A stretch of 64,000 nucleotides of DNA from a bacterium (lineage in GTDB: Bacteria > Zhuqueibacterota > QNDG01 > JAFGCO01). The notes below the pieces were generated by a model that saw nothing but the letters and a program-made list of their open reading frames with translations, made no database searches and had not been told where the DNA came from. How positions within the stretch are numbered: the stretch's first letter is position 1; every line of letters begins with the position of its first letter. Shown here in pieces: positions 1 through 64,000 of the stretch. The translations under genes and the position numbers were made by a program. The stretch is taken from assembly GCA_016932575.1 (NCBI GenBank), contig JAFGCO010000048.1, positions 62,001 through 126,000 on the forward strand, written 5' to 3'.

Positions 1-104
1 TGTACGACCGGGTCACCCGCATCCTGAAGATTTATAAAATTAACACCTTTGACCACACGTCCGTCTTTCACATCCAAACAGGGAATGATTCGTTTGGCTA
101 ACAT
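1..104 (-). CDS. hisF: Imidazole glycerol phosphate synthase cyclase subunit HisF (N-terminal part)
   Basis: Only the first 34 codons are inside the window; the gene runs off the left edge. The translation opens [20 protein letters not shown], the standard start of HisF, whose early Asp (here D11) is the family's catalytic acid. HisF is the (beta/alpha)8 cyclase that, with the glutaminase HisH, converts PRFAR and ammonia to imidazole glycerol phosphate and AICAR. It follows hisA after 77 bases in the same direction, so it is the last his gene visible and lies at the distal end of the operon that starts with hisG. The identification is firm despite the truncation because the start motif is highly specific. 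Confidence 0.93.
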
Positions 105-181
105 GAACTGCCTTTCTTTTATGTACGACGATGATAAGATACAATTGGTTTACGATTTCAATAACGAGCCTCATTGATTTG

Positions 182-910
182 CTATGTTTGAAATTGTTGA
201 ATGGCCTGGGCAACATCGATTTTGTTTTCGTAAATGGCCTTTCCTATGATGACACCTTCGATTCCTAAACCTGCGGCATCGGCCACTTTTCGAATATCCT
301 GCATGGATCCAACACCTCCAGAGACAATCACAGATAAGCCTGTATTGCCTGCAATGTCGATCATGGTATCAATATTCGGCCCTGTCAGCATGCCGTCTGC
401 AATAATATCTGTTACAATTACTCGACAAATCCCCAGGTTCTTCATGTTTTTGGCCAATTCGATGAACTGGATCTGCGTTTTTTCGGTCCAGCCTGAAATT
501 GCAACCTTGCCTTCTTGAATATCAATACCGGCCACAATGGAATCTTCTCCATGTTTATCGATGGCCTGCTGTATAATTTCAGGAGATTGTACGGCCACAG
601 ATCCCAATACGACACGGCCAATACCTCGCTCCAGCCAGAATTCGATGCGATCCAGAGTTCTAATACCACCGCCCAGTTCAATGGGGATATCCACATTTCG
701 GGAGATCCGTTCAATAACTGCATCATTCATTCCCGGTCTCCCGAAAGCGCCGTCCAGATTGACCACATGAATCCATCGGGCGCCTGCTTCCTGATACTGT
801 ATTGCGAATTCAAGCGGATCATCAGAGTAAACCGTGGCTGATTGTTCTTGCCCCTGGATGAGCCGCACGACTTTGCCATCCAATAGATCAATGGCAGGTA
901 TGACAATCAT
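182..910 (-). CDS. hisA: Phosphoribosylformimino-5-aminoimidazole carboxamide ribotide isomerase HisA
   Basis: The 242-residue protein has full family length and is a (beta/alpha)8 barrel related to HisF. It catalyses the Amadori-type isomerisation of ProFAR to PRFAR, the fourth step of histidine synthesis. The N-terminal IPAIDLLDGKVVRL segment supplies the first catalytic Asp (D8); the second is D130 in VAGIDIQEGKV. Phosphate-binding glycine loops are visible at ELGGGIRT (about 78-85) and VSGGVGS in the C-terminal half. The ATG is preceded by a strong GGGAGGG Shine-Dalgarno a few bases upstream. It lies between hisH (107-base gap) and hisF (77-base gap), as expected for this operon. Nothing unusual is seen. 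Confidence 0.96.
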   Translation of the reverse strand: MIVIPAIDLLDGKVVRLIQGQEQSATVYSDDPLEFAIQYQEAGARWIHVVNLDGAFGRPGMNDAVIERISRNVDIPIELGGGIRTLDRIEFWLERGIGRVVLGSVAVQSPEIIQQAIDKHGEDSIVAGIDIQEGKVAISGWTEKTQIQFIELAKNMKNLGICRVIVTDIIADGMLTGPNIDTMIDIAGNTGLSVIVSGGVGSMQDIRKVADAAGLGIEGVIIGKAIYENKIDVAQAIQQFQT

Positions 911-1017
911 TTTCCCTCCCTTGCATAATTGTTATTGGAACCACAAGGGTGTGATAAATATTTTACGCCTTGCTTCCGGTTCTTTCAATCACATTGCTAT
1001 TGATGTTGAATCGGAAT

Positions 1018-1614
1018 TTACAGGTTAATAAAATTTTCTAAAATTTTCAGGCCCCATTTTTGAGATTTTTCCGGATGAAATTGGCATCCGAAAAGCGTAT
1101 CTTTCCAAATAGACGAAACAAAGCTGATGTTATACTCTGTTTCACCGGCAATGACGGATGTATCCTCAGGAATCCCGTAATAGCTGTTCGCAAAACAGAA
1201 AAAACTGTCATCGGGAATGTCATTCCACAACGGAGAGGCCCGCCTCTGTGCTACCTGATTCCAGCCCAAATGAGGAATTTTTAATCCTTCCGGAAATCGT
1301 TTGACATGACCTTTCAGAATGGCGAGTCCTTCCACATCGGGGCTTTCTTCACTTGATTCAAAAAGAAGCTGCAGGCCTACACAGATGCCCAGGAAGGGTT
1401 TTTCATGGGCAGCCTGGCAGAGTGATTCCTTCAATTTCAGCCGATGAAGGGCTTCCATGGCTCTGCCGAATGCACCCACTCCGGGCAGCAATATTTTATC
1501 TGCTTTTTGAATGCCTTTCGGATTGTTTACGATTTTTACGGTCGCGCCGCATTTTTCAAGTGCCTTCATCACACTGTGAATGTTACCGGCTTCATAATTA
1601 ATCAATGCAATCAT
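1018..1614 (-). CDS. hisH: Imidazole glycerol phosphate synthase glutamine amidotransferase subunit HisH
   Basis: This 198-residue class I glutamine amidotransferase releases ammonia from glutamine and channels it to HisF. The nucleophile elbow is GICVGLQLLFE with Cys78; the other triad members are His180 and Glu182 in FHPEKS. The N-terminal strand and oxyanion region (LLPGVGAFG, about 42-50) are also as expected. The start codon overlaps the hisB stop by four bases (ATGA), which points to translational coupling, with an AAAGGA ribosome site inside the hisB end. Val in place of the more usual Leu after the catalytic Cys is a minor variant. Identification is secure from the motifs and from the hisB and hisA neighbours. 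Confidence 0.96.
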   Translation of the reverse strand: MIALINYEAGNIHSVMKALEKCGATVKIVNNPKGIQKADKILLPGVGAFGRAMEALHRLKLKESLCQAAHEKPFLGICVGLQLLFESSEESPDVEGLAILKGHVKRFPEGLKIPHLGWNQVAQRRASPLWNDIPDDSFFCFANSYYGIPEDTSVIAGETEYNISFVSSIWKDTLFGCQFHPEKSQKWGLKILENFINL

Positions 1615-2201
1615 TTGAGTGTTCCTTTGGTTGAAGGCACTGAAGGATTGCCCGGATTGACTGCGAGCGCATGCTGCAAAGCCTTGGCAAAGCTTTTATA
1701 AAGAGATTCAACTGCATGATGCAAGTTGCGTCCTCGGATCAAATCTATATGCAGTGTCATGGCGCTGCCAATGGCAAGTCCCTGAAAAAATTCCGGAATG
1801 GTTTCCGTATGAAATGACCCTATTGACAGGAGATTCATAGGAAAATTCCAAACAAAGTGGGGACGGCCGCTGAGGTCAATTGCCACTCTGGTCAGCGATT
1901 CGTCCATAGGGCAGCAAGCCCAGCCGAACCGCTGGATACCGGACTTGTCTCCCATAGCCTTGGTCAAAGCCTGACCGATACAGATACCCACATCCTCTAC
2001 GGTATGGTGTTCATCCACCTCCAGATCCCCTTTGGCTGTGATTTTTAAATCAATCAGACTATGTCTGGATAAAGCGTTGAGCATGTGGTCAAAGAAACCA
2101 ATACCGGTTTCAATAGCTGCTTTACCTGTTCCGTCCAGGTTTAACTCCACGCGGATATTGGTTTCTTCTGTTTTTCGTTCGACTTTTGCTTTTCTAGGCA
2201 T
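1611..2201 (-). CDS. hisB: Imidazoleglycerol-phosphate dehydratase HisB (monofunctional)
   Basis: The protein is the stand-alone dehydratase (about 196 residues), without the N-terminal histidinol-phosphatase domain of enterobacterial HisB, so another enzyme must perform that step. It dehydrates imidazole glycerol phosphate to imidazole acetol phosphate using two Mn ions. Metal-ligand motifs are visible as FFDHML and DEHHTVEDVG in the N-terminal half and the H-H-x-x-E type segment (HHAVESLYK) near the C-terminus. The ORF can be opened at a TTG two codons earlier, but the ATG at 2201 has a GGAG site six bases upstream and is preferred. Its end overlaps the hisH start by four bases. Confidence 0.95.
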   Translation of the reverse strand: MPRKAKVERKTEETNIRVELNLDGTGKAAIETGIGFFDHMLNALSRHSLIDLKITAKGDLEVDEHHTVEDVGICIGQALTKAMGDKSGIQRFGWACCPMDESLTRVAIDLSGRPHFVWNFPMNLLSIGSFHTETIPEFFQGLAIGSAMTLHIDLIRGRNLHHAVESLYKSFAKALQHALAVNPGNPSVPSTKGTLK

Positions 2202-2404
2202 GATCAACTCCGATTTTTATGATTGGAGTCTGACACTTCCCTGTGTCCCGAAATAAGTCCGAGACGATTAATCGGCCGCACCGAAGATTCCCCTTCGGAA
2301 AGGCGGATCGACAGGAAGTCAAGAACAGGCTGCCGATTTGGGATTGTATCATCAATAAAATTTTCATATCATTTTTAATGAGATTGTCGAAAAAGTATTT
2401 AAAC

Positions 2405-2423
2405 TTAACCTCCGGGAGGTTAA
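2405..2423. other. Perfect inverted repeat downstream of hisC
   Basis: TTAACCT and AGGTTAA flank a five-base CCGGG centre in the 231-base gap between hisC and hisB. On the minus strand it lies directly after the hisC stop and is followed by a mixed A/T stretch rather than a clean U run, so it would be at best a weak terminator. It may be an mRNA-processing or partial-termination site within the operon. The rest of the gap shows a possible extended -10 (TGATACAAT on the minus strand) without a good -35, and no other coding potential. Confidence 0.35.
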
Positions 2424-2432
2424 AAATAATGT

Positions 2433-3542
2433 TTAGAATGGTTTTTCAACAGTCTTAACTATTTCTTCAACAGCATTCAGAAACGCTTTGTTTTCACGGG
2501 GCGTGCCTACGGTGACCCGCAGGCAGCAATCCAGGGGCGGTTTGTTGCCAACATCCCGAACAAGAATCCCCCTGGCTTTCAATCCATCAAATATTTTTTT
2601 CTTGTCAGATGTTTTGAAAAGAATGAAATTCGCCTCACTGATGAATGGTTTAATTTGCGGAATTTTTTGCATTTGATCAAACAGTTTCTGCCGATCACTG
2701 ACAATTTTTTTAACATGCTGATCCATCCATTCTCGATGATCCAGTAAATAATTGGCAGTCAGCAGTGTGAACAGGTTGACATTATAGGGGATATTTGCTT
2801 TTTGCAATTCCCGGATTATGTCAGGATGGCCGATTAAATAACCGAGACGGAGTCCGGCCAGACCAAATGCCTTGGAAAATGTCCTTGAGATGATCAAATT
2901 GGGATAATCTTCCAGCAAAGGCAAGGCACTTTTTCCGCCAAATTCCGTATACGCTTCATCCCATATGACCAATCCCCGGGTATTTTGCAAAATGCTTGTC
3001 AACTGATCCAGCGGAATCACAATGCCCGTGGGATTGTCCGGAGAGCATAGCAGTATCAATTTGGCTGTTTTTGCAGCCGGAATCATGGCATCCATATCCA
3101 GGGAGAAATTGTTTTGTTTGTCGATATTGAGTATCCTGCCCTGAAAAATCCTGACAGCCAAATCAAACAGTGAAAAAGTCGGCGGTGTAATGATAACGCT
3201 GTCTCCAGGAACAATAACCGAGGTGCATATCAAATAGAGAAGCTGGTTTGAGCCGTGACCGAGAAGGATCTGGTCTTCATTGACATTAAACCATTGAGCA
3301 AGCCGGTTTTTCAGGGATCCTGGATTGTATTCGGGATAGAGTGGCCACTTGATCTGCTGCATTTTCTGCAGAATGACTGTTTTCCAGTCCTGAGGAATAT
3401 CATAGGGATTTTCGTTTTGATTTAATTTAGCGACAACTGTTTCCTGGGGAGGCGCCGTATACCCTGCTAAAGCCCGAATTTCCGGTTTGATACATTGAAG
3501 TGCGCTATTTAATGCGTTGTTTGACCGCATTGGCGTGTCCAT
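2433..3542 (-). CDS. hisC: Histidinol-phosphate aminotransferase HisC
   Basis: This PLP-dependent fold-type I aminotransferase (369 residues) converts imidazole acetol phosphate plus glutamate to histidinol phosphate. Visible motifs are KLNQNENPYD near the N-terminus, the CSPDNPTG loop, WDEAYTEF with the Asp that contacts the pyridine nitrogen, SRTFSKAFGLAGLRLGY with the Schiff-base Lys, and the C-terminal Arg region LRVTVGTPREN. The start is set at the ATG at 3542 because a GGAGGGA site sits five bases upstream; a longer reading begins with TTG at 3563 without a ribosome site. The gene start overlaps the end of hisD by 38 bases, which suggests coupled translation. Confidence 0.95.
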   Translation of the reverse strand: MDTPMRSNNALNSALQCIKPEIRALAGYTAPPQETVVAKLNQNENPYDIPQDWKTVILQKMQQIKWPLYPEYNPGSLKNRLAQWFNVNEDQILLGHGSNQLLYLICTSVIVPGDSVIITPPTFSLFDLAVRIFQGRILNIDKQNNFSLDMDAMIPAAKTAKLILLCSPDNPTGIVIPLDQLTSILQNTRGLVIWDEAYTEFGGKSALPLLEDYPNLIISRTFSKAFGLAGLRLGYLIGHPDIIRELQKANIPYNVNLFTLLTANYLLDHREWMDQHVKKIVSDRQKLFDQMQKIPQIKPFISEANFILFKTSDKKKIFDGLKARGILVRDVGNKPPLDCCLRVTVGTPRENKAFLNAVEEIVKTVEKPF

Positions 3543-4791
3543 CGAATCCCTCCATGTTGGCAAATGTCATAATTTTTTCCGCTTCCATTTTCAGAGATGA
3601 TTGCGAATACTGAATAATACTGCTCACTTTTTGAAAGTCCCCGGTTCCGAGGGGAGAGGCAAACCGGGCTGTCTGATTGGTCGGCAGAACATGATTGGGT
3701 CCTGCCCAGTAATCGCCTGCGGTCTCAGGAGAAAAATGACCCAGAAAAATAGCGCCTGCATTTCTGATCCGGCCAATTGTTTCCCAGGGCTGATTAACAT
3801 GCAGGCCCAGATGTTCTGCAGCAAGCCGGTTTGTGAGACTGATTGCCTGTTCCCAGTTTTTTGTGACTAAAATACCGCCCCAGGTTTTCAATGACGGCTC
3901 AAATATTTCTGCTCGCTGCAATGTTTGTGCTTGTTCCAAAATGGCCTGTTTTACCTGATTTGCCAGATTTTCATTGTCTGTGACGCAGATCGCCGACGCC
4001 AGCGGATCGTGTTCGGCCTGGGCCAGGAGATCTGCGGCCGTAAAATCGGGATTGGCTGTGCTGTCTGCGAGAATGACCACTTCACTGGGACCGGCAATCA
4101 TATCAATATCCACAAGTCCATAAACCTGTCGTTTGCCCTCGGCCACATAAATATTGCCTGGCCCCACAATTTTATCCACTCTTGGGATTATTTTTGTACC
4201 ATAGGCCAATGCTCCAATGGCCTGGGCTCCGCCGACCTTAAAAATTCGGGAAATGCCGAGTACTTGTGCGGCCGCCAGAATGGCCATGTGAATCTGTCCG
4301 TTTTTATCCGGAGGTGAAACCGCAAGGATTTCATGAACACCCGCGGCCTGTGCAGGAACAGCTGCCATGATCAGTGAGGACGGATATACGGCTCTGCCGC
4401 CGGGAACATAAATCCCCACCCGCTCCAGGGGAGTTATTCGCTGCCCCAATAACGTGTCGGGATTTTTCCAATCGAGCCATGATTGCCGTTTTTCTTTTTC
4501 ATGAAATCTCCGGATATTGCTGACAGACTCTCGAAGGATGTCCATCCATCCGGGCGGCATATTATGAACAGCTTTTTCAATATCTTCATTGGAAACCTGT
4601 AAGTTGTGCGACGGAATGTCTGCGCCGTCAAATTTTCGGGTTAATTTGCTTAATGCGGCATCACCATGCTCACGGACTTTTCGTAATATTCGGGTTACAC
4701 TGTCCCGTACATCCTGTGAGATTTCCTGCCGTCGGCTTTCAAATCTCTCCAGAAATGCACCGATCTGATCACCTTTGTATATATTGATCAT
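3505..4791 (-). CDS. hisD: Histidinol dehydrogenase HisD
   Basis: The 428-residue zinc enzyme carries out the last two steps of histidine synthesis, oxidising histidinol to histidine with two NAD. Family blocks present are GIYVPGG, KIVGPGNIYVAEGKR, MIAGPSEVVILAD, LLAQAEHDP with conserved zinc and catalytic residues, LAAEHLGLH, and the C-terminal GDYWAGPNHVLPT and ARFASPL segments. Length is normal for the family. The ATG at 4791 has GGAAGGA six bases before it and is chosen over a TTG 24 bases upstream. The gene follows hisG after 55 bases and runs into hisC, giving the order G-D-C-B-H-A-F. Confidence 0.96.
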   Translation of the reverse strand: MINIYKGDQIGAFLERFESRRQEISQDVRDSVTRILRKVREHGDAALSKLTRKFDGADIPSHNLQVSNEDIEKAVHNMPPGWMDILRESVSNIRRFHEKEKRQSWLDWKNPDTLLGQRITPLERVGIYVPGGRAVYPSSLIMAAVPAQAAGVHEILAVSPPDKNGQIHMAILAAAQVLGISRIFKVGGAQAIGALAYGTKIIPRVDKIVGPGNIYVAEGKRQVYGLVDIDMIAGPSEVVILADSTANPDFTAADLLAQAEHDPLASAICVTDNENLANQVKQAILEQAQTLQRAEIFEPSLKTWGGILVTKNWEQAISLTNRLAAEHLGLHVNQPWETIGRIRNAGAIFLGHFSPETAGDYWAGPNHVLPTNQTARFASPLGTGDFQKVSSIIQYSQSSLKMEAEKIMTFANMEGFDGHANAVKQRIK

Positions 4792-4846
4792 ATGGATTCC
4801 TTCCAAAATGTTCAATCAAATATAATGATTTGATTTTTCATTTGCA

Positions 4847-5728
4847 TCAAGGAATAACTTTATTTAAAGGATATTCAATGATATCGCAGGCGCCTGCCTT
4901 TTTAAGTTCAGGAATCAGGTCGCGCACAATTTTTTCTTCAACAACAATTTCCACAGCCACCCACTTTGTGTCATATAATTCAGAAATGGTCGGATTTTTC
5001 ATCGAAGGCAGAGTTCTTACGATTTTATCCATCTGTTCCCTTGGCAGGTTCATTTTCAAACCCACCTTGGTTTCTGCAGCCAGTGCTCCCTGCAGCAGCA
5101 TGGCAATATTTTCAATTTTCTGTTTTTTCCAGGGATTTTTATAGCTTTCTTTATTTGCAATCAACCGGGTGGTTGAAGTTAATATGGTATCGATAATCCG
5201 TAAATTGTTCGCTTGCAATGAAGAACCGGTTTCTGTAGCTTCAACAATGGCATCGACGAGGTTGGGGGTTTTCACTTCGGTGGCGCCCCATGAAAATTCC
5301 ACATCTGCATCAATACCTTGTGAAGATAAAAAATCACGAGTTAAATTCACCACTTCCGTGGCGATCCGTTTTCCCTGTAAATCCTTTATCGATTGAATCG
5401 GGGAATCATTGGGGACAGCCAATACCCAGCGAACTGGCCGTAAAGTGGCTTTAGCATACATCAGATCGCTCACTTCCACCACATCGGACCGGGTCTCTTT
5501 TACCCAGTCGATGCCCGTGAGTCCCACATCAAACACCCCATCATCAACATATCGGGCAATTTCCTGAGCCCGGATTAAAATGGCTTCAATCTCATCGTCA
5601 TCGACAGAGGGAAAATACGAGCGGGACCGTATATTAAAATTGAAACCCGCTTTGGAGAGATATTTTAATGTGGCTTCCTGAAGACTGCCTTTGGGCAGCC
5701 CGATTTTTAATATTTGCTGACTTGTCAT
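4847..5728 (-). CDS. hisG: ATP phosphoribosyltransferase HisG, long form
   Basis: HisG condenses ATP and PRPP to phosphoribosyl-ATP, the committed step. At 293 residues this is the long form: catalytic domains (about 1-215) plus a C-terminal ACT-like regulatory domain (about 220-293, containing [11 protein letters not shown] and [10 protein letters not shown]). Long-form HisG is feedback-inhibited by histidine and does not need HisZ. The N-terminal KIGLPKGSL and the [10 protein letters not shown] segment are typical. It is the first structural gene of the operon and has an AAAGGA site six bases before the ATG. Expression is probably also controlled by the attenuator directly upstream (5761-5962), so both enzyme and transcription would sense histidine. 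Confidence 0.96.
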
Positions 5729-5760
5729 TTGTATTCCTTTCTAAAAAATCAATCACATCA

Positions 5761-5789
5761 AATAAAAAAGCCCACCGAATGGGGTGGGC
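5761..5789 (-). terminator. his operon attenuator terminator (segments 3:4)
   Basis: On the minus strand GCCCACC (5789-5783) pairs perfectly with GGTGGGC (5776-5770) around a six-base loop and is followed by TTTTTTATT. It lies between the leader-peptide gene and hisG in the direction of transcription, so it is an intrinsic terminator that would stop the his transcript 30-40 bases before hisG. Its left arm is also part of a competing hairpin with 5832-5843. Confidence 0.88.
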
Positions 5790-5885
5790 AATTTGACTTC
5801 TGTATGTTCATACTGAGAAAATCAGGATATACAAATTCCACCCGATAAGGAGCACCTTCCGGCGTGATGATCATGGTGGAATGTA
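5782..5885 (-). promoter_or_regulatory. his leader RNA: alternative 1:2 and 2:3 hairpins
   Basis: Three mutually exclusive segments precede the terminator on the minus strand. Segment 1 (5885-5875, TACATTCCACC) lies in the His codons. Segment 2 (5843-5832) reads GGGTGGAATTTG. Segment 3 (5795-5782) reads CAAATTGCCCACCC. Segment 1 is complementary to segment 2 (ATTCCACC with GGTGGAAT exactly). Segment 2 also pairs with segment 3 (GGGTGG with CCACCC and AATTTG with CAAATT, with a two-base bulge). Formation of 2:3 would remove the left arm of the terminator. This is the layout of ribosome-mediated attenuation: stalling at His codons masks segment 1, frees segment 2 and allows read-through into hisG. 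Confidence 0.85.
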
Positions 5886-5902
5886 TGAGCATTAAAATTC
5901 AC
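5822..5902 (-). CDS. hisL: his operon leader peptide
   Basis: This 26-codon ORF reads MNFNA-HTFHHDHH-AGRCS and ends in GGICIS before a TGA. Five of eight consecutive residues are His (HTFHHDHH). The start is a GTG with a GGAGA site eight bases upstream, about 30 bases downstream of a near-consensus promoter. The His codons overlap RNA segment 1 of the alternative hairpins, so ribosome position would decide whether the terminator at 5761-5789 forms. The peptide has no role beyond sensing charged tRNA-His in known his attenuators. It is less His-dense than the enterobacterial leader, with His codons interrupted by Thr, Phe and Asp. Calling it hisL rests on position, His content and RNA structure together. 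Confidence 0.85.
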   Translation of the reverse strand: MNFNAHTFHHDHHAGRCSLSGGICIS

Positions 5903-5933
5903 AGATTATATCTCCGATATCAATTAAAGTTTA

Positions 5934-5962
5934 ATTATAATACTCAATCCGCAAAAAGTCAA
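5934..5962 (-). promoter_or_regulatory. his operon sigma-70-type promoter
   Basis: On the minus strand TTGACT (5962-5957) and a perfect TATAAT (5939-5934) are separated by exactly 17 bases. Initiation would fall near 5927, about 25 bases before the hisL GTG. It is the only strong promoter seen upstream of the his genes. Confidence 0.85.
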
Positions 5963-6034
5963 GAATAATTTTAATTCGAAAAAATATTTTATTTAATTGT
6001 TAAAATCCAGGAACGGCAGTGAAAGATAAAAAAC

Positions 6035-6063
6035 TTGATAATCTTTTGAAAATATCGTAAATT
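6035..6063 (+). promoter_or_regulatory. Candidate promoter for the HNH gene
   Basis: TTGATA and TAAATT are spaced by 17 bases on the plus strand, about 36 bases before the HNH start codon. The -35 is one base from consensus, the -10 two. This AT-rich divergent region also contains the his promoter, so chance matches are possible. Confidence 0.4.
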
Positions 6064-6098
6064 AAACCGATTTTCTCTTAACGGGGAAGGGGGAAATC

Positions 6099-6602
6099 GT
6101 GTTGACGGGACGTGTGTTATTATTGAATCAGAATTATGAGCCAATGAGTGTGTGCAGTGCTCGCAAGGCCATCATCCTTCTCTATCTGGGCAAGGCTGAA
6201 ATGGTTGAAAAGGATCATGGATGGGTGCATTCGGTGAACACCTCGATGCCGCTTCCCAGTATTGTCCGTTTGATTCGTCTGGTGAAGAAACCGCGTCGGC
6301 GTGTGCTTTTAAACCGTAAGAATGTCATACGGCGGGATCGTTATCAGTGCCAATACTGCGGAACAAAGAACGATGTTTTTACAATTGACCACGTTGTTCC
6401 AAAAGTAAGGGGAGGAAAAGATACCTGGGAAAATTTGGTATGCGCCTGTATGACCTGCAATTGTAAAAAGGGCAACCGTACACCTCAGGAAGCGCATATG
6501 CCCCTGATACGTGAACCGAAAAAACCGGGATATCTCTTTTTTGTCCGTTCAATGATTGGAAATCCGGATGAAAAGTGGAAACCGTATTTATTTATGAATT
6601 AG
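6099..6602 (+). CDS. HNH endonuclease domain protein
   Basis: The 167-residue protein has a compact C-terminal HNH nuclease fold. A CQYC pair (C84, C87) and a second CMTC pair form the likely structural zinc site. Between them IDHVVPKVRGG gives the Asp-His of the beta-beta-alpha metal motif, WENLV gives the central Asn, and TCNCKKGNRTP the distal Asn. The N-terminal 80 residues (NQNYEPM, CSARKAI) resemble the small stand-alone HNH proteins widespread in bacteria, often of unknown role. The start is GTG with a GGGGAAGGGGGA purine tract just upstream. It is divergent from the his operon and 122 bases before trpS; there is no partner methylase, so a restriction role is not supported. Confidence 0.85.
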   Translation: MLTGRVLLLNQNYEPMSVCSARKAIILLYLGKAEMVEKDHGWVHSVNTSMPLPSIVRLIRLVKKPRRRVLLNRKNVIRRDRYQCQYCGTKNDVFTIDHVVPKVRGGKDTWENLVCACMTCNCKKGNRTPQEAHMPLIREPKKPGYLFFVRSMIGNPDEKWKPYLFMN

Positions 6603-6724
6603 AGATATATTATAGAAGACGATAAAGTTAAGGGATCAAAGCCAGCAATCGCATATTACAGTGTTTTCACCGATCAATCAGTATTGATGCTGTTTTCAAC
6701 AACGACCAATAAAATGAGGAATGG

Positions 6725-7714
6725 ATGAATCACAAAAAGAAGCGGATTTTAAGCGGCATGAGGCCTACAGGGCGTTTGCATTTGGGTAATTATGTGGGAG
6801 CACTGGAAAACTGGATTGAATTGCAGAAAACATATCACAGTTTTCACATGGTGGCAGATTGGCATATGTTGACAACTGCTCCCGAAACTACCAAAGAAAT
6901 CAGGGAGAACAGCATTGAAGTTGTCATAGATTGGTTGAGTGCAGGGCTGGATCCTGAAAAGAGTCCGCTTTTTGTGCAATCGCATGTTCGGGAACATGCC
7001 GAATTGTACCTGGTGTTTTCTATGCTGATCACAGTCGCACGGCTTCAGCGAAATCCTACTGTGAAAGAACAGGCACGGGATTTGGGATTGGAAGCAAATA
7101 TGTCGTTCGGACATTTGGGCTATCCCGTCCTGCAGGCCGCAGATATTCTTATATATAAAGCAGATGCTGTACCTGTGGGAGAAGATCAGGCTCCCCACGT
7201 GGAAATTTGCCGGGAGCTGGCCAGGCGGTTTAATTATGTCTATCGGGAGGTTTTTCCGGAACCGGAAACCATTCTGACAAAATTTGCGCGCCTGCCCGGT
7301 CTGGATAATAAAAAAATGAGCAAATCCATGGACAATTGCATCTTCCTGTCCGATTCGCCTGAAGCCATTCAGAAAAAGGTCATGCAGGCATATACAGATC
7401 CCACGCGAGTTCGAAAAACCGATCCCGGACATCCTGAGGGCTGTGTGGTGTTTGCCTATCATCAGAAGTTCGATCCAGATACTCTCGCTCAGGTCAAACG
7501 GGACTGCAAGGCAGGAAAACTCGGTTGTGTGGAGCACAAGCGTCAAATGGCTCAAAGACTCATTGATGAACTTGCACAGATTCGTGAACGTCGCATATAT
7601 TATGAAAATCACCGGGACGAAGTAAAGACGATTATTGCCCATGGGGATTCTCAAGCGAAGAAAGTCGCCCAGGAAACGATGACTGAGGTGATGGAGGCCA
7701 TGCAAATGGGGTAG
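6725..7714 (+). CDS. trpS: Tryptophanyl-tRNA synthetase
   Basis: This class I aminoacyl-tRNA synthetase (329 residues) charges tRNA-Trp. The HIGH-type motif is PTGRLHLGN (14-22) and the KMSKS motif is KKMSKS (about 196-201). Other TrpRS signatures include SHVREHAEL, YPVLQAADIL and PVGEDQAPH for tryptophan and ATP binding. Length is normal for bacterial TrpRS. The ATG has a GAGGAATGG site just upstream, and the stop is two bases before scpA, so trpS and scpA are probably cotranscribed. A 318-codon open frame on the opposite strand within this gene is a shadow. Confidence 0.96.
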   Translation: MNHKKKRILSGMRPTGRLHLGNYVGALENWIELQKTYHSFHMVADWHMLTTAPETTKEIRENSIEVVIDWLSAGLDPEKSPLFVQSHVREHAELYLVFSMLITVARLQRNPTVKEQARDLGLEANMSFGHLGYPVLQAADILIYKADAVPVGEDQAPHVEICRELARRFNYVYREVFPEPETILTKFARLPGLDNKKMSKSMDNCIFLSDSPEAIQKKVMQAYTDPTRVRKTDPGHPEGCVVFAYHQKFDPDTLAQVKRDCKAGKLGCVEHKRQMAQRLIDELAQIRERRIYYENHRDEVKTIIAHGDSQAKKVAQETMTEVMEAMQMG

Positions 7715-7716
7715 CT

Positions 7717-8463
7717 GTGGCTGACATCATCAATGAAAAGGAATCTTATCGCATCAGACTTTCAAATTTTGAAGGGCCATTGGATCTTTTGCTCTATTTG
7801 ATCCGCAAAGAGGAAATTGATATCTATGACATCCCCATTGCCTCGATTACCCAGCAATATTTGGAATATGTGGAGCTGATGAAAGAACTGGATCTGGAAG
7901 TGGCAGGAGAATTTATACTCATGGCGGCCACCCTGCTTCAAATTAAAGTAAGAATGCTTCTGCCGCGAAGTACGGAAGACGTTGAAGAGGAGGAAACGGA
8001 TCCACGTGCAGAACTCGTCCGGCAACTGCTGGAATACAGGCGGTTCAAGGAGGTGGCGGAATCTTTGACTGATATTGAAGACCGGCAGCGTCGTTTGTTT
8101 CCAAGAAGCTATTTTAACTGGCATAAGAAATGCCGGAATCAGGAGACAGAGATTATTTTGAAAGAGGTCAGTCTGTTTGATTTATTAAACGCTTTTAAAA
8201 CTGCAATCGATAATATGCCTGAAGCTGCATTTCATGAAGTCGAAGAGGAAATGGCCACCATTGAAGAACAAATGGAATTTTTAGAAACACAGTTGAAAGC
8301 GACCTCACAGCTTTCGTTTATGTATATCATGAAGACCTTGAAAAATCGAGTGCAGGTTGTTGTTACATTTATGGCGATTTTGGAAATGATCCGTACAAGC
8401 CGTATTCTGGTTCAGCAATCCGAGGTATTTGGTGAAATTTGGATTATTCGCAGGGAAGGGTAG
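7717..8463 (+). CDS. scpA: Segregation and condensation protein A
   Basis: ScpA is the kleisin of the bacterial SMC-ScpAB condensin. It bridges the SMC head and neck and binds ScpB dimers, working on the nucleoid in chromosome segregation. The N-terminal FEGPLDLLLYLIRKEEIDIYD block is the family signature; an acidic linker (EDVEEEETD) and a C-terminal winged-helix region follow. At 248 residues the length is typical. The start is a GTG three bases after the trpS stop. scpB follows after 173 bases that hold only short direct repeats such as gttacaagttacaggtta and no ORF. SMC itself is not in the window. Confidence 0.95.
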   Translation: MADIINEKESYRIRLSNFEGPLDLLLYLIRKEEIDIYDIPIASITQQYLEYVELMKELDLEVAGEFILMAATLLQIKVRMLLPRSTEDVEEEETDPRAELVRQLLEYRRFKEVAESLTDIEDRQRRLFPRSYFNWHKKCRNQETEIILKEVSLFDLLNAFKTAIDNMPEAAFHEVEEEMATIEEQMEFLETQLKATSQLSFMYIMKTLKNRVQVVVTFMAILEMIRTSRILVQQSEVFGEIWIIRREG

Positions 8464-8636
8464 AAAAGTTACAAGTTACAGGTTATCTGAGGAATTGAGG
8501 GTGTTATATTCCGGAAAAACCATGAATGATCAATGAACATTTGGTGAATAATGGTGAAGGTTTGCAATTTTAATATGAAGGTATTTATTAAAAACAAGGT
8601 TTTTTAATCCCTATTCCGGAGCAGACGGATTAAACA

Positions 8637-9461
8637 ATGAGTCATTTTGATAAAATTAAAAAGATTGTGGAAGTGCTGATTTTTGCTTCGGATATGCCTA
8701 TATCAGTGAAGCAGATACAGGGTGTGATGGAGGACGCCAAACCCAGGGACATTGAAAAAATCATTGATACATTAAACAGTGAATATCAGCAGACAGGCCG
8801 TACATTTACTATCGTTCAGGTAGCTGGCGGATATCAGATGGTGAGTCGTAATTCTTACTATCAGTGGATTCGAAAATTGTTTCACCGAAAAATCAAGTCC
8901 CGGTTATCTCAGGCTGCTTTGGAAACGCTTTCGGTGGTTGCTTTCAAACAGCCGGTTTCAAAGCCGGAAGTCGAGGCTGTACGCGGTGTAAATTGTGATG
9001 GTGTTATCCGGACATTGCTTGAAAGAAAACTGGTTGCGTTGTCCGGACGGGGTGAAGGACCAGGAAGGCCGTTGCTCTATAAAACCACAGATGAATTTCT
9101 TCGCTATTTTGGTATCAATGATATCTCTGATCTTCCAAAACCCCGGGAGATTGAAGAAATTTTAAAAGAAGAAAAGCTTCCAGAGGAAGTTGAAGGTCTG
9201 GAAGCGTTGGAAGCTGTAAACGGGCAGCCAGATACAGGAAACCAAGAGACGGATTCAGGTACAGGAAACACAGATAATGCCGGAGAAAATGCCGGTGATC
9301 GTCATAAAGAAGGTGAGGCTTCAAAATCAGTTCATGAATTAAAAAAACCAGCCTCATCCGAGAAAACCAGGCCCGGGAATAAAAAGCATTCCGCCAGCGG
9401 ATTTAAAGCCTCTGCTCAGGAGGTTCCGGAAAAGGCGGAAGTTAAAGATGCAGTTGAATAA
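8637..9461 (+). CDS. scpB: Segregation and condensation protein B with extended charged tail
   Basis: ScpB is a dimer of two winged-helix domains per chain that binds the ScpA linker in the SMC complex. The core occupies about residues 1-185: LIFASDMPIS in the first domain and LSVVAFKQPVSKPEVEAVRGV in the second, ending at EFLRYFGI. The remaining 85 or so residues are low-complexity, rich in Glu, Gly, Asn, Lys and Ser, and are not part of the usual fold. Such tails are likely disordered; no function is visible. The last 14 bases overlap the next gene, suggesting coupling with the pseudouridine synthase, a common scpB neighbour. Confidence 0.93.
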   Translation: MSHFDKIKKIVEVLIFASDMPISVKQIQGVMEDAKPRDIEKIIDTLNSEYQQTGRTFTIVQVAGGYQMVSRNSYYQWIRKLFHRKIKSRLSQAALETLSVVAFKQPVSKPEVEAVRGVNCDGVIRTLLERKLVALSGRGEGPGRPLLYKTTDEFLRYFGINDISDLPKPREIEEILKEEKLPEEVEGLEALEAVNGQPDTGNQETDSGTGNTDNAGENAGDRHKEGEASKSVHELKKPASSEKTRPGNKKHSASGFKASAQEVPEKAEVKDAVE

Positions 9462-10197
9462 ATATTTGGCATTATGCGGTGCTGCTTCACGCCGTAAAGC
9501 CAATCATTTGATTGTCGAAGGGCGGGTGGCCGTCAATGGGAAGACTGTCCAGAAACTGGGTGTTGTAGTTGATCCGGAATCGGATGAGGTGAAGTTGGAT
9601 GGCCGCAGGCTGACGGTTCCCAGACAGTATCGATATGTTCTTTTAAATAAACCTGCAGGTACTATTACATCCGCAATTGATGGTCGCGGTCGAAAAACCG
9701 TGCTTGATGTACTTAATGCGTCAGAACGACTCTTTCCTGTTGGAAGGCTTGATCTGGATACAGAAGGTATTCTTTTAATCACCAATGATGGCGATCTTGC
9801 TTTTCGACTTGCTCATCCGAAATATGAAATCCAGAAGATATATCATGCAAAAATTGAAGGCCGAATCACGGATGAGGCAGTTGGGCAACTGCAGCAGGGT
9901 GTTAAAATTGAACCGGGCGTTTACGTTCGGGGAGACATCAATCTTTTGTCAAGGGGCTCTGATTTCAGTTTGGTGGAAATTCAGATCCACGAAGGGAAAA
10001 AACGCCAGATTAAAAGAATGCTGAACGCAGTTGGCTTTCCGGTTCAGAAACTGGTTAGAATCAATTTTGCAGGATTGACTGCCGGAGGATTGGGTATTGG
10101 AGAGTGGCGTGAGCTTTCTGAAGAAGAAGTCAAGGTGTTGTATCGGATGACAGGTTTAAAAAAAAAAGAGAAGAAAAGCAATGTTATGAGTCAATAG
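9448..10197 (+). CDS. rluB: RsuA/RluB-family 23S rRNA pseudouridine synthase
   Basis: The protein (249 residues) has an N-terminal S4 RNA-binding domain (about 1-60, LNKYLALCGAASRRKANHLI) followed by the RsuA/RluB/RluF catalytic domain. The catalytic Asp is in GRLDLDTEGILLITNDGDL at about D101. The KKRQIKRML and PVQKLVRI segments match RluB-type enzymes, which modify helix 80-93 region uridines in 23S rRNA. Specificity among RluB, RluE, RluF and RsuA is inferred from the S4 domain and the scpA-scpB-rluB order common in bacteria, so the symbol is less certain than the family. A short Lys-rich end (LKKKEKKSN) trails the fold. Confidence 0.87.
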   Translation: MQLNKYLALCGAASRRKANHLIVEGRVAVNGKTVQKLGVVVDPESDEVKLDGRRLTVPRQYRYVLLNKPAGTITSAIDGRGRKTVLDVLNASERLFPVGRLDLDTEGILLITNDGDLAFRLAHPKYEIQKIYHAKIEGRITDEAVGQLQQGVKIEPGVYVRGDINLLSRGSDFSLVEIQIHEGKKRQIKRMLNAVGFPVQKLVRINFAGLTAGGLGIGEWRELSEEEVKVLYRMTGLKKKEKKSNVMSQ

Positions 10198-10586
10198 TGT
10201 CGTAGAGTCGCAAGAGTCAAGAATCAAGAGACAGGAAACAAGAAACAAGAGACAAGAATCAAGAAACAAAGAATTAAAAGGCAAGAAACAAGACAAGATT
10301 AAATAAAGAAAAAAAGTTAAAACTGCAAAGGTGCAGAGAATGTTAATGTAAAAATTATTTTATGCTGTATCAAATAATGAACAGTGAGCAATCAGCCGTC
10401 TGCGTTCCGGGGACATAAACGAAGCACAGGAGATTAACTTTTCGGTTTCAAGTAAAAACGAGTGGAAATTTTAAACGGATTTTAACAACCGGCTTAAGTT
10501 TTAAGCTTCATGAATGTGGTGAAGTGATAAGAAGACCGGCCAGTGTGATCAATGGAATAATTGACCAGTGAGGTGCGAATAAACGA
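10198..10586. repeat. Intergenic region with imperfect CAAGAAACAAGA-type purine repeats
   Basis: This 389-base gap has no supported ORF. Its first part (about 10211-10299) is an imperfect tandem array on the plus strand built from units such as caagagtcaagaatcaag and acaagaaacaagaga, almost free of pyrimidines other than C and occasional T. A related stretch follows frr at 19121-19160 and shares the 15-mer acaagaaacaagaga. The remainder is AT-rich, with no convincing promoter or terminator. Function is unknown. Confidence 0.6.
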
Positions 10587-11918
10587 TTGCTAAGGCGATT
10601 TTTTAATCCAAGAAACATCATTATTACGCTTGACGGTCCGGCAGCATCAGGTAAAAGCACGACTGCACGCCTGGTTGCTCAAAGGCTCGGATGGCTTTAT
10701 CTTGATACGGGTGCCATGTATCGCGGACTGGCTGTGAAAGCGGTGCGGAAAGGTATTCCCCTGACGGATCCGGTATCTATTGGTGCCATGGCAAAGCAGA
10801 CGAAAATGCATATGCTTCAGGATGATAGTGCAGGCATGCAAATATTTGTCGACGAGGAGGATGTGACCGATCAGATTCGGACACCGGAGATTGATAAAGC
10901 AGTCGGACCGGTTTGTGAAGTTCCTGAAGTGCGTGATGAAATGGTGCGTTTACAGCGTGCTATGGCGAAATGTGGACATCTGGTCACAGAAGGCCGGGAC
11001 ATGGGTACCGTGGTTTTTCCCAATGCTGATCTCAAGTTTTATATAATCGCCTCAATAGATGCGCGCGCCAAGCGGCGTCAAATCGATATGAAACAGCGCG
11101 GGATTCGATTATCTTTGGATGCATTACAAAAAGATATTCAGCAACGTGATGAAAGAGACAGCCAGCGTGAACACAGCCCTCTTTGCCCTGCAGATGATGC
11201 GCGCCAGATAAATACTTCAGAGATGACAATTGATGAACAGGTGAATGAAGTACTTCAGCAGGTGGACCGATTGCTGCATCGTCTGCCTCGATACAGAAAG
11301 GTTGAAAATCCGTTTTACAGAATATCAGCGATTTTATTGCCGCGGATATTAAAAATGTTTTTCGGATTTAAGATTCAAGGCACTGAGAATTTTCCGATGA
11401 CGGGAGGTGTCCTGGTCGCTCCCAACCATGTATCCATGCTTGATCCTCCTGTGGTTGGGTCAGCCTGTCCCCGTGAAATCTATTTTTTTGCCAAACAGGA
11501 GCTTTTTCAAACGCCCCTTCTTGGGAATATCATCCGACGTTTAAATGCCTTTCCAGTACGCCGTGAAGCGGGTGACCGCAGCGCGATTCGCGCAGCATTT
11601 TTTGTTCTCCAAAAAAAGCGGCCGTTACTTCTATTTCCGGAGGGAACGCGAAGTAAAAACGGACAATTACAATCTGCGAAATCCGGTATTGGAATGATTG
11701 CTCTGCGGAATAAAGTGGATATTCTGCCTGTGGCTGTTCAGGGGACATATAAGGTATGGCGTCATTTTTTTCAGAGACGTATTCGTATCCATTTTGGTAA
11801 ACCTATTCCCATAGCCTCTTTTTTAGAAAGTCCGTTATCTAAAAAACAAATTTATCAGGATATTGGCGAACTGACCATCAAACGTATAAAGGAATTACAG
11901 GATGATTGTGACTATTGA
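10587..11918 (+). CDS. cmk-plsC: Cytidylate kinase fused to lysophosphatidate acyltransferase
   Basis: Two enzymes lie in one 443-residue chain. Residues about 10-235 are CMP kinase: P-loop GPAASGKSTTAR (about 18-29), LDTGAMYRGLA, GRDMGTVVFPNA, and the R-x-x-Q-R-D lid region (IQQRDERDSQRE). Residues about 245-440 are a PlsC-type 1-acylglycerol-3-phosphate acyltransferase with the HX4D motif NHVSMLDPP (H281, D286) and FPEGTRSKNG (about 350-359). There is no stop or frameshift between them, so this is a genuine fusion of genes that are separate neighbours in many bacteria. The start is a TTG with a GAGGTG site somewhat far upstream; no ATG is available before the P-loop. The end overlaps ispH by 17 bases. 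Confidence 0.9.
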   Translation: MLRRFFNPRNIIITLDGPAASGKSTTARLVAQRLGWLYLDTGAMYRGLAVKAVRKGIPLTDPVSIGAMAKQTKMHMLQDDSAGMQIFVDEEDVTDQIRTPEIDKAVGPVCEVPEVRDEMVRLQRAMAKCGHLVTEGRDMGTVVFPNADLKFYIIASIDARAKRRQIDMKQRGIRLSLDALQKDIQQRDERDSQREHSPLCPADDARQINTSEMTIDEQVNEVLQQVDRLLHRLPRYRKVENPFYRISAILLPRILKMFFGFKIQGTENFPMTGGVLVAPNHVSMLDPPVVGSACPREIYFFAKQELFQTPLLGNIIRRLNAFPVRREAGDRSAIRAAFFVLQKKRPLLLFPEGTRSKNGQLQSAKSGIGMIALRNKVDILPVAVQGTYKVWRHFFQRRIRIHFGKPIPIASFLESPLSKKQIYQDIGELTIKRIKELQDDCDY

Positions 11919-12846
11919 ACCGAAAGCCAGACCATGTCCGGGCGTTGAAAGAGCCATTTCAATGGCCGAAGATGCCTTACGGCATGGGGAAACTGTATAC
12001 TCTATAGGAGAACTTATTCATAATACCCGTGAAATTGAGAGGCTGGAAAAACTGGGATTGGTTCAAATTCAGAACCAAGTGCTTGATCAGGCAGAAAAAT
12101 TAAGGAAAAAGTACGCAGGATCTGATTTTTTAGTACGGGCGCACGGGGAGCGGCAGAGTGTTATTGATCAGGCACGAGAATGTGGATTAAATCCTATTAA
12201 TGCCACATGCCAGATTGTAAGACATTCGCAAGATATGGTTGAACAGCATATTCGTGATGGATGGCGCATTATTATTGTAGGTAAAAAAGAACATCCTGAA
12301 GTTCTTGGTCTTCTGGACAGGACCAATGGTAATGGAAGTGTCGTTTCTTCTCCCGATGAGGCTTCAGAGCAAGAGTTTGAAGAACGCAGTTTGTTGCTGG
12401 CTCAAAGTACAGTGGATCCGGAACTCTTTTCCTCGGTTCGTCGTACTCTTTCAAAACGGCTTTCTGATTTAAAGATTATGGATACAACGTGCCGTTTTAT
12501 ACGTACACGCCAAAAGGATATTACGGAGTTTAGTCAAGGACAGGATCTGATGCTTATCGTGGGTGGAAAACACTCTTCTAATTGTCGATTGCTCTATGAG
12601 ACCGCCAGAAAAGTGAATCCCAGAAGTTATCACATTGAGGGCCCCAAAGATATTGATTGGTCCTGGTTTCAGGAGGGAGATTGTGTTGGTATTTCAGGCG
12701 GTGCATCAACACCACGATGGCAAATGGAGGAAGTAAAAAATTATCTGGAAAATCGCAGTCAGGAAAAAGGCCCGAAAGGGCTAAAAAATAGAAAAGGAGG
12801 AATATTTACATGGTGGATGAAGAGAAAAACACCAAAAACGAAATGA
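11902..12846 (+). CDS. ispH: 4-hydroxy-3-methylbut-2-enyl diphosphate reductase IspH
   Basis: IspH makes IPP and DMAPP from HMBPP in the last step of the MEP pathway, using a [4Fe-4S] cluster. The three ligand cysteines are C12 (ARPCPGV), C103 (NATCQIV) and C197 (DTTCRFI). Conserved His and Ser/Thr/Glu segments are present as GELIHNTREIERL, RAHGERQ, AQSTVDPE and GGASTPRWQMEEV. The fold ends near residue 280; about 30 extra basic residues follow (SQEKGPKGLKNRKGG). Those codons carry the rpsA ribosome site and the first 37 bases of rpsA, so the extension may exist mainly because of the overlap. Some Clostridia fuse IspH to S1; here they are overlapping but separate. Confidence 0.94.
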   Translation: MIVTIEPKARPCPGVERAISMAEDALRHGETVYSIGELIHNTREIERLEKLGLVQIQNQVLDQAEKLRKKYAGSDFLVRAHGERQSVIDQARECGLNPINATCQIVRHSQDMVEQHIRDGWRIIIVGKKEHPEVLGLLDRTNGNGSVVSSPDEASEQEFEERSLLLAQSTVDPELFSSVRRTLSKRLSDLKIMDTTCRFIRTRQKDITEFSQGQDLMLIVGGKHSSNCRLLYETARKVNPRSYHIEGPKDIDWSWFQEGDCVGISGGASTPRWQMEEVKNYLENRSQEKGPKGLKNRKGGIFTWWMKRKTPKTK

Positions 12847-14954
12847 CCGGGGAAGAAACTCCGGAGAAACCTATGGAAGGGGGTGAAGTCAACCAGGAGG
12901 AAGAAAAAGAATCCGTACAGGAAAAATCCCAAGCTGTTGTCAGTTCAGACGAGGTTTTAACTGATGAGGAGAATGAGTATTCCGAAGAGGAATATCAACG
13001 GTTTGTGGATCTGTACAGCCGAACATTAATTGACATCGAGGAAGGACAAATTGTACAAGGCCGCGTTCTTGCTATTACAGATAAAGATGTCGTAGTGGAT
13101 ATTGGATTCAAATCGGAAGGGACAGTCCCTAAAGAAGAATTCCAGGACATTGGTTCGGTTAAGGTCGGTGATTCCGTAGATGTTTTTTTAGATACCCTGG
13201 AGGATGCTGACGGTCAGTTGCAGTTATCGAAGCGTAAAGCAGACTTCATGAAGTTGTGGGATCAGGTTGTCGATGTCTATAATGAAAACAGCACTATCGA
13301 AGGCATTTGCATGCGCCGCATCAAAGGTGGTATTGTTGTCGATTTAAATGGTGTCGACGCCTTTTTACCTGGATCTCAGATTGATGTAAAACCTGTTCGA
13401 GATTTTGATGCACTAATCGGTCAGAAGTATACATTCCGTATTGTCAAGGTGAATCGAATGCGGAAGAACATTGTGGTTTCACGACGGGCACTTCTTGAAG
13501 AGAGTATGGCAGAACAACGCGAAGAAATTCTGCAAAATCTTGAGAAAGGTCAGGTCAGAGAAGGGACCGTTAAGAATATTACAGATTTCGGTGTATTTGT
13601 GGATCTTGGAGGTGTTGACGGTTTGCTCCACATCAATGATATTTCCTGGGGGCGTGTTAATCATCCTTCGGATGTTGTGAGTCTGGATCAGAAGATCAAG
13701 GTTGCTGTTCTTGATTTCAATGATGCCAAAGACCGCATTTCTCTGGGCATGAAGCAGTTAACACCTCATCCCTGGGAAGGAATTCAGGAAAAGTATCCCG
13801 AAAGCTCTGTGGTTACAGGTAAAGTGGTGAGTATTGCCGATTATGGTGCTTTTATTGAATTGGAGAATGGCGTTGAAGGTCTGGTTCATGTGTCTGAAAT
13901 GTCATGGACCCGCAATATTGTGCATCCATCTAAAATCTTAAATGTGGGTGACAAGATTGAAGTAAAAGTGCTTAATGTTGATAAGGATCGCAAACGTATC
14001 TCCCTGGGGATCAAACAATTGACACCTGATCCCTGGGAAGGTATTGAAGAAAAATATCCTGTTGGATCCAGGCATAAAGGCCGGATTCGCAATATGACCA
14101 ATTTTGGCGCCTTTATTGAAATGGAAGACGGTATAGACGGTTTAATTCATATTTCAGACCTTTCCTGGACGAAGAAGATCAAACATCCCAGTGAAGTATT
14201 AAAGAAAAACGATGAAATTGAAATTGTTGTTCTTGATATGAACAAGGAAGAACGCCGTCTGTCACTGGGGTATAAACAGATTAGTGTGGATCCGTGGCCT
14301 GCCTTTGAAGAAGCATACAAAGTGGGTACAAATTCACCGGCTAAAATCGTCCGTTTTATTGAAAAAGGTCTGGTTGTCGAACTTCCGCTTGGATTGGAAG
14401 GTTTTGTTCCGCTTTCCCAAATGCCTGAATCATCCATGACACAGGTGGCTCAAAATCTGAAGGAAGGTGAAGATGTTGAGTTTCAGATTATTGAATTCGA
14501 CAAGGATAACAAACGGGTGATTCTGTCTCGTAAAAAGTTGCTTGATCACGAGAAAAGAAAACAGGAAGCCGATGAAAAGACTGAAGTTGATGCTTATATA
14601 GGAAACAAACACGAAGCCCCAACTTTGGGTGAAATTGTCGGTGATGATGCTGAGGTGGCAAAGCAAAAAACAGCCAAAAAGAAATCGGCATCCAAATCAA
14701 AGAAGGAAGCAAAGGAAAAAGAAGCGGAAAAAGAGGAAGCTCCAAAACCCAAGGCAAAAAAGACGACCAAAAAGAAGCCGGAAGAAAAAGAAAAGAAATC
14801 ATCAGAGAAAAAAGGTGAAAAAAAAGCTGAGGATGAACCCAAAAAAGCTGCCAAAAAATCCAAAGCTAAAAAGGAAGAATCCTCTGATAAGAAAACTGAA
14901 AAAAGCGTGAAAGAAAAGGCAAAAGAAAAAGAAAAAAGTAATAAAAAAGAATAA
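12810..14954 (+). CDS. rpsA: 30S ribosomal protein S1 with long Lys/Glu-rich C-terminal tail
   Basis: Ribosomal protein bS1 binds mRNA and helps initiation. After an acidic N-terminal stretch (about 1-65) there are six S1 OB-fold repeats between about residues 75 and 580. Repeats three to five are nearly regular, each with G-x-F-V/I and GLVHVSEMSW- or GLIHISDLSW-type strands and a closing ISLGIKQLTP or similar. The last 110 or so residues are a low-complexity tail of Lys, Glu, Ala and Ser (for example AKKKSASKSKKE), which is unusual in length. A strong AAAGGAGG site stands nine bases before the ATG, inside the ispH end. A terminator follows at 14998. Total length is 714 residues against about 560 in E. 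coli. Confidence 0.95.
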   Translation: MVDEEKNTKNEMTGEETPEKPMEGGEVNQEEEKESVQEKSQAVVSSDEVLTDEENEYSEEEYQRFVDLYSRTLIDIEEGQIVQGRVLAITDKDVVVDIGFKSEGTVPKEEFQDIGSVKVGDSVDVFLDTLEDADGQLQLSKRKADFMKLWDQVVDVYNENSTIEGICMRRIKGGIVVDLNGVDAFLPGSQIDVKPVRDFDALIGQKYTFRIVKVNRMRKNIVVSRRALLEESMAEQREEILQNLEKGQVREGTVKNITDFGVFVDLGGVDGLLHINDISWGRVNHPSDVVSLDQKIKVAVLDFNDAKDRISLGMKQLTPHPWEGIQEKYPESSVVTGKVVSIADYGAFIELENGVEGLVHVSEMSWTRNIVHPSKILNVGDKIEVKVLNVDKDRKRISLGIKQLTPDPWEGIEEKYPVGSRHKGRIRNMTNFGAFIEMEDGIDGLIHISDLSWTKKIKHPSEVLKKNDEIEIVVLDMNKEERRLSLGYKQISVDPWPAFEEAYKVGTNSPAKIVRFIEKGLVVELPLGLEGFVPLSQMPESSMTQVAQNLKEGEDVEFQIIEFDKDNKRVILSRKKLLDHEKRKQEADEKTEVDAYIGNKHEAPTLGEIVGDDAEVAKQKTAKKKSASKSKKEAKEKEAEKEEAPKPKAKKTTKKKPEEKEKKSSEKKGEKKAEDEPKKAAKKSKAKKEESSDKKTEKSVKEKAKEKEKSNKKE

Positions 14955-14997
14955 ATACATTTTGGGTTTTCTTGATTTTTTCTTTTCAATCAAATGA

Positions 14998-15034
14998 CTG
15001 GAGTTGAACCGATTTAATTCAACTCCAGTTTTTT
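14998..15034 (+). terminator. Intrinsic terminator after rpsA
   Basis: CTGGAGTTGAA (14998-15008) pairs perfectly with TTCAACTCCAG (15018-15028) around a nine-base loop and is followed by TTTTTTAT. It closes the cmk-ispH-rpsA transcription unit before the rplM promoter. Confidence 0.92.
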
Positions 15035-15084
15035 ATGATTTTTTTCTCGACAGAGAAAATGGACTTTATGTCTTACCAAATTCC

Positions 15085-15113
15085 TTGACAATGATAGGTT
15101 ATTTTTTTATATT
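15085..15113 (+). promoter_or_regulatory. rplM-rpsI promoter
   Basis: A consensus TTGACA (15085-15090) and TATATT (15108-15113) are separated by 17 bases. Initiation near 15120 would give a short leader before rplM. The site lies just after the rpsA terminator, as expected for a new unit. Confidence 0.82.
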
Positions 15114-15153
15114 TAGAAGCTTTGCAACTTAAATGCAGGAGGATGGAACAACT

Positions 15154-15585
15154 TTGAAAACCGTTGTGCCTAAAAAAGAACAAGTGGATCAAAAATGGTA
15201 TGTCATTGATGCCAACAGGCAAATTCTGGGTCGTTTGGCCTGTCAGATTGCTGTTTTGTTGCGTGGCAAACATAAACCGCAATTTACCCCTCATTTGGAC
15301 ATAGGCGATTATGTGATTGTGATAAATGCGGATAAATTAATCATATCCGGACGAAAAGCGATGCATAAGCAATATGGCCGGTATTCAGGCTATCCCGGCG
15401 GTTTAAATATGAATAATTATAACCGGGTGATGCATACCTATCCTGATCGTATATTAAAACACGCTGTAAAGGGGATGCTTCCTAAGAATCGGCTGGGTCG
15501 AAAAATTTACAAGAAGTTAAAGGTATATGCGGGTCCGGACCATCCGCATAAAGCACAGAAACCGGAAGTCTTTTCATTAAATTGA
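15154..15585 (+). CDS. rplM: 50S ribosomal protein L13
   Basis: uL13 is an early-assembling large-subunit protein. The translation shows [36 protein letters not shown] and the C-terminal [13 protein letters not shown] segment, all typical. The start is placed at a TTG (15154) giving the family-like N-terminus MKTVVPKKE, with AGGAGG at 15137-15142, 11 bases upstream. An in-frame ATG at 15133 would add seven residues but places the ribosome site inside the gene and has none of its own. The promoter at 15085-15113 fits either choice. rpsI follows after four bases, the usual L13-S9 pair. Confidence 0.93.
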
Positions 15586-15589
15586 GGCA

Positions 15590-15985
15590 ATGATGAAGGG
15601 TACGAATTATTACGCAACAGGACGACGAAAAGAATCGGTAGCGAGAGTATGGTTAACTCCCGGTTCCGGAAAAATTATTGTAAATAAGCAAGAGGTGATG
15701 GATTATTTCCGTCGCCCCACATTGGATATGATTATTCGTCAACCCTTTGGTGTGACCGACACTGTTGGCCAATACGATGTTATGGCTACTGTGAAGGGAG
15801 GCGGGTTGAGTGGCCAGGCCGGTGCAATGCTTTTGGGGATTGCCAGGGCTTTGGTTCAGGTGAATGAAGAGTTACGTAAATCTTTACGAATGGCCGGATT
15901 TCTGACGCGAGATCCTCGAGAAAAAGAGCGAAAAAAATACGGTCAGCCTGGTGCACGCAAGCGATTTCAGTTTTCGAAACGATAA
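15590..15985 (+). CDS. rpsI: 30S ribosomal protein S9
   Basis: uS9 (131 residues) has the expected [13 protein letters not shown] opening, the [10 protein letters not shown] core and a basic C-terminus ending FQFSKR, whose last Arg reaches the P-site tRNA anticodon in ribosome structures. It directly follows rplM. There are two adjacent ATG codons at the start; either could be used. The 263 bases before rpsB contain a promoter candidate and a hairpin but no other gene. Confidence 0.96.
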
Positions 15986-16104
15986 TGCATTAACCCTGCC
16001 TGAATTGTGTTGGCGACCAAGAGCTGAGAAAGCACAGGACCAATCAGGCAGCCAAACCTCGCAGTTCTTGATGAATGAAAAATTTTCATTATCAAGGCTT
16101 TTGT

Positions 16105-16135
16105 TTGACAAGGGATTTTATATTAATTTTACAAT
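16105..16135 (+). promoter_or_regulatory. Candidate rpsB promoter
   Basis: A consensus TTGACA (16105-16110) stands 19 bases before TACAAT (16130-16135, one mismatch). The spacer is longer than ideal. If used, transcription starts near 16142, upstream of the hairpin at 16176, which would then lie in the rpsB leader. Confidence 0.45.
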
Positions 16136-16175
16136 CGTGTTTATCACACACATTCCCGGATCTTTAAATGGGTGT

Positions 16176-16197
16176 CCCGCTGTCAGCGGGATTTTTT
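16176..16197 (+). terminator. Compact intrinsic terminator between rpsI and rpsB
   Basis: CCCGCT (16176-16181) pairs with AGCGGG (16185-16190) around GTC, followed by a six-T run. It either ends the rplM-rpsI transcript or, if the promoter at 16105 is real, acts as an attenuator in the rpsB leader 50 bases before the start codon. Confidence 0.75.
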
Positions 16198-16248
16198 AAA
16201 GAAATGAAGGGAATGGAGGTTAAACCCATAACTTTAAGGAGTATCATC

Positions 16249-16998
16249 ATGTCTGAAATTACCCTGCAACAGTTACTGATGGCCGGATCTCATTTTGGTC
16301 ATCTGACCCGCCGCTGGAATCCAAAAATGAAACCCTTTATTTTTATGGAACGCAGCGGTATCTATATCATTGATCTCAACAAGACATTGAAGTATTTGAT
16401 GGAAGCCAACGAGGTCATCAGCAATATCGTTAAAAGCGGTGAAATGATTCTTTTTTTAGGAACAAAGAAACAGGCCAAAGATATTATTAAAGTTGAGGCT
16501 GAAAGATGCGGTATGCCTTTTGTTACTGAACGCTGGATGGGAGGGACATTAACCAATTTCAGTACCATTAAAAAAAGCATTAAGTATCTGAAAAATCTTG
16601 AAAAAATGGCCAGCGATGGTACATACGATAACTTATTAAAAAAAGAAATACTCCATATTGAACGTACAAAAGAGAAGCTGGAAAAGAGTCTCGGCGGAAT
16701 CAAAGATATGCCTCGTTTACCGGGAGGTTTGTTTGTTGTCGATACAAAAAAAGAGGCCATTGCAGTGGCAGAAGCCAATAAATTGAATATTCCCATCTTT
16801 GGGGTTGTCGATACGAATTGTGATCCGGATCCCATTGATTACCCGATTCCTGCCAATGATGATGCTTTTAAATCTATTAGTTTGATTGTACATACCGTTG
16901 CTGATGCAGTACTTGAAGCAAAATCCAAATCCGAGCATACCATGGAAGAAGCAGTGAAGCAGGAAGAGCCTATCATTGAACAGGAATCTACAGAATAA
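16249..16998 (+). CDS. rpsB: 30S ribosomal protein S2
   Basis: uS2 (249 residues) shows [24 protein letters not shown], the TKKQAKDII block, [11 protein letters not shown] and the [22 protein letters not shown] signature. The ATG at 16249 has AAGGAG eight bases upstream and gives the family N-terminus; a reading from 16168 would run through the terminator hairpin and is rejected. The C-terminus has a short acidic tail. tsf follows after 43 bases, the conserved rpsB-tsf pair. Confidence 0.96.
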
Positions 16999-17041
16999 AT
17001 TCATATTTTTGTAATGCAAATGAAAATTCGAGGAGACATGA

Positions 17042-17641
17042 ATGCCGATATCTGCAGCTGAAGTGAAAAAACTCCGGGATATGACAGGGGCCGGAATGAT
17101 GGATTGTAAGAACGCTTTAAAGGAAACCAATGGAGATTTGGATAAAGCAGTCGAGTATTTACGTAAAAAAGGTATTGCATCAGCGGCTAAACGATCCGGC
17201 CGTGAAGTGAACGAAGGTGTTATTATGGCTTATATTCATCCGGGGAGCCGCCTTGGAGTTTTGGTTGAAGTCAATTGTGAAACAGATTTTGTCGCGAAGA
17301 CTGATGATTTTCAGTCACTGGCGAAAAATATCGCCATGCAAATTGCCGCAAGTAATCCAATGGCTGTCAACCGTGAAGAGGTTTCAACAGAATTGATCGA
17401 TAAAGAAATGGATATTTATCGAACACAGGCCAAGAATGAAGGGAAACCGGATAACGTCATTGAAAAAATTGTACAAGGGAAATTGGATAAATATTATCAA
17501 GAAATTGTTTTGATGGAACAGAGCTTTGTTAAAAATCCTGACAAGACGATTCAAGAATATATTATGGAAACCTCCGGAAAAATCGGGGAGAATATTTCAG
17601 TTAAACGATTTGTACGCTATCAGATTGGTGAAGACCGTTAA
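17042..17641 (+). CDS. tsf: Translation elongation factor Ts, short form
   Basis: EF-Ts is the nucleotide exchange factor for EF-Tu. The UBA-like N-terminus ([19 protein letters not shown], about 8-27) is followed by the core with the [10 protein letters not shown] motif that contacts the EF-Tu magnesium site. At 199 residues it is the short type with one core subdomain, as in Thermus, instead of the roughly 280-residue E. coli type. GAGGAG lies six bases before the ATG. A strong terminator ends the unit at 17684. Confidence 0.95.
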
Positions 17642-17683
17642 TGGCTTTATATCCCGGATTACTCGCTGACATCGTTTTTTTTA

Positions 17684-17718
17684 CTTGAAGTGTATCAAAC
17701 ACTTCAAGGGTATTTTTT
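17684..17718 (+). terminator. Intrinsic terminator after tsf
   Basis: CTTGAAGTGT (17684-17693) pairs perfectly with ACACTTCAAG (17699-17708) around a five-base loop and is followed by TATTTTTT. It separates rpsB-tsf from pyrH-frr, so pyrH is likely to have its own promoter or to depend on read-through. Confidence 0.9.
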
Positions 17719-17785
17719 ATATCATATCATCTTTGTCATTTATGCCTTGAATGGCTGATGGCGCCACTTATTTTCGGATAGAATC

Positions 17786-18523
17786 GTGGTAAAAAAAGAT
17801 CAAAAATCAAAAGCTGTTTTTAAAAGGATTTTACTGAAACTCAGTGGTGAAGCCCTTCGGGCCAACCGTGAACTTGAAATTGATCCTGCTATTGTGCGTA
17901 AAATTGCTGACGAGATTAAAAATGTACAAGATCTCGGCGTTGAAATTGGTATTGTTATCGGGGGCGGTAATATTTTCAGGGGCCTTTCAGCCAGCGCTCG
18001 AGGAATGGATCGGGTGGCCGCTGATCATATGGGAATGCTTGCCACGATGATTAATTCACTGGCGCTTCAGGATTTTCTTGAAAAAGATGGAGTACCGACT
18101 GTTGTAATGTCTGCTATTCGATTGGAGGCGATGGCTGAACCCTACATTCGTCGGCGGGCTATCAGTCATTTATCCAAAGGAAGAGTGGTTATTTTTGCAG
18201 CAGGTACAGGAAATCCGTACTTTACAACCGACACGGCTGCCGCACTGCGGGCGATTGAAATCGGCGCCAATGCGATTCTTAAAGGAACAAAAGTTGACGG
18301 TATTTATACAGATGATCCTGTTGAAAACAAAGAGGCGAAAAAAATTGATACAATCGGGTTCTCAGAGGTTATTGAAAAACGACTGGGAGTGATGGATGCA
18401 ACCGCTGTGACATTATGCCGTGAAAATGATATCCCGATTATTGTTTTTAAACTTTTGGAACGGGATAATTTAAAACGGGTCGTTTTAGGTGAACGGGTCG
18501 GGTCCATTGTAGGAGGAGAATGA
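17786..18523 (+). CDS. pyrH: Uridylate kinase
   Basis: PyrH phosphorylates UMP to UDP and belongs to the amino-acid kinase fold. The 245-residue chain has [10 protein letters not shown] near the N-terminus (ATP phosphate loop), [13 protein letters not shown] (UMP binding), [14 protein letters not shown] and a [11 protein letters not shown] segment. The start is a GTG in the frame giving MVKKDQ. It is followed by frr after one base, the usual pyrH-frr pair. No sign of disruption. Confidence 0.95.
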
Positions 18524-18524
18524 T

Positions 18525-19082
18525 ATGATAAAAAGTGTCATTGAAGATGCCAAAAACCGTATGGAGAAAAGTCTGGCAAGTTCACAAAGTGAGCTGGGTA
18601 CAGTTCGGACAGGCAGAGCCACCCCCTCGTTACTGGATTCTGTGAAGGTTGATTATTATGGAAGCATGATGCCTTTAAAACAGGTCGCCAATATCGCTGT
18701 TCCGGAACCGCGTATGCTGACTGTGCATCCCTGGGATCGCAGTATGCTGGCTCCGATTGAAAAGGCTATCATGAAAGCGGATATCGGAATTACACCCAAT
18801 AACGACGGAAATATCATTCGGCTGCCGATTCCGGCACTGACAGAAGAACGTCGTAAGGAGTTGGTGAAAGTTGTTCATAAATTGGGTGAGGATGGAAAAG
18901 TTGCTATACGGAATATCCGCCGGGATGCTATTAATACGTTAAAAAAAGCACTCAAGGATAAAGACATTTCAGAAGATGAAGAATCCAATGCAGAGATTGA
19001 TATTCAGGAATTAACGGATGATTATATTCAGAAAATTGATGATATGGTTAAAGCCAAAGAAAAAGAAGTGATGGAAGTATAA
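18525..19082 (+). CDS. frr: Ribosome recycling factor
   Basis: RRF (185 residues) splits post-termination ribosomes with EF-G. The three-helix bundle and hinge are recognisable: ELGTVRTGRATPSLLDSVKVDYYGS in the N-terminal helix and hinge, VPEPRMLTVHPWD, and the RNIRRDAINTLKK helix. An AGGAGG site within the pyrH end is seven to nine bases before the ATG, so translation is probably coupled. It is the last gene of the plus-strand housekeeping block. Confidence 0.96.
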   Translation: MIKSVIEDAKNRMEKSLASSQSELGTVRTGRATPSLLDSVKVDYYGSMMPLKQVANIAVPEPRMLTVHPWDRSMLAPIEKAIMKADIGITPNNDGNIIRLPIPALTEERRKELVKVVHKLGEDGKVAIRNIRRDAINTLKKALKDKDISEDEESNAEIDIQELTDDYIQKIDDMVKAKEKEVMEV

Positions 19083-19458
19083 AAGCCAGAAGCAGGAATT
19101 AATATGTAAGAAGACAAATCAAAAATCAGGAAATAAGAGACAAGAAACAAGAGAAAAGGTTTAAAAAGTACCGGCGAAAAAAAAATTCAAAGAAAAAAGA
19201 TAAAAGAACAAAGTTCAAATCAAGTTTTACGCATCCATTCACACTAACCGACATTTATCAATTTTCGTTATTATTTATTAAGCAAGTTGTTCCTCTATAT
19301 GGTTTTAATATGGGCAGAAACCTGAGCTACACAATTCTGATTTGGTTTGTTAAACTGCATAGTCATCCATGATTGCTTTAAAATTGATGATTAATAATAT
19401 TTTCAGAAAATAATCCGGTTTAAAATTTTTTAAATAAAAAATCGAAGACAGGAAATAA
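19083..19458. repeat. Convergent intergenic region with a purine-rich repeat
   Basis: This 376-base gap separates frr (plus) from the first FISUMP gene (minus). About 19121-19160 carries an imperfect CAAGAAACAAGAGA-type array related to the one after rluB. The rest is very AT-rich. No hairpin with a U run was found on either strand, which is notable for a convergent gap, and no ORF is supported. Confidence 0.5.
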
Positions 19459-20223
19459 CTAATTATCCTTTATACAACGGACTGCGTATCCGTTTGTTTT
19501 TTCAGTGAAGCTACGTGATATAAGTGAATTTCTGTAATCCAGATAACGAGCCCATGCATTAAAAGTGCTGTTTTCAGTGGATGACCAAAAGCAAGCACGT
19601 AGACTTATATATACGAAAGACCAATGCCTATATACACCTCCGCCAAAAAGTATGCGGCAGCCACCAGGACGTGCGGAAAAACCGCAACTATTTTTGGCAC
19701 CATAATTTGGAGTATGCCAATGATTTGTTCCTTTTTCTTTAAGTTTACCGCCCTCATTATTTCCACGTAAACCAGTAGAATCAGCTTGTATCTGATTCAT
19801 ACCCAAATACATTTCCAATTCTTTCCAATCATCATCTGTCGGCACATGCCATCCTTCGGGTGCCAGTCCACGTGATTCATTAACTGCATACCAATTATAT
19901 AGCATGCCATATGTAACCAAATTACTGTCAGCATTAGCATAAATGCAACAATAGCCGTTTGCAGTTGTAGACCAGCTTGAAGCACTGGTTATATTAGGTA
20001 TTGAGCGGCCATCTCTGAAATGTGTTACCCTTAAATTCTCGGCCATCCACCACTGATTACCGATTTTTACGGTTTGATAAATATTGCCATCAATATCTGT
20101 AACCGTAGACTCTTTACTTTCTGTTGGATTTTTATTGTCACAAGAGGTGAATAACAAAGATAGTAGCAATGAGATTGATATGTATTTTAATAGATCAAAA
20201 TAAAAGAAATAACTCTGTTTCAT
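19459..20223 (-). CDS. FISUMP-domain lipoprotein, copy 1
   Basis: The 254-residue product starts with a hydrophobic segment ending LLFTSC, a good lipobox, so it is probably a lipoprotein. The rest matches the Fibrobacter succinogenes major paralogous domain: TVTDIDGNIYQTVKIGNQWWMAENLRVTH near the N-terminus, YGMLYNWYAV in the middle, GWHVPTDDDWKELEMYLG, SGFSARPGGCR, FWSSTE and a terminal YAVRCIKDN. The family is abundant in Fibrobacter and related phyla; its function is not established. The ATG at 20223 has GGGAGG five bases upstream, so a TTG start 18 bases earlier is rejected. A paralogue lies directly upstream. Confidence 0.88.
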   Translation of the reverse strand: MKQSYFFYFDLLKYISISLLLSLLFTSCDNKNPTESKESTVTDIDGNIYQTVKIGNQWWMAENLRVTHFRDGRSIPNITSASSWSTTANGYCCIYANADSNLVTYGMLYNWYAVNESRGLAPEGWHVPTDDDWKELEMYLGMNQIQADSTGLRGNNEGGKLKEKGTNHWHTPNYGAKNSCGFSARPGGCRILFGGGVYRHWSFVYISLRACFWSSTENSTFNAWARYLDYRNSLISRSFTEKTNGYAVRCIKDN

Positions 20224-20324
20224 TTTTCCTCCCTTTTTCAAATATTGCCAAAAGCATGGGTAATAACATCACTCTTTAATTTTTAGCTTTCTTAAATAAG
20301 AATCAATTGGCAGAATTGCTAAAA

Positions 20325-21020
20325 TCAATTGTCTTTGATACAACGGACTGAATAACCAAATCTCTTATTTGAATGGCCATGACCCACAAATGTATCATCG
20401 TAGGACAAGGACCAGTGCCACGCTGAATCCGCATTGTACTCGTCAGAAGCCCAGAAATTGGTATTAATACCAAGGTTAACGAAAAAACCGTTATTTACAG
20501 GAGTACGACACCCGCAGGGAAGGGCTGTAAAGCCACTTTCATTTGTAGCTCCAATGTTCCGAGATTTCCAATGAGTACTGCCTGTTTCTTTCATTTTTCC
20601 TCCAGCCAAATAATCACCGCCTAAATAATCCACTAATGTCTGCCATTCATCATTTGAAGGAACATGCCATTCTTCAGGAGCCAATTTTCTAGTATCATTA
20701 ACTGCATACCAGTTGTATAAATACCCGTATATCTCTGCATTACTTTCATTATTGTCATAAACACAATAGCCGCTGGTTGATAATAATCGCCATTCCAAAT
20801 CTTTAGTTACATTTGGGATTTCATCCCCATTACGGTAATGCGTCACTCTCAGATTTTCGGCCATCCACCATTGATCACCGATTTTTATGGTTTTATAAAC
20901 ATTGCCATCAATATCTGTAACCGTAGACTCTTTACTCTCTGTTGGGTTTTTATTGTCACAAACACAGAAAATTGCTAATGCCAACAGAGTAATCAGAAAA
21001 CAATGGGATAACCTTGACAT
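20325..21020 (-). CDS. FISUMP-domain lipoprotein-like protein, copy 2
   Basis: This 231-residue paralogue of the next gene has the same blocks: IDGNVYKTIKIGDQWWMAENLRVTH, YLYNWYAV, EWHVPSNDEWQTLVDYLGG, GFTALPCGCR and YSVRCIKDN. After the N-terminal hydrophobic stretch (LITLLALAIF) comes CVCDNKNPTESKES; the second Cys aligns with the lipobox Cys of copy 1, although the residues before it are a poor lipobox. The ATG at 21020 with GGAG upstream is preferred over one 15 bases earlier. The mature N-terminus is nearly identical to copy 1 even at DNA level, while the rest has diverged. The pair is 101 bases apart and likely cotranscribed. Confidence 0.87.
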   Translation of the reverse strand: MSRLSHCFLITLLALAIFCVCDNKNPTESKESTVTDIDGNVYKTIKIGDQWWMAENLRVTHYRNGDEIPNVTKDLEWRLLSTSGYCVYDNNESNAEIYGYLYNWYAVNDTRKLAPEEWHVPSNDEWQTLVDYLGGDYLAGGKMKETGSTHWKSRNIGATNESGFTALPCGCRTPVNNGFFVNLGINTNFWASDEYNADSAWHWSLSYDDTFVGHGHSNKRFGYSVRCIKDN

Positions 21021-21223
21021 ATTTTCTCCTTCCATAGTTATTAATTCTTATGAAAAAAGCGAAGTATTTTTAAAATATTAATCTGTTGTTTTTCCATTCG
21101 TTGTAAGCATGGCGATCAGCGCTTTCTAATTTTTATCTATTATTTCGGATATGGGATGCGTTCACCACTTTAATAAATTAATTTTTCATCTTATTTATAT
21201 TATTATCACTCTCGTTTCTTTTT

Positions 21224-22447
21224 CTACAGCGTCTCCCGGTCATGCATTCCAATCAGATACAGAATGCTGTCCAGGCCAAGTGTGGAAATCGATTGCTTTG
21301 CAGACTGGCGAACGATCGGTTTTGCACGAAAAGCGATGCCCATGCCAGCCGTATTAAGCATAGGCAGGTCATTGGCGCCGTCCCCCACTGCGATGGTCTG
21401 TTCCAGGCGGATTTTTTCTGCCTGGGCAATAAGCTTCAAATGCTCGGCTTTTCGCCGTCCGTCTACAATATCTCCTGCCACCTGTCCTGTAAGTTTGCCA
21501 TGTTTGATTTCAAGCTCATTGGAGAAAACATAATCTACTCCCAGCTTTTGCCGTAGCGCTTCTCCGAAATAACTGAATCCGCCAGAAAGAATGGCGGTTT
21601 TAAATCCCAGGCTTTTCAAAGTCTTAAAAAGATATTCTGCGCCTTCTGTTAACGGTAATGTATCAGCGATCTGTTTCAGTACCTTTTCATCCAGGCCCGT
21701 TAAAAGGCTTACACGTTTTCTGAGACTGGTTGTAAAGTCAATTTCTCCCCGCATGGCCGATTCGGTCACCCGGGTTACCTCGTCTCCCACGCCCGCTTTT
21801 TTTGCCAATTCGTTGATAACCTCGATCTCAATCAGAGTAGAATCCATATCAAATGCCACCAGACGGCAATGCCGCCGATATACACTGTCTACCAGGAAGG
21901 CTATATCGATGCCGAGTTCGTCCGTGAGCTGCAGGCATTCGCTCCGCATTTGATCGAGATTGTCTGACTTGCCGCGGACTGATAATTCCACGCATGCCCG
22001 TGTTTGATTGTCTTTTGCATGCAGGGGAATTCTTCCGGAGAGCCTGGTGATTTTATCAATATTCAATCCATTTTTTGCAAGTATGGAGGAAACCCGTGAA
22101 ATATGCTCAGCGGTGATTTTCCGGGCAAGAATGGTAATGATATACCGGGGTTTCCCCTGTTGATTCACCCATTCGTCGTATTCTTGTTCAGAAATGGGTG
22201 TAAAGTTCATCTGAACTCCCATCTCATGGGCCTTGAAAAGCAGGTCCTTGAGCACAGGAGAAGATTCTGCTTCTCTGGGAACTTCCACAAGAAAACCCAA
22301 AGCCAGGGTGTCGTGGATCACTGCCTGACCAATATCCAGAACAGTTGCATTGTAATGGGTCAGAATATCCGTGATTGAAGAAGTGACACCAGGCTTGTCG
22401 AGTCCCGAGATGTTGATTAAGAAAATTTCTTTCATTATGATTACCAT
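21224..22447 (-). CDS. serB: Phosphoserine phosphatase with N-terminal ACT domains
   Basis: SerB hydrolyses phosphoserine to serine, the last step of serine synthesis. The C-terminal half (about 190-400) is a HAD phosphatase: VAFDMDSTLIEIEVI (nucleophile and acid Asp), ILSGGFSYF (motif II Ser), DGRRKAEHL (Lys) and VGDGANDLPML (Mg-binding Asp). The N-terminal half holds two ACT-like modules, starting ISGLDKPGVTSSITDIL and YIITILARKITAEHISRVSSIL, probably for amino-acid sensing; such SerB-ACT proteins are common in several phyla. Two in-frame ATG codons lie at 22447 and 22435 without a clear ribosome site. It is the last gene before the cassette region on the same strand. Confidence 0.94.
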   Translation of the reverse strand: MVIIMKEIFLINISGLDKPGVTSSITDILTHYNATVLDIGQAVIHDTLALGFLVEVPREAESSPVLKDLLFKAHEMGVQMNFTPISEQEYDEWVNQQGKPRYIITILARKITAEHISRVSSILAKNGLNIDKITRLSGRIPLHAKDNQTRACVELSVRGKSDNLDQMRSECLQLTDELGIDIAFLVDSVYRRHCRLVAFDMDSTLIEIEVINELAKKAGVGDEVTRVTESAMRGEIDFTTSLRKRVSLLTGLDEKVLKQIADTLPLTEGAEYLFKTLKSLGFKTAILSGGFSYFGEALRQKLGVDYVFSNELEIKHGKLTGQVAGDIVDGRRKAEHLKLIAQAEKIRLEQTIAVGDGANDLPMLNTAGMGIAFRAKPIVRQSAKQSISTLGLDSILYLIGMHDRETL

Positions 22448-22561
22448 GGATTTGAATGTAAGTTATCAATAATTTGTAAGATACAAAATATTCATTTAAA
22501 AATAAACAGGAAAGTCGATGAACTGTTATAAGAAGCAGGAGTTTGGCAGGACAGTATTTTA

Positions 22562-23869
22562 TTATTGATTCGAATTGTTGATGAGTGCCTGTGCCTTGTC
22601 ATTTTGACCCAATTGGTAATACACGGCAATGAGGTTGTGTTTTAAAAGATCATTGTTCTGATGGGCTTGAACCAGCCGAGCCCATCGGTTGCTCAATGCT
22701 TCAAGCTGGTCGGTATGATCGGCTGTGCGAATGACCAGTGGATAAAATTCCGGACTTTTTATATCAAGATTCAGTCCTTTTTGATAGATCTGAAATGCTT
22801 TGGTCCATTGCTCCTGCTCTTCATAAATTGACCCCAGATTTTTTAATCCTATCATGGATCTCGGGTTTAATGCAAGGAACCGTTCATAAACTTGTATTGC
22901 CCGATCCCATCTTTTTTGATTTTTATACACAAGGGCCAGTTGTTCCAGTAAAAGCGGTGCATCAGGGTGGCTTTCCAATAGATTTAGAATCAATGTTTTT
23001 AAAGATTCAGATGCAGCGGAGGGAAACCAGTTTAAAACCACACTTCTAAGCATTTTTTTTAACTCATCGACATTTTTTATTTCGACTGTCCCGGGAACCG
23101 GATTGGTGGAGCCATATTCTGATGAAAGTTGCATCATACTTTCTGAGATGCTGATCTCGAAAACAGCCCGTTTCAGAGCCTTTTCCTGAAACTGCCGGGT
23201 GAGACTTGTATCCGCATGTTTACGGGCATCGATAAATAATTTATAAGCGGACCGGGTCGTGCCGCCATTTTCTTCAGCCTGGAGATAAGCGGCCATTGCA
23301 CTATCGGATTGGCCCGTTTTCTCAAAAACCTGGCCAAGACAGGAAGAAGGCCACGGACTTTTGGGATCCAGATTTTTCCATCGTTTATAAAAAAATTCTG
23401 CCTTGCCATAATCGAAAATCTGTTCAGCCAGATCTGCTGCCTTAAACTGTAGCGCATTATTGTCCGGTTGATTCATAGCCAGCGGTGCAATGATCATCAG
23501 GGCAGAATCGAACTTGGCTTCATACTCATAGGTAGTGGACAGGAGGCGTGAGGCTTGCATGTTCTCCGGATGCATCCGCAGAACCTCCTGATAATAGATT
23601 CGGGCTTCTGAGAATCGGGATTGCATGAGATAGGTTGCAGCGACTTTTAAATGCAGGGATTCAGACTCGGGAAAGCGTTTCAGCTGTTTCAAATAATATT
23701 CACGGTCTGTTTCGATGTTCCTGTTTCTGGAGTGTATCTGATTAAGCAGTGAGTCAGAAAACAGAAAATGCTGGCCCTGGATGGGACCAGCACTGATTCC
23801 AACAATAAATAGCAGACTGTTTATATGGATATGGATAGAGTACTTTTTATTCAAGCGGATGTTTTTCAA
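22562..23869 (-). CDS. Secreted TPR protein, cassette copy A
   Basis: The 435-residue product has a signal-like N-terminus (LLFIVGISAGPIQGQ) and then helical tetratricopeptide-type repeats. Clear TPR units are SESLHLKVAATYLMQSRFSEARIYYQEVLRMHPEN near the N-terminus, LGQVFEKTGQSDSAMAAYLQAEENG in the middle, and consecutive units in the C-terminal half (LALVYKNQKRWDRAIQVYERF, then LGSIYEEQEQWTKAFQIYQKG). TPR arrays bind peptides or partner proteins, so it may be a periplasmic assembly factor; this is inferred. The start is TTG, aligned with the ATG of its paralogue at 43376. It is the distal gene of copy A, 32 bases after the FnIII gene. Confidence 0.8.
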   Translation of the reverse strand: MKNIRLNKKYSIHIHINSLLFIVGISAGPIQGQHFLFSDSLLNQIHSRNRNIETDREYYLKQLKRFPESESLHLKVAATYLMQSRFSEARIYYQEVLRMHPENMQASRLLSTTYEYEAKFDSALMIIAPLAMNQPDNNALQFKAADLAEQIFDYGKAEFFYKRWKNLDPKSPWPSSCLGQVFEKTGQSDSAMAAYLQAEENGGTTRSAYKLFIDARKHADTSLTRQFQEKALKRAVFEISISESMMQLSSEYGSTNPVPGTVEIKNVDELKKMLRSVVLNWFPSAASESLKTLILNLLESHPDAPLLLEQLALVYKNQKRWDRAIQVYERFLALNPRSMIGLKNLGSIYEEQEQWTKAFQIYQKGLNLDIKSPEFYPLVIRTADHTDQLEALSNRWARLVQAHQNNDLLKHNLIAVYYQLGQNDKAQALINNSNQ

Positions 23870-23901
23870 AATGCTGATTCCCGTTTATCTGTTTCTGCTG
23901 A

Positions 23902-25854
23902 TTAATTATTTGAGAAAATCACAGGAGCCGACTGACTGAATTTGCTTTCATTGCCGGATGTGTCAAAGGCTTTAACCCGATACCAGTGATGCGGTTTCCC
24001 CTCTGTATCATGATATTGCAGCGCTGATAACGGGGCTTCAGAAATTTTTTGATACTGGCCGGTTTCTATTTCCGCTCTGTACAGTATGTATCCGGCCAGA
24101 TCTTCAGCTATTGTTCTCTCCCATTGAACGGTCACACCTGTTTTATCTGATTTCGCCTGTAAAAAGCGGGGATAATGAGGCGGTTCATAATCCCGCATAA
24201 ACCTTTTCTCAGATAGAGTGGCAAGACTTTGATTGCCGGTCGTATCCACAGCAATAATACTGTATTGACAGGTATCTCCCTTCATGGCAGTGGTATCCGC
24301 CCATTCGAGAATGGATGATGGAAATTTCCCCAATTCAATGATTGTTCCATTGCAGATTTTGCTTAGTTTATAAATGGCCACATCGGGCGATGTACTGGGA
24401 TTCCATTGAATCAATATTTCTCCTGTTCGAACAATAGTATGCACATCACCCGGCTTCTGGGGCGGCTGATCATCCGGAGTCTCAACCCAGATCGCTGCAT
24501 TCTTGCTCTCTAGCAAGGAGCTGTCAACAGATGTCACGACGTAATAATAACGTGTCCCCGGTTCCAGATTGTTCGTGATGCCATCCGTATAGAGTGTATC
24601 CTGAATAAGCTTTTCAGTGAGACGGAACAAGGTTTTATCCGTCAATCCGCGATATACGTAGAAACCCCAAATATCGGAATCAGCAGAGGGCTGCCAATGC
24701 AACTGTACCTGATGATTTTCCATATAGGATCTCAGATGCATAGGCGGAGAAGGGGGATCCTTGTCTTCAATCCAGATACTGATTCGATTGCTGGGTTGAC
24801 TTTCATTTCCTGCAGTGTCTACGGCCGAGACCGAATAGAAATATTGAGTCCGCAACTTACAGGCGGTATCTGTGTACCACGCTTCTTCGGCCATGATCGG
24901 ATCTGTATTCATTTTCATTGAGGGACCAGTCATGTCGGGTGCGCGGTAGACATTGTAGGAAGCCACATCCAGTTCCGGATTCAGATTCCAGATGAGAGTC
25001 ACTTGCCCTTCCTGGAGCCGGCTGATCAAACCCAGCGGCTGGGATGGCGGCACTGTATCCGTCATTCGCCCGCAAACGATTTTTGAAGGCTCGCTCATGA
25101 GACCGGATGCGTCGACAGCGAGGAGATAATAACAGACACTGACACCCGGCTTCACGTCACGGTCCAGATAGAACATCTCCGGACTGTCGAGTCGCAGCAG
25201 ACGATCCTTGATAAGCTGAAATGAATCATTGATTCGACGATAGAGATGAAACTGAACAACCCGTTCATCGGAATCCGGATTCCACGACGGATATTTCCAG
25301 GCGATTTCCATGCCCGTGGGCTGCGGTGCGAGTGTAATGTCTGCGGGAGGCACGGGTTGTTTTTCAATGATCCTAATCCTTTTTTCAAAGGTCTGCTGTG
25401 TATTGCCCTGACGGTCGATCAGACGAATCCGATAGTTGTAAATTTCATTCTTCTGATGTCCTCCAGCCACAAAGAATCTGCCCAAAACACGTCCGACATT
25501 TCGGTTCAACAAAGTGAAAATACCGCCGTGAAAGGCATCGTTTCTCAGAATATACAGAGTCTGCTGCATATTTTCCGTTTGCAGTGCATCGGCGATTTCC
25601 TGATAATCATCACCGAGCATCCGCCGGGCTTCATCCAGAGACAGCACAGGCCGAATCGGATCCTGTGTGAGCTGAAAAAAATCACTGTCCTGAGGCCCCT
25701 TGCATTCGATCACAACGGATTGTCCCACAGCCGGGGTTTGCATGAGAAAAATGAAGACAGAGTCTCCTTTTACGGTCGATACAAAATTCTGCCCCGGCAG
25801 TGAGGAGTGAATGACCAGACCGATTATCCAGAAAAATTGACGCGTATGTCTCAT
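23902..25854 (-). CDS. Secreted protein with five FnIII domains, cassette copy A
   Basis: After a signal peptide (WIIGLVIHSSLPGQ) comes a unique domain of about 150 residues containing TPAVGQSVVIE, SLDEARRMLGDDYQEIADAL and LNRNVGRVLGRFF. Five fibronectin type III domains follow at roughly 170-265, 266-364, 365-460, 461-558 and 559-650, each opening with a D-x-x-PP-x-x-P type linker and carrying xxYxVYRxxxxxG and YYYxVTxVDxxGNES strands. It ends 32 bases before the TPR gene. The start at 25854 is chosen because its AAGGATT-x-CTCT-ATG context is conserved in the paralogue; an ATG seven codons upstream also has a ribosome site. No enzyme domain or C-terminal sorting domain is seen. Confidence 0.82.
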   Translation of the reverse strand: MRHTRQFFWIIGLVIHSSLPGQNFVSTVKGDSVFIFLMQTPAVGQSVVIECKGPQDSDFFQLTQDPIRPVLSLDEARRMLGDDYQEIADALQTENMQQTLYILRNDAFHGGIFTLLNRNVGRVLGRFFVAGGHQKNEIYNYRIRLIDRQGNTQQTFEKRIRIIEKQPVPPADITLAPQPTGMEIAWKYPSWNPDSDERVVQFHLYRRINDSFQLIKDRLLRLDSPEMFYLDRDVKPGVSVCYYLLAVDASGLMSEPSKIVCGRMTDTVPPSQPLGLISRLQEGQVTLIWNLNPELDVASYNVYRAPDMTGPSMKMNTDPIMAEEAWYTDTACKLRTQYFYSVSAVDTAGNESQPSNRISIWIEDKDPPSPPMHLRSYMENHQVQLHWQPSADSDIWGFYVYRGLTDKTLFRLTEKLIQDTLYTDGITNNLEPGTRYYYVVTSVDSSLLESKNAAIWVETPDDQPPQKPGDVHTIVRTGEILIQWNPSTSPDVAIYKLSKICNGTIIELGKFPSSILEWADTTAMKGDTCQYSIIAVDTTGNQSLATLSEKRFMRDYEPPHYPRFLQAKSDKTGVTVQWERTIAEDLAGYILYRAEIETGQYQKISEAPLSALQYHDTEGKPHHWYRVKAFDTSGNESKFSQSAPVIFSNN

Positions 25855-26041
25855 AGAGTAATCCTTTTTATTCATTTTTCCTGCCTGTCGTTCAAGATGA
25901 TTGTTTGAAAGTGCGCGCCGCAGTTACCGATTTAAAAAAATGGATCAATCCTTTTATTTCCTATTTGTATCCATAGTATCGGTTTACAAAATCTTATCAT
26001 GACTCAAATTCGCATGTATCACGAACCTCTTAAACAACGTC

Positions 26042-29000
26042 CTATTCGCTTTGTGACAGAACCAGCAAGGCAACCGGCGATATGTCGGTCTGATTGACAT
26101 AGCGCGCCATGACATAGAGTGGAATTCTGCCCAAAGTCACCCCAGGCAGAATGATATCCCACTGCGATTGTGCAGGATACATCGCTGGATCAAGAATGTC
26201 ATGAACCTGAGGTGATGTTCCCACCCACAACTCCAGCGGATACAGAATTCCTTCAGATTGTTTCAGCTGCAACAGGCAGCAGTCCTCTGCCTGTCTCAGT
26301 GTTCCTGTGAGGGAAGGAGCTTCGAGTGTGCCGATTTTCAATTCATGATAACAGGTCAACGAATAGGTACCGGATGCGGCAACGCTCCGGGCTGTCAGAA
26401 TCCATATCTGACCCCGGTTTGAAGGATCGAGATCCCGGCGATATTCAGGCGCAGAGGCTGTTAATGAGACGTCCTTCTGAATATTATCGGATCCCCTGGA
26501 TGAACCGATCCGGAATTTTACCTGTTCCGCGTTGCTGAAGGAGACGGGTTCGGCAGTACAGACCAGAATATCATGCTCGTTTTCATGCATGATATTCAGT
26601 GTCAAATGCGGGAGGGATATATTTGGGACTGTGGTCTGAACAAGCATGGTGTCTGTCGGGTTCGATTTCCGGTCAAAACCGCAGACCGACAGACTCAGGA
26701 CCGATCCCGGTCCGATATTCGTCTGTGTCAGGGAATGTGTCCAGCTGAATGTACTCTGGGACGAACTCAGGGGGATCCGGGTGACTTCGACAATATCAGA
26801 GGTTCCCGCTATGCTGCCGATCCAGAGCTTCAGGCCGGCCAGATTTTCTGCGGATGATTCGCCGTGAAGGCTGCCGTTAAAATGCAGACAGAGCAGCCCG
26901 TTTTCCTGAGAAAGGTAAAAATCCGTATTTTTCAACAGATCGTTAAAGGAGGCGGCGAGCCTGAAGGATTTTAAGAGCGAAGAAATGCCTGCTTCGGTTG
27001 AGACGCGCAGGGAAAGATAAATCACGTCGCCCCTTGCAATATTCTCCGGAAGAAAGATGCTCTTTCGGAATTCTGTTTCGATTTTGAAATCTTTTTCCGG
27101 AATGATATCTTCTTTATTGACGCCGGTTCCGACCATATAGTATATGGTACAGACCCGCTCCATTTTTGAGCGGGCATCCATTTCTCCGCTGAGCAGAATA
27201 ATCATCGACTGATCATCACCACTCATTTCCACCGTGATCGGAGGCAGATGCGGCGGCAGTGTAAATGACTGATCAACGTGCGGATAGCCAAAACCGTTCA
27301 CATCCTTTTTATAAATCCGTGTCGTATATTCGGGCCCGGTCTTGAATTGATCTGACAGCTGCAATGATACGGAACCTGGCGGATTCGAGAATATCTGTTC
27401 CTGAAGAATCTCCGATGTTTCTCCACCCGTAATCAGCACTTCCAGTGTCTGGGCGTTGAGAATACCTCCGATACGCAAGACGGGGAGATCTCTGGAATCG
27501 TATCCGGGCTGAAGAATGTATGGTTTTAACGTGAGCGCCGAATGGGTCAGAACAGTTTCAGTGAATTGATTCTGACCATTGACCGTTCGTATCACGATGA
27601 CAAAATTCTGCTGCGCAAGCGTTGATCCGTCGATATTTACCGGACAGGACAATTCTGCGTTGACAGTGTTTTTTTCGGGTCCGAAATCAAAGAGAGGATG
27701 TCCTTTGCTGTCCGTTTGGAACGGTTTCAGGTGCAGATCATCCGTACTGCGTCCCATAGCCACCTGAATCCCGGCGATGTCGCTTTCAGTATCCTTACAG
27801 GGCTCATGGATCTGAATCAGCAGCTCATTATCCGCATTCCATCCCCTGAATTCCGCCGAAAATGACGAAGGCTTTGTCGGATCATCTATTTGTTGTACCT
27901 CAAAGACGGCAGCAGGAACGATGATTTCGTTCTCGTCGTTTTTCACACGCAGTGCGATTTGAAAGGTTTCTCTGAAGGGCAGGTTCAGGGGCAGATCGGG
28001 TATATTGCCCTGAAAATTGAATTGAATGGTTCCCTCATAAGAATTGATGCCAGAAACAGGCTTCCATGCCCCGGCATCAATGGACGATCCGTTTCTCAGC
28101 AATTGAAATTCATAATTCTCCATATAAAATTTCCGGCAGCTTACTCCATCATCCGTCGTAAAATAGATTTCTCCTGCAAGCGGCAGGCTGAGTTTGGCGT
28201 ACAGTTCTTCGACACTTGATTGAGAGATGGATACTGTGGCCTGTGCATTTTCGGGAAAGCCAATGCAAGAAGGATTATAGACCAGCGGATATTCTGATAC
28301 CAGGGGCGTGCTGTAGAGTCCGGTCAGATCCCTTGCGCGCACACGTACTTCATAGGGTTTGCCTTTTTCCATGTTGACAACAACGCTTGCGGAGTCTTTG
28401 TGTATCGCAGGTTTCCAGTCCACTATAGCGGAACTGCCTTTCCAGGGCCAGACCGAGATTTCATACTGGGCAATTTCCCCGGAGGACAGGGCCTGAGGCC
28501 ATGAAACAACGATCTGGTTTCCGGATGACATCAGATAACAGTCCTGCTCCATGCCTGTTCCGGACATCACGCCTGTTACCTTCTGAGAGGTGTTTTTAAT
28601 AACCAGAGGCTGGCCCGGAAATTCCGGAGGAATGGCAGTCGGGGTGACCGGCTGATAGAACTGTGTCGTGGGTTGGTTACCTCCGTGCTGAATCGTAATG
28701 CTTTTCTCGGGCGATTCCACGGTCAAACCGGCGATGTTTCTGTACCGCGCTTTAACACCGATGCTTTCTTCTCCCATTTTTGCAGGGAAAATCGGCGCGG
28801 TAAACGAAGAGACCTTTCCTATTGACTGGAAATTATGGCCCGATATGGTATAGGCATGTTCAATGATGCCCCCGGCATTTGAAGCATCCCCCATGTTCAG
28901 GGTCAGATTGACCGGACTGTAACGTTTGCCGGATGCGGATTCTTTCACATAAAAACTACAGAGGGAGGGAAGATAGAGTTCGGTTTCGAGTACTTTCATG

Positions 29001-32000
29001 CGGTTTTCCATACCTGTTAATGCATTCTTTAAATCGGCTGAACAATCCGGATTTTGTCTGGCAAGCAAAATGAATTGCTGATAGGCCGTATAGAGTTTTT
29101 CGGTCAGTTCTGCGTACTGATCCCAGATAACATCAAGTTTTTCGGTGAGTTCCCGGTGCATGACATCCTTGTCTGCATTGTAATTGCGATGGATCCGCGT
29201 GGCCCGCAAGTAGAGGGTGTCGAGTTGAGATATGGTATGTAAGGCGAAAGCCTCAGGCACTTTGCCGTAGAGTTGTCGGCTTGTGGTCTCATAGGCACTG
29301 CACAGTCCGTACAAATCCAGGGTCCATGAATCCACATCCAGCATGGTATTCGATAACTTTTCCATGACGCCGATTCGACGGTCCACCAAAGCATGAAAAT
29401 CCTTTTGAAAATCTTCGAACAACTGCCTTGCGTTTTCATTTGTTTTTATTGGCAAAGGAGTTGTATTCGGATCAATGTATACATGCAAATGTGTTAAATT
29501 TGTGCCCATATGGCTTTGACCATAGATATGTTGATTGACATGATCAACGACGTCCCGATAAATTACATATTTGGCTTCCATGTTGTTAATGGCCGATGCA
29601 TCAATCTGGCTTTGCATCGACGGGCTGACGAATTTTTCCATGGCTCTGCTGATATCGCCATCCGGTCCGATCACGGCGTATATGACTGACCTAATACTAT
29701 CGAGATATTCGATCTGCATCTGCAAATCGGCCAGAGCGGTTTGAACATGGCTTGAATAATCATTGAGCAGTATTGTATTTTCATTATGAATGGATTTGTC
29801 CACATCGAATGCGGGTACTGTCACTCCTTCATCAGAAACAGAAGAACCGGTTAACAGCGGATTCTTTAGAGCGGATAAAGTATCCGATTTCAATTCTTCA
29901 AGGTGAATAGCGGTCCGTAACTGTTCCAGAGTGACTTTGGCTTTCTGGCACTGCTGATTCAAACTGTTCCGATGGTCCTGCAGTTCAGTGTTCAGATCTT
30001 TCTGATACTGGTCCGCGTCCTGTTTCAAGGCAGGAATCTGTGCGATGGTTGAAGGACTTAATGCAAGGAGTATTTTATCTGTGAATGCATGATAATCAAT
30101 CATAGCAGTCAAATCCGCATAAGAGGGTTCTTTACCGTCATCAGGACCGCCATACTTTGGGAAATTATATAATACGCGCCCTAATGGATATTTTTCCGCA
30201 TCGATCAAGTCGTAAAGTTCGGTTCTCCCTGTGGATATGTTTTTTATAATCCTGTCCATCATGGCTTCATCCAGAGCGAGCTTCAGCGGAATATCACCCG
30301 CGCTTAATGCGCCTGCGACTTGTTCGGTCTGACCCTTGATGATTCTGGCTGCTTCCGCCGCTTCGGCAAGCGCTATTTGTATACCCGGATCGCCGCCCAG
30401 TCCGCCGTCAAACGAGCCATTCCTCCATCTGGCCCAGACCGATCCGCTCCAGCTGGCCAATCCCCAGCAGGCACTCAACCTCAGTTTCGCATATCCGTAG
30501 AAATAGGGGTCGGGAATTATGATCAGCGCGGCGCCCAGCTCGCCCTTTGCTGCAGCCAGCCCTGCGAGCACTTCCGCTTCAATACGTGCCAACAGATAAC
30601 CGCCCAGGGAAGGATGTTCCTGATCCCAAACCACCCATACGGCATTGTCCAATCCGGCATGCACGGACAGAACGCCGATATCAAATCCGCCGCTTATATT
30701 GCCCTGGATGAGAAATCCGGGATTGCCGATAATGAGATCATAATTGGCTTTGAGAATATTCAAAATATCGATGTTGATATTGCCCTGAAGACCCCAGTAG
30801 AGCTCATCGCTGTACACAACAGCGAAGGCCACGGTTGCTTTTTGGCCCGTATCGCTCAGCTTTTTCAGTTTGAGTTCAATATCCAGATTTCCCTGGAGAT
30901 AAAAGCTGCCGATACTGCCCATTGTGTTCAGATCCTGCAATCCGGTTTCCAGATGACCTTTGGCGGTGATGTCGAGATGGTCAGACATGGCTTTCAGGAT
31001 GGTGAGAGAGGCATCGAGACGAATATGATCCGAGGAGAGTGAGAACAGGGCACGCCCGGAGATGGTTTCTTCCCTGACCAGGGCGACACCTCCGAACACG
31101 AATACCTGAATCAGGGGATTCGTCTGGGTATATTGAGCAAACGAGGTTTGCAGCCATTCCGATTCGTTGTCCAGTTCGCAGTGGCTGTATACCCACTTTT
31201 CGATGCGGTCTGACGGATTGAAAAAGATTCCACCGCCAAAATCCGTTACTGATACAGGTCCGATTTTGATTCCCTCCTTCATACTCATGGCGAGGAAAAG
31301 TCCGAAGCCCGGCAGCGAAACATTGGCGCCGCCGACCATTCGATCTTCATAGGCGATTTCACCCACGGCAGTAAAACTGAGTTCATCTTCGATTGACAGA
31401 CTGCCTCCGGCCGTTATCCGGAGCTGGAAGTTCTCATGGGTCAATGGAATACGGGCTTCCAGGTCCAGACGCCCTTTTACAGTATCCTTTAATTCGAAAT
31501 TCACATTGTCAAACAGCAAATAGAACTGGGTGGCATCTTTATAGATGATGAATTGGTCCATACCGCCCTCAAATCCTTGCACTTCAGTGCTGATGGAGGC
31601 TTTGAAGGTCACATAGAATCCCTTTGTGGATCTGGACCCCTGAGAAACGGAACCGCTTGAAATGTTAGCCGCTGAAAAATCGAAGGACAGCGGATCTGTC
31701 CCATAATTGAAATCGCTGACCGTTATTTTAAATCCGTACAGATTCAGTTCTCCATTCGTTATTCTGCCGAATTTCGTTGAATTGGGTGTAAGAACAAATT
31801 CTTCAAACGGGCAGCCTCCGCTTCCTCCGGGCAGACAATTGAGCGTCAGATTGCCCCCCAACTGAATACTGAAAACATCATCCGTATTTACTGAAATATG
31901 GTTTACTTCCAGGATAATGAGGTCTTCCAGAACAATGGCCGGCGCGGCTGCTTCTTCCAGGGTCCAGGTTTCTCCGGTAATACGGCCATTGTCAAAATCG

Positions 32001-35000
32001 ATGAGCCCTGTCAGCAGGATTTTCTCTTCAGAATTCATCGGATCGGACAACTCGAACTTGGGCCAGTACGTGTTGATCCCTATATTTAAATTCCCTGTGG
32101 CCTGTGAGAACGGGGCCGGCAGACCGAGCTTCAGTTCACTCAATCTGCATCGAATGCGCATTGGTATTTGACCCAGATAGACGTCCGCTGCTGTTTCGGA
32201 TTCGCTTTCGAGTAGCGTTATGGAGTGGTCCGTGATTGGATTGCCTGTTTCATCCACCATGATGCCGTTTCCGTCCAGATTGATGGTAAAGGATGTTGTT
32301 TCAAGCGCATCGAACGGTGCGGGCGGCTTCAACTCTCCTTCGAATTTCAGGCCGTTGCTCATAGTTAATCCTGTAAGGACCAGAAGCCCTTCCAGGGCCT
32401 GCACCGAATCGGGCAGCAGGTTCTGTTCGGAGACGGATCCGTCGGTTCCAATGTCAAGATTGGAAAAAGAGATTGAACGATTCCACAATTGAAATGTTCC
32501 CCCAAGGGTCAGCATGAGCCCCGGAGGAGTCGTTTCCCAGGCAACTCTTTGTTCACCTTCCAGAGTAAAGTTCAGTCCGCCATATTGAAACACCTGTGCA
32601 GGATCTGTCGGAATTTCCGGGGGTTGAATCCCTTTTTTATCGATAATCAGATCATTCAACATCAGAACCAAACCATTGCCGATCTCAGGCAGGCTGAGCT
32701 TGAGCGTGTGCAGTGTTAAAATTAGATTTTCATCATCGAAGGGAGCCTGCATGCTGACCTTCGGATTTCCGGATTTATCGGTGACATCGAGTCTTGCTTT
32801 GCCCAAAGGCAGTGTGTATTCGTTTGTTTCATCATAATTTGGCTGAATCATAAATTCAGCCTGACCGGCCTGCAGATTCATGGTATAGTCGAAGGGTTTG
32901 ATCAATCCGGATTCCTGGAAGAGCTGAACAAACAGCTGCCCTTCCAGGATCAGCCGTTTTTCAGAAGCCATGACCGAGCCGTCAATGGAAGCGACCGTAC
33001 AATTGAGCTGTGGTCCAATCGTTATTGAAGCCAATGGATTGTCCGTGGGATCTTTTAACTGGAACGAATCCAGGCCATTCTGCGTGATTAAAATATTTGG
33101 AATGGTCGGGAATGCGGATTCAAACACTTTCGGAAGCAGGGGACGGACCGCTGCCATGATTGTTTGATCATCTGCCGCGAAATGGATCGCTGTCAGTTCG
33201 ATGGGCAGACTTGCATTGAGAAGAGAAACCGGTAAATCTTCGTCCGCTGCCCGAACCGTGCCTTCTGTGATGATCAGATTGGATTTGCTGACAAGAACAT
33301 TATCGAGAATTGCCGATATTTCAGGATCCGAAGATCGACCGTATCGCAAGCCGGGAAGAACAAGCGGTACCGGCCTGTCCTGAGCCGTATTTAATTTTAT
33401 ATACAGCCCCATATCCTGTACATCCAGAAGCCAGCTGCCCGAATCATCTTTCAATCGAAGGTAGGCGATGGTTTCATCCGGCAAAGGCAGACGGACCAGA
33501 TTCTGCCAGCCGGGAACGGGAAACCTGTCACCCGGCCAGAATCCACGGTTGTCGAGGGTGGCAATCAGCTCCTGTCCGTCAAACAGCTGGATTTGACCGG
33601 TATTAATTTGAAATGGATGAAAAGACAGGTTCAGATCTGTCGAGCAGGTGATATTCAGATTGCTGAACTGCATATTGGCATAGCTGATATGCGCGGATGC
33701 GGTCTGAGGGAATTGCCAGGCGCCCTGAACGATCCGGACGGAACCGGTAACATTGAAAATCATTTCTTCGGCTGTCGAATCTGCCGAGGCCGCTATCGAC
33801 ACGGCTTTCCATGACATCTGATCCGCGGCTTTATTCAGATCCCGGATTCGCAGTGCAAAGGATTCGGAAAATGTGATGATGCCCTGCTGCGGGATATGAT
33901 CGATGGCAGAAATCAGAACATTCTGCGAGTAGATAACGGAAATACGGGATCCATCTTCAAGAAGCATTTCTCCGTCCGAGTTATTGAATATAATTCCCGA
34001 CGCGCAGACCGATGCGCCTTCTGTGCACCGCAAACTGAAAACCGGATTGTTCGCGGGTACCGGCAGTGTGAAGGGATCGGTGAAGATGAATTTCCCACTG
34101 TCCAATACGGCTTTGATCAAGTCGTATCTGCCCTGTCCGGATGCCTGGACTGATGCATCCGGGGAGTACGCCGGCAGAGAGATGAATCCGTCAAATCGCA
34201 GTCCGGCCGCCTGTCCCGAATTGCCGCCTGCCAAAAAGAATGTGCTTTGGTTCAGATGCACGCTCCAATCACCCCAGGGAAAATCGATGTTGTCGTAGGC
34301 CGGTTTCAGATGACCGGCAAAGAGGCCGCTGAGATCCATGGAAAGGCTATCAACAGGGCCCAACATGGTAATTCCCGGCACTGTCTGTGAAGGATCAAAA
34401 TCGGCGGTTACGGACAGCTGCAGGGGATCTTCAGGATTTCCGGTCAGATTACCATCCAGTGCCTGAATATGGAGACCGAGAGATTCTTCATTATTCAAGG
34501 GTGCCCAGAGGGGAGATAAGTAGGAACGCGGTTCCAGCGGTCCGATAAAGGAACCGTTTTTATATTCGACGTTGAATGCACTCACGGAGGCTTCTCTCAA
34601 TTCATGCAGTCTCTCAGGTAATCCGGTCAGGTGGAGAGAGAGGTCGAACCGAATATCAGGCTGTGAAACACCGTCGAAAATATTCACCCAGCCCTCCTGG
34701 ATATGAACCATGTCGGGCGTGATCTTGAGATTGTTTAAAATGATATCCTGCTCCTGAAGTATATTCATATCCATTTCAATGAAATGGAGCCCTTTAGGCA
34801 TCAAATGCAAATCGAACAGTGTCGGCAGTGCGAATTCTACCGGTGATGTCAGCCGGGGAGTCACATTCAGAAGAAAATCGTAAAGCCAGGGAACGGAATT
34901 TCCGGATTGATATTCAAAAGACTCGACATCGAGAATATCCAGAGTGAGCTGATAGGAACCGACCGGCAAAACCACCTGACCTACGGCTGCTGATGCCTGC

Positions 35001-36838
35001 CAGCCGTTTCCGGCTGCGGACCATCGGATCGGTATCTCACCCCCTTGACTGGCATTGATAAATTGGAGAGATCCGGTTAAATTGAAAGTATATTCCAAAT
35101 TGTCAATACCCTGAGCAGGCGTGATCCATCCGTCCGCTTCGGTTAAAATCATGGATAAATGATTTGGGATGAGCGGGATCCCAATGGTTACAGGTGACGT
35201 ACTCAGTTCGCCGTCCAGATAACCGCCGCCTGTCAGTGTTAAACGGACGGGCGTCTCCGCTGTGACAAAATCGAAAGCGGTAATGGCCGCCTGAAGATTG
35301 AAAACACCTTCACCGGAAGGATCGTACTGTATATTCCGGACGATCAAGGGGAGCCCTGCTCTGTTCAGATCAAACGGAGATCCCAGTCCTGCCCAGTTTT
35401 CCGCATTCACGGTTCCCGCTATTGGTTCCAGGGTATGGCGATTCAGAGTCAGATCGACTGTCGCATTCACAACGGCATCGGGTGCCAGGGTGTTGAGGCA
35501 CAGCGGGACCGAGTTCGGAGACGGGGATTTAATGATAAATTCGTTGGCATCGTCAGAGAGCGAGCATTCAACCAGACATTTCCCGTTTGCCTTCACCTGT
35601 AAGTAGGCGATTTCCTCTGCAGGCAGGGGCAGTCTCTCCGGAAGCAGTTCTGTTAAATCTTCGGGCAGGTCTGTATAAACATAAGTGAATGTGCGCACTT
35701 CACTTTTTCCGTCGTTTTGTGCCACCGGATATCCGTAATGATCATGGGCGGTCAACTGCCAGGCATACTGTTTTCCCGGTGTGAACGGATCCGCCCATTC
35801 AGGATATGAAAAACGCGTTTCTGTCAGCGTGATTGCGTTTTCGAACAGCGGTGTGTTGCCTTGCATGGCCTGGAGATCAGTCTGGCCTTCCAGAAGCGGA
35901 ACGATCCGCAGGGTATAGTAGATCATTCCTTCTATGTGGGCCATGGGAGGCAGCCATTCAAATTGAGGGAGTTGAGTTATGATCAGTGCACCTTGATCCG
36001 GAGCAATCAGTTCCAGTGAAGGCACGTCGTATGTGATGTCGGTGCTTATCGTAAACACGCCAATCTCACTGCAGCCGTTATTCTTTGTTGCGGGCCTGCC
36101 TTCAAGGTCGATCGCCTGTACCTGCCACACATAGGTTTTTCCAGGTTCAAGAAGCAAGCCATCCAGAGGATATTCGAGCTCAGAATCGAATACATTATAA
36201 TTTCGATAATGTGTATAATTGGCTTCGATCGCGATTTCAGGCAGCTGGCCATCCAGCAATTCCACCAGAGTGAAGACATAGGTGAACACCTGGGTAGCCG
36301 ACATCTGCGATGGAATCCATTGAAATACGGGATAAAATGTAAAAGCCTCTTCATAGTCAATGGGGTAGATCAATTCGGGAGGTTCGGGATGGGTAATCGT
36401 GAAATAGGAGCAAAGGTTTTGTATCAGGATTTTTTCCCAGAGATTGACCACTTCTACGCAGACCTCATAATCCGCTTCGGGGAGCATGCCCGTTTGTTCG
36501 ATTTTATCCTGAACCTCCGTATTTTTAAATTCGGTGATCCAGTGCGGGACAGTGGCCGGATCGATTCGGATCATATCGTTTGCCTCAACCAGAAGTCTGC
36601 CCGAATTGCCCCGGAAAATGAGATGACCATTGCGAACCACTTCGGCCCGTACAATAATGACATCAGCTTCATTCGTGTAGTTGAACACTTCGAGAGACAC
36701 CAGGGTGGGATCCGCCTGCCAGTCGCTGACATAGGGAGAAGGATTGGGATCGATTGTAAGCATGGCACTCCAATCCTGACCATGCAGGGATGTGCAGATC
36801 CCTAATAAATAGAGCGCAATGAATAGTCGGCCTTTCAT
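26042..36838 (-). CDS. Giant secreted multidomain protein (3598 aa), cassette copy A
   Basis: I do not recognise a characterised homologue. A signal peptide (FIALYLLGICTSLHGQ) leads into a DPNPSPYVSDWQ domain (about 20-150). Two Ig-like modules follow at about 156-390, each opening with a short LI-x-P segment (ELIYPID, ELIAPDQ) and containing TYVWQVQA/QYAWQLTA and a NNG/NDG-x-SE loop. A region of about 1300 residues (400-1700) is almost all beta-strand pattern. A Gly-rich beta region with DFGGGIFFNP (about 1875) runs to about 2145. A helical, partly coiled-coil segment spans about 2150-2620. The C-terminal 950 residues are FnIII-like modules with a recurring IGS-x-x-G-x-x-DI loop. It lies 187 bases upstream of the FnIII gene and 14 after the lipoprotein gene. 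Confidence 0.8.
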   Translation of the reverse strand: MKGRLFIALYLLGICTSLHGQDWSAMLTIDPNPSPYVSDWQADPTLVSLEVFNYTNEADVIIVRAEVVRNGHLIFRGNSGRLLVEANDMIRIDPATVPHWITEFKNTEVQDKIEQTGMLPEADYEVCVEVVNLWEKILIQNLCSYFTITHPEPPELIYPIDYEEAFTFYPVFQWIPSQMSATQVFTYVFTLVELLDGQLPEIAIEANYTHYRNYNVFDSELEYPLDGLLLEPGKTYVWQVQAIDLEGRPATKNNGCSEIGVFTISTDITYDVPSLELIAPDQGALIITQLPQFEWLPPMAHIEGMIYYTLRIVPLLEGQTDLQAMQGNTPLFENAITLTETRFSYPEWADPFTPGKQYAWQLTAHDHYGYPVAQNDGKSEVRTFTYVYTDLPEDLTELLPERLPLPAEEIAYLQVKANGKCLVECSLSDDANEFIIKSPSPNSVPLCLNTLAPDAVVNATVDLTLNRHTLEPIAGTVNAENWAGLGSPFDLNRAGLPLIVRNIQYDPSGEGVFNLQAAITAFDFVTAETPVRLTLTGGGYLDGELSTSPVTIGIPLIPNHLSMILTEADGWITPAQGIDNLEYTFNLTGSLQFINASQGGEIPIRWSAAGNGWQASAAVGQVVLPVGSYQLTLDILDVESFEYQSGNSVPWLYDFLLNVTPRLTSPVEFALPTLFDLHLMPKGLHFIEMDMNILQEQDIILNNLKITPDMVHIQEGWVNIFDGVSQPDIRFDLSLHLTGLPERLHELREASVSAFNVEYKNGSFIGPLEPRSYLSPLWAPLNNEESLGLHIQALDGNLTGNPEDPLQLSVTADFDPSQTVPGITMLGPVDSLSMDLSGLFAGHLKPAYDNIDFPWGDWSVHLNQSTFFLAGGNSGQAAGLRFDGFISLPAYSPDASVQASGQGRYDLIKAVLDSGKFIFTDPFTLPVPANNPVFSLRCTEGASVCASGIIFNNSDGEMLLEDGSRISVIYSQNVLISAIDHIPQQGIITFSESFALRIRDLNKAADQMSWKAVSIAASADSTAEEMIFNVTGSVRIVQGAWQFPQTASAHISYANMQFSNLNITCSTDLNLSFHPFQINTGQIQLFDGQELIATLDNRGFWPGDRFPVPGWQNLVRLPLPDETIAYLRLKDDSGSWLLDVQDMGLYIKLNTAQDRPVPLVLPGLRYGRSSDPEISAILDNVLVSKSNLIITEGTVRAADEDLPVSLLNASLPIELTAIHFAADDQTIMAAVRPLLPKVFESAFPTIPNILITQNGLDSFQLKDPTDNPLASITIGPQLNCTVASIDGSVMASEKRLILEGQLFVQLFQESGLIKPFDYTMNLQAGQAEFMIQPNYDETNEYTLPLGKARLDVTDKSGNPKVSMQAPFDDENLILTLHTLKLSLPEIGNGLVLMLNDLIIDKKGIQPPEIPTDPAQVFQYGGLNFTLEGEQRVAWETTPPGLMLTLGGTFQLWNRSISFSNLDIGTDGSVSEQNLLPDSVQALEGLLVLTGLTMSNGLKFEGELKPPAPFDALETTSFTINLDGNGIMVDETGNPITDHSITLLESESETAADVYLGQIPMRIRCRLSELKLGLPAPFSQATGNLNIGINTYWPKFELSDPMNSEEKILLTGLIDFDNGRITGETWTLEEAAAPAIVLEDLIILEVNHISVNTDDVFSIQLGGNLTLNCLPGGSGGCPFEEFVLTPNSTKFGRITNGELNLYGFKITVSDFNYGTDPLSFDFSAANISSGSVSQGSRSTKGFYVTFKASISTEVQGFEGGMDQFIIYKDATQFYLLFDNVNFELKDTVKGRLDLEARIPLTHENFQLRITAGGSLSIEDELSFTAVGEIAYEDRMVGGANVSLPGFGLFLAMSMKEGIKIGPVSVTDFGGGIFFNPSDRIEKWVYSHCELDNESEWLQTSFAQYTQTNPLIQVFVFGGVALVREETISGRALFSLSSDHIRLDASLTILKAMSDHLDITAKGHLETGLQDLNTMGSIGSFYLQGNLDIELKLKKLSDTGQKATVAFAVVYSDELYWGLQGNINIDILNILKANYDLIIGNPGFLIQGNISGGFDIGVLSVHAGLDNAVWVVWDQEHPSLGGYLLARIEAEVLAGLAAAKGELGAALIIIPDPYFYGYAKLRLSACWGLASWSGSVWARWRNGSFDGGLGGDPGIQIALAEAAEAARIIKGQTEQVAGALSAGDIPLKLALDEAMMDRIIKNISTGRTELYDLIDAEKYPLGRVLYNFPKYGGPDDGKEPSYADLTAMIDYHAFTDKILLALSPSTIAQIPALKQDADQYQKDLNTELQDHRNSLNQQCQKAKVTLEQLRTAIHLEELKSDTLSALKNPLLTGSSVSDEGVTVPAFDVDKSIHNENTILLNDYSSHVQTALADLQMQIEYLDSIRSVIYAVIGPDGDISRAMEKFVSPSMQSQIDASAINNMEAKYVIYRDVVDHVNQHIYGQSHMGTNLTHLHVYIDPNTTPLPIKTNENARQLFEDFQKDFHALVDRRIGVMEKLSNTMLDVDSWTLDLYGLCSAYETTSRQLYGKVPEAFALHTISQLDTLYLRATRIHRNYNADKDVMHRELTEKLDVIWDQYAELTEKLYTAYQQFILLARQNPDCSADLKNALTGMENRMKVLETELYLPSLCSFYVKESASGKRYSPVNLTLNMGDASNAGGIIEHAYTISGHNFQSIGKVSSFTAPIFPAKMGEESIGVKARYRNIAGLTVESPEKSITIQHGGNQPTTQFYQPVTPTAIPPEFPGQPLVIKNTSQKVTGVMSGTGMEQDCYLMSSGNQIVVSWPQALSSGEIAQYEISVWPWKGSSAIVDWKPAIHKDSASVVVNMEKGKPYEVRVRARDLTGLYSTPLVSEYPLVYNPSCIGFPENAQATVSISQSSVEELYAKLSLPLAGEIYFTTDDGVSCRKFYMENYEFQLLRNGSSIDAGAWKPVSGINSYEGTIQFNFQGNIPDLPLNLPFRETFQIALRVKNDENEIIVPAAVFEVQQIDDPTKPSSFSAEFRGWNADNELLIQIHEPCKDTESDIAGIQVAMGRSTDDLHLKPFQTDSKGHPLFDFGPEKNTVNAELSCPVNIDGSTLAQQNFVIVIRTVNGQNQFTETVLTHSALTLKPYILQPGYDSRDLPVLRIGGILNAQTLEVLITGGETSEILQEQIFSNPPGSVSLQLSDQFKTGPEYTTRIYKKDVNGFGYPHVDQSFTLPPHLPPITVEMSGDDQSMIILLSGEMDARSKMERVCTIYYMVGTGVNKEDIIPEKDFKIETEFRKSIFLPENIARGDVIYLSLRVSTEAGISSLLKSFRLAASFNDLLKNTDFYLSQENGLLCLHFNGSLHGESSAENLAGLKLWIGSIAGTSDIVEVTRIPLSSSQSTFSWTHSLTQTNIGPGSVLSLSVCGFDRKSNPTDTMLVQTTVPNISLPHLTLNIMHENEHDILVCTAEPVSFSNAEQVKFRIGSSRGSDNIQKDVSLTASAPEYRRDLDPSNRGQIWILTARSVAASGTYSLTCYHELKIGTLEAPSLTGTLRQAEDCCLLQLKQSEGILYPLELWVGTSPQVHDILDPAMYPAQSQWDIILPGVTLGRIPLYVMARYVNQTDISPVALLVLSQSE

Positions 36839-36852
36839 AGGTATAACTCCGT

Positions 36853-39813
36853 TTATGGGCTATTGATCGTTAAACTGAATGTTTTCGTATCTGAGTAGTC
36901 CGAACATAGGTCATCTATAACCCGGATTGTGAAAATGTAAGTTCCGGATGCTGTCGGCATACCATTGAGTTCTATACCATCACAATAAAAGCTCTCAAAA
37001 TTTATCCCCGGAGGTGTGCTTCCTCCGATGATTGATCCTGTATATTGCTTACCACCGGATCCGCCCGAGACACTGATCAATTTATGGTACGATGTGCCGA
37101 CAGTGCCAGCCGGCAAGGGAGAGGATTCGGTAATCACCAGAGGCGTAGGGGGAAAAACTTTGAAATTACTGTACGCTTGTGTGTCCTCTGCCAGGATAGC
37201 GTCTGTCACTTTGATGGTAAAATTGTGGGAACAGTCAATCGTTGTCGGTGTACCGGAAAGTAATCCTGATGACGTATTCAATGACAGGCCGGATGGCAAT
37301 GAGCCCGAACTGACGCTCCAGGAATAGGGTGTTGCCCCGCCCATGGCATGGATCGTCTGACTGTAGGGGACACCCTGCGTTGCATCGGGCAGTGATGTGG
37401 TTGTGATGGTGAGCAGTGTGAATTCCTTGATGTTTATTTTAAATCCTTTGCTTTCGCTATGACCGTAGCAGTTATCAGTAATCGTAACACTAATTGAATA
37501 ATTGCCAGCAGAGCTGGGAATGCCCTCAATCGATGCACGGTCACCATTGACATCTAATTGTAAACCAGGCGGAAAGCCTGAAGCTGTCCAGCTGAAGTCG
37601 CCGCTGCCGCCATTCGCCGTAATCGTTTCGGAATACATCGTATTTTGAGTGCCGTCTGAGATATGATCGGGTGAAATCCAGATCAGAGGCAGCTTGATTG
37701 TCAGGGTGTATGCCTGGGTATCGCACTGGGCAGGCACGTTGGGATCGGCAATACGGATTGTAAATGGGAATTCACCGGCTTCTGTAGGTGTGCCCCTAAT
37801 AATGAATCCATCCTCAGTATAAAACTCCATGCCCGGAGGCAGGCGGCCATCAATAATTTCACATGTTAAATTCTCATATGTATCAACTTGTATGTAAATA
37901 TCTGCATTATAGTATTCGTCGATTTCTCCATCCGGCAATGAGTCGGTGAGAATACGCAACCGGGGTCCATGAATTGTGATGCTGAATTCCTGATGCACCT
38001 CCATGAAAGTGTCAGTACTGTCTACTAGCCAAAGGGTAAACGGATATACTCCTTCCTGTTCGGGCGTGCCTGTAATCGTGGCGCATCTTTCGTAATCGTC
38101 GTATTCCAAAGTGAGTCCAGAAGGCAGCAGATCGGGCTGGAGGTGCCAAATTAGGGGGAGTGTACCTCCAACCGCACATATTTCCTGCTCGTAGGGCGAT
38201 TCCAGATAGCCATCCGGAAGGGTTTCCAGGGAAAATTGTAATTGGGCGGCTTTATCAATTAAAATGATATACTCTTTTTGTAATGCGGCGGGCGGGGAAT
38301 CGCTGTCCGACACCTCAATGATGATGGTGTCCCCTCCTGCTTCAACAGGGATTCCGGAGATTTCCAAGCAGCTTTGAGATTCGGCTGTCAGTCCGGCGGG
38401 CAATGACCCCTGAATAATTGTATACGTATAAGGAGGAAGGCCTCCGGCCGCGCAGATGCTGGCTTCATAGAGTTCGTTCTCAATTCCCGAATCCAGTGTG
38501 GACGGAGTGATGGACAGGTCCTGTAACGCGGGTTGCACATTTAATGTAAATACAATCCGGGTTTGTGCTTCAGGCGTTTCTGGATGAACTCCCAGCGCAT
38601 CCCAGGAGCAGGTTCCATCCGTATCAGGCATACCCGTAAAACAGATGGATCCATTGATATCGATGGTGAGCCAGACCGGATACTCGGAGCACATCCATTG
38701 ACAGGATACCAGATCGTTTGGCAACATATAACAGTCATGATAGTCACGATCCACGCGGCCATCCTCCAGGGTCACGTTCAGGACTTCGACAGCAGGTGAG
38801 ACAATGATCAAATTTCCATGAAATGTCACCGATTGCTGCGGATTGCCGCTGTCATGGATATCGATCGTCAGCGGGTATGTGCCCTGGAGTGTTGGAATGC
38901 CGCTGATGATGATGCAGAAATCGGATAATGCAGCGGTCAGACCGGGAGGAAACACGCCGTCCATGAGCTCCCAGTCGCAGGGTTCGGTGCCGCCCAGGAA
39001 ACAGATGCAGCCCTGATATTCAAATCCTGTCACGCCAGTGGAAAGCGTGGTCGTGGTGAGTTCGAGAGTATCCGCGGTTTCTACTTGAATCCCAACAATT
39101 CCGCTCCATGGAGATGTGGCCAGGAAATTTTTTGCATGTACCCTGTAATAGGTGATGCCATCCGGTTTTCCGGTGATCTGAACACTGGTGTCGAGTCCCG
39201 AATAGACCTGAACCGGGGAGGTGAAGTTCGTTTCCGCGCTTTCTTCCAGTTGAAATGTATCCGCCTTGGCCACATGGGTCCAGAACAGTTGGTAATGATC
39301 CATATTGATTGTGTTCATTGTTTCAAGACCGACAAACTGGGGTGCCGCTGTCGGATAATTGGGCACGATGGGGAGCTTGATTTGAAGCTGATTGGGCGGC
39401 TTGATTAATATTTTGGTCGTGTCGGCACAGAAAAAAACGACTCCGTTTTGATCCATGGCTTCGATCAGAATATTATAGATGCCAAGCTCTGCCTGAATTG
39501 TATAGGATGGCAATATTTCCATGAATTCGAAAATGACCGGTCCCGGTTCCAATGTAATGCGTACCATGGATATGACAGGAATTGTATCCAATTTTGTTGA
39601 AGATAATTTCAAGGGTTCGATTTTTTTTATTGGCTCTGAAGAGGCGGTTGTCAATGCCGGTTTTTGCACAGACTGACTATCTAAACTCTGTTCGAGGGTA
39701 GACCAGTCGATATTCAGTGTGACCGATCCGAGCTCAGGAGATAAAGTGTTTTCGCAATTCATCTGCAGAAGAATCAGGAGCAGGAACATCTGGATGGTAT
39801 ATAACTTTTTCAT
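36853..39813 (-). CDS. Lipoprotein with eight putative-Ig (He_PIG-type) repeats, cassette copy A
   Basis: The 986-residue protein starts MKKLYTIQMFLLLILLQMNC, a likely lipoprotein signal, though Asn before the Cys is not ideal. Residues about 30-150 are a conserved beta domain (VTLNIDWSTLE, LEPGPVIFEF, LGIYNILIEA). An FnIII-like domain follows (about 155-245, WTHVAKADTFQLEES). Eight tandem repeats of about 90 residues fill the rest, with the pattern LPxGL ... ISGxPTxxG ... FTIxVxD of the putative-Ig family. Repeats 1-4 each carry a C-x(20-35)-C pair, repeats 5-7 do not and repeat 8 has only one Cys. AAGGAG is seven bases before the ATG, identical in the paralogue. It probably sits on the outer membrane as an extended rod; that is inference. 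Confidence 0.85.
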   Translation of the reverse strand: MKKLYTIQMFLLLILLQMNCENTLSPELGSVTLNIDWSTLEQSLDSQSVQKPALTTASSEPIKKIEPLKLSSTKLDTIPVISMVRITLEPGPVIFEFMEILPSYTIQAELGIYNILIEAMDQNGVVFFCADTTKILIKPPNQLQIKLPIVPNYPTAAPQFVGLETMNTINMDHYQLFWTHVAKADTFQLEESAETNFTSPVQVYSGLDTSVQITGKPDGITYYRVHAKNFLATSPWSGIVGIQVETADTLELTTTTLSTGVTGFEYQGCICFLGGTEPCDWELMDGVFPPGLTAALSDFCIIISGIPTLQGTYPLTIDIHDSGNPQQSVTFHGNLIIVSPAVEVLNVTLEDGRVDRDYHDCYMLPNDLVSCQWMCSEYPVWLTIDINGSICFTGMPDTDGTCSWDALGVHPETPEAQTRIVFTLNVQPALQDLSITPSTLDSGIENELYEASICAAGGLPPYTYTIIQGSLPAGLTAESQSCLEISGIPVEAGGDTIIIEVSDSDSPPAALQKEYIILIDKAAQLQFSLETLPDGYLESPYEQEICAVGGTLPLIWHLQPDLLPSGLTLEYDDYERCATITGTPEQEGVYPFTLWLVDSTDTFMEVHQEFSITIHGPRLRILTDSLPDGEIDEYYNADIYIQVDTYENLTCEIIDGRLPPGMEFYTEDGFIIRGTPTEAGEFPFTIRIADPNVPAQCDTQAYTLTIKLPLIWISPDHISDGTQNTMYSETITANGGSGDFSWTASGFPPGLQLDVNGDRASIEGIPSSAGNYSISVTITDNCYGHSESKGFKINIKEFTLLTITTTSLPDATQGVPYSQTIHAMGGATPYSWSVSSGSLPSGLSLNTSSGLLSGTPTTIDCSHNFTIKVTDAILAEDTQAYSNFKVFPPTPLVITESSPLPAGTVGTSYHKLISVSGGSGGKQYTGSIIGGSTPPGINFESFYCDGIELNGMPTASGTYIFTIRVIDDLCSDYSDTKTFSLTINSP

Positions 39814-39880
39814 GGCAATGCTCCTTCTTAATAAGCAATATCTTCTATCATGACAGCCATTTAAATACGTATGTCGAATT

Positions 39881-41620
39881 TTACAGTTTATGTGTCAGCA
39901 TCAAACTGAACTGTTGTTCTTCATACTTTCTATTGCTGCGTATCATGGTCATGAACCATTTAAAATTGATCTGATTTTTATGGGTCAGGTAATAACTTGA
40001 CGTTACACCGCTTCGGATGGACCGGGTATCCCGTACCATGGACGAGGTACTGAACAGGGATGTGCTCAATCGGTTATTCATTGCAATATGGGTTAAACGG
40101 GCGGAATAGACCTGTGTCGTGTAGGCATCCTGGTTGCCTGAATTGCGATAAGATACACCCACTGAGAAATTCATGGTCAGTCTGGTAATCAGTTGAAACG
40201 AGCCGGTCAGATTTACAGTATGATAATAAGCCTTTGATTTTTCCTGACGCATATTTTTATCAGAGTGTTGAAATGTATATTGCATGCCCATTTGCCTGAC
40301 GATCGATTCATTAAAAACCAGAGACTGATGGGTGGATATGATCCAGTTGGAAAAATCCCAGCTCAGGGAATCGCTCGAAGCGTTGTTTCCTGTGAACAGC
40401 GAATTTACATTGAAATTGGAACGCCAGTTTCCCAGTCGAGAATTGATCGATCCCTGGATCTGATCGCGTGTATTGGTTTCCTGTTTCTGTTTTGACAGGT
40501 TGTCAGACAGACGCACGTACCGTATATTTAACCTGTGTTTTTCAAAACGATAGATGGTTTGAAGATTCAATTCTCTTCGGTCATTCACCATGGATGGCAG
40601 TCCGAGTGAGTGAAATCCGGGACCAATGGTTTTGTACCCGATCTGTGTGGTAAGTTGGGTCGTTTGAAAGTGAAGCCGCAGGTCCGTGGCATAATCCAGA
40701 TTCGAACCGGTTCTTGGCGTGAACACGTTTCTGGAGAGCGTTTTCAACCAGGTGGGGGCATCCAGGCTGTCCTGGTTGACGGGTCTCGCATTGATGTTCT
40801 TGGTATAACCGCTGGCCGTGCTTTCCCATTCCAGAGTCAGCCTCTGGTTTAAAATCGTAAGACGTGTGGCTATGCCAGCGACCAGATTCTCCCGGGGTGT
40901 AACTGCCAGAGGATGATACGGGGGTTCTATCCAGATTGTGTCCGTTTCAGTTTCCAGTGTATCGGGAATCACATAATTATAGTCAACATTTTCCGGCACT
41001 GAAAGAGAGCCCGCATCATCTTTAACTTTCAGGACAATCAGATCAATGTATGAGCCGTTTTGTTTCCCATATCCCAGACGCGAGCCGATGAGGTATTGAC
41101 TGTAACTCTGATTGATTACAGTCCCTTCCACGGCCCGTTTGGTCTGGCCGCCACCCAGCGCGAATCGCATCCGCCCTGGGAAAATGTCGATTTCAGCGCC
41201 TTTGACATTGATTCCGTTGAGTGAATATCTGGAGAATTGACCTGGATAATCTCCGAAATGTGCCTTTCCCCATGCCCATGAGGGATGCAGACCCAGAATG
41301 TTCATATTCTGACGGGTCCGCGATCCTTCCGTTGATAAGAGCAGATCCGCTGATACATTGAACAAATTGGAGATCTGCAGAAGAGGCCGAAATCCGATTC
41401 TTCCTGTTGATGGCGGCCTTCTTCCCTCAATCCCATGGACATCGTAAAGTTCACCGTAAACATGAGCCTGTCCTGACAGCCGAACCTGTTGCAGGATTGG
41501 ATATTTTTTGGACAATTCCTGAGCGTTCAGTGTTGTTGCAGGATTTCTGATTTCAATCATGAATATCAAAGAAAGTAGAATCTCTAAATTGCAAACCGTT
41601 CTTTTGAACAATTTTTTCAT
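39881..41620 (-). CDS. Outer-membrane beta-barrel-like protein, cassette copy A
   Basis: The 579-residue protein has a hydrophobic N-terminus (LEILLSLIFMIEI) and a likely cleavage near TLNAQE. The mature chain is dominated by alternating polar/hydrophobic strands with aromatic girdle residues. Examples are QAHVYGELYDVHG, GRIGFRPLLQISN, WGKAHFGDYPGQFSRYSLNG, RFALGGGQTKRAV and the closing QFSLMLTHKL. This suggests an integral outer-membrane barrel; no TonB box, plug or POTRA domain is seen. The ATG at 41620 (GGAT seven bases upstream) gives the same length as copy B, so a TTG 66 bases upstream is rejected. It is first in the operon and the best conserved of the five families: 56 of 65 residues match copy B in a block I aligned by hand near the N-terminus. 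Confidence 0.78.
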   Translation of the reverse strand: MKKLFKRTVCNLEILLSLIFMIEIRNPATTLNAQELSKKYPILQQVRLSGQAHVYGELYDVHGIEGRRPPSTGRIGFRPLLQISNLFNVSADLLLSTEGSRTRQNMNILGLHPSWAWGKAHFGDYPGQFSRYSLNGINVKGAEIDIFPGRMRFALGGGQTKRAVEGTVINQSYSQYLIGSRLGYGKQNGSYIDLIVLKVKDDAGSLSVPENVDYNYVIPDTLETETDTIWIEPPYHPLAVTPRENLVAGIATRLTILNQRLTLEWESTASGYTKNINARPVNQDSLDAPTWLKTLSRNVFTPRTGSNLDYATDLRLHFQTTQLTTQIGYKTIGPGFHSLGLPSMVNDRRELNLQTIYRFEKHRLNIRYVRLSDNLSKQKQETNTRDQIQGSINSRLGNWRSNFNVNSLFTGNNASSDSLSWDFSNWIISTHQSLVFNESIVRQMGMQYTFQHSDKNMRQEKSKAYYHTVNLTGSFQLITRLTMNFSVGVSYRNSGNQDAYTTQVYSARLTHIAMNNRLSTSLFSTSSMVRDTRSIRSGVTSSYYLTHKNQINFKWFMTMIRSNRKYEEQQFSLMLTHKL

Positions 41621-41776
41621 GATATTGATCCATTTATGAGTTAAATGAGAAAATTGAGCGTTGATTGCGAATAAAAGATCGTTCAAGAATGGTGGTATAT
41701 TACCAGAGTAATAGGATTAACTCCGATCCATATGAAGGATAAAAAATCTCATTCAAGTAACAAATGGGATTTAGAA

Positions 41777-41797
41777 GTCCCTCCCGAAAAAATATAT
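41777..41797 (-). promoter_or_regulatory. Conserved 5' UTR element, copy A
   Basis: On the minus strand ATATATTTTTTCGGGAGGGA lies about 157 bases before the barrel start codon. A similar sequence stands about 155 bases before the copy B barrel (61703-61726), while most of the surrounding leader does not align. It may be a regulatory site or part of an RNA structure. Confidence 0.4.
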
Positions 41798-41822
41798 GTT
41801 TGTATTATTATTATTACAAGAG

Positions 41823-41851
41823 AATGTATGTAGAAAAACAGTGCTTGTCAA
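41823..41851 (-). promoter_or_regulatory. Candidate promoter of cassette copy A
   Basis: On the minus strand a consensus TTGACA (41851-41846) and TACATT (41828-41823, two mismatches) are 17 bases apart. Transcription would begin near 41816 and give a leader of about 195 bases before the barrel gene. No other good promoter was seen in the 454-base gap. Confidence 0.5.
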
Positions 41852-41980
41852 GCGAAAATAAAATTGATATTTATCCGAATTTGGGTGGATCCTGTATGGA
41901 ATTTTAAAGTCATATTTATCAATTCAAAGAATCAAATATTTTCTTTGGATATGAAAAAATCGCATTCTTTAATTACAAAC

Positions 41981-42052
41981 AATGTGATGAATGATGTATT
42001 TGATCCGGAAATCGACCGGGAGAACAAACCAAAACGACCGTTACCCAGTGGC
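41981..42052 (+). pseudogene. ubiA remnant at the cassette junction
   Basis: The 24 codons read N-x-x-NDVFD-x-x-IDR-x-NKP-x-RPLPSG, matching the intact ubiA at 62083-62154 in 18 of 24 residues and 54 of 72 bases. This is the first Asp-rich active-site motif of UbiA prenyltransferases. The rest of the gene is missing: no membrane segments follow, and within about 20 bases the sequence runs into the 3' end of the copy B TPR gene on the other strand. Five codons differ only by synonymous changes, which suggests the copy was under selection for a while before decay. It is on the same strand and at the equivalent place relative to the barrel gene as the intact ubiA. Confidence 0.82.
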
Positions 42053-42074
42053 ATTCGATTGCATGAAAGGAAGA

Positions 42075-43376
42075 TTATTTCTCGAAATCATGGAGGAGTT
42101 TCTGGGCTTTGTCGTTCTGACCGAGCTGGTAATATACCGCAATCAAATGCCGTTTAAGAAGATAATTGTCATTATGTGCCTGATACAGCCGTGTCCATCG
42201 ATCGCTTAATGTTTTCAACCGTTCAGCCTTTTCGGCCGTTCGAATAACCAGCGGGTAAAATTCCGGATTTTGAAGATCCAGGGATAATCCTTTTTGATAA
42301 ATTCGAAACGCTTGCAGCCATTGACCCTGGTTTTCATAAATTGAACCCAGATTTTTTAATCCTGTCGCAGATCTGGGATTCAGCGTAAGAAACCGTTCGT
42401 ACACACGAATCGCGAGATCCCATTTCTTTTGTGCTTTATATATATAGGCCAATTGTTCCAATAAAAGGGGGGCATCCGGATGCTTCTTCAGCAGAGCCTG
42501 GATTTGTGACTCCAGAGATGCGCATGCAGGCGAGGGAATCCAGTTGTGAACCACATTTCGCAGCATGGTTCTCAGCGCTTCCATGTCTTTTATCTGACTC
42601 ATATTCACAGTCTGATTGCCGAACAGCCTTTCGGATGAAAACTTCCATCGATCCTCAGCGACAACAATTTCGGAAACTACACGCTCGATGACTTTTTCCT
42701 GATAGACCCGGGCCAGGCTTGTATCCGCCTGCCTTCGGGCGTGAGTCAATAATTTATATGCGGACCGGGCAGTACCGCCTTTTTTTTCAGACAAAAGATA
42801 GGCAGCCCTTGCGCTGTCCGGTTGTCCCATTTTTTCAAATATCCGGCCCACATGGGTCATTACCCATGGGTTTTCCGGATCTGAATTTTCGCACTGTTTG
42901 TAATAATTGATGGCTTGTGTTAAATCGGATATTTGTTCGGAAAGGCTGGCAGCTTTAAACTGTAGGGCAATATTGTCTTCATACTTGACCGCGAGCGGTT
43001 TGATTGTCATCAGAGCTGAATCCTGTTTGCCTTCCTGTTCATAGGTCCAGGCTAAAAGCCCATTGATTTGTATATCATCCGGTCGTTTGCGGAGTATCTG
43101 ACGATAGCACTTTCGGGCGTCGGGCCATCTGGACTGCATGAGGTAAGTACCCGCAATTTTCAATTGCAGGGAATCGGAGTCCGGAAATCGATGCAGCTGA
43201 CCGAGATAATATTTCCGTAACTTATCGAGATTTTCGGATTGAGATTGAATTTGGCTGAGAAGGGAGTCCGGAAACAGAAAATACTGGGCTTGTACGGGGC
43301 CTGCAACGATTACGAAAATCAAAAACAGGCTTTTCAGCTGGAGAGGATCTTTATGAACCAATCTGATTTTTATCAT
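42075..43376 (-). CDS. Secreted TPR protein, cassette copy B
   Basis: The 433-residue paralogue of the protein at 22562 has a hydrophobic N-terminus (SLFLIFVIVAGPVQAQ) with a good AQ cleavage site, then the same helical repeat pattern, for example LKIAGTYLMQSRWPDARKCY and LGSIYENQGQWLQAFRIYQKG. The C-terminal third is nearly collinear with copy A, with the shared block EFYPLVIRTA and the end LIAVYYQLGQNDKAQ. The ATG overlaps the FnIII stop (TAATG), implying translational coupling and so joint function. Its 3' end abuts the ubiA remnant. A role as a periplasmic or surface assembly partner is inferred from the TPR fold and context only. Confidence 0.8.
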   Translation of the reverse strand: MIKIRLVHKDPLQLKSLFLIFVIVAGPVQAQYFLFPDSLLSQIQSQSENLDKLRKYYLGQLHRFPDSDSLQLKIAGTYLMQSRWPDARKCYRQILRKRPDDIQINGLLAWTYEQEGKQDSALMTIKPLAVKYEDNIALQFKAASLSEQISDLTQAINYYKQCENSDPENPWVMTHVGRIFEKMGQPDSARAAYLLSEKKGGTARSAYKLLTHARRQADTSLARVYQEKVIERVVSEIVVAEDRWKFSSERLFGNQTVNMSQIKDMEALRTMLRNVVHNWIPSPACASLESQIQALLKKHPDAPLLLEQLAYIYKAQKKWDLAIRVYERFLTLNPRSATGLKNLGSIYENQGQWLQAFRIYQKGLSLDLQNPEFYPLVIRTAEKAERLKTLSDRWTRLYQAHNDNYLLKRHLIAVYYQLGQNDKAQKLLHDFEK

Positions 43377-45328
43377 TATTTTTCAGAGGCGATTGCCGGT
43401 ACTGATTGACTGAAATCACTTTCATTGCCGGATGTGTCGACTGCCCTGACCCGGTACCAGTGATGAGGTTGACCTTCTTTGTCATTCAGGGTAAGCCCGG
43501 ATAACAGGGTATCGTTGATCGGTTGATAAATGCCGGTCTCGATTTCTGCCCGGAATACACGATAACCAGCAAGATCCGATGCTGCGATTCGCTCCCATTG
43601 AATGATTACGCCGCTTTTTTCCGCTTTGGCCTGTAGAAACCGCGGACAATGCGGTGGATCATAATCCCGCATCATTACTTTAGCAGAGAGGGCGGGTTCA
43701 CTTTCGTTTCCTGCTGTATCCACAGCCGTGATACTGTATTGGCAGGTTTCTCCTTTAACCACCGTGGTGTCGGTCCATTCCCGGACGGTCGCAGGAAGTC
43801 GTTCCAGTTCAAGGGTGGTGCCGTTACAGAGCCTGGTCAGCCGGTAAAGTGATATATCGGTCGAGGGGCTGGGATTCCATATAATCCGCATTGCGTTTGC
43901 CCCGGTCACGGCACGCACATCACCGGGCTTTCTGGGAGGCTGGTCATCCGGAAGTGTCACCCAAATATCCGTCTTTTCACTCTCATGCCAGGAGCTGTCC
44001 ACGACGGTTACGGCATAATAATAATGCCGGCCCGGTTGCAGTTTTTCTGCGGTACCGTCAATATAGACTGTGTCCGGGATGAGGGCTTCAGATAATGCAT
44101 ATAAGGTCTCCTCAGAGAATCCGCGGTACACCCGGTATCCCTGAATATCCGGATCTGAGGCAGACTGCCATGCAAGTCTGATCTGATGATTATAAGGCCG
44201 GGCATGCAGATTCAGAGGCGGAGATGGAGGCATTCGGTCTTCAATCCAGATGCTGACCCGGTTGGAAGCCGGGCTTTCATTGCCGGAAGAATCTGTGGCA
44301 GTGACAGCGTAAAAGTACTTATTTCGGGGCTGACAGGTGGCATCTATAAACCAGGGATCATCCGCCGATACCGGATCTTTGTTGATCCGTGACATCGCAG
44401 CGGTCATTGTCGGCGCCCGATATGCATGATAGGCGGCAATATCCAGTTCCGGATTCAAATTCCAGATCAGACGGACGTGCCCATCTTTTAACTGCGCTGT
44501 CAGTCCGAGAGGGCGGGACGGCGGCACGATATCGATAAATCGTCCGCAGAGTATTTCAGAAGGTTCACTTTCAAGACCGGCCGCATTGACGGCAGTCAGG
44601 TAATAGCAGACGCTGTCTCCCGGCTGGACATTCCGGTCCAGAAACGACATGGCTGTTCTTTCCAGGCGCAGGAGATGGTCTTTAATTCTTTGAAAATCCT
44701 TCCCGATCTGTTTGTAGAGATAAAACTGAACAGTTATATCATCAGAATCCGGATGCCATGGCGGATATTCCCATGAAATTTTCATGCCCAGCATTTGAGA
44801 CTCAAGTTTGATCTGATGAAGAGGCTTCGGACGGTTTTCAGCGATTCGAATTGTTTTTTCGAGGATTTGCAGGGTGTTTCCGCGGCGGTCGACCAGGCGA
44901 ACACGGTACACATAGTCCGTTCCCGGTTGGTGGCTGCCTGAAGCAAAAAACCGTCCAAGAATACGCCCGACCCTGCGATTCAGCATGGTAAAAATACCGC
45001 CGTAAAACGGATCGTTTCGTAATAAAAACAGGGTTTGCTGAATATTTTCGGTCTGCAGCGCTTCGGCGATGCCTGAATAGTCTTCTCCGAGCATATGCCG
45101 GGCCTCATCAGAAGACAGCACGGGCCTGATCGGCATTTCGGTGATCTGAATAAAGTCTTCATCGTTTGGTCCCCGGCGTTCAATCAGCACGGACTGGCCG
45201 ATTGCCGGTGTTTCAGTAAGGAAAATAAACACTGAATCCTGCTTGACAGCCGAATAAAAATTTTGCTGCGAAAAGAGGGATTGATTTAAAAGCAGGAGAA
45301 TCCAGCCATATTTGAATTGACCATTCAT
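43376..45328 (-). CDS. Secreted protein with five FnIII domains, cassette copy B
   Basis: The 650-residue paralogue of the protein at 23902 has the same plan: signal peptide (WILLLLNQSLFSQ), a unique N-terminal domain with TPAIGQSVLIE, SSDEARHMLGEDYSGIAEAL and LNRRVGRILGRFF, then five FnIII domains. Domain linkers such as DIVPPSRPLGL, DRMPPSPPLNL, DDQPPRKPGDV and DYDPPHCPRFL are easy to place. The last domain ends HHWYRVRAVDTSGNESDFSQS. The start at 45328 has AAGGA seven bases upstream, shared with copy A. The conserved N-terminal domain is not one I can name and is the part most likely to hold the cassette-specific function, perhaps anchoring to the giant protein. Confidence 0.82.
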   Translation of the reverse strand: MNGQFKYGWILLLLNQSLFSQQNFYSAVKQDSVFIFLTETPAIGQSVLIERRGPNDEDFIQITEMPIRPVLSSDEARHMLGEDYSGIAEALQTENIQQTLFLLRNDPFYGGIFTMLNRRVGRILGRFFASGSHQPGTDYVYRVRLVDRRGNTLQILEKTIRIAENRPKPLHQIKLESQMLGMKISWEYPPWHPDSDDITVQFYLYKQIGKDFQRIKDHLLRLERTAMSFLDRNVQPGDSVCYYLTAVNAAGLESEPSEILCGRFIDIVPPSRPLGLTAQLKDGHVRLIWNLNPELDIAAYHAYRAPTMTAAMSRINKDPVSADDPWFIDATCQPRNKYFYAVTATDSSGNESPASNRVSIWIEDRMPPSPPLNLHARPYNHQIRLAWQSASDPDIQGYRVYRGFSEETLYALSEALIPDTVYIDGTAEKLQPGRHYYYAVTVVDSSWHESEKTDIWVTLPDDQPPRKPGDVRAVTGANAMRIIWNPSPSTDISLYRLTRLCNGTTLELERLPATVREWTDTTVVKGETCQYSITAVDTAGNESEPALSAKVMMRDYDPPHCPRFLQAKAEKSGVIIQWERIAASDLAGYRVFRAEIETGIYQPINDTLLSGLTLNDKEGQPHHWYRVRAVDTSGNESDFSQSVPAIASEK

Positions 45329-45368
45329 AGAGAAATCCTTCATATTATTGATTTATTCAACATCCGAT

Positions 45369-48300
45369 TTATGGATTCACACGGTACGGAGCTGTCAGGG
45401 TGGATCTGTATGATCCCTGGTAATATCCGCCATTCGGCACCGCGTAATCTACACTGACATTCAGTGATTCATCCGGCCCCAGAGTCACCGGCAGCTGCGC
45501 TTCACGGATGAATTGTCCGTTCACGAGAAAACGGCTGAACCGGATATCTGTCCAGACAAGAATGGGTGTGTTGTTCTTTTTCACCACAACGGACAGCAGT
45601 GCCTGATCATGGTCTCGTACGGTTTCCGGATCGATTTTACAGACAAAATATTCATATCCGCTGGGTTTCTGGTAGAAATAAACTTCGGCTTCAGGAGCGC
45701 GGGGTTTCGGCATAAACGTATTTTCGGACACATGTGCATAACCGGAAGCAGCAACCGCTTTCAGGCTGATCCAGACTTTACCCGGCATATGGGTCGTTGA
45801 ATCGGGCAGGAGGACGGAGCTGCCGGGCTGGATCTCTGAGGGATTGAAATCATAAGTTCCCTGTGCAGGATAATTCCGGATGTCTGTGGCGCCGGAACGG
45901 CTGCCGATGGCGTATTGGACCCCGGCGACCGGTTGTTCTCCTTTGAAAGCTTCATATTGAATCATCACTTCCGGACGATGATCCGATTCCCGTATGTTGC
46001 CGATGATATTCTGATAGTCTGAGCGTGAGACAAGCAAGACTGTCACGGGGGATCTGTCATCTCCGCTGACATATCGTGCTGTCACGAATAGCTGATGTCC
46101 GTCGAATGCCTCGTTGGAAAACAGAAAATCCCACCGGTTACTGGCCCAGCCAGTTTTAGGGGTAAAAATATCCCGGGCCTGCGGCGCGGCTCCACCCCAG
46201 ACTTCGATGTTAGAAAAAATCGGTTGTGAAGAGGACTGGCTGAATAATCGTAATAAATATTGGCCGGTCGCCTGGAAAAGCTGACCTGTCAGCACGGGTG
46301 CGTCAAGCGCGCTCACGCGGGTTTCAAAATAACAGGTAAGAGAAGGTGTTCCATCCGAAGCAAAACCGCGTGCAGTAACAGTCAGGGTCCTGCCCCGGCA
46401 GTCATCTGGAATCGAAATGCGATATGATGGTTCAGAAGACGTCAGTGCCGCGCCGGTCAGAACGTCATTCTGTCCCCTGGCAGAACCGATCCTGAATTCC
46501 ACATGATCCGCCTGGCTGAATGAGGACGGATCTGCGCTGCCGACCAGCAGGATTTGCCCATTTTCAGAAATATATTCAAAATCCAGCTTCGGCAGGGAAA
46601 CATTGGGGAGTGCGGTTTGCACGTGCAATGTGTCAGTCAAAGTCAGGCCTCGATCATAACCGCAGACCGAGCCATGCAAACTTGAACCGGGGCCGATTTG
46701 ATCTTCAGGCAGAGTGGTTTTCCATGCGAATGTTTTTTGCGGTGGAGTCAGCGCTACATTTACCGCTTTTAAAATATCATCATTGCCGGATTCAGTGCCT
46801 ATCCAGAGTTTAACACCGGAGAGATTGCCGGATACGGCTTCCTCGTAAAGTGTTCCTGCCAAATGCGCATAGTAACAATTGTTATCCCGTGTCAGATAAA
46901 AATCCGTGTCCGTGAACAAGCCGCGATAGGGAATGGCAAGCGGATAGACTTTTAATTCAGAATAGATATCCTGATTCGTTGAAACACGCATAGAGAGATA
47001 AATTCTGTCACCTCCCCGAAGGCTGTCCGGAAGAATGATGCTTCTTTCAAAGTCGGATTGGATTCTGAATGCTGTTTCTGCCAGAATATTTTCCTGACCC
47101 CGTCCGCGGCCGACTCGGTAATACAGGGTCTGGACCTGCTCTGCTTTTGCGCGGTCATCCAGGGTGCCCTTGATCTGAATTTTACGAAACCGCCCGTCGT
47201 CATTGATTTGCATGGTGACCGGCGGTAAATGCGGCCTGAGCGCAAAGGCCTGATCCAGGGCCGGATGGTACAGACCGTTTTTATCTCTATTATGGATTCG
47301 AGCCGTATATTGACTTCCCACTTTCAATGATGCGGGCAGTAAAAATGAAACAGATCCGGATGGGCGCGGCAAAACCGTTTCCTGAAGCATTTCCGATGAG
47401 GCATTATCGATAATCCGCACGATCAGTGTCTGGGCATTGAGAATGCCGCTGATGCTTAAATAGGGACGGTCCGAAGGATTATACCCGATCGTCAGAATAT
47501 ATGGCTGACTCGTCAGGGCCGACTGTTCCAGGACCGTTTCCGCGAATTGATGCTGAGCGTTGACCATGCGTATGGCGATCACAAAATCCGACTGGGCCAG
47601 CACCGATCCATCCATGCTCAACGGACAACTCAGGAGATCGTTCGTTCGATTTTTCTCAGGACCAAAATCGAAAAGGGGATGACTATCCGCATCATAGCGG
47701 AACGGTTTGATGCCGAGATCATCAGCGCTGCGCCCGACAGCCACCTGAATCCCCGAAACGCCGCTTTCCCCGTCCACCGAGGGCTGAAGGATTTTGATCA
47801 GGAGATTTCCGTCGATATCCCATCCCTTGAATTCAGCAGTGCATGCGGATGGTTTTGTCGCATCCTGGATTTGCTGAATTTGAAAAATGCTGGCCGGAAC
47901 CACGATTTCACCGGTATTGTTTTTAACCCGGAGCGCGATTTCAAAACTTTCTTTAAACGGCAAATTGTTGGGCAGGCAATAGGTGCCTCCCTGAAAGTAA
48001 AATTTGATGATGCCGTTGTAGGATTGGATTGTGATGTCTGTTGAATATTCAGAAACCGATTCCCATGCGTTTTCATTGATGGCGGCCCCATTTCGCAACA
48101 ACTGAATTTCATAATGATTTGTATAAAATTTTCGGCAGGTTCCTTTGCTTTCAGAAGTGAAATAGTATTCCCCGGCCAGAGGACCCTCGGCCTGTGAACG
48201 CAAATGAGACTCCCCGAAATCCAGTGTCGAAGCCGTTATGCGGGCACCTTCCGGAAATCCGATGTAATCGGGATTGTAAACCAGAGGGGCATCCGAGATC

Positions 48301-51300
48301 AGCGGTGTGCCGGTCTGCCCGGCCAGGTCTTTTGCACGGACCATCACTTCATACGGCTTTCCCTGTTCCATCACAACCGCCACACTTGCAGAATCCCTGC
48401 TGATGGACGGTGTCCAGTCCACGACGGTTTGGTGATCATCCCAGGTCCGGACTGCGACTTCATACTGCGCAATACCGCCTGAAGCCGACTGGGCCTGCGG
48501 CCAGGCAATGCGAAGCCGGCTGCTGGTGTTCAACAGGTAACATTCTTGATAAACACCGTTTTTGGACAGGTGCCCCCAGACCTGCTGATACGTATTTTTA
48601 ATAATGAGTGGCTGATTGGGGAACGCGGGCGGAGAAGTCGGAATCGTCGGTTCATAGGTCTGTTCCGTGACCTGAGTGCCGCCATGCTGAATAGAGAAGT
48701 TCCTCCCCGCTGATTCCACGGTTAATCCGGCCGTATTCCGGTAGCGCGCCTTGAAATTCATTTGTTCCGTTTGTCCCATGACGGCCGGAAATACGGGCGT
48801 GGAAAAGGAGGCCTTTGTCCCGGTGGCCTGAAAATTACTGCCGGACAGGGTATAGGCGTATTCGATGATGTCGTCCGTGCCGGAACCGCCTCCCAGGCTG
48901 AGAGAAAGATCAACCGGTCCGTAACGCAATCCGGGTTCCGATTTGGTGACGGATACACTTGAAGGAGCCGGAAGGTACAGTTCCTGTTCAAGCGTTTTCA
49001 TCCGGTTTTCCATGTCAGAAAGCGCATTTTTGAATGCATCCGGCAGGTCCGGAACCTGTTTGGCAAGCATAATGAATTGCTGATAAGCTGTATAGAGCTT
49101 TTCGGTCAACTCCGCATACCGGTCCCATAGGACATCGATTTTACCGGTCAGATCCTGGTGCATCATGTCTTTATCTGTAATGTAATTTCTATGAATGCGG
49201 GTTGCCCGGAGGTACAGGGTGTCCAGCTGGACCTGTGTATGCGAGGAGAAAGCGAACGGCACCGTGCCGTAGAATTGCCGGGTTGTGGTTTCGATGCCTT
49301 CGCACATTCCGCCCAGATTGATTTCCCAGGCATCCACACCCCGCATGGTATCGGCCAGTGCGTCCATGGTTTCGATCCGGTGATCCAAAGCAGCTCTGAA
49401 TTTAAGTTCATAATATGGAACCGACGCATCATCAAAGTTGATCAGATTTTGCAGGCTGCGCAATTTCATGGCCAGATCGCCGTCCGGCGAAAACACATTC
49501 TGATTGATTTGATTTTTTATGCCCTGATACAAGTCAAATTTTGTTTCCATGTTTGTGAAAATCGGAGCGTTTATCTGGCTCTGCATGGCGGGGCTGACGA
49601 ATTTCTCAAGCGTCATACTCATATCGCTCCCCGGACCGATTACCGAGTAAATTTCAGAACGCAGGCTGTCCAGATAGGCAATCTGATTTTTCATATCGTT
49701 TAAAGCCGTCCCGACATTGCTGGAATAATTATTTACCAGGGATTTGTTGTTCTCATAAACCGATGTATTGACCTGAAAGGAGGGGACTGATACCCCGCCC
49801 GCCGAAGCGGATGTGCCCGGACCGAGGGGATTGTTCAATGCGATTGTTGAATCGTGTTTTGTCGTTGCAATTGAAATGGCGGTCTGCAGTTTCTGAAGAT
49901 CGGCTTTGGCTTTATCTGACTGATCTTTCAGGGCATTGCGATGATTCTGCAGTTCGGTTTCTAAATCCTCCTCGTAAGTATTCGCGTCCTGTTTCAGAGA
50001 TTTCAACTGCTGAATGGTCGAGGGACTTAAGCCATTGCGAACCTTCTGGACAAAGCTGTTGAATCCGGATACATTGGGACCGAATCCCACACCGTTCAGA
50101 ACATCTACTACAAACTGGCGGTCGGTTTCCAAAGCGTCATACAAACCGGTTCTGCCTGCAGAAATGTTGTTAATGATTCTTGCCATCATGGCTTCGTCCA
50201 GACCGAGTTTCAGTCCGATACTGCCGGCTCCCAAAGCGGATGAAACATCATTTGTCTGATCTTTAATAGCGTCGGCTGCTGCGGCCGCTTCCGCGAGCAC
50301 TTTTTCCATGCCAGGAGCGTCTCCCAATCCGCCGTCAAAACTCCCGTCTTCCCATTTGGCCCAGGCGGTCGCGTTCCAGTCCCATCCTAAAAAGCCGCAT
50401 TCGAGTTCCGCGTATCCGTAAAAGTAAGGAGAGGGGATAATCAGCAACGCAGCACCCAGCTCGCCTCTGGCCCAGGCCAGTCCCCAGGCCACCTCGGCAT
50501 CCAGGTATCCGGTCATATAAGCGCCCATGGATGGATTCGAGCCGTCCCACACGACCCATAACGCATTCTCCAGTCCGGCATCGACAGACAGAATACTGAT
50601 ATCAAAACCGCTGTGAATGGATCCTTCGATGAGAAAACCGGGATTGCCGACGATCAATTCATAATCGGCGTTCAGAATGTTCAGAATTTCGATATTCATG
50701 TTGCCGTGAATGCCCCAATACAGGGTTCCGCTGCTGTGCACGAGTCCGAAAGCCAGAGATGCCGAAGGACCGATATCATTCAGCTTTTTCAGTTTGAGTT
50801 GCACGTCCAGGTTGCCTTCAAGATAAAAATTGCTGAGATTGCCCATGGAAATCAGGTCCTGAAATCCTGCTTCGATATGGCCTTTGGCTGATATTTCGAG
50901 AAACGGTTTCATGGATTCGTAAGCCAGAATCGTCAGGGAGTTGTCCAGGCGGATGTGATCCGAGGCCAGAGAGTAAAGAACACGCCCCTTGATGGCGTCC
51001 CCGTCCGGCAGAGACACACCGCCCAGTATAAATACTGAAAGCAGGGGATTGGTCTGAGTGTACTCGTCAAAAGAGGTTTTCAGCCATTCCGATTCATTGT
51101 TCAAACCGCAATTGCTGTACACCCAGTCCTCGATGCGTGCCGTCGGATTGAAAAAGATGCCGCCGCCCACATCGGTAATGGTAATGGGCAGGGGAGTAAG
51201 AGTGATTTTCTGTCCCACCAGCCCCAGAAAGAGACCGAAACTGGGCATTTTGGTCTGCTGCCCGAAAATCATGTCCTCTTTAAACGCGATTTCGCCCACG

Positions 51301-54300
51301 GCAGCGAAACCGGTTCCGTTCACGGTCAGGCTGCCGCCGACTGACATTTGAAACTGAAAATCTTCCAGGGTCAGAGGAATGAGTGCTTCCAGATCCAGAC
51401 GCCCTTTGACTGTTTCCTGGAATTCGAAATTGGCATTATCGAGAAGCAGATAGAATTGTGTGGCGTCTTTATACACGATAAACTGATCCACGCCTCCGGA
51501 AAATCCGGCGATATCACTGCTGATCGATGCCTTGAAGGTTACATAAAAACCGCCCGTTGACTTTGAATCTTCGGATAGCGTGCCCTGAGACGCATTGGCG
51601 TTGTAAACATCAAAAGAGAGCGGATCTGTCCCGTAATCAAAATTGCTCACGGAAATATTGAATCCGTACAGGTTAAGCTCTCCGCTCGAAATAATGCCGA
51701 AGCCGGTGGAATCCTTGGCAAGAATAAATTCTTCAAACTGACACCCTCCGCTTCCTTCAGGCAGGCAGTTGAGTGTGAGGCTGCCGCCCAGTTCGATGCG
51801 GAATCCACCCTGGGTGACTGCCGAGATATTTTCTATATCCAGCCGGATCAGTTCGCCGAGTACAAAAGCAGGGGCCGTGGTTTCTTCCAGGGTCCAGGAT
51901 TCTCCGGTGATGCTGCCGTCTGCAAATTCAATGAGTCCGGTAAGCCCGATTTTTTCCTCAAAATTGCCGGGATCATAGGCGTCCACTTTGGGCCAGTACG
52001 TATTGATGGCGATATCCAGCTGACCCGTGGCTTTGGACAGAGATACGGGCAGATTGACACCCAGGCCGCTCAGCCGGCATCGTACACGCAGCGGCTCGGA
52101 GCCCAGATATACATCGGCGCCGGTTTCGGATTCGCCGCTCAGAGCAGTTATTGTCTGGTCCGCGATCCGGTTGCCTGATTTATCAACCCAGTTGCCGTTG
52201 CCGTCCAGATAAATGGTAAAGGGCATTGCGCCGAGTTCCTGAAACGGTTCAGGCGGAAGAATTTCCCCTGTGAAGGTCAGGCCGTCGCCCAGGATCAACT
52301 GGGTTAAAGCCATAAGCCCCGACAGGGTCTGAACCGAATCGGGCAGCAGATTTGTTCCGGAAAAGGATCCGTCTGTGCCCAACATCAGATCGCCAAACGG
52401 GATATCCCGGTTCCAAATCTGAAAATTGCCACCGAGTGTCATTGTGAGCCCCGGCGGAGAAGATTCCCATGTCACTTTTTGTTCTCCGGACAGCGTGAAA
52501 TCGAGACCGCCGAACTGGATCACCTGGGACGGATCCGTGGGAATTTGAGGCGGCTGGATTCCGTTTTTATCTATGATTAAATTCTCCATGGCAAGAACCA
52601 GCCCGTTGCCCAGTTCCGGCAGACTGAGTTTCAGTGTCTGCAGGGTTACAATCAGATTTTCCTGATCGAACGGCGCCTGGATACTGATCTCAGGAATGCC
52701 GGCATCGTCGGTCAGTCGCAGCTTCGCTTTTCCCAGCGGCAGGGCATATCCGTTGGTTTCATCATAGATCAGCTGAATCGTGAAATCGGCCTGGCCTGCT
52801 TTCAGGTTCAAAGTGTAATCCATCGGTTTGGTGGTACCGTTTTGCTGAAACAGATCGACAAGCAGCTGCCCTTTGCATACCAGACGCTTATCCGAAGAGA
52901 GAAAAGAGCCGTCGATTTCTGAGATTGTACAATTAAGCTGAGATCCTACCGGAATTGAAGCCAACAATTTTCCTTCCGGATCTTTGTGCTGAAAGCCTTC
53001 CAGACCATCTGGTTTAACCGAAATGTCTGCCACAGTGAGAGATGCGGATGAAAAAATTCTGGGAAGCACAGGACGGATCGAAGCCAGTAATTTCTGATCT
53101 GCTGTTGCATATTGAATATCCGAAATTTCAAGTGCCAGACCCGCATTCTGAAGCGAAAGGGGCAATTCACCTGAATCGACTTGAATTGTCCCCTGTGTCA
53201 TTCTCAGATTGGCTTTATTCACAATTACCTGATCCAGATGCACCCGTACTTGAGGATCCGATGAAGCTCCATATCGAAGTCCGGGCATAACCAGGGGGAC
53301 GGGTCCGCTCTGAGTGGTGGATACGTTCAAATGAAGCCCCATGTCCTGAACGTCCACCAGCCAGTTGCCCGCATCATCTTTCAGCTGAATATAGGCAATG
53401 GTCTCATCCGGAAGCAGGAGGCGGGATGGATCCTGCATTTCTGCGCCTGAAAAGATATCTCCCGGCCAGAATCCGGAATTGTCCAGCGTGGCGATCAGCT
53501 CTTCTCCGGAGAACAACTGAATCTGACCGGTTTGGACCTGAAATGGAGAAAATGAAAAATTCAGATCGTTTGAGCAGTCCGCCAGCAGATTGGTAAAATT
53601 CAGGCCGGCGTAGCTGAGATGTGCGGTAGCGGTCTGTGAAAATTGCCAGTTTCCCTGCGTGATCCGGACAGCAGTCCCGGGCACATGAAAAATGAGTTCT
53701 TCTCTGCTTGTATCCAGTAAAGCGTTCGAAGCCACTGCTTTCCAGGACATTTGATTCGCTGTTTCGTTGAGGTCCCGGATTCGAAAAGCAAATGATTCGG
53801 AGAATGCAATATCCCCTGTAAAAGGAATGTGATCGACCGCTGAGATTTGCGTATTCTGTGAATAAGTAAGGGCAGACGACGCTCCATCTTCAAGAATGAT
53901 TTCTCCGGCTGCATTATTGAACAGAATCCCGGAGGGGGCAACAACGGCTCCACCGGTGCAGCGCAGGCCGAAGACAGGATCTGCTGCCGGAACCGGCAGG
54001 GTGAAGGGACCAGAGATGATAAATTCGCCGCTGTCCAGTACAGCCATAATCAGATCGTATCTGCCCTGGCCGTCCGCCTGTACAGCCGCATCCGGCGGAT
54101 ATTCAGGCAGGGCAATATGACCGTCGAATCGCAGCAGAGCTGCCTGTCCGGATGATCCGCGCAATAAATTCAGAGCACTTTGATCCAGATGCACGGTCCA
54201 GTCTCCCCACGGGAGATTCAGATTGCTGTAAGCGGGTTTTATTTCCCCTGTGAAAATGCCATCCAGATCCAGTGAACAGTTGTCAACGGGACCCAGTGTT

Positions 54301-56774
54301 GCGGCTCCTGCTCCTGGTTGTCCGGATGCAAAGTCTGCAGAGACGGACAACTTCAGAGGATCGGACAAATTGCCTGTGAGACTGCCCTGCAGTTCATGGA
54401 TCTGAAGTCCTATGGATTCAGAGACGTTCAAGGGCGCCCACAGCGGAGACAAATATGCACGTGCCTCTATTGAACCGACAAAAGAACCATTTTGATATTC
54501 TGTATTCAAGGCGGTCAGGGGTGAGGCTGCAAGATTTTGCAGATGCTGCGGGAATCCGGTCAATGAGATCGACAGATCGAACCGGATGTCGGGCTGGGAA
54601 TGTCCGTCGAAAATATCGATCCAGGCTTCCCGGATGTGTACGGCATCCGGCACGATTCTCATGCCGCTGAGGTTGATACTCTGTCCCTGATTCAGCGTGA
54701 TATCAGCTTCCGGGAAATGCAGTCCCTGCTGTGTGAAGTGCAGGCCCGTCAGTTTTGGCAACGTGAACAGAGAGGGCGAGCCGGTTAATTTTGGAGTGAC
54801 ATCCAAAAGAAAATCATACTGCCAGGGATCTGACAGACCTGGCTGATATGTCAGTGTTTTTATCTGCAGAATTTCGAGTGCCAATTGATAGGAACCCGTC
54901 GTTAATGTCGCCTGACCGCTTGAGGCGGACATATGCCAGCCGCTTCGGTCTGTGGCCCATTGAACAGGAATCCCGCTCCCTTCTGATGCATCTGAAAATT
55001 GCAGTGATCCGTAGAGGTTCAGCAGAAAATCCGTGTTGACAAATCCCTGCGCAGGATAAATCTGCCCGTCGGTTTCTGTGAGATTGAGGATCAGATGATT
55101 GGAAACAAGAGGGATTTCCATGGAAACAGGCCCTGCATGAATGTCTCCGTATACATACCCGTCTCCGGTCAATGTCAGATGAGCCGGAGCGGCCGTGCTG
55201 ATGCAGCCGAAAACTGCAATGGCCGCCTGAAGATGAAAAGTCCCTCCGCCGGACGCATCGTATTGAATGGTCCGAATGACCATGGGAAGACCGGCGGGAT
55301 TCAGATCGAACGGAGATCCCAGTCCTGCCCGGGTATCCGCATTGACTGTGCCCGACAGAATTTCCCGGGTGAACCGATCCAGTACCAGATCCACGGTCGC
55401 ATTGACGGTTGCTGATGAAGCCACGGCATTCAGACACAACGGGACCAGATTCGAGACCGGGGATTTCAGATAAATCCGGGCCGAATCCGGAGACAGAGAG
55501 CATTGAACCAGACAGGTCTGATTCTGCTTTAATTGCAGCCAGGCAATTTCATCGGATGGCAGGGGCAGCCTGTCCGGGATCAGATCGCTCAAATCTTCCG
55601 GAATGGTTCCGGGGGTGAAGGTAAACGTGCGAATCTCGCTTTTTCCTTCATTTTGGGTTACCGGATACCCGTAATGATCACGTGCGGTGACCTGCCAGGC
55701 ATACTGCGTTCCGGATATCAGAGGATCGGCCCATGCAGGGTAGTCCAAAAACGGATCGGTTAATGTTGCCACGTTTTCAAAATGTGAAGGATTTTGCATC
55801 AACGCCTGCTCCGGGGACTGACCATTCAGAACCGGCACAATGCGTAATGTATAATAAACCAATCCCTCAATCGTTACCTGAGGTTCCAGCCACTCAAAAA
55901 CCGGCCGGGCAGACATGACCAGGGCATTGTCTTCCGGAGAGATCAGTTCTACGGGCGGTGCCTGTGCCTGCATATCACTGCTTATGGTAAAGATGCCCAG
56001 TTCGCTGTATCCGTTGTTTTTGGTTGCCGGCCGTCCCAGAAAATCGAGGGCCTGAACCTGCCAAACGTATGATTTGCCAGGCTCCAGACTTAGTCCGTCC
56101 AGCGGGTATTCGAGATTTGAATCGAACACATTGAAGTTTTCATAATGCGGATAATTCGCTTCAATGGCGATTTCAGGCAGCTGCCCGTCCAGCAGTTCCA
56201 CAAGCCGAAATACATACACCAGATTCTGGGTGGGCGGAACCTGAGGCGGTATCCACTGGAAAATGGGGTAAGGATCAAATACCATTTCGTGATCCACAGG
56301 ATAGATCAGCTCCGGCGGTTCAGGGTGGGCAATGGTAAAATAGGCACAGATATTTGTGATGAGAATATTTCCCCATAAGTTAACGGCTTCCGCGCAGGCT
56401 TCATAGTCGCCTTCGGGAAGCATGCCGGTTCGTGAGATCTTATCTTTCAGATTCTGGTTCACCGACTCCGTAATCCAATCCGGAAAATCGGTCGGATCAA
56501 TATGAATGATATCTCCGGCTTCGACCAGCAGCCGGCCGGAATTGCCCTGAAAAACGAGGGCCCCCTCCTGATAGACTTTGCCTTGGACAATGATGACATC
56601 GGGTTTTTCCGAAGTATTCATGATTTCCAGAGAAGCCAGTGTCGGATCAGACTGCCAGTCGCTGAGATAGGGAGAGGGATTGGGATCGACCATGAGATTG
56701 GCGTTCCAGTTTTGAGTGTACAAAGCAGTCGTGAAACAGAACACAGTAAACCAGAAATATCGTCTTGGTTTCAT
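45369..56774 (-). CDS. Giant secreted multidomain protein (3801 aa), cassette copy B
   Basis: The layout matches copy A: a signal peptide, the DPNPSPYLSDWQ domain, two Ig-like modules, a beta-strand region to about 1700, the Gly-rich beta region (GGGIFFNPTARIEDW), a helical segment (about 2155-2605) and FnIII-like C-terminal modules with loops such as IGTESGNDDIL, IGSARGQNDVL and IGSRSGATDIR. In the first 82 mature residues 51 are identical to copy A by hand alignment. About 215 residues at the C-terminus have no counterpart in copy A: one more module and a final beta domain ending APYRVNP. At roughly 400 kDa it is among the longest bacterial proteins expected; extracellular location is inferred from the signal peptide. 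It ends 40 bases before the FnIII start. Confidence 0.8.
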   Translation of the reverse strand: MKPRRYFWFTVFCFTTALYTQNWNANLMVDPNPSPYLSDWQSDPTLASLEIMNTSEKPDVIIVQGKVYQEGALVFQGNSGRLLVEAGDIIHIDPTDFPDWITESVNQNLKDKISRTGMLPEGDYEACAEAVNLWGNILITNICAYFTIAHPEPPELIYPVDHEMVFDPYPIFQWIPPQVPPTQNLVYVFRLVELLDGQLPEIAIEANYPHYENFNVFDSNLEYPLDGLSLEPGKSYVWQVQALDFLGRPATKNNGYSELGIFTISSDMQAQAPPVELISPEDNALVMSARPVFEWLEPQVTIEGLVYYTLRIVPVLNGQSPEQALMQNPSHFENVATLTDPFLDYPAWADPLISGTQYAWQVTARDHYGYPVTQNEGKSEIRTFTFTPGTIPEDLSDLIPDRLPLPSDEIAWLQLKQNQTCLVQCSLSPDSARIYLKSPVSNLVPLCLNAVASSATVNATVDLVLDRFTREILSGTVNADTRAGLGSPFDLNPAGLPMVIRTIQYDASGGGTFHLQAAIAVFGCISTAAPAHLTLTGDGYVYGDIHAGPVSMEIPLVSNHLILNLTETDGQIYPAQGFVNTDFLLNLYGSLQFSDASEGSGIPVQWATDRSGWHMSASSGQATLTTGSYQLALEILQIKTLTYQPGLSDPWQYDFLLDVTPKLTGSPSLFTLPKLTGLHFTQQGLHFPEADITLNQGQSINLSGMRIVPDAVHIREAWIDIFDGHSQPDIRFDLSISLTGFPQHLQNLAASPLTALNTEYQNGSFVGSIEARAYLSPLWAPLNVSESIGLQIHELQGSLTGNLSDPLKLSVSADFASGQPGAGAATLGPVDNCSLDLDGIFTGEIKPAYSNLNLPWGDWTVHLDQSALNLLRGSSGQAALLRFDGHIALPEYPPDAAVQADGQGRYDLIMAVLDSGEFIISGPFTLPVPAADPVFGLRCTGGAVVAPSGILFNNAAGEIILEDGASSALTYSQNTQISAVDHIPFTGDIAFSESFAFRIRDLNETANQMSWKAVASNALLDTSREELIFHVPGTAVRITQGNWQFSQTATAHLSYAGLNFTNLLADCSNDLNFSFSPFQVQTGQIQLFSGEELIATLDNSGFWPGDIFSGAEMQDPSRLLLPDETIAYIQLKDDAGNWLVDVQDMGLHLNVSTTQSGPVPLVMPGLRYGASSDPQVRVHLDQVIVNKANLRMTQGTIQVDSGELPLSLQNAGLALEISDIQYATADQKLLASIRPVLPRIFSSASLTVADISVKPDGLEGFQHKDPEGKLLASIPVGSQLNCTISEIDGSFLSSDKRLVCKGQLLVDLFQQNGTTKPMDYTLNLKAGQADFTIQLIYDETNGYALPLGKAKLRLTDDAGIPEISIQAPFDQENLIVTLQTLKLSLPELGNGLVLAMENLIIDKNGIQPPQIPTDPSQVIQFGGLDFTLSGEQKVTWESSPPGLTMTLGGNFQIWNRDIPFGDLMLGTDGSFSGTNLLPDSVQTLSGLMALTQLILGDGLTFTGEILPPEPFQELGAMPFTIYLDGNGNWVDKSGNRIADQTITALSGESETGADVYLGSEPLRVRCRLSGLGVNLPVSLSKATGQLDIAINTYWPKVDAYDPGNFEEKIGLTGLIEFADGSITGESWTLEETTAPAFVLGELIRLDIENISAVTQGGFRIELGGSLTLNCLPEGSGGCQFEEFILAKDSTGFGIISSGELNLYGFNISVSNFDYGTDPLSFDVYNANASQGTLSEDSKSTGGFYVTFKASISSDIAGFSGGVDQFIVYKDATQFYLLLDNANFEFQETVKGRLDLEALIPLTLEDFQFQMSVGGSLTVNGTGFAAVGEIAFKEDMIFGQQTKMPSFGLFLGLVGQKITLTPLPITITDVGGGIFFNPTARIEDWVYSNCGLNNESEWLKTSFDEYTQTNPLLSVFILGGVSLPDGDAIKGRVLYSLASDHIRLDNSLTILAYESMKPFLEISAKGHIEAGFQDLISMGNLSNFYLEGNLDVQLKLKKLNDIGPSASLAFGLVHSSGTLYWGIHGNMNIEILNILNADYELIVGNPGFLIEGSIHSGFDISILSVDAGLENALWVVWDGSNPSMGAYMTGYLDAEVAWGLAWARGELGAALLIIPSPYFYGYAELECGFLGWDWNATAWAKWEDGSFDGGLGDAPGMEKVLAEAAAAADAIKDQTNDVSSALGAGSIGLKLGLDEAMMARIINNISAGRTGLYDALETDRQFVVDVLNGVGFGPNVSGFNSFVQKVRNGLSPSTIQQLKSLKQDANTYEEDLETELQNHRNALKDQSDKAKADLQKLQTAISIATTKHDSTIALNNPLGPGTSASAGGVSVPSFQVNTSVYENNKSLVNNYSSNVGTALNDMKNQIAYLDSLRSEIYSVIGPGSDMSMTLEKFVSPAMQSQINAPIFTNMETKFDLYQGIKNQINQNVFSPDGDLAMKLRSLQNLINFDDASVPYYELKFRAALDHRIETMDALADTMRGVDAWEINLGGMCEGIETTTRQFYGTVPFAFSSHTQVQLDTLYLRATRIHRNYITDKDMMHQDLTGKIDVLWDRYAELTEKLYTAYQQFIMLAKQVPDLPDAFKNALSDMENRMKTLEQELYLPAPSSVSVTKSEPGLRYGPVDLSLSLGGGSGTDDIIEYAYTLSGSNFQATGTKASFSTPVFPAVMGQTEQMNFKARYRNTAGLTVESAGRNFSIQHGGTQVTEQTYEPTIPTSPPAFPNQPLIIKNTYQQVWGHLSKNGVYQECYLLNTSSRLRIAWPQAQSASGGIAQYEVAVRTWDDHQTVVDWTPSISRDSASVAVVMEQGKPYEVMVRAKDLAGQTGTPLISDAPLVYNPDYIGFPEGARITASTLDFGESHLRSQAEGPLAGEYYFTSESKGTCRKFYTNHYEIQLLRNGAAINENAWESVSEYSTDITIQSYNGIIKFYFQGGTYCLPNNLPFKESFEIALRVKNNTGEIVVPASIFQIQQIQDATKPSACTAEFKGWDIDGNLLIKILQPSVDGESGVSGIQVAVGRSADDLGIKPFRYDADSHPLFDFGPEKNRTNDLLSCPLSMDGSVLAQSDFVIAIRMVNAQHQFAETVLEQSALTSQPYILTIGYNPSDRPYLSISGILNAQTLIVRIIDNASSEMLQETVLPRPSGSVSFLLPASLKVGSQYTARIHNRDKNGLYHPALDQAFALRPHLPPVTMQINDDGRFRKIQIKGTLDDRAKAEQVQTLYYRVGRGRGQENILAETAFRIQSDFERSIILPDSLRGGDRIYLSMRVSTNQDIYSELKVYPLAIPYRGLFTDTDFYLTRDNNCYYAHLAGTLYEEAVSGNLSGVKLWIGTESGNDDILKAVNVALTPPQKTFAWKTTLPEDQIGPGSSLHGSVCGYDRGLTLTDTLHVQTALPNVSLPKLDFEYISENGQILLVGSADPSSFSQADHVEFRIGSARGQNDVLTGAALTSSEPSYRISIPDDCRGRTLTVTARGFASDGTPSLTCYFETRVSALDAPVLTGQLFQATGQYLLRLFSQSSSQPIFSNIEVWGGAAPQARDIFTPKTGWASNRWDFLFSNEAFDGHQLFVTARYVSGDDRSPVTVLLVSRSDYQNIIGNIRESDHRPEVMIQYEAFKGEQPVAGVQYAIGSRSGATDIRNYPAQGTYDFNPSEIQPGSSVLLPDSTTHMPGKVWISLKAVAASGYAHVSENTFMPKPRAPEAEVYFYQKPSGYEYFVCKIDPETVRDHDQALLSVVVKKNNTPILVWTDIRFSRFLVNGQFIREAQLPVTLGPDESLNVSVDYAVPNGGYYQGSYRSTLTAPYRVNP

Positions 56775-56796
56775 AATTTAAACCCCGTTCATTCGG

Positions 56797-59763
56797 TTAC
56801 GGATTGGTGATGGTCAGCCCAAATACTTTTGTATCGGACAGCGGATAATTATTATCCGTGACCCGGACGGTGATTGAAAATGTTCCGGTCTCTGTCGGTG
56901 TCCCGGTTACCCGGGCACATTCTCCCCAGTCAGAAAAACTCAGCCCGGCAGGCAGGGCGCCTCCTGTCATTGACCAGGAATAATCCGCAGTTCCGCCTGT
57001 AGCGCAGATCAATGCTTCATATCCTCCCTCAAGATACTGACCTTCCGGCAAGGGGGAATCAGTATAGATAACCAGCGGTTCCGGATTCACCGTGATGCTG
57101 AATGCACGCGTATGGATTTTTGGCGGACTGTCGCTGTCTGTTACCCGGACAGTGAAGGCATGGACTCCTACAGAATTCGGTATTCCGCTAATGTCCACGC
57201 ATTCATTGATCGGCGCACCGGTGTACAGATCGGGCGGAAGTGATCCGGAAATCACGTCCCAGGAATAGGGCAGAATCCCGTCGGCGGCGCACAAATAATC
57301 GGTATAATAATCGTACACAGTGGCGTTGCTGAGCGATGTTGTAATAATGCGGAAGGGTGCAACCTCCCCGATGGTCAATGAAAACCGTTTGGTTTCGAAA
57401 AGGCCGGTATAAATATTATCTGTCACCTGAACACTAAACGTATAGGTGCCTGCTGTTCCCGGGGTGCCCCGGACAGTGGCATGGTCCCCGTTATCGTTAA
57501 GGGTCATGCCGGGCGGCAGGCTGCCGCTGCATAAATGCCAGCTCCAGTCCCCGCTTCCACCATGGGCTTCGATGTTGGCACTGTAATAAGTGCCTTGAAT
57601 ACCGTCCGGAATTTGATTGGTACTGATCCAGAGCAAGGGCGGCTCGATGGTTAATATATATGCCTGCTGATGGGTCTGAGCGGGTTCACTTTGGTCACTT
57701 ACCTGAACAGTTATCGGAAAATCGCCGGTTTCTCCGGGGGTGCCGGTGAAATACAGGCATTCCTCCATGTTGGTTTCCAGACCCTGAGGCAGACTGCCCT
57801 CCGTAATTTCCCATTGATAGGGGGGTGTTCCGTTTTCTGCGCACACTGCCTGATTATATTCAACATCGATTCTTCCCGGTGGCAGCAATTCAGTGACAAT
57901 ATGCAGGACGGGGGGGTGAATCATAAGATGATATGCCTTATCCGCCTGCATGGCAGGATCACTGCTGTCTGTCACCTGAAGAGTCAATGTATAGTCTCCT
58001 TGCGTTTCGGGTGTTCCTGTGATTGTCACGCATGCCCCGTCTTCTTCATACTCGATTGCAAGCCCTTCGGGCAGTTCGCCTTGTGAAACGCTCCACGTAT
58101 AGGGAAGCACACCGTCAGTTGCGCACACACTCTGCGTATAGAATGATTCCAGATATCCATCCGGCACAGTGTCCGTAATGATTTGCAATGCAGGCGGCGC
58201 TGGTTCGATATCCAATATAAAGGCTTTTTGAGCGGTCGCGGGCGGTTCATTACTGTCCATGACCTCAACAGTAAAACTGAAGATTCCTGATTCAGCGGGT
58301 GTGCCTGAGATTTCCAGACAGGTTGCCGATGTCGTGGTTAAACCGTCAGCCAGGTCACCCTGAATTATTGAATAGGTATAGGGAGCCTTGCCTCCTTCAG
58401 CGCAGATACTGGCTTCATAGAATTGGTTTTCTGCCCCGGAATCCAATGTGGTGGTGGAAATCGACAGGTCCGGCTGAGCGGATGCCACGTGTAATGAAAA
58501 AATGATCTGTGTCTGGGTCTGAGGATTGCCGGGATCGTATCCCTGAGCCATCCAGGAATAATCTCCCTCAATATCGGGTGTGCCCGAATAACAGATTTCC
58601 GTTCCGATATCGACAGTTATCCAGTCCGGATAATCCGAGAGTGTCCATTGATAACTGGCCAGGTTGTCAGGCGGCGCGTAACATTCCGAGTATTCCTGGT
58701 CCGCCTGACCATCAGCCAGGTTCACGTTCAAGATCTCTATATCCGGCGGGACTATGTTAATATATCCATCAAATGTCACCCATTGCTCCGGATATCCGCT
58801 GTCCTCGATATCGATGATCAGCGGGAATTGTCCCTGGAGGGTCGGTATTCCGGTGATGATAATGCAGGAATCGGACAGGGAAGCGATCAGACCGGGAGGC
58901 AGCTCACTGTCTACCAGCTCCCAATCATAAGGCGCAGTTCCCCCTGAAAAACAAATGCCGGCCTCGTATTGAACTCCAAAAATGCCTTCGGGAAGTGTGG
59001 TCGATAATAATTTCAGTGATTCCGCGACTGCCACCTGAAACCCGATGACCTGACTCCAGGGAGATGTTGCAAGACTGTTTTTTGCACGTACCCGGTAATA
59101 ATAGGTGCCGTCCGGCTGCCCGGTGATTTCAAATGAGGTATCAGAGCCTGAGTATATCCGATCCGATGATGCGAAATCCGATGCTTTGCTTTCTTCCAGC
59201 TCAAAAGAATCAGCTTTTGCTACATGTGTCCAATTCAGAGAATAAGCCGCAGCATTCATCGGATTCATGGATTCCCATCCTGTAAATTCGGGAGCAGAAG
59301 TCGGATAATTGGGAGTGATTCGGAGCGTTATCTGGATCTGGTTTGGCGGTCGTATTAAAATCTCGCTTGTATCCGCGCTGAAGATCACATGACCGTGCTG
59401 ATTTATGACTTCAACCAGCACATTGTAGATGCCAAGTTCAGCCTGGATGGAATAGACCGGCAGGACTTCTGTAAATTCATGGACAATTGGCCCCGGTTCA
59501 AGCGTGATACGCACCATGGATACTTCGGGAAGTGTGTCTGATTGGCTGGAAACGGAAAGGGTTTTATCCGGATTCTTCATTGGTTCAGAATCTGCTGTTT
59601 TTAACAGAGGTGTGTGCGACAGCTTCAGGGCTTGTATTTTTTCAAGGTCGGACCATTCAATATTGAGGGTCAGTTCTCCAAACTCGGGCGAAACAGTGTT
59701 TCGACAACCCATTTGCATAAGAATCAGGAGCAGAAAGGGTTGGATTAAACGAAACGGTTTCAT
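56797..59763 (-). CDS. Lipoprotein with eight putative-Ig (He_PIG-type) repeats, cassette copy B
   Basis: The 988-residue paralogue of the protein at 36853 has a clear lipobox (LLLILMQMGC). The conserved beta domain and FnIII-like domain (WTHVAKADSFELEES) are followed by eight putative-Ig repeats of about 90 residues. Typical repeat text is PYTWSVSQGELPEGL, ITGTPETQGDYTLTLQV. Seven of eight repeats have a conserved Cys in the first strand (xxVCAxxG) and another just before ISG/ITG, against four in copy A; repeat six lacks the pair. The pairs probably form disulfides stabilising each repeat outside the cell. The ribosome site AAGGAG is conserved with copy A. The giant gene follows after 22 bases. 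Confidence 0.86.
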   Translation of the reverse strand: MKPFRLIQPFLLLILMQMGCRNTVSPEFGELTLNIEWSDLEKIQALKLSHTPLLKTADSEPMKNPDKTLSVSSQSDTLPEVSMVRITLEPGPIVHEFTEVLPVYSIQAELGIYNVLVEVINQHGHVIFSADTSEILIRPPNQIQITLRITPNYPTSAPEFTGWESMNPMNAAAYSLNWTHVAKADSFELEESKASDFASSDRIYSGSDTSFEITGQPDGTYYYRVRAKNSLATSPWSQVIGFQVAVAESLKLLSTTLPEGIFGVQYEAGICFSGGTAPYDWELVDSELPPGLIASLSDSCIIITGIPTLQGQFPLIIDIEDSGYPEQWVTFDGYINIVPPDIEILNVNLADGQADQEYSECYAPPDNLASYQWTLSDYPDWITVDIGTEICYSGTPDIEGDYSWMAQGYDPGNPQTQTQIIFSLHVASAQPDLSISTTTLDSGAENQFYEASICAEGGKAPYTYSIIQGDLADGLTTTSATCLEISGTPAESGIFSFTVEVMDSNEPPATAQKAFILDIEPAPPALQIITDTVPDGYLESFYTQSVCATDGVLPYTWSVSQGELPEGLAIEYEEDGACVTITGTPETQGDYTLTLQVTDSSDPAMQADKAYHLMIHPPVLHIVTELLPPGRIDVEYNQAVCAENGTPPYQWEITEGSLPQGLETNMEECLYFTGTPGETGDFPITVQVSDQSEPAQTHQQAYILTIEPPLLWISTNQIPDGIQGTYYSANIEAHGGSGDWSWHLCSGSLPPGMTLNDNGDHATVRGTPGTAGTYTFSVQVTDNIYTGLFETKRFSLTIGEVAPFRIITTSLSNATVYDYYTDYLCAADGILPYSWDVISGSLPPDLYTGAPINECVDISGIPNSVGVHAFTVRVTDSDSPPKIHTRAFSITVNPEPLVIYTDSPLPEGQYLEGGYEALICATGGTADYSWSMTGGALPAGLSFSDWGECARVTGTPTETGTFSITVRVTDNNYPLSDTKVFGLTITNP

Positions 59764-59808
59764 GGGGATGCTCCTTTTTAATTGATCTTTTTATCTATCA
59801 GCCGCATT

Positions 59809-61548
59809 TTACAGTTGATGTGTCATCATCAGGCTGAGGTGCTGTTCCTCAAAATTACGGGTGCTTCGGATAATGGTCATGAACCATTTAAAATTCAACT
59901 GATTTTTTTCTGTCAGACGATAGCTTGAATTGATACCGGTTCGGATAGAACGGGTATCCCGCACCATGGAAGAAGTACTGAAAAGAGAGGTGCTTAAACG
60001 GTTTCGAAAAGCAATATGGGTTAACCGAAAAGAATATACCTGGGTTGTGTATGCATCTTTCTGATCCGAATTGCGATAAGACAAACCGAGAGAAAGGTTC
60101 ATGGTCAGTCTTGTCATAAGACGAAGCATGCTGGTCAGATTTGCAGTATGATAATAGGCTTTTGTTTCCTGCTGGCGTATATTTTTATCAGAGTGCTGAA
60201 AGGTATATTGCACACCGACCTGCCGTATGAATGCGTCTTTAAATGCCAGTGATTGATGTGTTGAAAGAACCCAGTTGGAAAAATCCCAGCTCAGGGAATC
60301 TTTTGAAGCATTGTTGCCCATCAACAGCAAATTGATACTGACATTGGAGTGCCAGTTTCCCAGTTTTGAATTTAACGAGCTCTGGATTTGATGACGCGTA
60401 TTGGTTTCCTGTTTTTGTTTCAGCAAATTGTCTGAGAGACGACAGTATCGTGTATTTAAACGGTGATCTCCCAGCCGGAGCGAAGTATTCATATTCAGTT
60501 CTTTGCGATCATTGATCATGGAGGGCAGCCCCAGAGAACGGAATCCCGGTCCGATGATTTTGTATCCGATCTGTGTATTGATCATGGTTGTTTGAAATCC
60601 AAGCCGGACATCTGTGGCATAATCCAGACTCGATCCTGTTCTGGGCGTGAACATGTTTTTGGAAAGTGTTTTCAGCCATTCAGATGTTTCCAGACTGTCC
60701 CGGTCGATGGGCTCTGCATTTAAATCTTTTGTATAACCGCTGGCTGTACTTTCCCATTCCAGTGTGAGCTTGCGGTCGAACAGGCTGAGCCGTGTCGCAA
60801 TGCCGGCAACCAGATTTTCCTGGGGTGTTACAGCGAGCGGGTGATACGGGGGCTCAATCCAGATCGTATCCATTTCACTCTCTAGGGTATCAGGAATAAC
60901 ATAATCATAGTCGAAATCTTCTGCCACCGAAAGAGACCCGATATCATCTTTCACTTTTAAGACAATGAGATCGATATAAGAACTGTTTTGTTTTCCATAT
61001 CCCAGACGTGAGCCAAAAAGGTATTGTGCATAACTTTGGTTGATCACATTGCCATTTACCGCGCGCTTGGTTTGACCGCCGCCTAAAGTAAAACGCAGTT
61101 GGCCCGGATACAGGTCAATTTCTGCACCCTTGATATTCACACCGTTCAACGTATATCGGGAGAATTGATCAGTATAATCTCCAAGATGGGCTTTTCCCCA
61201 GGACCAGGCGGGATGCAATCCCAGAATATTCATGTTTTGACGGGCGCGAGATCCTTCTGTGGATAATAACAAATCTGCGGACACGTTGAACATGTTGGAG
61301 ATTTGCAGGACGGGTCTTAATCCTATACGGCCGGTTGATGGCGGACGTCTTCCCTCAATGCCGTGCGCACCATAAACTTCACCGTACAGGTAGGCCTGTC
61401 CGGACAGGCGGAAAATTCGGGATAGCTGAACTTGCGGTGCGGATTCCTGAGCATCGAGTGCTGTTAAGGCACTGCCGGCAAAAATGCCGCATATCAGAAT
61501 GAGGGGCACGTACCGACATTGAATCATTCGGTTGTGTGATTTTGTCAT
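59809..61548 (-). CDS. Outer-membrane beta-barrel-like protein, cassette copy B
   Basis: The 579-residue product equals copy A in length when both use the ATG with GGAT upstream. The N-terminal signal (PLILICGIFAGSALTALDAQE) has a good ALDAQ cleavage site. Long runs are shared with copy A: HGIEGRRPPSTGRIG, FNVSADLLLSTEGSR, RQNMNILGLHP and TDTIWIEPPYHPLAVTP. Strand-rich segments continue to the end (LSLMMTHQL). The strong conservation compared with other cassette members suggests that the barrel has the most constrained role, perhaps export or anchoring; this is inference. It is divergent from ubiA, with 369 bases between the start codons. Confidence 0.79.
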   Translation of the reverse strand: MTKSHNRMIQCRYVPLILICGIFAGSALTALDAQESAPQVQLSRIFRLSGQAYLYGEVYGAHGIEGRRPPSTGRIGLRPVLQISNMFNVSADLLLSTEGSRARQNMNILGLHPAWSWGKAHLGDYTDQFSRYTLNGVNIKGAEIDLYPGQLRFTLGGGQTKRAVNGNVINQSYAQYLFGSRLGYGKQNSSYIDLIVLKVKDDIGSLSVAEDFDYDYVIPDTLESEMDTIWIEPPYHPLAVTPQENLVAGIATRLSLFDRKLTLEWESTASGYTKDLNAEPIDRDSLETSEWLKTLSKNMFTPRTGSSLDYATDVRLGFQTTMINTQIGYKIIGPGFRSLGLPSMINDRKELNMNTSLRLGDHRLNTRYCRLSDNLLKQKQETNTRHQIQSSLNSKLGNWHSNVSINLLLMGNNASKDSLSWDFSNWVLSTHQSLAFKDAFIRQVGVQYTFQHSDKNIRQQETKAYYHTANLTSMLRLMTRLTMNLSLGLSYRNSDQKDAYTTQVYSFRLTHIAFRNRLSTSLFSTSSMVRDTRSIRTGINSSYRLTEKNQLNFKWFMTIIRSTRNFEEQHLSLMMTHQL

Positions 61549-61702
61549 GATTATATCCATTGAATGGGTTCGCTGATTGACAAAACAAAATTTTTATAAA
61601 GGGTAATAAAGGCAAATCATTAACGTGACCTGATGGAAACCAGAGAGACGTAAGACATCTCATGATTTGCTGTTATGAGTGAGAATTGAATAAATAAGAA
61701 TT

Positions 61703-61726
61703 GATCTCTCCCAAGAAAAATATTTA
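61703..61726 (-). promoter_or_regulatory. Conserved 5' UTR element, copy B
   Basis: On the minus strand AAATATTTTTCTTGGGAGAG lies about 155 bases before the barrel ATG, matching the element at 41777-41797 in sequence and distance. The two leaders otherwise differ, so the element may be under selection. Confidence 0.4.
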
Positions 61727-61737
61727 ATTTTCATTTG

Positions 61738-61766
61738 AATCTAATCAGAAATAAAAAATAAATCAA
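61738..61766 (-). promoter_or_regulatory. Candidate promoter of cassette copy B
   Basis: On the minus strand TTGATT and TAGATT are spaced by 17 bases, each with two mismatches to consensus. The place relative to the conserved element and the barrel start is close to that of the copy A promoter, which supports it despite the weak hexamers. The rest of the 369-base divergent gap shows no clear ubiA promoter. Confidence 0.38.
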
Positions 61767-61917
61767 GTATTAAATTGTTATTTTTCTGACGTATTTCACG
61801 GGTCGTTCCGAAGATGGAAAAACGCAAAATCCAGATTAAATAATACAGATGGAGCCGGCTGATCCAATCAATGAAAAATGATTGCATTTTACCGGGCAAA
61901 CCGTTATTTTTATTTTT

Positions 61918-62757
61918 ATGTCATTGTCGTTGATAAAAGGGTATATAAGACTTACAAGGCCGGTAAATCTGGTCATTGGATGGTTGTCCATTTTTATTGG
62001 CGGATTTGTAACCGGGCCCATGGTTTCGATCTTGAAATTACTGCTGGCCTGTCTGTCAGGGATGATTGTGATGGCAGGCGCGAATGCCATCAATGATGTA
62101 TTTGATCTGAATATCGACCGGATCAATAAACCCGGGCGGCCGCTGCCCAGCGGCCAGGTTTCTGTTTTATCCGCAAGGATTTTCGCACTGACATTATTTG
62201 TCATTGCCTGTACAATTGCGGCATTTATTCACTTGCTTGGCTTCGGCATTGCTGTGACAGCTTCTGTCTGGTTATATGTGTACAGCTGGCGGTTGAAGCG
62301 AACCGTGCTGTGGGGAAATTTTTCCGTGGCATTTATCACCGGTCTTGCATTTGTCTATGGCGGTCTGGCAGTGGGGCGGTGGAAAAAAGCGCTGGTTGTC
62401 GGCATCTTTGCATTTTTATTTCATTTTGCCCGTGAAATTATTAAAGACATGGAAGACATTGAAGGCGATAAATCGGATGGTGTTACGACACTGCCGATTC
62501 AATACGGATTAAAAAAAGCTCAGATTTTGGCGACCGGACTCATGATTGTTTTGTCAGGATTAACGATTTTACCCTATGTTGCCGGTATTTTTAATACGCT
62601 TTACCTTATTATTGTTCTCGCCGGCATTGACACAGTGCTGTTCGTCGTTATATTTTCCATGTGGCGGGATACCACACCGAAAAATCTGGGACGTCTTTCC
62701 ACATTAATGAAAGCCGATATGCTGGTCGGCCTTGTGGCCGTCTATTTTGGGAGTTGA
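61918..62757 (+). CDS. UbiA-family prenyltransferase (possible geranylgeranylglycerol-phosphate type)
   Basis: This 279-residue polytopic membrane enzyme has the two Asp-rich motifs of the UbiA family: NDVFDLNIDR (with NKPGRPLPSG) and DMEDIEGDKSDG. About eight or nine hydrophobic helices are visible. UbiA enzymes transfer a prenyl chain to an aromatic or polar acceptor. The opening IRLTRPVNLVIGW and the dtd-maf neighbours resemble the FCB-group proteins annotated as geranylgeranylglycerol-phosphate geranylgeranyltransferase, an archaeal-type ether-lipid step, but substrate cannot be read from the sequence. The ATG at 61918 is chosen over an upstream TTG; neither has a good ribosome site. A truncated copy of this gene is at 41981. 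Confidence 0.83.
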   Translation: MSLSLIKGYIRLTRPVNLVIGWLSIFIGGFVTGPMVSILKLLLACLSGMIVMAGANAINDVFDLNIDRINKPGRPLPSGQVSVLSARIFALTLFVIACTIAAFIHLLGFGIAVTASVWLYVYSWRLKRTVLWGNFSVAFITGLAFVYGGLAVGRWKKALVVGIFAFLFHFAREIIKDMEDIEGDKSDGVTTLPIQYGLKKAQILATGLMIVLSGLTILPYVAGIFNTLYLIIVLAGIDTVLFVVIFSMWRDTTPKNLGRLSTLMKADMLVGLVAVYFGS

Positions 62758-62758
62758 A

Positions 62759-63211
62759 ATGCGTGCTGTCGTACAAAGAGTTGACCGGGCCAGTGTGACT
62801 GTTAACAGCCGGGTAACAGGAAAAATCAGTCAGGGTATTCATATTTTACTGGGCGTTCGATCAGGAGATACTAAAAAAGACGCGGAATGGCTTGCAGATA
62901 AATGTGTGAATCTTCGAATTTTTGATGATGAAGACGGCAAATTCAATTATTCATGCCTGGATATTCGTGGCGAAGTGCTGGTTGTGTCACAGTTTACCTT
63001 ATATGGCGATTGCCGTCGCGGACGGAGACCAAGTTTTACAGATGCCGCTGAACCGGAGAAAGCCGAAGCCCTGTACGATTATTTTGTTGATCAACTTAAA
63101 TCAAAAGGATTAACCGTGGCAACCGGCATATTCGCAGCACGCATGCAATGTGAAATAATCAATGAAGGGCCGGTAACCCTGATTGTGGATACGGAGGATG
63201 TGTTTGGCTGA
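62759..63211 (+). CDS. dtd: D-aminoacyl-tRNA deacylase
   Basis: Dtd removes D-amino acids mischarged on tRNA. The 150-residue protein has the family start MRAVVQRVDRASVTV, the active-site segment VVSQFTLYGDCRRGRRPSF and the C-terminal NEGPVTLIVDT, which supplies the cross-subunit Gly-Pro motif. The ATG is one base after the ubiA stop (TGAAATG), so the two are probably coupled; the longer reading from 62732 lies inside ubiA and is rejected. maf overlaps its end by eight bases. Confidence 0.95.
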   Translation: MRAVVQRVDRASVTVNSRVTGKISQGIHILLGVRSGDTKKDAEWLADKCVNLRIFDDEDGKFNYSCLDIRGEVLVVSQFTLYGDCRRGRRPSFTDAAEPEKAEALYDYFVDQLKSKGLTVATGIFAARMQCEIINEGPVTLIVDTEDVFG

Positions 63212-63800
63212 ATCAGGATTGATACTTGCCTCGCGGTCTCCCAGACGGGCGGCCCTGTTGAAACAGGCGGGATTTCGATTTCAGATAATGACCCGGCCGG
63301 TGAACGAGGAGAATGTGTCCGGTTTAAGTCCCCGGGAACATGTACAACAATTATCCCGGAGAAAGGCAGAGGCGGTATTTCAGCATATGAAATCAGGAAC
63401 TGTCATTGGAGCGGATACCATTGTCCATATCGGGGGCCGGATTCTGGGCAAACCCTTAGACGCAGAGGAAGCCTTCGGCATGCTTTCTCTCTTGTCCGGC
63501 CGAACTCATCAGGTTTATACGGGCCTGACACTGCAGGAAGCCGGCGGAGTTTCAATATCCCGGACAGTTTGTACTGATGTGACCTTCAGGAATCTTTCCG
63601 AATGGGAAATCAAGGCTTATATTGATACGGGCGGTCCGATGGACAAGGCGGGAGCGTATGGTATTCAGGAGCGGGCCTGTATTTTTGTTTCAGACATACA
63701 GGGATGTTATTATAATGTTGTGGGATTTCCCCTGTCCGAATTTATGAATATGTTGAAGCAGATTTGGGATGAGGAAAAAATACGGCGTCATCTCTTTTGA
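63204..63800 (+). CDS. maf: Maf-family nucleoside triphosphate pyrophosphatase
   Basis: Maf proteins hydrolyse non-canonical or UTP/dTTP nucleotides and have been linked to septum formation. The 198-residue chain has LILASRSPRRAALL at the N-terminus, VIGADTIVHI with the catalytic Asp, GKPLDAEEA, the HQVYTGL block and DKAGAYGIQ. The start is set at a TTG with GGAGG six bases upstream; the ATG at 63198 directly abuts that GGAGG and is less likely. It overlaps dtd, forming a ubiA-dtd-maf unit that ends at the terminator near 63900. Confidence 0.93.
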   Translation: MAESGLILASRSPRRAALLKQAGFRFQIMTRPVNEENVSGLSPREHVQQLSRRKAEAVFQHMKSGTVIGADTIVHIGGRILGKPLDAEEAFGMLSLLSGRTHQVYTGLTLQEAGGVSISRTVCTDVTFRNLSEWEIKAYIDTGGPMDKAGAYGIQERACIFVSDIQGCYYNVVGFPLSEFMNMLKQIWDEEKIRRHLF

Positions 63801-63889
63801 AAAGAAATTTGAGCATCAAATGACAGATTGAGAATTGGATGAATGGATATGCTTTTTTCTCAAGGGGAGGAAAGGACGGACATGAATGC

Positions 63890-63926
63890 TACAAAAAAAG
63901 GAGATGCGCGGCATCTCCCTTTTTTG
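63890..63926. terminator. Bidirectional intrinsic terminator
   Basis: GGAGATGC (63900-63907) pairs with GCATCTCC (63911-63918) around GCG, with an A run before and a T run after. It can therefore terminate both the maf transcript (plus) and the gene entering from the right (minus). Confidence 0.9.
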
Positions 63927-63943
63927 TATTTTCTAATGAAATG

Positions 63944-64000
63944 CTATTCAGCAGCTTCTTCAACATCCATCGCTTCAACTGCGGCTGTATCTGCTGCTGC
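63944..64000 (-). CDS. C-terminal end of an unidentified protein
   Basis: Only the last 18 codons are present, reading AAADTAAVEAMDVEEAAE before a TAG. The Ala/Glu-rich acidic tail resembles those of some ribosomal proteins such as bL25, but nothing here proves it. The frame is supported by the terminator 18 bases beyond the stop. Confidence 0.5.
   Translation of the reverse strand, partial: AAADTAAVEAMDVEEAAE

Follow-up and report, generated by a model that had tools for sequence, protein, structure and literature searches.

Tandem giant-protein cassettes in a candidate division KSB1 genome: a possible outer-membrane display system with a barrel partner shared with the Bacteroidota

The DNA analyzed here, called the window throughout, is a stretch of 64,000 nucleotides (positions 62,001 to 126,000 of contig JAFGCO010000048.1, assembly GCA_016932575.1) from a genome of candidate division KSB1. 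It contains two tandem cassettes, A (22562-41686) and B (42075-61560), each of which encodes, in the order of transcription, a beta-barrel protein, an Ig-repeat lipoprotein, a giant protein, an FnIII protein and a TPR protein. An earlier note on this DNA had described such a tandem pair, and its coordinates and its claim that all the genes are intact prove correct: the ten open reading frames are uninterrupted, all lie on the minus strand and their order is identical in the two copies. In cassette A these are the barrel (39881..41686; 601 aa when counted from a TTG, an inner ATG being the probable true start), the lipoprotein (36853..39813; 986 aa), the giant (26042..36838; 3598 aa), the FnIII protein (23902..25875; 657 aa) and the TPR protein (22562..23869; 435 aa). 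Their counterparts in cassette B are the barrel P0010 (59809..61560; 583 aa, with an alternative possible ATG at 61548), the lipoprotein (56797..59763; 988 aa, with He_PIG repeats), the giant (45369..56774; 3801 aa), the FnIII protein (43376..45343; 655 aa, its conserved N-terminal part being our profile FN3N) and the TPR protein (42075..43376; 433 aa). The reported overlap of a stop and a start codon is also real, since in cassette B the stop codon of the FnIII gene and the start codon of the TPR gene share nucleotide 43376. Judged by eye, all ten proteins have the N-terminal signal sequence that had been claimed for them, and in the Ig protein this signal ends in a cysteine that both cassettes share with ten relatives.

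Within giant B (minus strand), residues 21-390 (55605..56714) comprise the N-terminal domain of the giant, hereafter GNTD, together with Ig/FnIII-like domains. Residues 400-2180 (50235..55577) form a beta-rich core covered by the profiles GMID1 and GMID2, and residues 2150-2650 (48825..50327; profile GCOIL) a helical or coiled-coil region that is putative, being proposed from sequence alone. Profile comparison found no significant internal repeats in the giant core and no significant similarity between the GNTD and the N-terminus of the FnIII protein, and a scan of viral families returned generic Fn3/Ig matches only.

Over full alignments the A and B proteins are 72% (barrel), 51% (Ig lipoprotein), 57% (giant), 59% (FnIII) and 56% (TPR) identical. 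The identity of the giants drops to 41-44% towards the C-terminus, where giant B has about 215 additional residues. Aligned codons of the two cassettes differ at position 2 in 12-30% of cases and at position 3 in 48-56%; this concentration of differences at the third position indicates that both copies have been kept as coding sequence, and both cassettes are under purifying selection. Between them lies a relic of a UbiA prenyltransferase gene (41981..42052, plus strand), whose 24 residues are 75% identical (E 9e-10) to the intact UbiA (61882..62757, plus strand; PF01040, E 2e-43) situated just upstream of cassette B. This relic, which marks the junction of the duplication, implies that the duplicated segment took in flanking DNA. 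In comparisons among KSB1 sequences, the barrel, giant, FnIII protein and lipoprotein of each cassette have their nearest relative in the other cassette. The simplest reading is that a single tandem duplication would have copied the cassette with part of the divergent UbiA gene, the inner UbiA copy decaying afterwards. The whole is framed by housekeeping genes, with S2, an amino acid kinase family gene, ribosome recycling factor and an ACT/HAD gene on one side and UbiA, D-Tyr-tRNA deacylase and Maf on the other. Two adjacent Fib_succ_major genes (19459-21035, minus strand) also lie beside the cassettes.

The relatives that bear names are mostly metagenome assemblies of candidate division KSB1. 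A giant profile matched 17 of the 147 genomes searched, and the N-terminal part of the FnIII protein was found in 10 of 124; nine of these also match the giant strongly, and the match in the tenth is weak. A single barrel sequence used as query against the genome contigs gave no matches; an alignment-based search succeeded. The order barrel, lipoprotein, giant, FnIII recurs in the genomes G064, G004 (at two loci), G049 and G001, and matching partial loci interrupted at contig ends occur in G002, G011 and G012. Conservation of this order, together with the pairing of barrel and GNTD across the Bacteroidota described below, bears out the suggestion that the genes are a working unit; the contrary pattern, in which the five families would usually occur apart in other genomes, was looked for in gene neighborhoods and not found. 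What does not survive is the idea of a fixed set of five, because the TPR gene changes place, closing the set in G049 and opening it in G001, and is absent beside the FnIII gene in G064, and the lipoprotein was seen in KSB1 only. The cassette thus appears to be a conserved unit with a movable or missing TPR gene. In three of these loci (L042 and L043 in G049, L048 in G001) the giants are split over several frames, and the lipoprotein is also broken in G049 and the barrel in G001; the broken giants reflect either assembly errors or decay. A programmed frameshift at about residue 1245 was considered for them and rejected, as the shifts are opposite in direction in the two genomes and further genes there are also broken.

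Outside KSB1, the barrel profile matches 135 of 395 Bacteroidota genomes. At 36 of the 40 Bacteroidota barrel loci that were read, which are mostly the stronger matches rather than a random sample, the barrel shares a same-strand cluster with a gene for a GNTD or a giant core, which in 26 cases stands directly downstream of it; an FnIII gene accompanies them at many of these loci, and a TPR gene at three. Barrel and GNTD form the deep core of the gene set. The earlier note had taken the retention of two divergent copies to imply partner-specific pairing. Two linked copies do not imply this, and co-divergence was tested separately: for 40 pairs drawn from both phyla the barrel and GNTD distance matrices are correlated with r = 0.93, the maximum among 2,000 permutations being 0.16. 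Exchanging partners in four genomes with two loci lowered r in all four, clearly in G293 (0.930 to 0.875) and barely elsewhere. Since linked inheritance alone would be expected to produce a high correlation, the value of 0.93 signifies that the pairs stay together and not that they bind. Among the KSB1 families alone, co-divergence is weak once the A-B pair is left out (r -0.28 to 0.56). A more direct argument for contact is provided by two natural fusions in Bacteroidota, in which an N-terminal GNTD is followed by the barrel in one polypeptide (L161, 7357-10407, 1016 aa; L162, 7803-10394, 863 aa). Ig, FnIII and TPR genes are common in these genomes, and repeat-rich surface genes with no joint function could in principle cluster by chance. 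We consider this scarcely credible, given the order conserved in several families and in two phyla, the fusions and the co-divergence; the neighborhood data already contradict it.

The earlier note knew of no named system with this composition, a statement that now has to be qualified. TANFOR domains (TIGR02542) are the N-termini of a class of polymorphic toxins of Bacteroidetes; the proteins carry toxin domains, their neighborhoods are rich in Fn3 and SprB genes and their export by the type IX secretion system (T9SS) has been proposed (Jana, Salomon and Bosis 2020, PMC7073777). TIGR02542 found nothing above threshold in the window giants, their own genome, the 147 relatives or one neighboring phylum. 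The same model matches 9 of 38 barrel-linked GNTDs from Bacteroidota, with a best E of 2.6e-13, and the kinship of the window giants to TANFOR follows from these matches, through the GNTD profile only. Their N-terminal domain is a distant relative of the TANFOR domain. A TANFOR match (E 0.001 or better) occurs in 12 of the 395 Bacteroidota genomes, every one of which belongs to the 135 matched by the barrel profile (hypergeometric p 1.8e-6); judged by the listed coordinates, in nine of the 12 it lies within about 12 kb of a barrel on the same strand. The published class is therefore related to one component of the cassettes, but the text of that paper says nothing of a barrel.

This kinship raises the possibility that the giants are TANFOR-class contact or release toxins and the barrel their delivery pore. 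The two groups have in common very large size, Sec export, a homologous N-terminal domain, T9SS-bearing hosts and Fn3 neighbors, an FnIII gene standing directly downstream of the giant in both cassettes, and the toxin domains of the TANFOR proteins would by homology speak for a similar role here. A locus on plasmid pEMTOL03 of Emticicia oligotrophica (L173, 14995-25511) adds to this: a barrel, a 2719-aa GNTD giant annotated as an HNH endonuclease and an SMI1/KNR4 gene stand in a row, and by its gene content it is a putative toxin-type member of the family on the plasmid of a cultured bacterium. The window giants, however, not only lack a direct TIGR02542 match but in Pfam scans have no C-terminal toxin domain, and neither is followed by an immunity-like gene of the kind that is common behind antibacterial TANFOR members, the next genes being FnIII and TPR in both cassettes. 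Among 35 giant C-termini, Pfam gave a single weak toxin match (AHH, E 0.006), and the window giant listed there had none. The C-termini of giants A and B, moreover, can still be aligned and are not unrelated to each other. As an account of the KSB1 cassettes the toxin hypothesis is in our opinion improbable.

In Bacteroidota, SprB and SprF exemplify a giant repeat-rich surface protein with a small outer-membrane protein partner, and to that extent they and the T9SS resemble the giant and barrel of the cassettes. The giants and FnIII proteins might accordingly be ordinary T9SS substrates, with the barrel no more than a surface anchor. SprA was detected in 84 of 89 genomes searched, the host's own included (G000:C6:97032-101261, E 3.5e-191), and the proposal of T9SS export for TANFOR proteins (PMC7073777) points the same way; SprA is nevertheless so nearly universal in the phylum that its presence does not discriminate. 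In the giant, FnIII and Ig proteins of cassette A no sorting domain of the TIGR04183 type was found, the FnIII and Ig proteins of cassette B had none in a Pfam scan, and the sorting-domain families of Pfam were likewise missing from the 35 giant C-termini, which included both window giants. Neither barrel (P0005, P0010) matched the PorP/SprF models of NCBIfam or Pfam, and the pairing with the barrel involves an N-terminal, not a C-terminal, domain. An ordinary T9SS substrate is, on this evidence, a distinctly improbable description of the giants, although with SprA so widespread the T9SS could still be their export route.

Structure predictions, built on few sequences (10 and 5), offer further comparisons. 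The AlphaFold2 model of the cassette B barrel has a mean pLDDT of 74.9 and about 26 strands, 26 being the count when a strand must span at least three residues. The model of giant residues 21-1215 has a mean pLDDT of 57.6 and is confident only for the N-terminal Ig/FnIII-like domains, and its PDB matches are limited to model residues 1-369. The best structural alignment of the barrel model is to MtrB, whose 26 strands form a barrel around a partner protein (Z 19.3, 444 residues aligned, rmsd 6.4, 10% identity, for a model of the mean pLDDT just given). Unlike an MtrB conduit, the barrel has no Pfam match to MtrB, and Pfam detects no multiheme cytochrome domain in the ten cassette proteins. The best Foldseek matches of the same model are pilus ushers (E 6e-9), large barrels of the FimD/PapC kind whose likeness to it is structural only, at about 10% identity; the cassettes have no usher Pfam match and no chaperone or pilin genes. 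Both resemblances may concern size and fold only, as a common fold alone may be what is shared at 10% identity. In outline the cassettes also recall two-partner secretion (TpsA/TpsB), where the exported giant is recognized by a domain at its N-terminus and its cognate outer-membrane barrel is encoded next to it. The TpsB barrel, however, has 16 strands as against the roughly 26 of our barrel model, and no POTRA, FhaC/ShlB (Pfam, barrels) or hemagglutination-activity domain was found.

The barrel and the GNTD are also found in other surroundings. One locus (L091, 6039-12502) encodes a free GNTD protein, a FecR protein, a distant barrel relative and then a CHASE2-cyclase, and in a second (L092, 9103-13652) free GNTD, FecR and distant barrel genes stand beside a 708-aa gene. 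The two loci belong to KSB1 and a neighboring phylum, and their free GNTD proteins are 354-364 aa long; overall, free GNTD proteins in FecR/CHASE2 loci beside a barrel relative measure 354-373 aa. Such loci hint that the barrel-GNTD pair is older than the giants and could have an additional or alternative sensing role. Extended to the cassettes, such a role would make barrel and GNTD an outer-membrane sensory or signaling module and the giants ligand-binding receptors, an idea to which the FecR gene of both loci, the CHASE2-cyclase of the first and a weak DUF928 match in two giants lend something. The giant cassettes, however, have no FecR or CHASE2 gene and the free GNTD proteins are shorter than the giants by a factor of 4 to 10, so that we regard this as a very improbable function of the cassettes.

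The explanation that we favor, with a confidence only slightly better than even, is that the cassettes belong to an outer-membrane display system found in both KSB1 and Bacteroidota, of which they represent the KSB1 branch. At its core a large beta-barrel would be dedicated to a giant that is exported by Sec and docks on it through the GNTD at the outer membrane; the barrel would retain the giant there and would probably let a portion of it cross to the cell surface. The barrel pairing of the relatives, the signal sequences and the Ig/FnIII content argue for display at the outer membrane, and from these we infer that the giants probably reside at the outer membrane or the surface. The role of the FnIII protein, joined in KSB1 by the Ig-repeat lipoprotein, would be that of an envelope partner lengthening or stabilizing the structure, and the TPR protein could be an accessory assembly factor; the envelope-spanning or surface apparatus pictured by the earlier note may be of this kind. 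Because the window giant has neither a recognized toxin or immunity partner nor a T9SS sorting domain, a long surface fiber or adhesin is a likelier role for it than a toxin and is presumably its function. Giants that end in nucleases would be served by the same pair of barrel and GNTD in some Bacteroidota. A broader proposal, which we advance tentatively and think rather less likely than not to hold, is that barrel and GNTD constitute an unrecognized T9SS-independent secretion route of KSB1 and Bacteroidota, with one barrel per giant, addressed through the N-terminus and used for fibers and TANFOR-class toxins alike.

How TANFOR-class giants cross the outer membrane was left as an open question (PMC7073777), and the co-diverging and sometimes GNTD-fused "hypothetical" barrel is a named and testable candidate for that step. 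The KSB1 cassettes present the system with giants free of any recognized toxin. The recurrence of the barrel-giant pair in many Bacteroidota, sometimes with giants that bear toxins, suggests an overlooked way of displaying or releasing giant proteins. Cultured carriers exist, and about a third of the sampled Bacteroidota genomes have a match to the barrel profile. On plasmid pSP2_2 of Runella sp. SP2 a GNTD giant and then an FnIII gene come after the barrel, and in this record, as in that of Emticicia pEMTOL03, the barrel is annotated as a hypothetical protein. An essentially unannotated megaplasmid of Persicobacter sp. JZB09 carries a barrel, a 1560-aa gene, an FnIII gene and a 2119-aa GNTD giant (L108, 9944-25726), and on a contig labeled Bacteroidota a partial gene resembling a giant C-terminus is followed by FnIII and barrel genes (L066, 3-5027).

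Follow-up and report, generated by a model that had tools for sequence, protein, structure and literature searches.

An archaeal-type ether-lipid gene pair has been reported for bacteria of the FCB group (PMC7852524). The genome considered here resembles those bacteria in carrying both a DGGGP-synthase-like UbiA and a PcrB, i.e., GGGP-synthase, family gene (PF01884, 156.6 bits; G000:C69:11368-12069). It differs in that the two genes lie apart rather than adjacent and are known here from sequence, and together they may be viewed as a candidate archaeal-type ether-lipid pathway. The UbiA gene has its ATG at 61918, within an open reading frame that opens at TTG 61882. Its best NCBIfam models are the prenyltransferase PRK12884 and then, second by rank, the geranylgeranylglycerol-phosphate geranylgeranyltransferase PRK12882 (DGGGP synthase; 229.2 bits versus a curated cut-off of 296), with both scores below cut-off. 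Contigs of relatives that match, G047:C2 and L081 among them, suggest a place for the window in the KSB1/Calditrichota area.

61918-62757, plus strand: intact ubiA-type prenyltransferase, DGGGP-synthase-like (PF01040, 148.9 bits)

That pathway is not the subject here, which is instead a 72-bp relic of a second ubiA. The relic shares with the DGGGP-synthase-like branch of the UbiA superfamily (PF01040) the first Asp-rich motif block. Unlike its full-length intact neighbour, however, it retains only 24 of about 280 residues and so is not a working enzyme. A further likeness is to the pseudogene relics of old segmental duplications, that is, a collinear doubled block with one functional flanking gene and one decayed partner. 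In this case, though, nothing but the catalytic block remains, and that block would have been under selection rather than neutral for most of its history.

The window, i.e., the whole 64-kb stretch of DNA analysed (G000:C71:62001-126000), reads in order serB, cassette A, relic, cassette B, ubiA, dtd, and maf. Cassettes A (22562-41620) and B (42075-61548) are collinear, spaced by about 19.93 kb, and consist of five genes each. All of these are on the minus strand and encode barrel-like, He_PIG, giant, fn3, and TPR proteins. Both ubiA and the relic are on the plus strand instead, each facing a barrel gene.

21224-22447, minus strand: serB, left neighbour of cassette A
22562-23869, minus strand: cassette A TPR protein
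23902-25875, minus strand: cassette A fn3 protein
26042-36838, minus strand: cassette A giant secreted protein, 3598 aa
36853-39813, minus strand: cassette A He_PIG (Ig-like) protein, with lipobox-like signal peptide
39881-41620, minus strand: cassette A barrel-like protein
42075-43376, minus strand: cassette B TPR protein, its C-terminus aligning with copy A to the stop
43376-45343, minus strand: cassette B fn3 protein
45369-56774, minus strand: cassette B giant protein, 3801 aa
56797-59763, minus strand: cassette B He_PIG protein
59809-61548, minus strand: cassette B barrel-like protein, 72% amino acid identity to that of A

The giant secreted proteins (26042-36838 and 45369-56774) give almost no Pfam signal, and the two copies seem to differ at their C-terminal ends. 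A structure model of the barrel protein has many long strands but, with a mean pLDDT of 56, is too weak for a fold search.

Barrels A and B are 72% identical, versus at most 56% for other barrels found. The barrel tree pairs the two on a long stem (support 100/100), and at conserved residues 57% of codons are shared between A and B versus 34-46% with others. By these comparisons the two cassettes are sisters. The pair is also highly diverged, with a dS of 1.4-2.05 across all five genes, which is near synonymous saturation. Relative rates indicate that A is slightly faster in places, if inconsistently so. Homologous spacers of the two cassettes are unrecognisable except for a short segment lying between the barrel and He_PIG genes. 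Neutral DNA of this age thus does not survive at 75% identity, given both that dS and the condition of the spacers.

The relic and its surroundings are as follows:

41621-41980, no strand: left flank, an A+T-rich spacer from the start of barrel A to the relic, 26-31% G+C
41981-42052, plus strand: ubiA relic, 72 bp, equivalent to codons 68-91 of the 291-codon ORF 61882-62757
42053-42077, no strand: right edge or junction zone, including the stop codon of the cassette B TPR gene, without ubiA similarity or terminator-like site
62083-62154, plus strand: homologue of the relic within intact ubiA, from pairwise alignment

In translation the relic reads NVMNDVFDPEIDRENKPKRPLPSG (41981-42052, plus strand), which is the first Asp-rich motif block of UbiA (NDxxD...IDR..KP.RPLPSG), and it aligns gap-free with the intact ubiA block at 62083-62154 (plus strand). 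An earlier note on this DNA had described a same-strand, 24-codon similarity to the ubiA active site, and that description stands, with 18 of 24 residues and 54 of 72 bases identical. The similarity also withstands shuffling: the local alignment scores 36, and no shuffle exceeds 21 with match/mismatch scoring (z 11.9; 0 of 500 shuffles, versus 2 of 500 with gap-tolerant scoring). As a blastn query against the whole genome, the relic DNA finds ubiA at E 4.9e-7, its sole non-self match below E 0.4, and the intact UbiA protein, searched against the whole 4.41-Mb genome, matches only itself and the relic. A profile built from relatives' UbiA scores the relic at 33.3 bits (E 1.1e-11, six frames of the zone), while the Pfam UbiA model scores it at 25-27 bits (E about 1e-5), which is under the curated cut-off. 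All 13 positions conserved in the family are unchanged. Descent of the relic from a UbiA prenyltransferase gene is confirmed by these sequence matches. Neither the transmembrane helices nor the second Asp motif of a full-length UbiA is present, and there is no ubiA signal to either side of 41981-42052. The block, that is, reads as a relic rather than a gene, one which is real but as gene relics go fairly ordinary.

The relic's edges are sharp, with neither 41621-41980 nor 42053-42078 holding ubiA signal. Direct comparisons of the flanks extend the DNA match neither left nor right (p 0.26-0.77), and the left flank has no detectable counterpart in the B spacer, in codons 1-67 of ubiA, or in the rest of the genome. 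The in-frame peptide upstream of the relic gives local alignment p values of 0.4-0.8 against UbiA. Its resemblance to UbiA (FIRI..PV) is therefore a likeness by eye only and was rejected. A right-anchored profile score of the same peptide has a p of 0.013, but that score is 6 versus about 240 for real genes. As a separate observation, the A+T-rich DNA upstream (41834-41980) has no in-frame stop over 49 codons, with a chance of 0.015, and is without a clear UbiA N-terminal signal. G+C is 46% in the relic and 45% in ubiA, versus 26-31% in the left-flank spacer.

On its right the relic ends 22 bases from the stop codon of the copy B TPR gene (42075-42077), which agrees with the roughly 20 bases noted earlier. 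The relic had also been placed in the same position relative to the barrel gene as is intact ubiA. This is so for order and strand but not for spacing, as the distance from barrel to block is 360 bases in A versus 534 in B. The difference of about 174 bases represents roughly the first 55 codons of ubiA, which are missing on the A side.

A simple reading of this arrangement, and the one originally offered, is of a tandem duplication whose right-hand breakpoint fell within ubiA, making the relic a truncated fragment that has been dead since birth. Such a reading calls for a single event, and both the order and strand of the parts and the abutment of the relic on the TPR stop of copy B (22 bases) fit it. 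Indeed, the relic does sit at the boundary between the A and B copies of a doubled cassette, so that much of the proposal stands, and its place beside the TPR stop would fit a tandem junction. A right end within ubiA, on the other hand, is without support. Aligning the spacers, which had been suggested as a means of locating both breakpoints, mapped neither, with the homologous A and B spacers having decayed to noise. Nor could codons 1-67, which on this model should precede the relic, be detected there, and the missing first 55 or so codons would require a second event even under this model. A breakpoint inside ubiA would leave a 5' fragment dead from the start, which is against the signature of selection to be described next. 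It conflicts as well with the earlier note's own remark that the second ubiA may have stayed functional for some time.

Of those two claims it is the latter that fares better. Nonsynonymous differences in the relic are fewer than synonymous ones (pN 0.177 versus pS 0.50; Fisher p 0.019). All six of the replaced residues (6/6) are at family-variable positions, outside of the 13 conserved ones (permutation p 0.0018), with conservation of sites judged from the UbiA of 24 relatives. Neutral decay since birth should instead have spread changes regardless of codon position or family conservation, and such spreading is not seen in the relic. As the relic was found by its good preservation, these tests are somewhat generous, though the effect size is large. 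Three of the relic's residues, M, P, and E at block positions 3, 9, and 14, are unseen among the 24 relatives, and some decay or altered constraint has thus occurred.

Simulations point the same way. A branch neutral from birth, at a dS of 1.4 and above, never reached an identity of at least 54 of 72 (400 runs each). At the dS values tried that did yield cases (0.3-1.0), and given the observed identity, the 13 conserved positions were never spared. With 10-25% of the branch neutral (dS 0.5-1.4), those positions were spared in roughly 3-20% of cases, and with selection throughout they were spared in all cases, which is partly by construction since the constrained model forbids changes at those 13 positions. 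The relic's own dS estimate is low, at 0.8. At that value a fragment dead at birth could still reach the observed identity, and it is the residue pattern that excludes it. A dead-at-birth fragment is rejected by these simulations, leaving a breakpoint inside ubiA improbable. Given that replacements avoid conserved positions, and that neutral-birth simulations almost never match, the second ubiA probably worked, evolving as a functional gene, over the greater part of the divergence.

With sister cassettes, and with each barrel gene facing either ubiA or the relic, the alternatives are a doubling of the unit of cassette plus ubiA and the import of a sister copy. The former, as a doubling of the complete ubiA along with the cassette, long selection, and later loss of the inner copy (ubiA') by deletions, is the reading that on balance appears probable. 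A unit consisting of the five-gene cassette plus a whole ubiA would have been doubled in tandem long ago, within this lineage, such that ubiA' and barrel A faced each other as intact ubiA and barrel B do. Purifying selection would then have acted on the two ubiA copies through most of the period that followed. Loss of the inner, redundant copy would be more recent, probably via deletions that removed its first 55 or so and last 200 or so codons and thereby left its 24 most conserved codons 22 bases from the TPR stop of copy B. As neither end of ubiA' survives, the account calls for two or more losses, or else a single loss together with the junction. Standing against this sequence of events is a mild coincidence, i.e., that exactly the most conserved 24 codons should survive a recent loss. 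Long retention of a redundant ubiA is also unexpected, and relatives with two full ubiA copies or with the cassette beside ubiA were not found. In addition, three of the relic's residues are foreign to the 24 relatives, as noted, and the relic is no closer to the ubiA of its own genome (54/72) than to that of G002 (55/72), a member of the same order but of another family.

That last point bears on import, in which the second cassette and its piece of ubiA would have come from a sister lineage with the same arrangement, joined by homologous recombination on one side. Cassettes A and B, along with ubiA and the relic, would then have diverged in separate lineages, each with a single and needed ubiA, one of which died upon joining. 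Selection on both ubiA copies is thereby accounted for without long redundancy, and the relic is indeed as close to the ubiA of G002 as to that of its own genome. The cassette, moreover, seems to be mobile between lineages, as the barrel tree mixes families of the phylum, grouping copies from different ones, which suggests transfer. Its barrel gene is found in 9 of 82 genomes of the phylum, this one included. Nevertheless, no other barrel found groups with either A or B as closely as these two do with each other, the two cassettes are alike in composition, no donor with the cassette beside ubiA is known, and the missing 5' codons still require a second event. Duplication within the lineage and import from a close relative are both possible in light of the sequences, with import the rather unlikely one. 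Codon usage offers a soft indication that the relic belongs to this lineage, in that it and the ubiA of its own genome use the same codon at 13 of 18 residues versus 42% pooled (p 0.01). It is soft because G002 gives 12 of 18. A tree of the relic did not resolve (53% support), 72 nt being too short.

Comparison with relatives leaves the ancestral gene order as only inferred, since a single-copy relative with serB-cassette-ubiA order, which the earlier note had suggested looking for, was not found among the relatives' genomes examined. In the ubiA neighbourhoods examined from genomes of the phylum, ubiA, dtd, and maf are usually together, without cassette or serB, and the cassette is nowhere beside ubiA. 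A clear orthologue of serB was not found in relatives of the same order. No same-genus or same-family genome is present among the phylum genomes searched, nor did closer relatives turn up in GTDB-220 genome contigs (best UbiA 48%) or in viral contigs.

A different perspective is that the 72 bp are under selection today, not for UbiA catalysis but in the role of a short peptide or a DNA element that arose from the UbiA active site. A branch without any neutral phase does best fit the residue pattern, the relic is an island of 46% G+C within a spacer of 26-31% G+C, and its frame is open for 107 codons. The residues that have been kept, however, are those conserved for UbiA catalysis, which is impossible with 24 residues. 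Searches of folds, sites, and Rfam for a functional RNA, terminator, or promoter found none, that is, neither an unusual RNA fold nor a terminator or excess of promoter-like sites in the relic, nor an Rfam family in the window. An obvious ribosome-binding site is lacking as well. Selection of this sort is very improbable. About as improbable is an assembly artefact, i.e., a false join between contigs of two related organisms. The genome does consist of 72 contigs, with 2.7% contamination, but a single false join cannot strip ubiA' at its two ends. Neither a run of N nor shared sequence is seen at the junction, and composition is similar on both of its sides.

As read here, the relic would record the doubling of a lipid-enzyme gene together with a 19-kb envelope cassette, with the extra copy of that gene probably having worked through most of the period that followed. 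This bears on how large surface cassettes spread and are doubled in a little-known bacterial phylum. It also urges caution, in that a gene fragment found at a junction need not mark a duplication breakpoint.

Elsewhere in the window, a single reading frame at 10587-11918 combines a cytidylate kinase domain with an acyltransferase domain in a fusion. Among the relatives, the barrel gene of one genome was read in two pieces (L071, G001:C23, 2282-3881), possibly reflecting a frameshift or sequencing error, and two others, G004 and G011, have two barrel copies each, on separate contigs.
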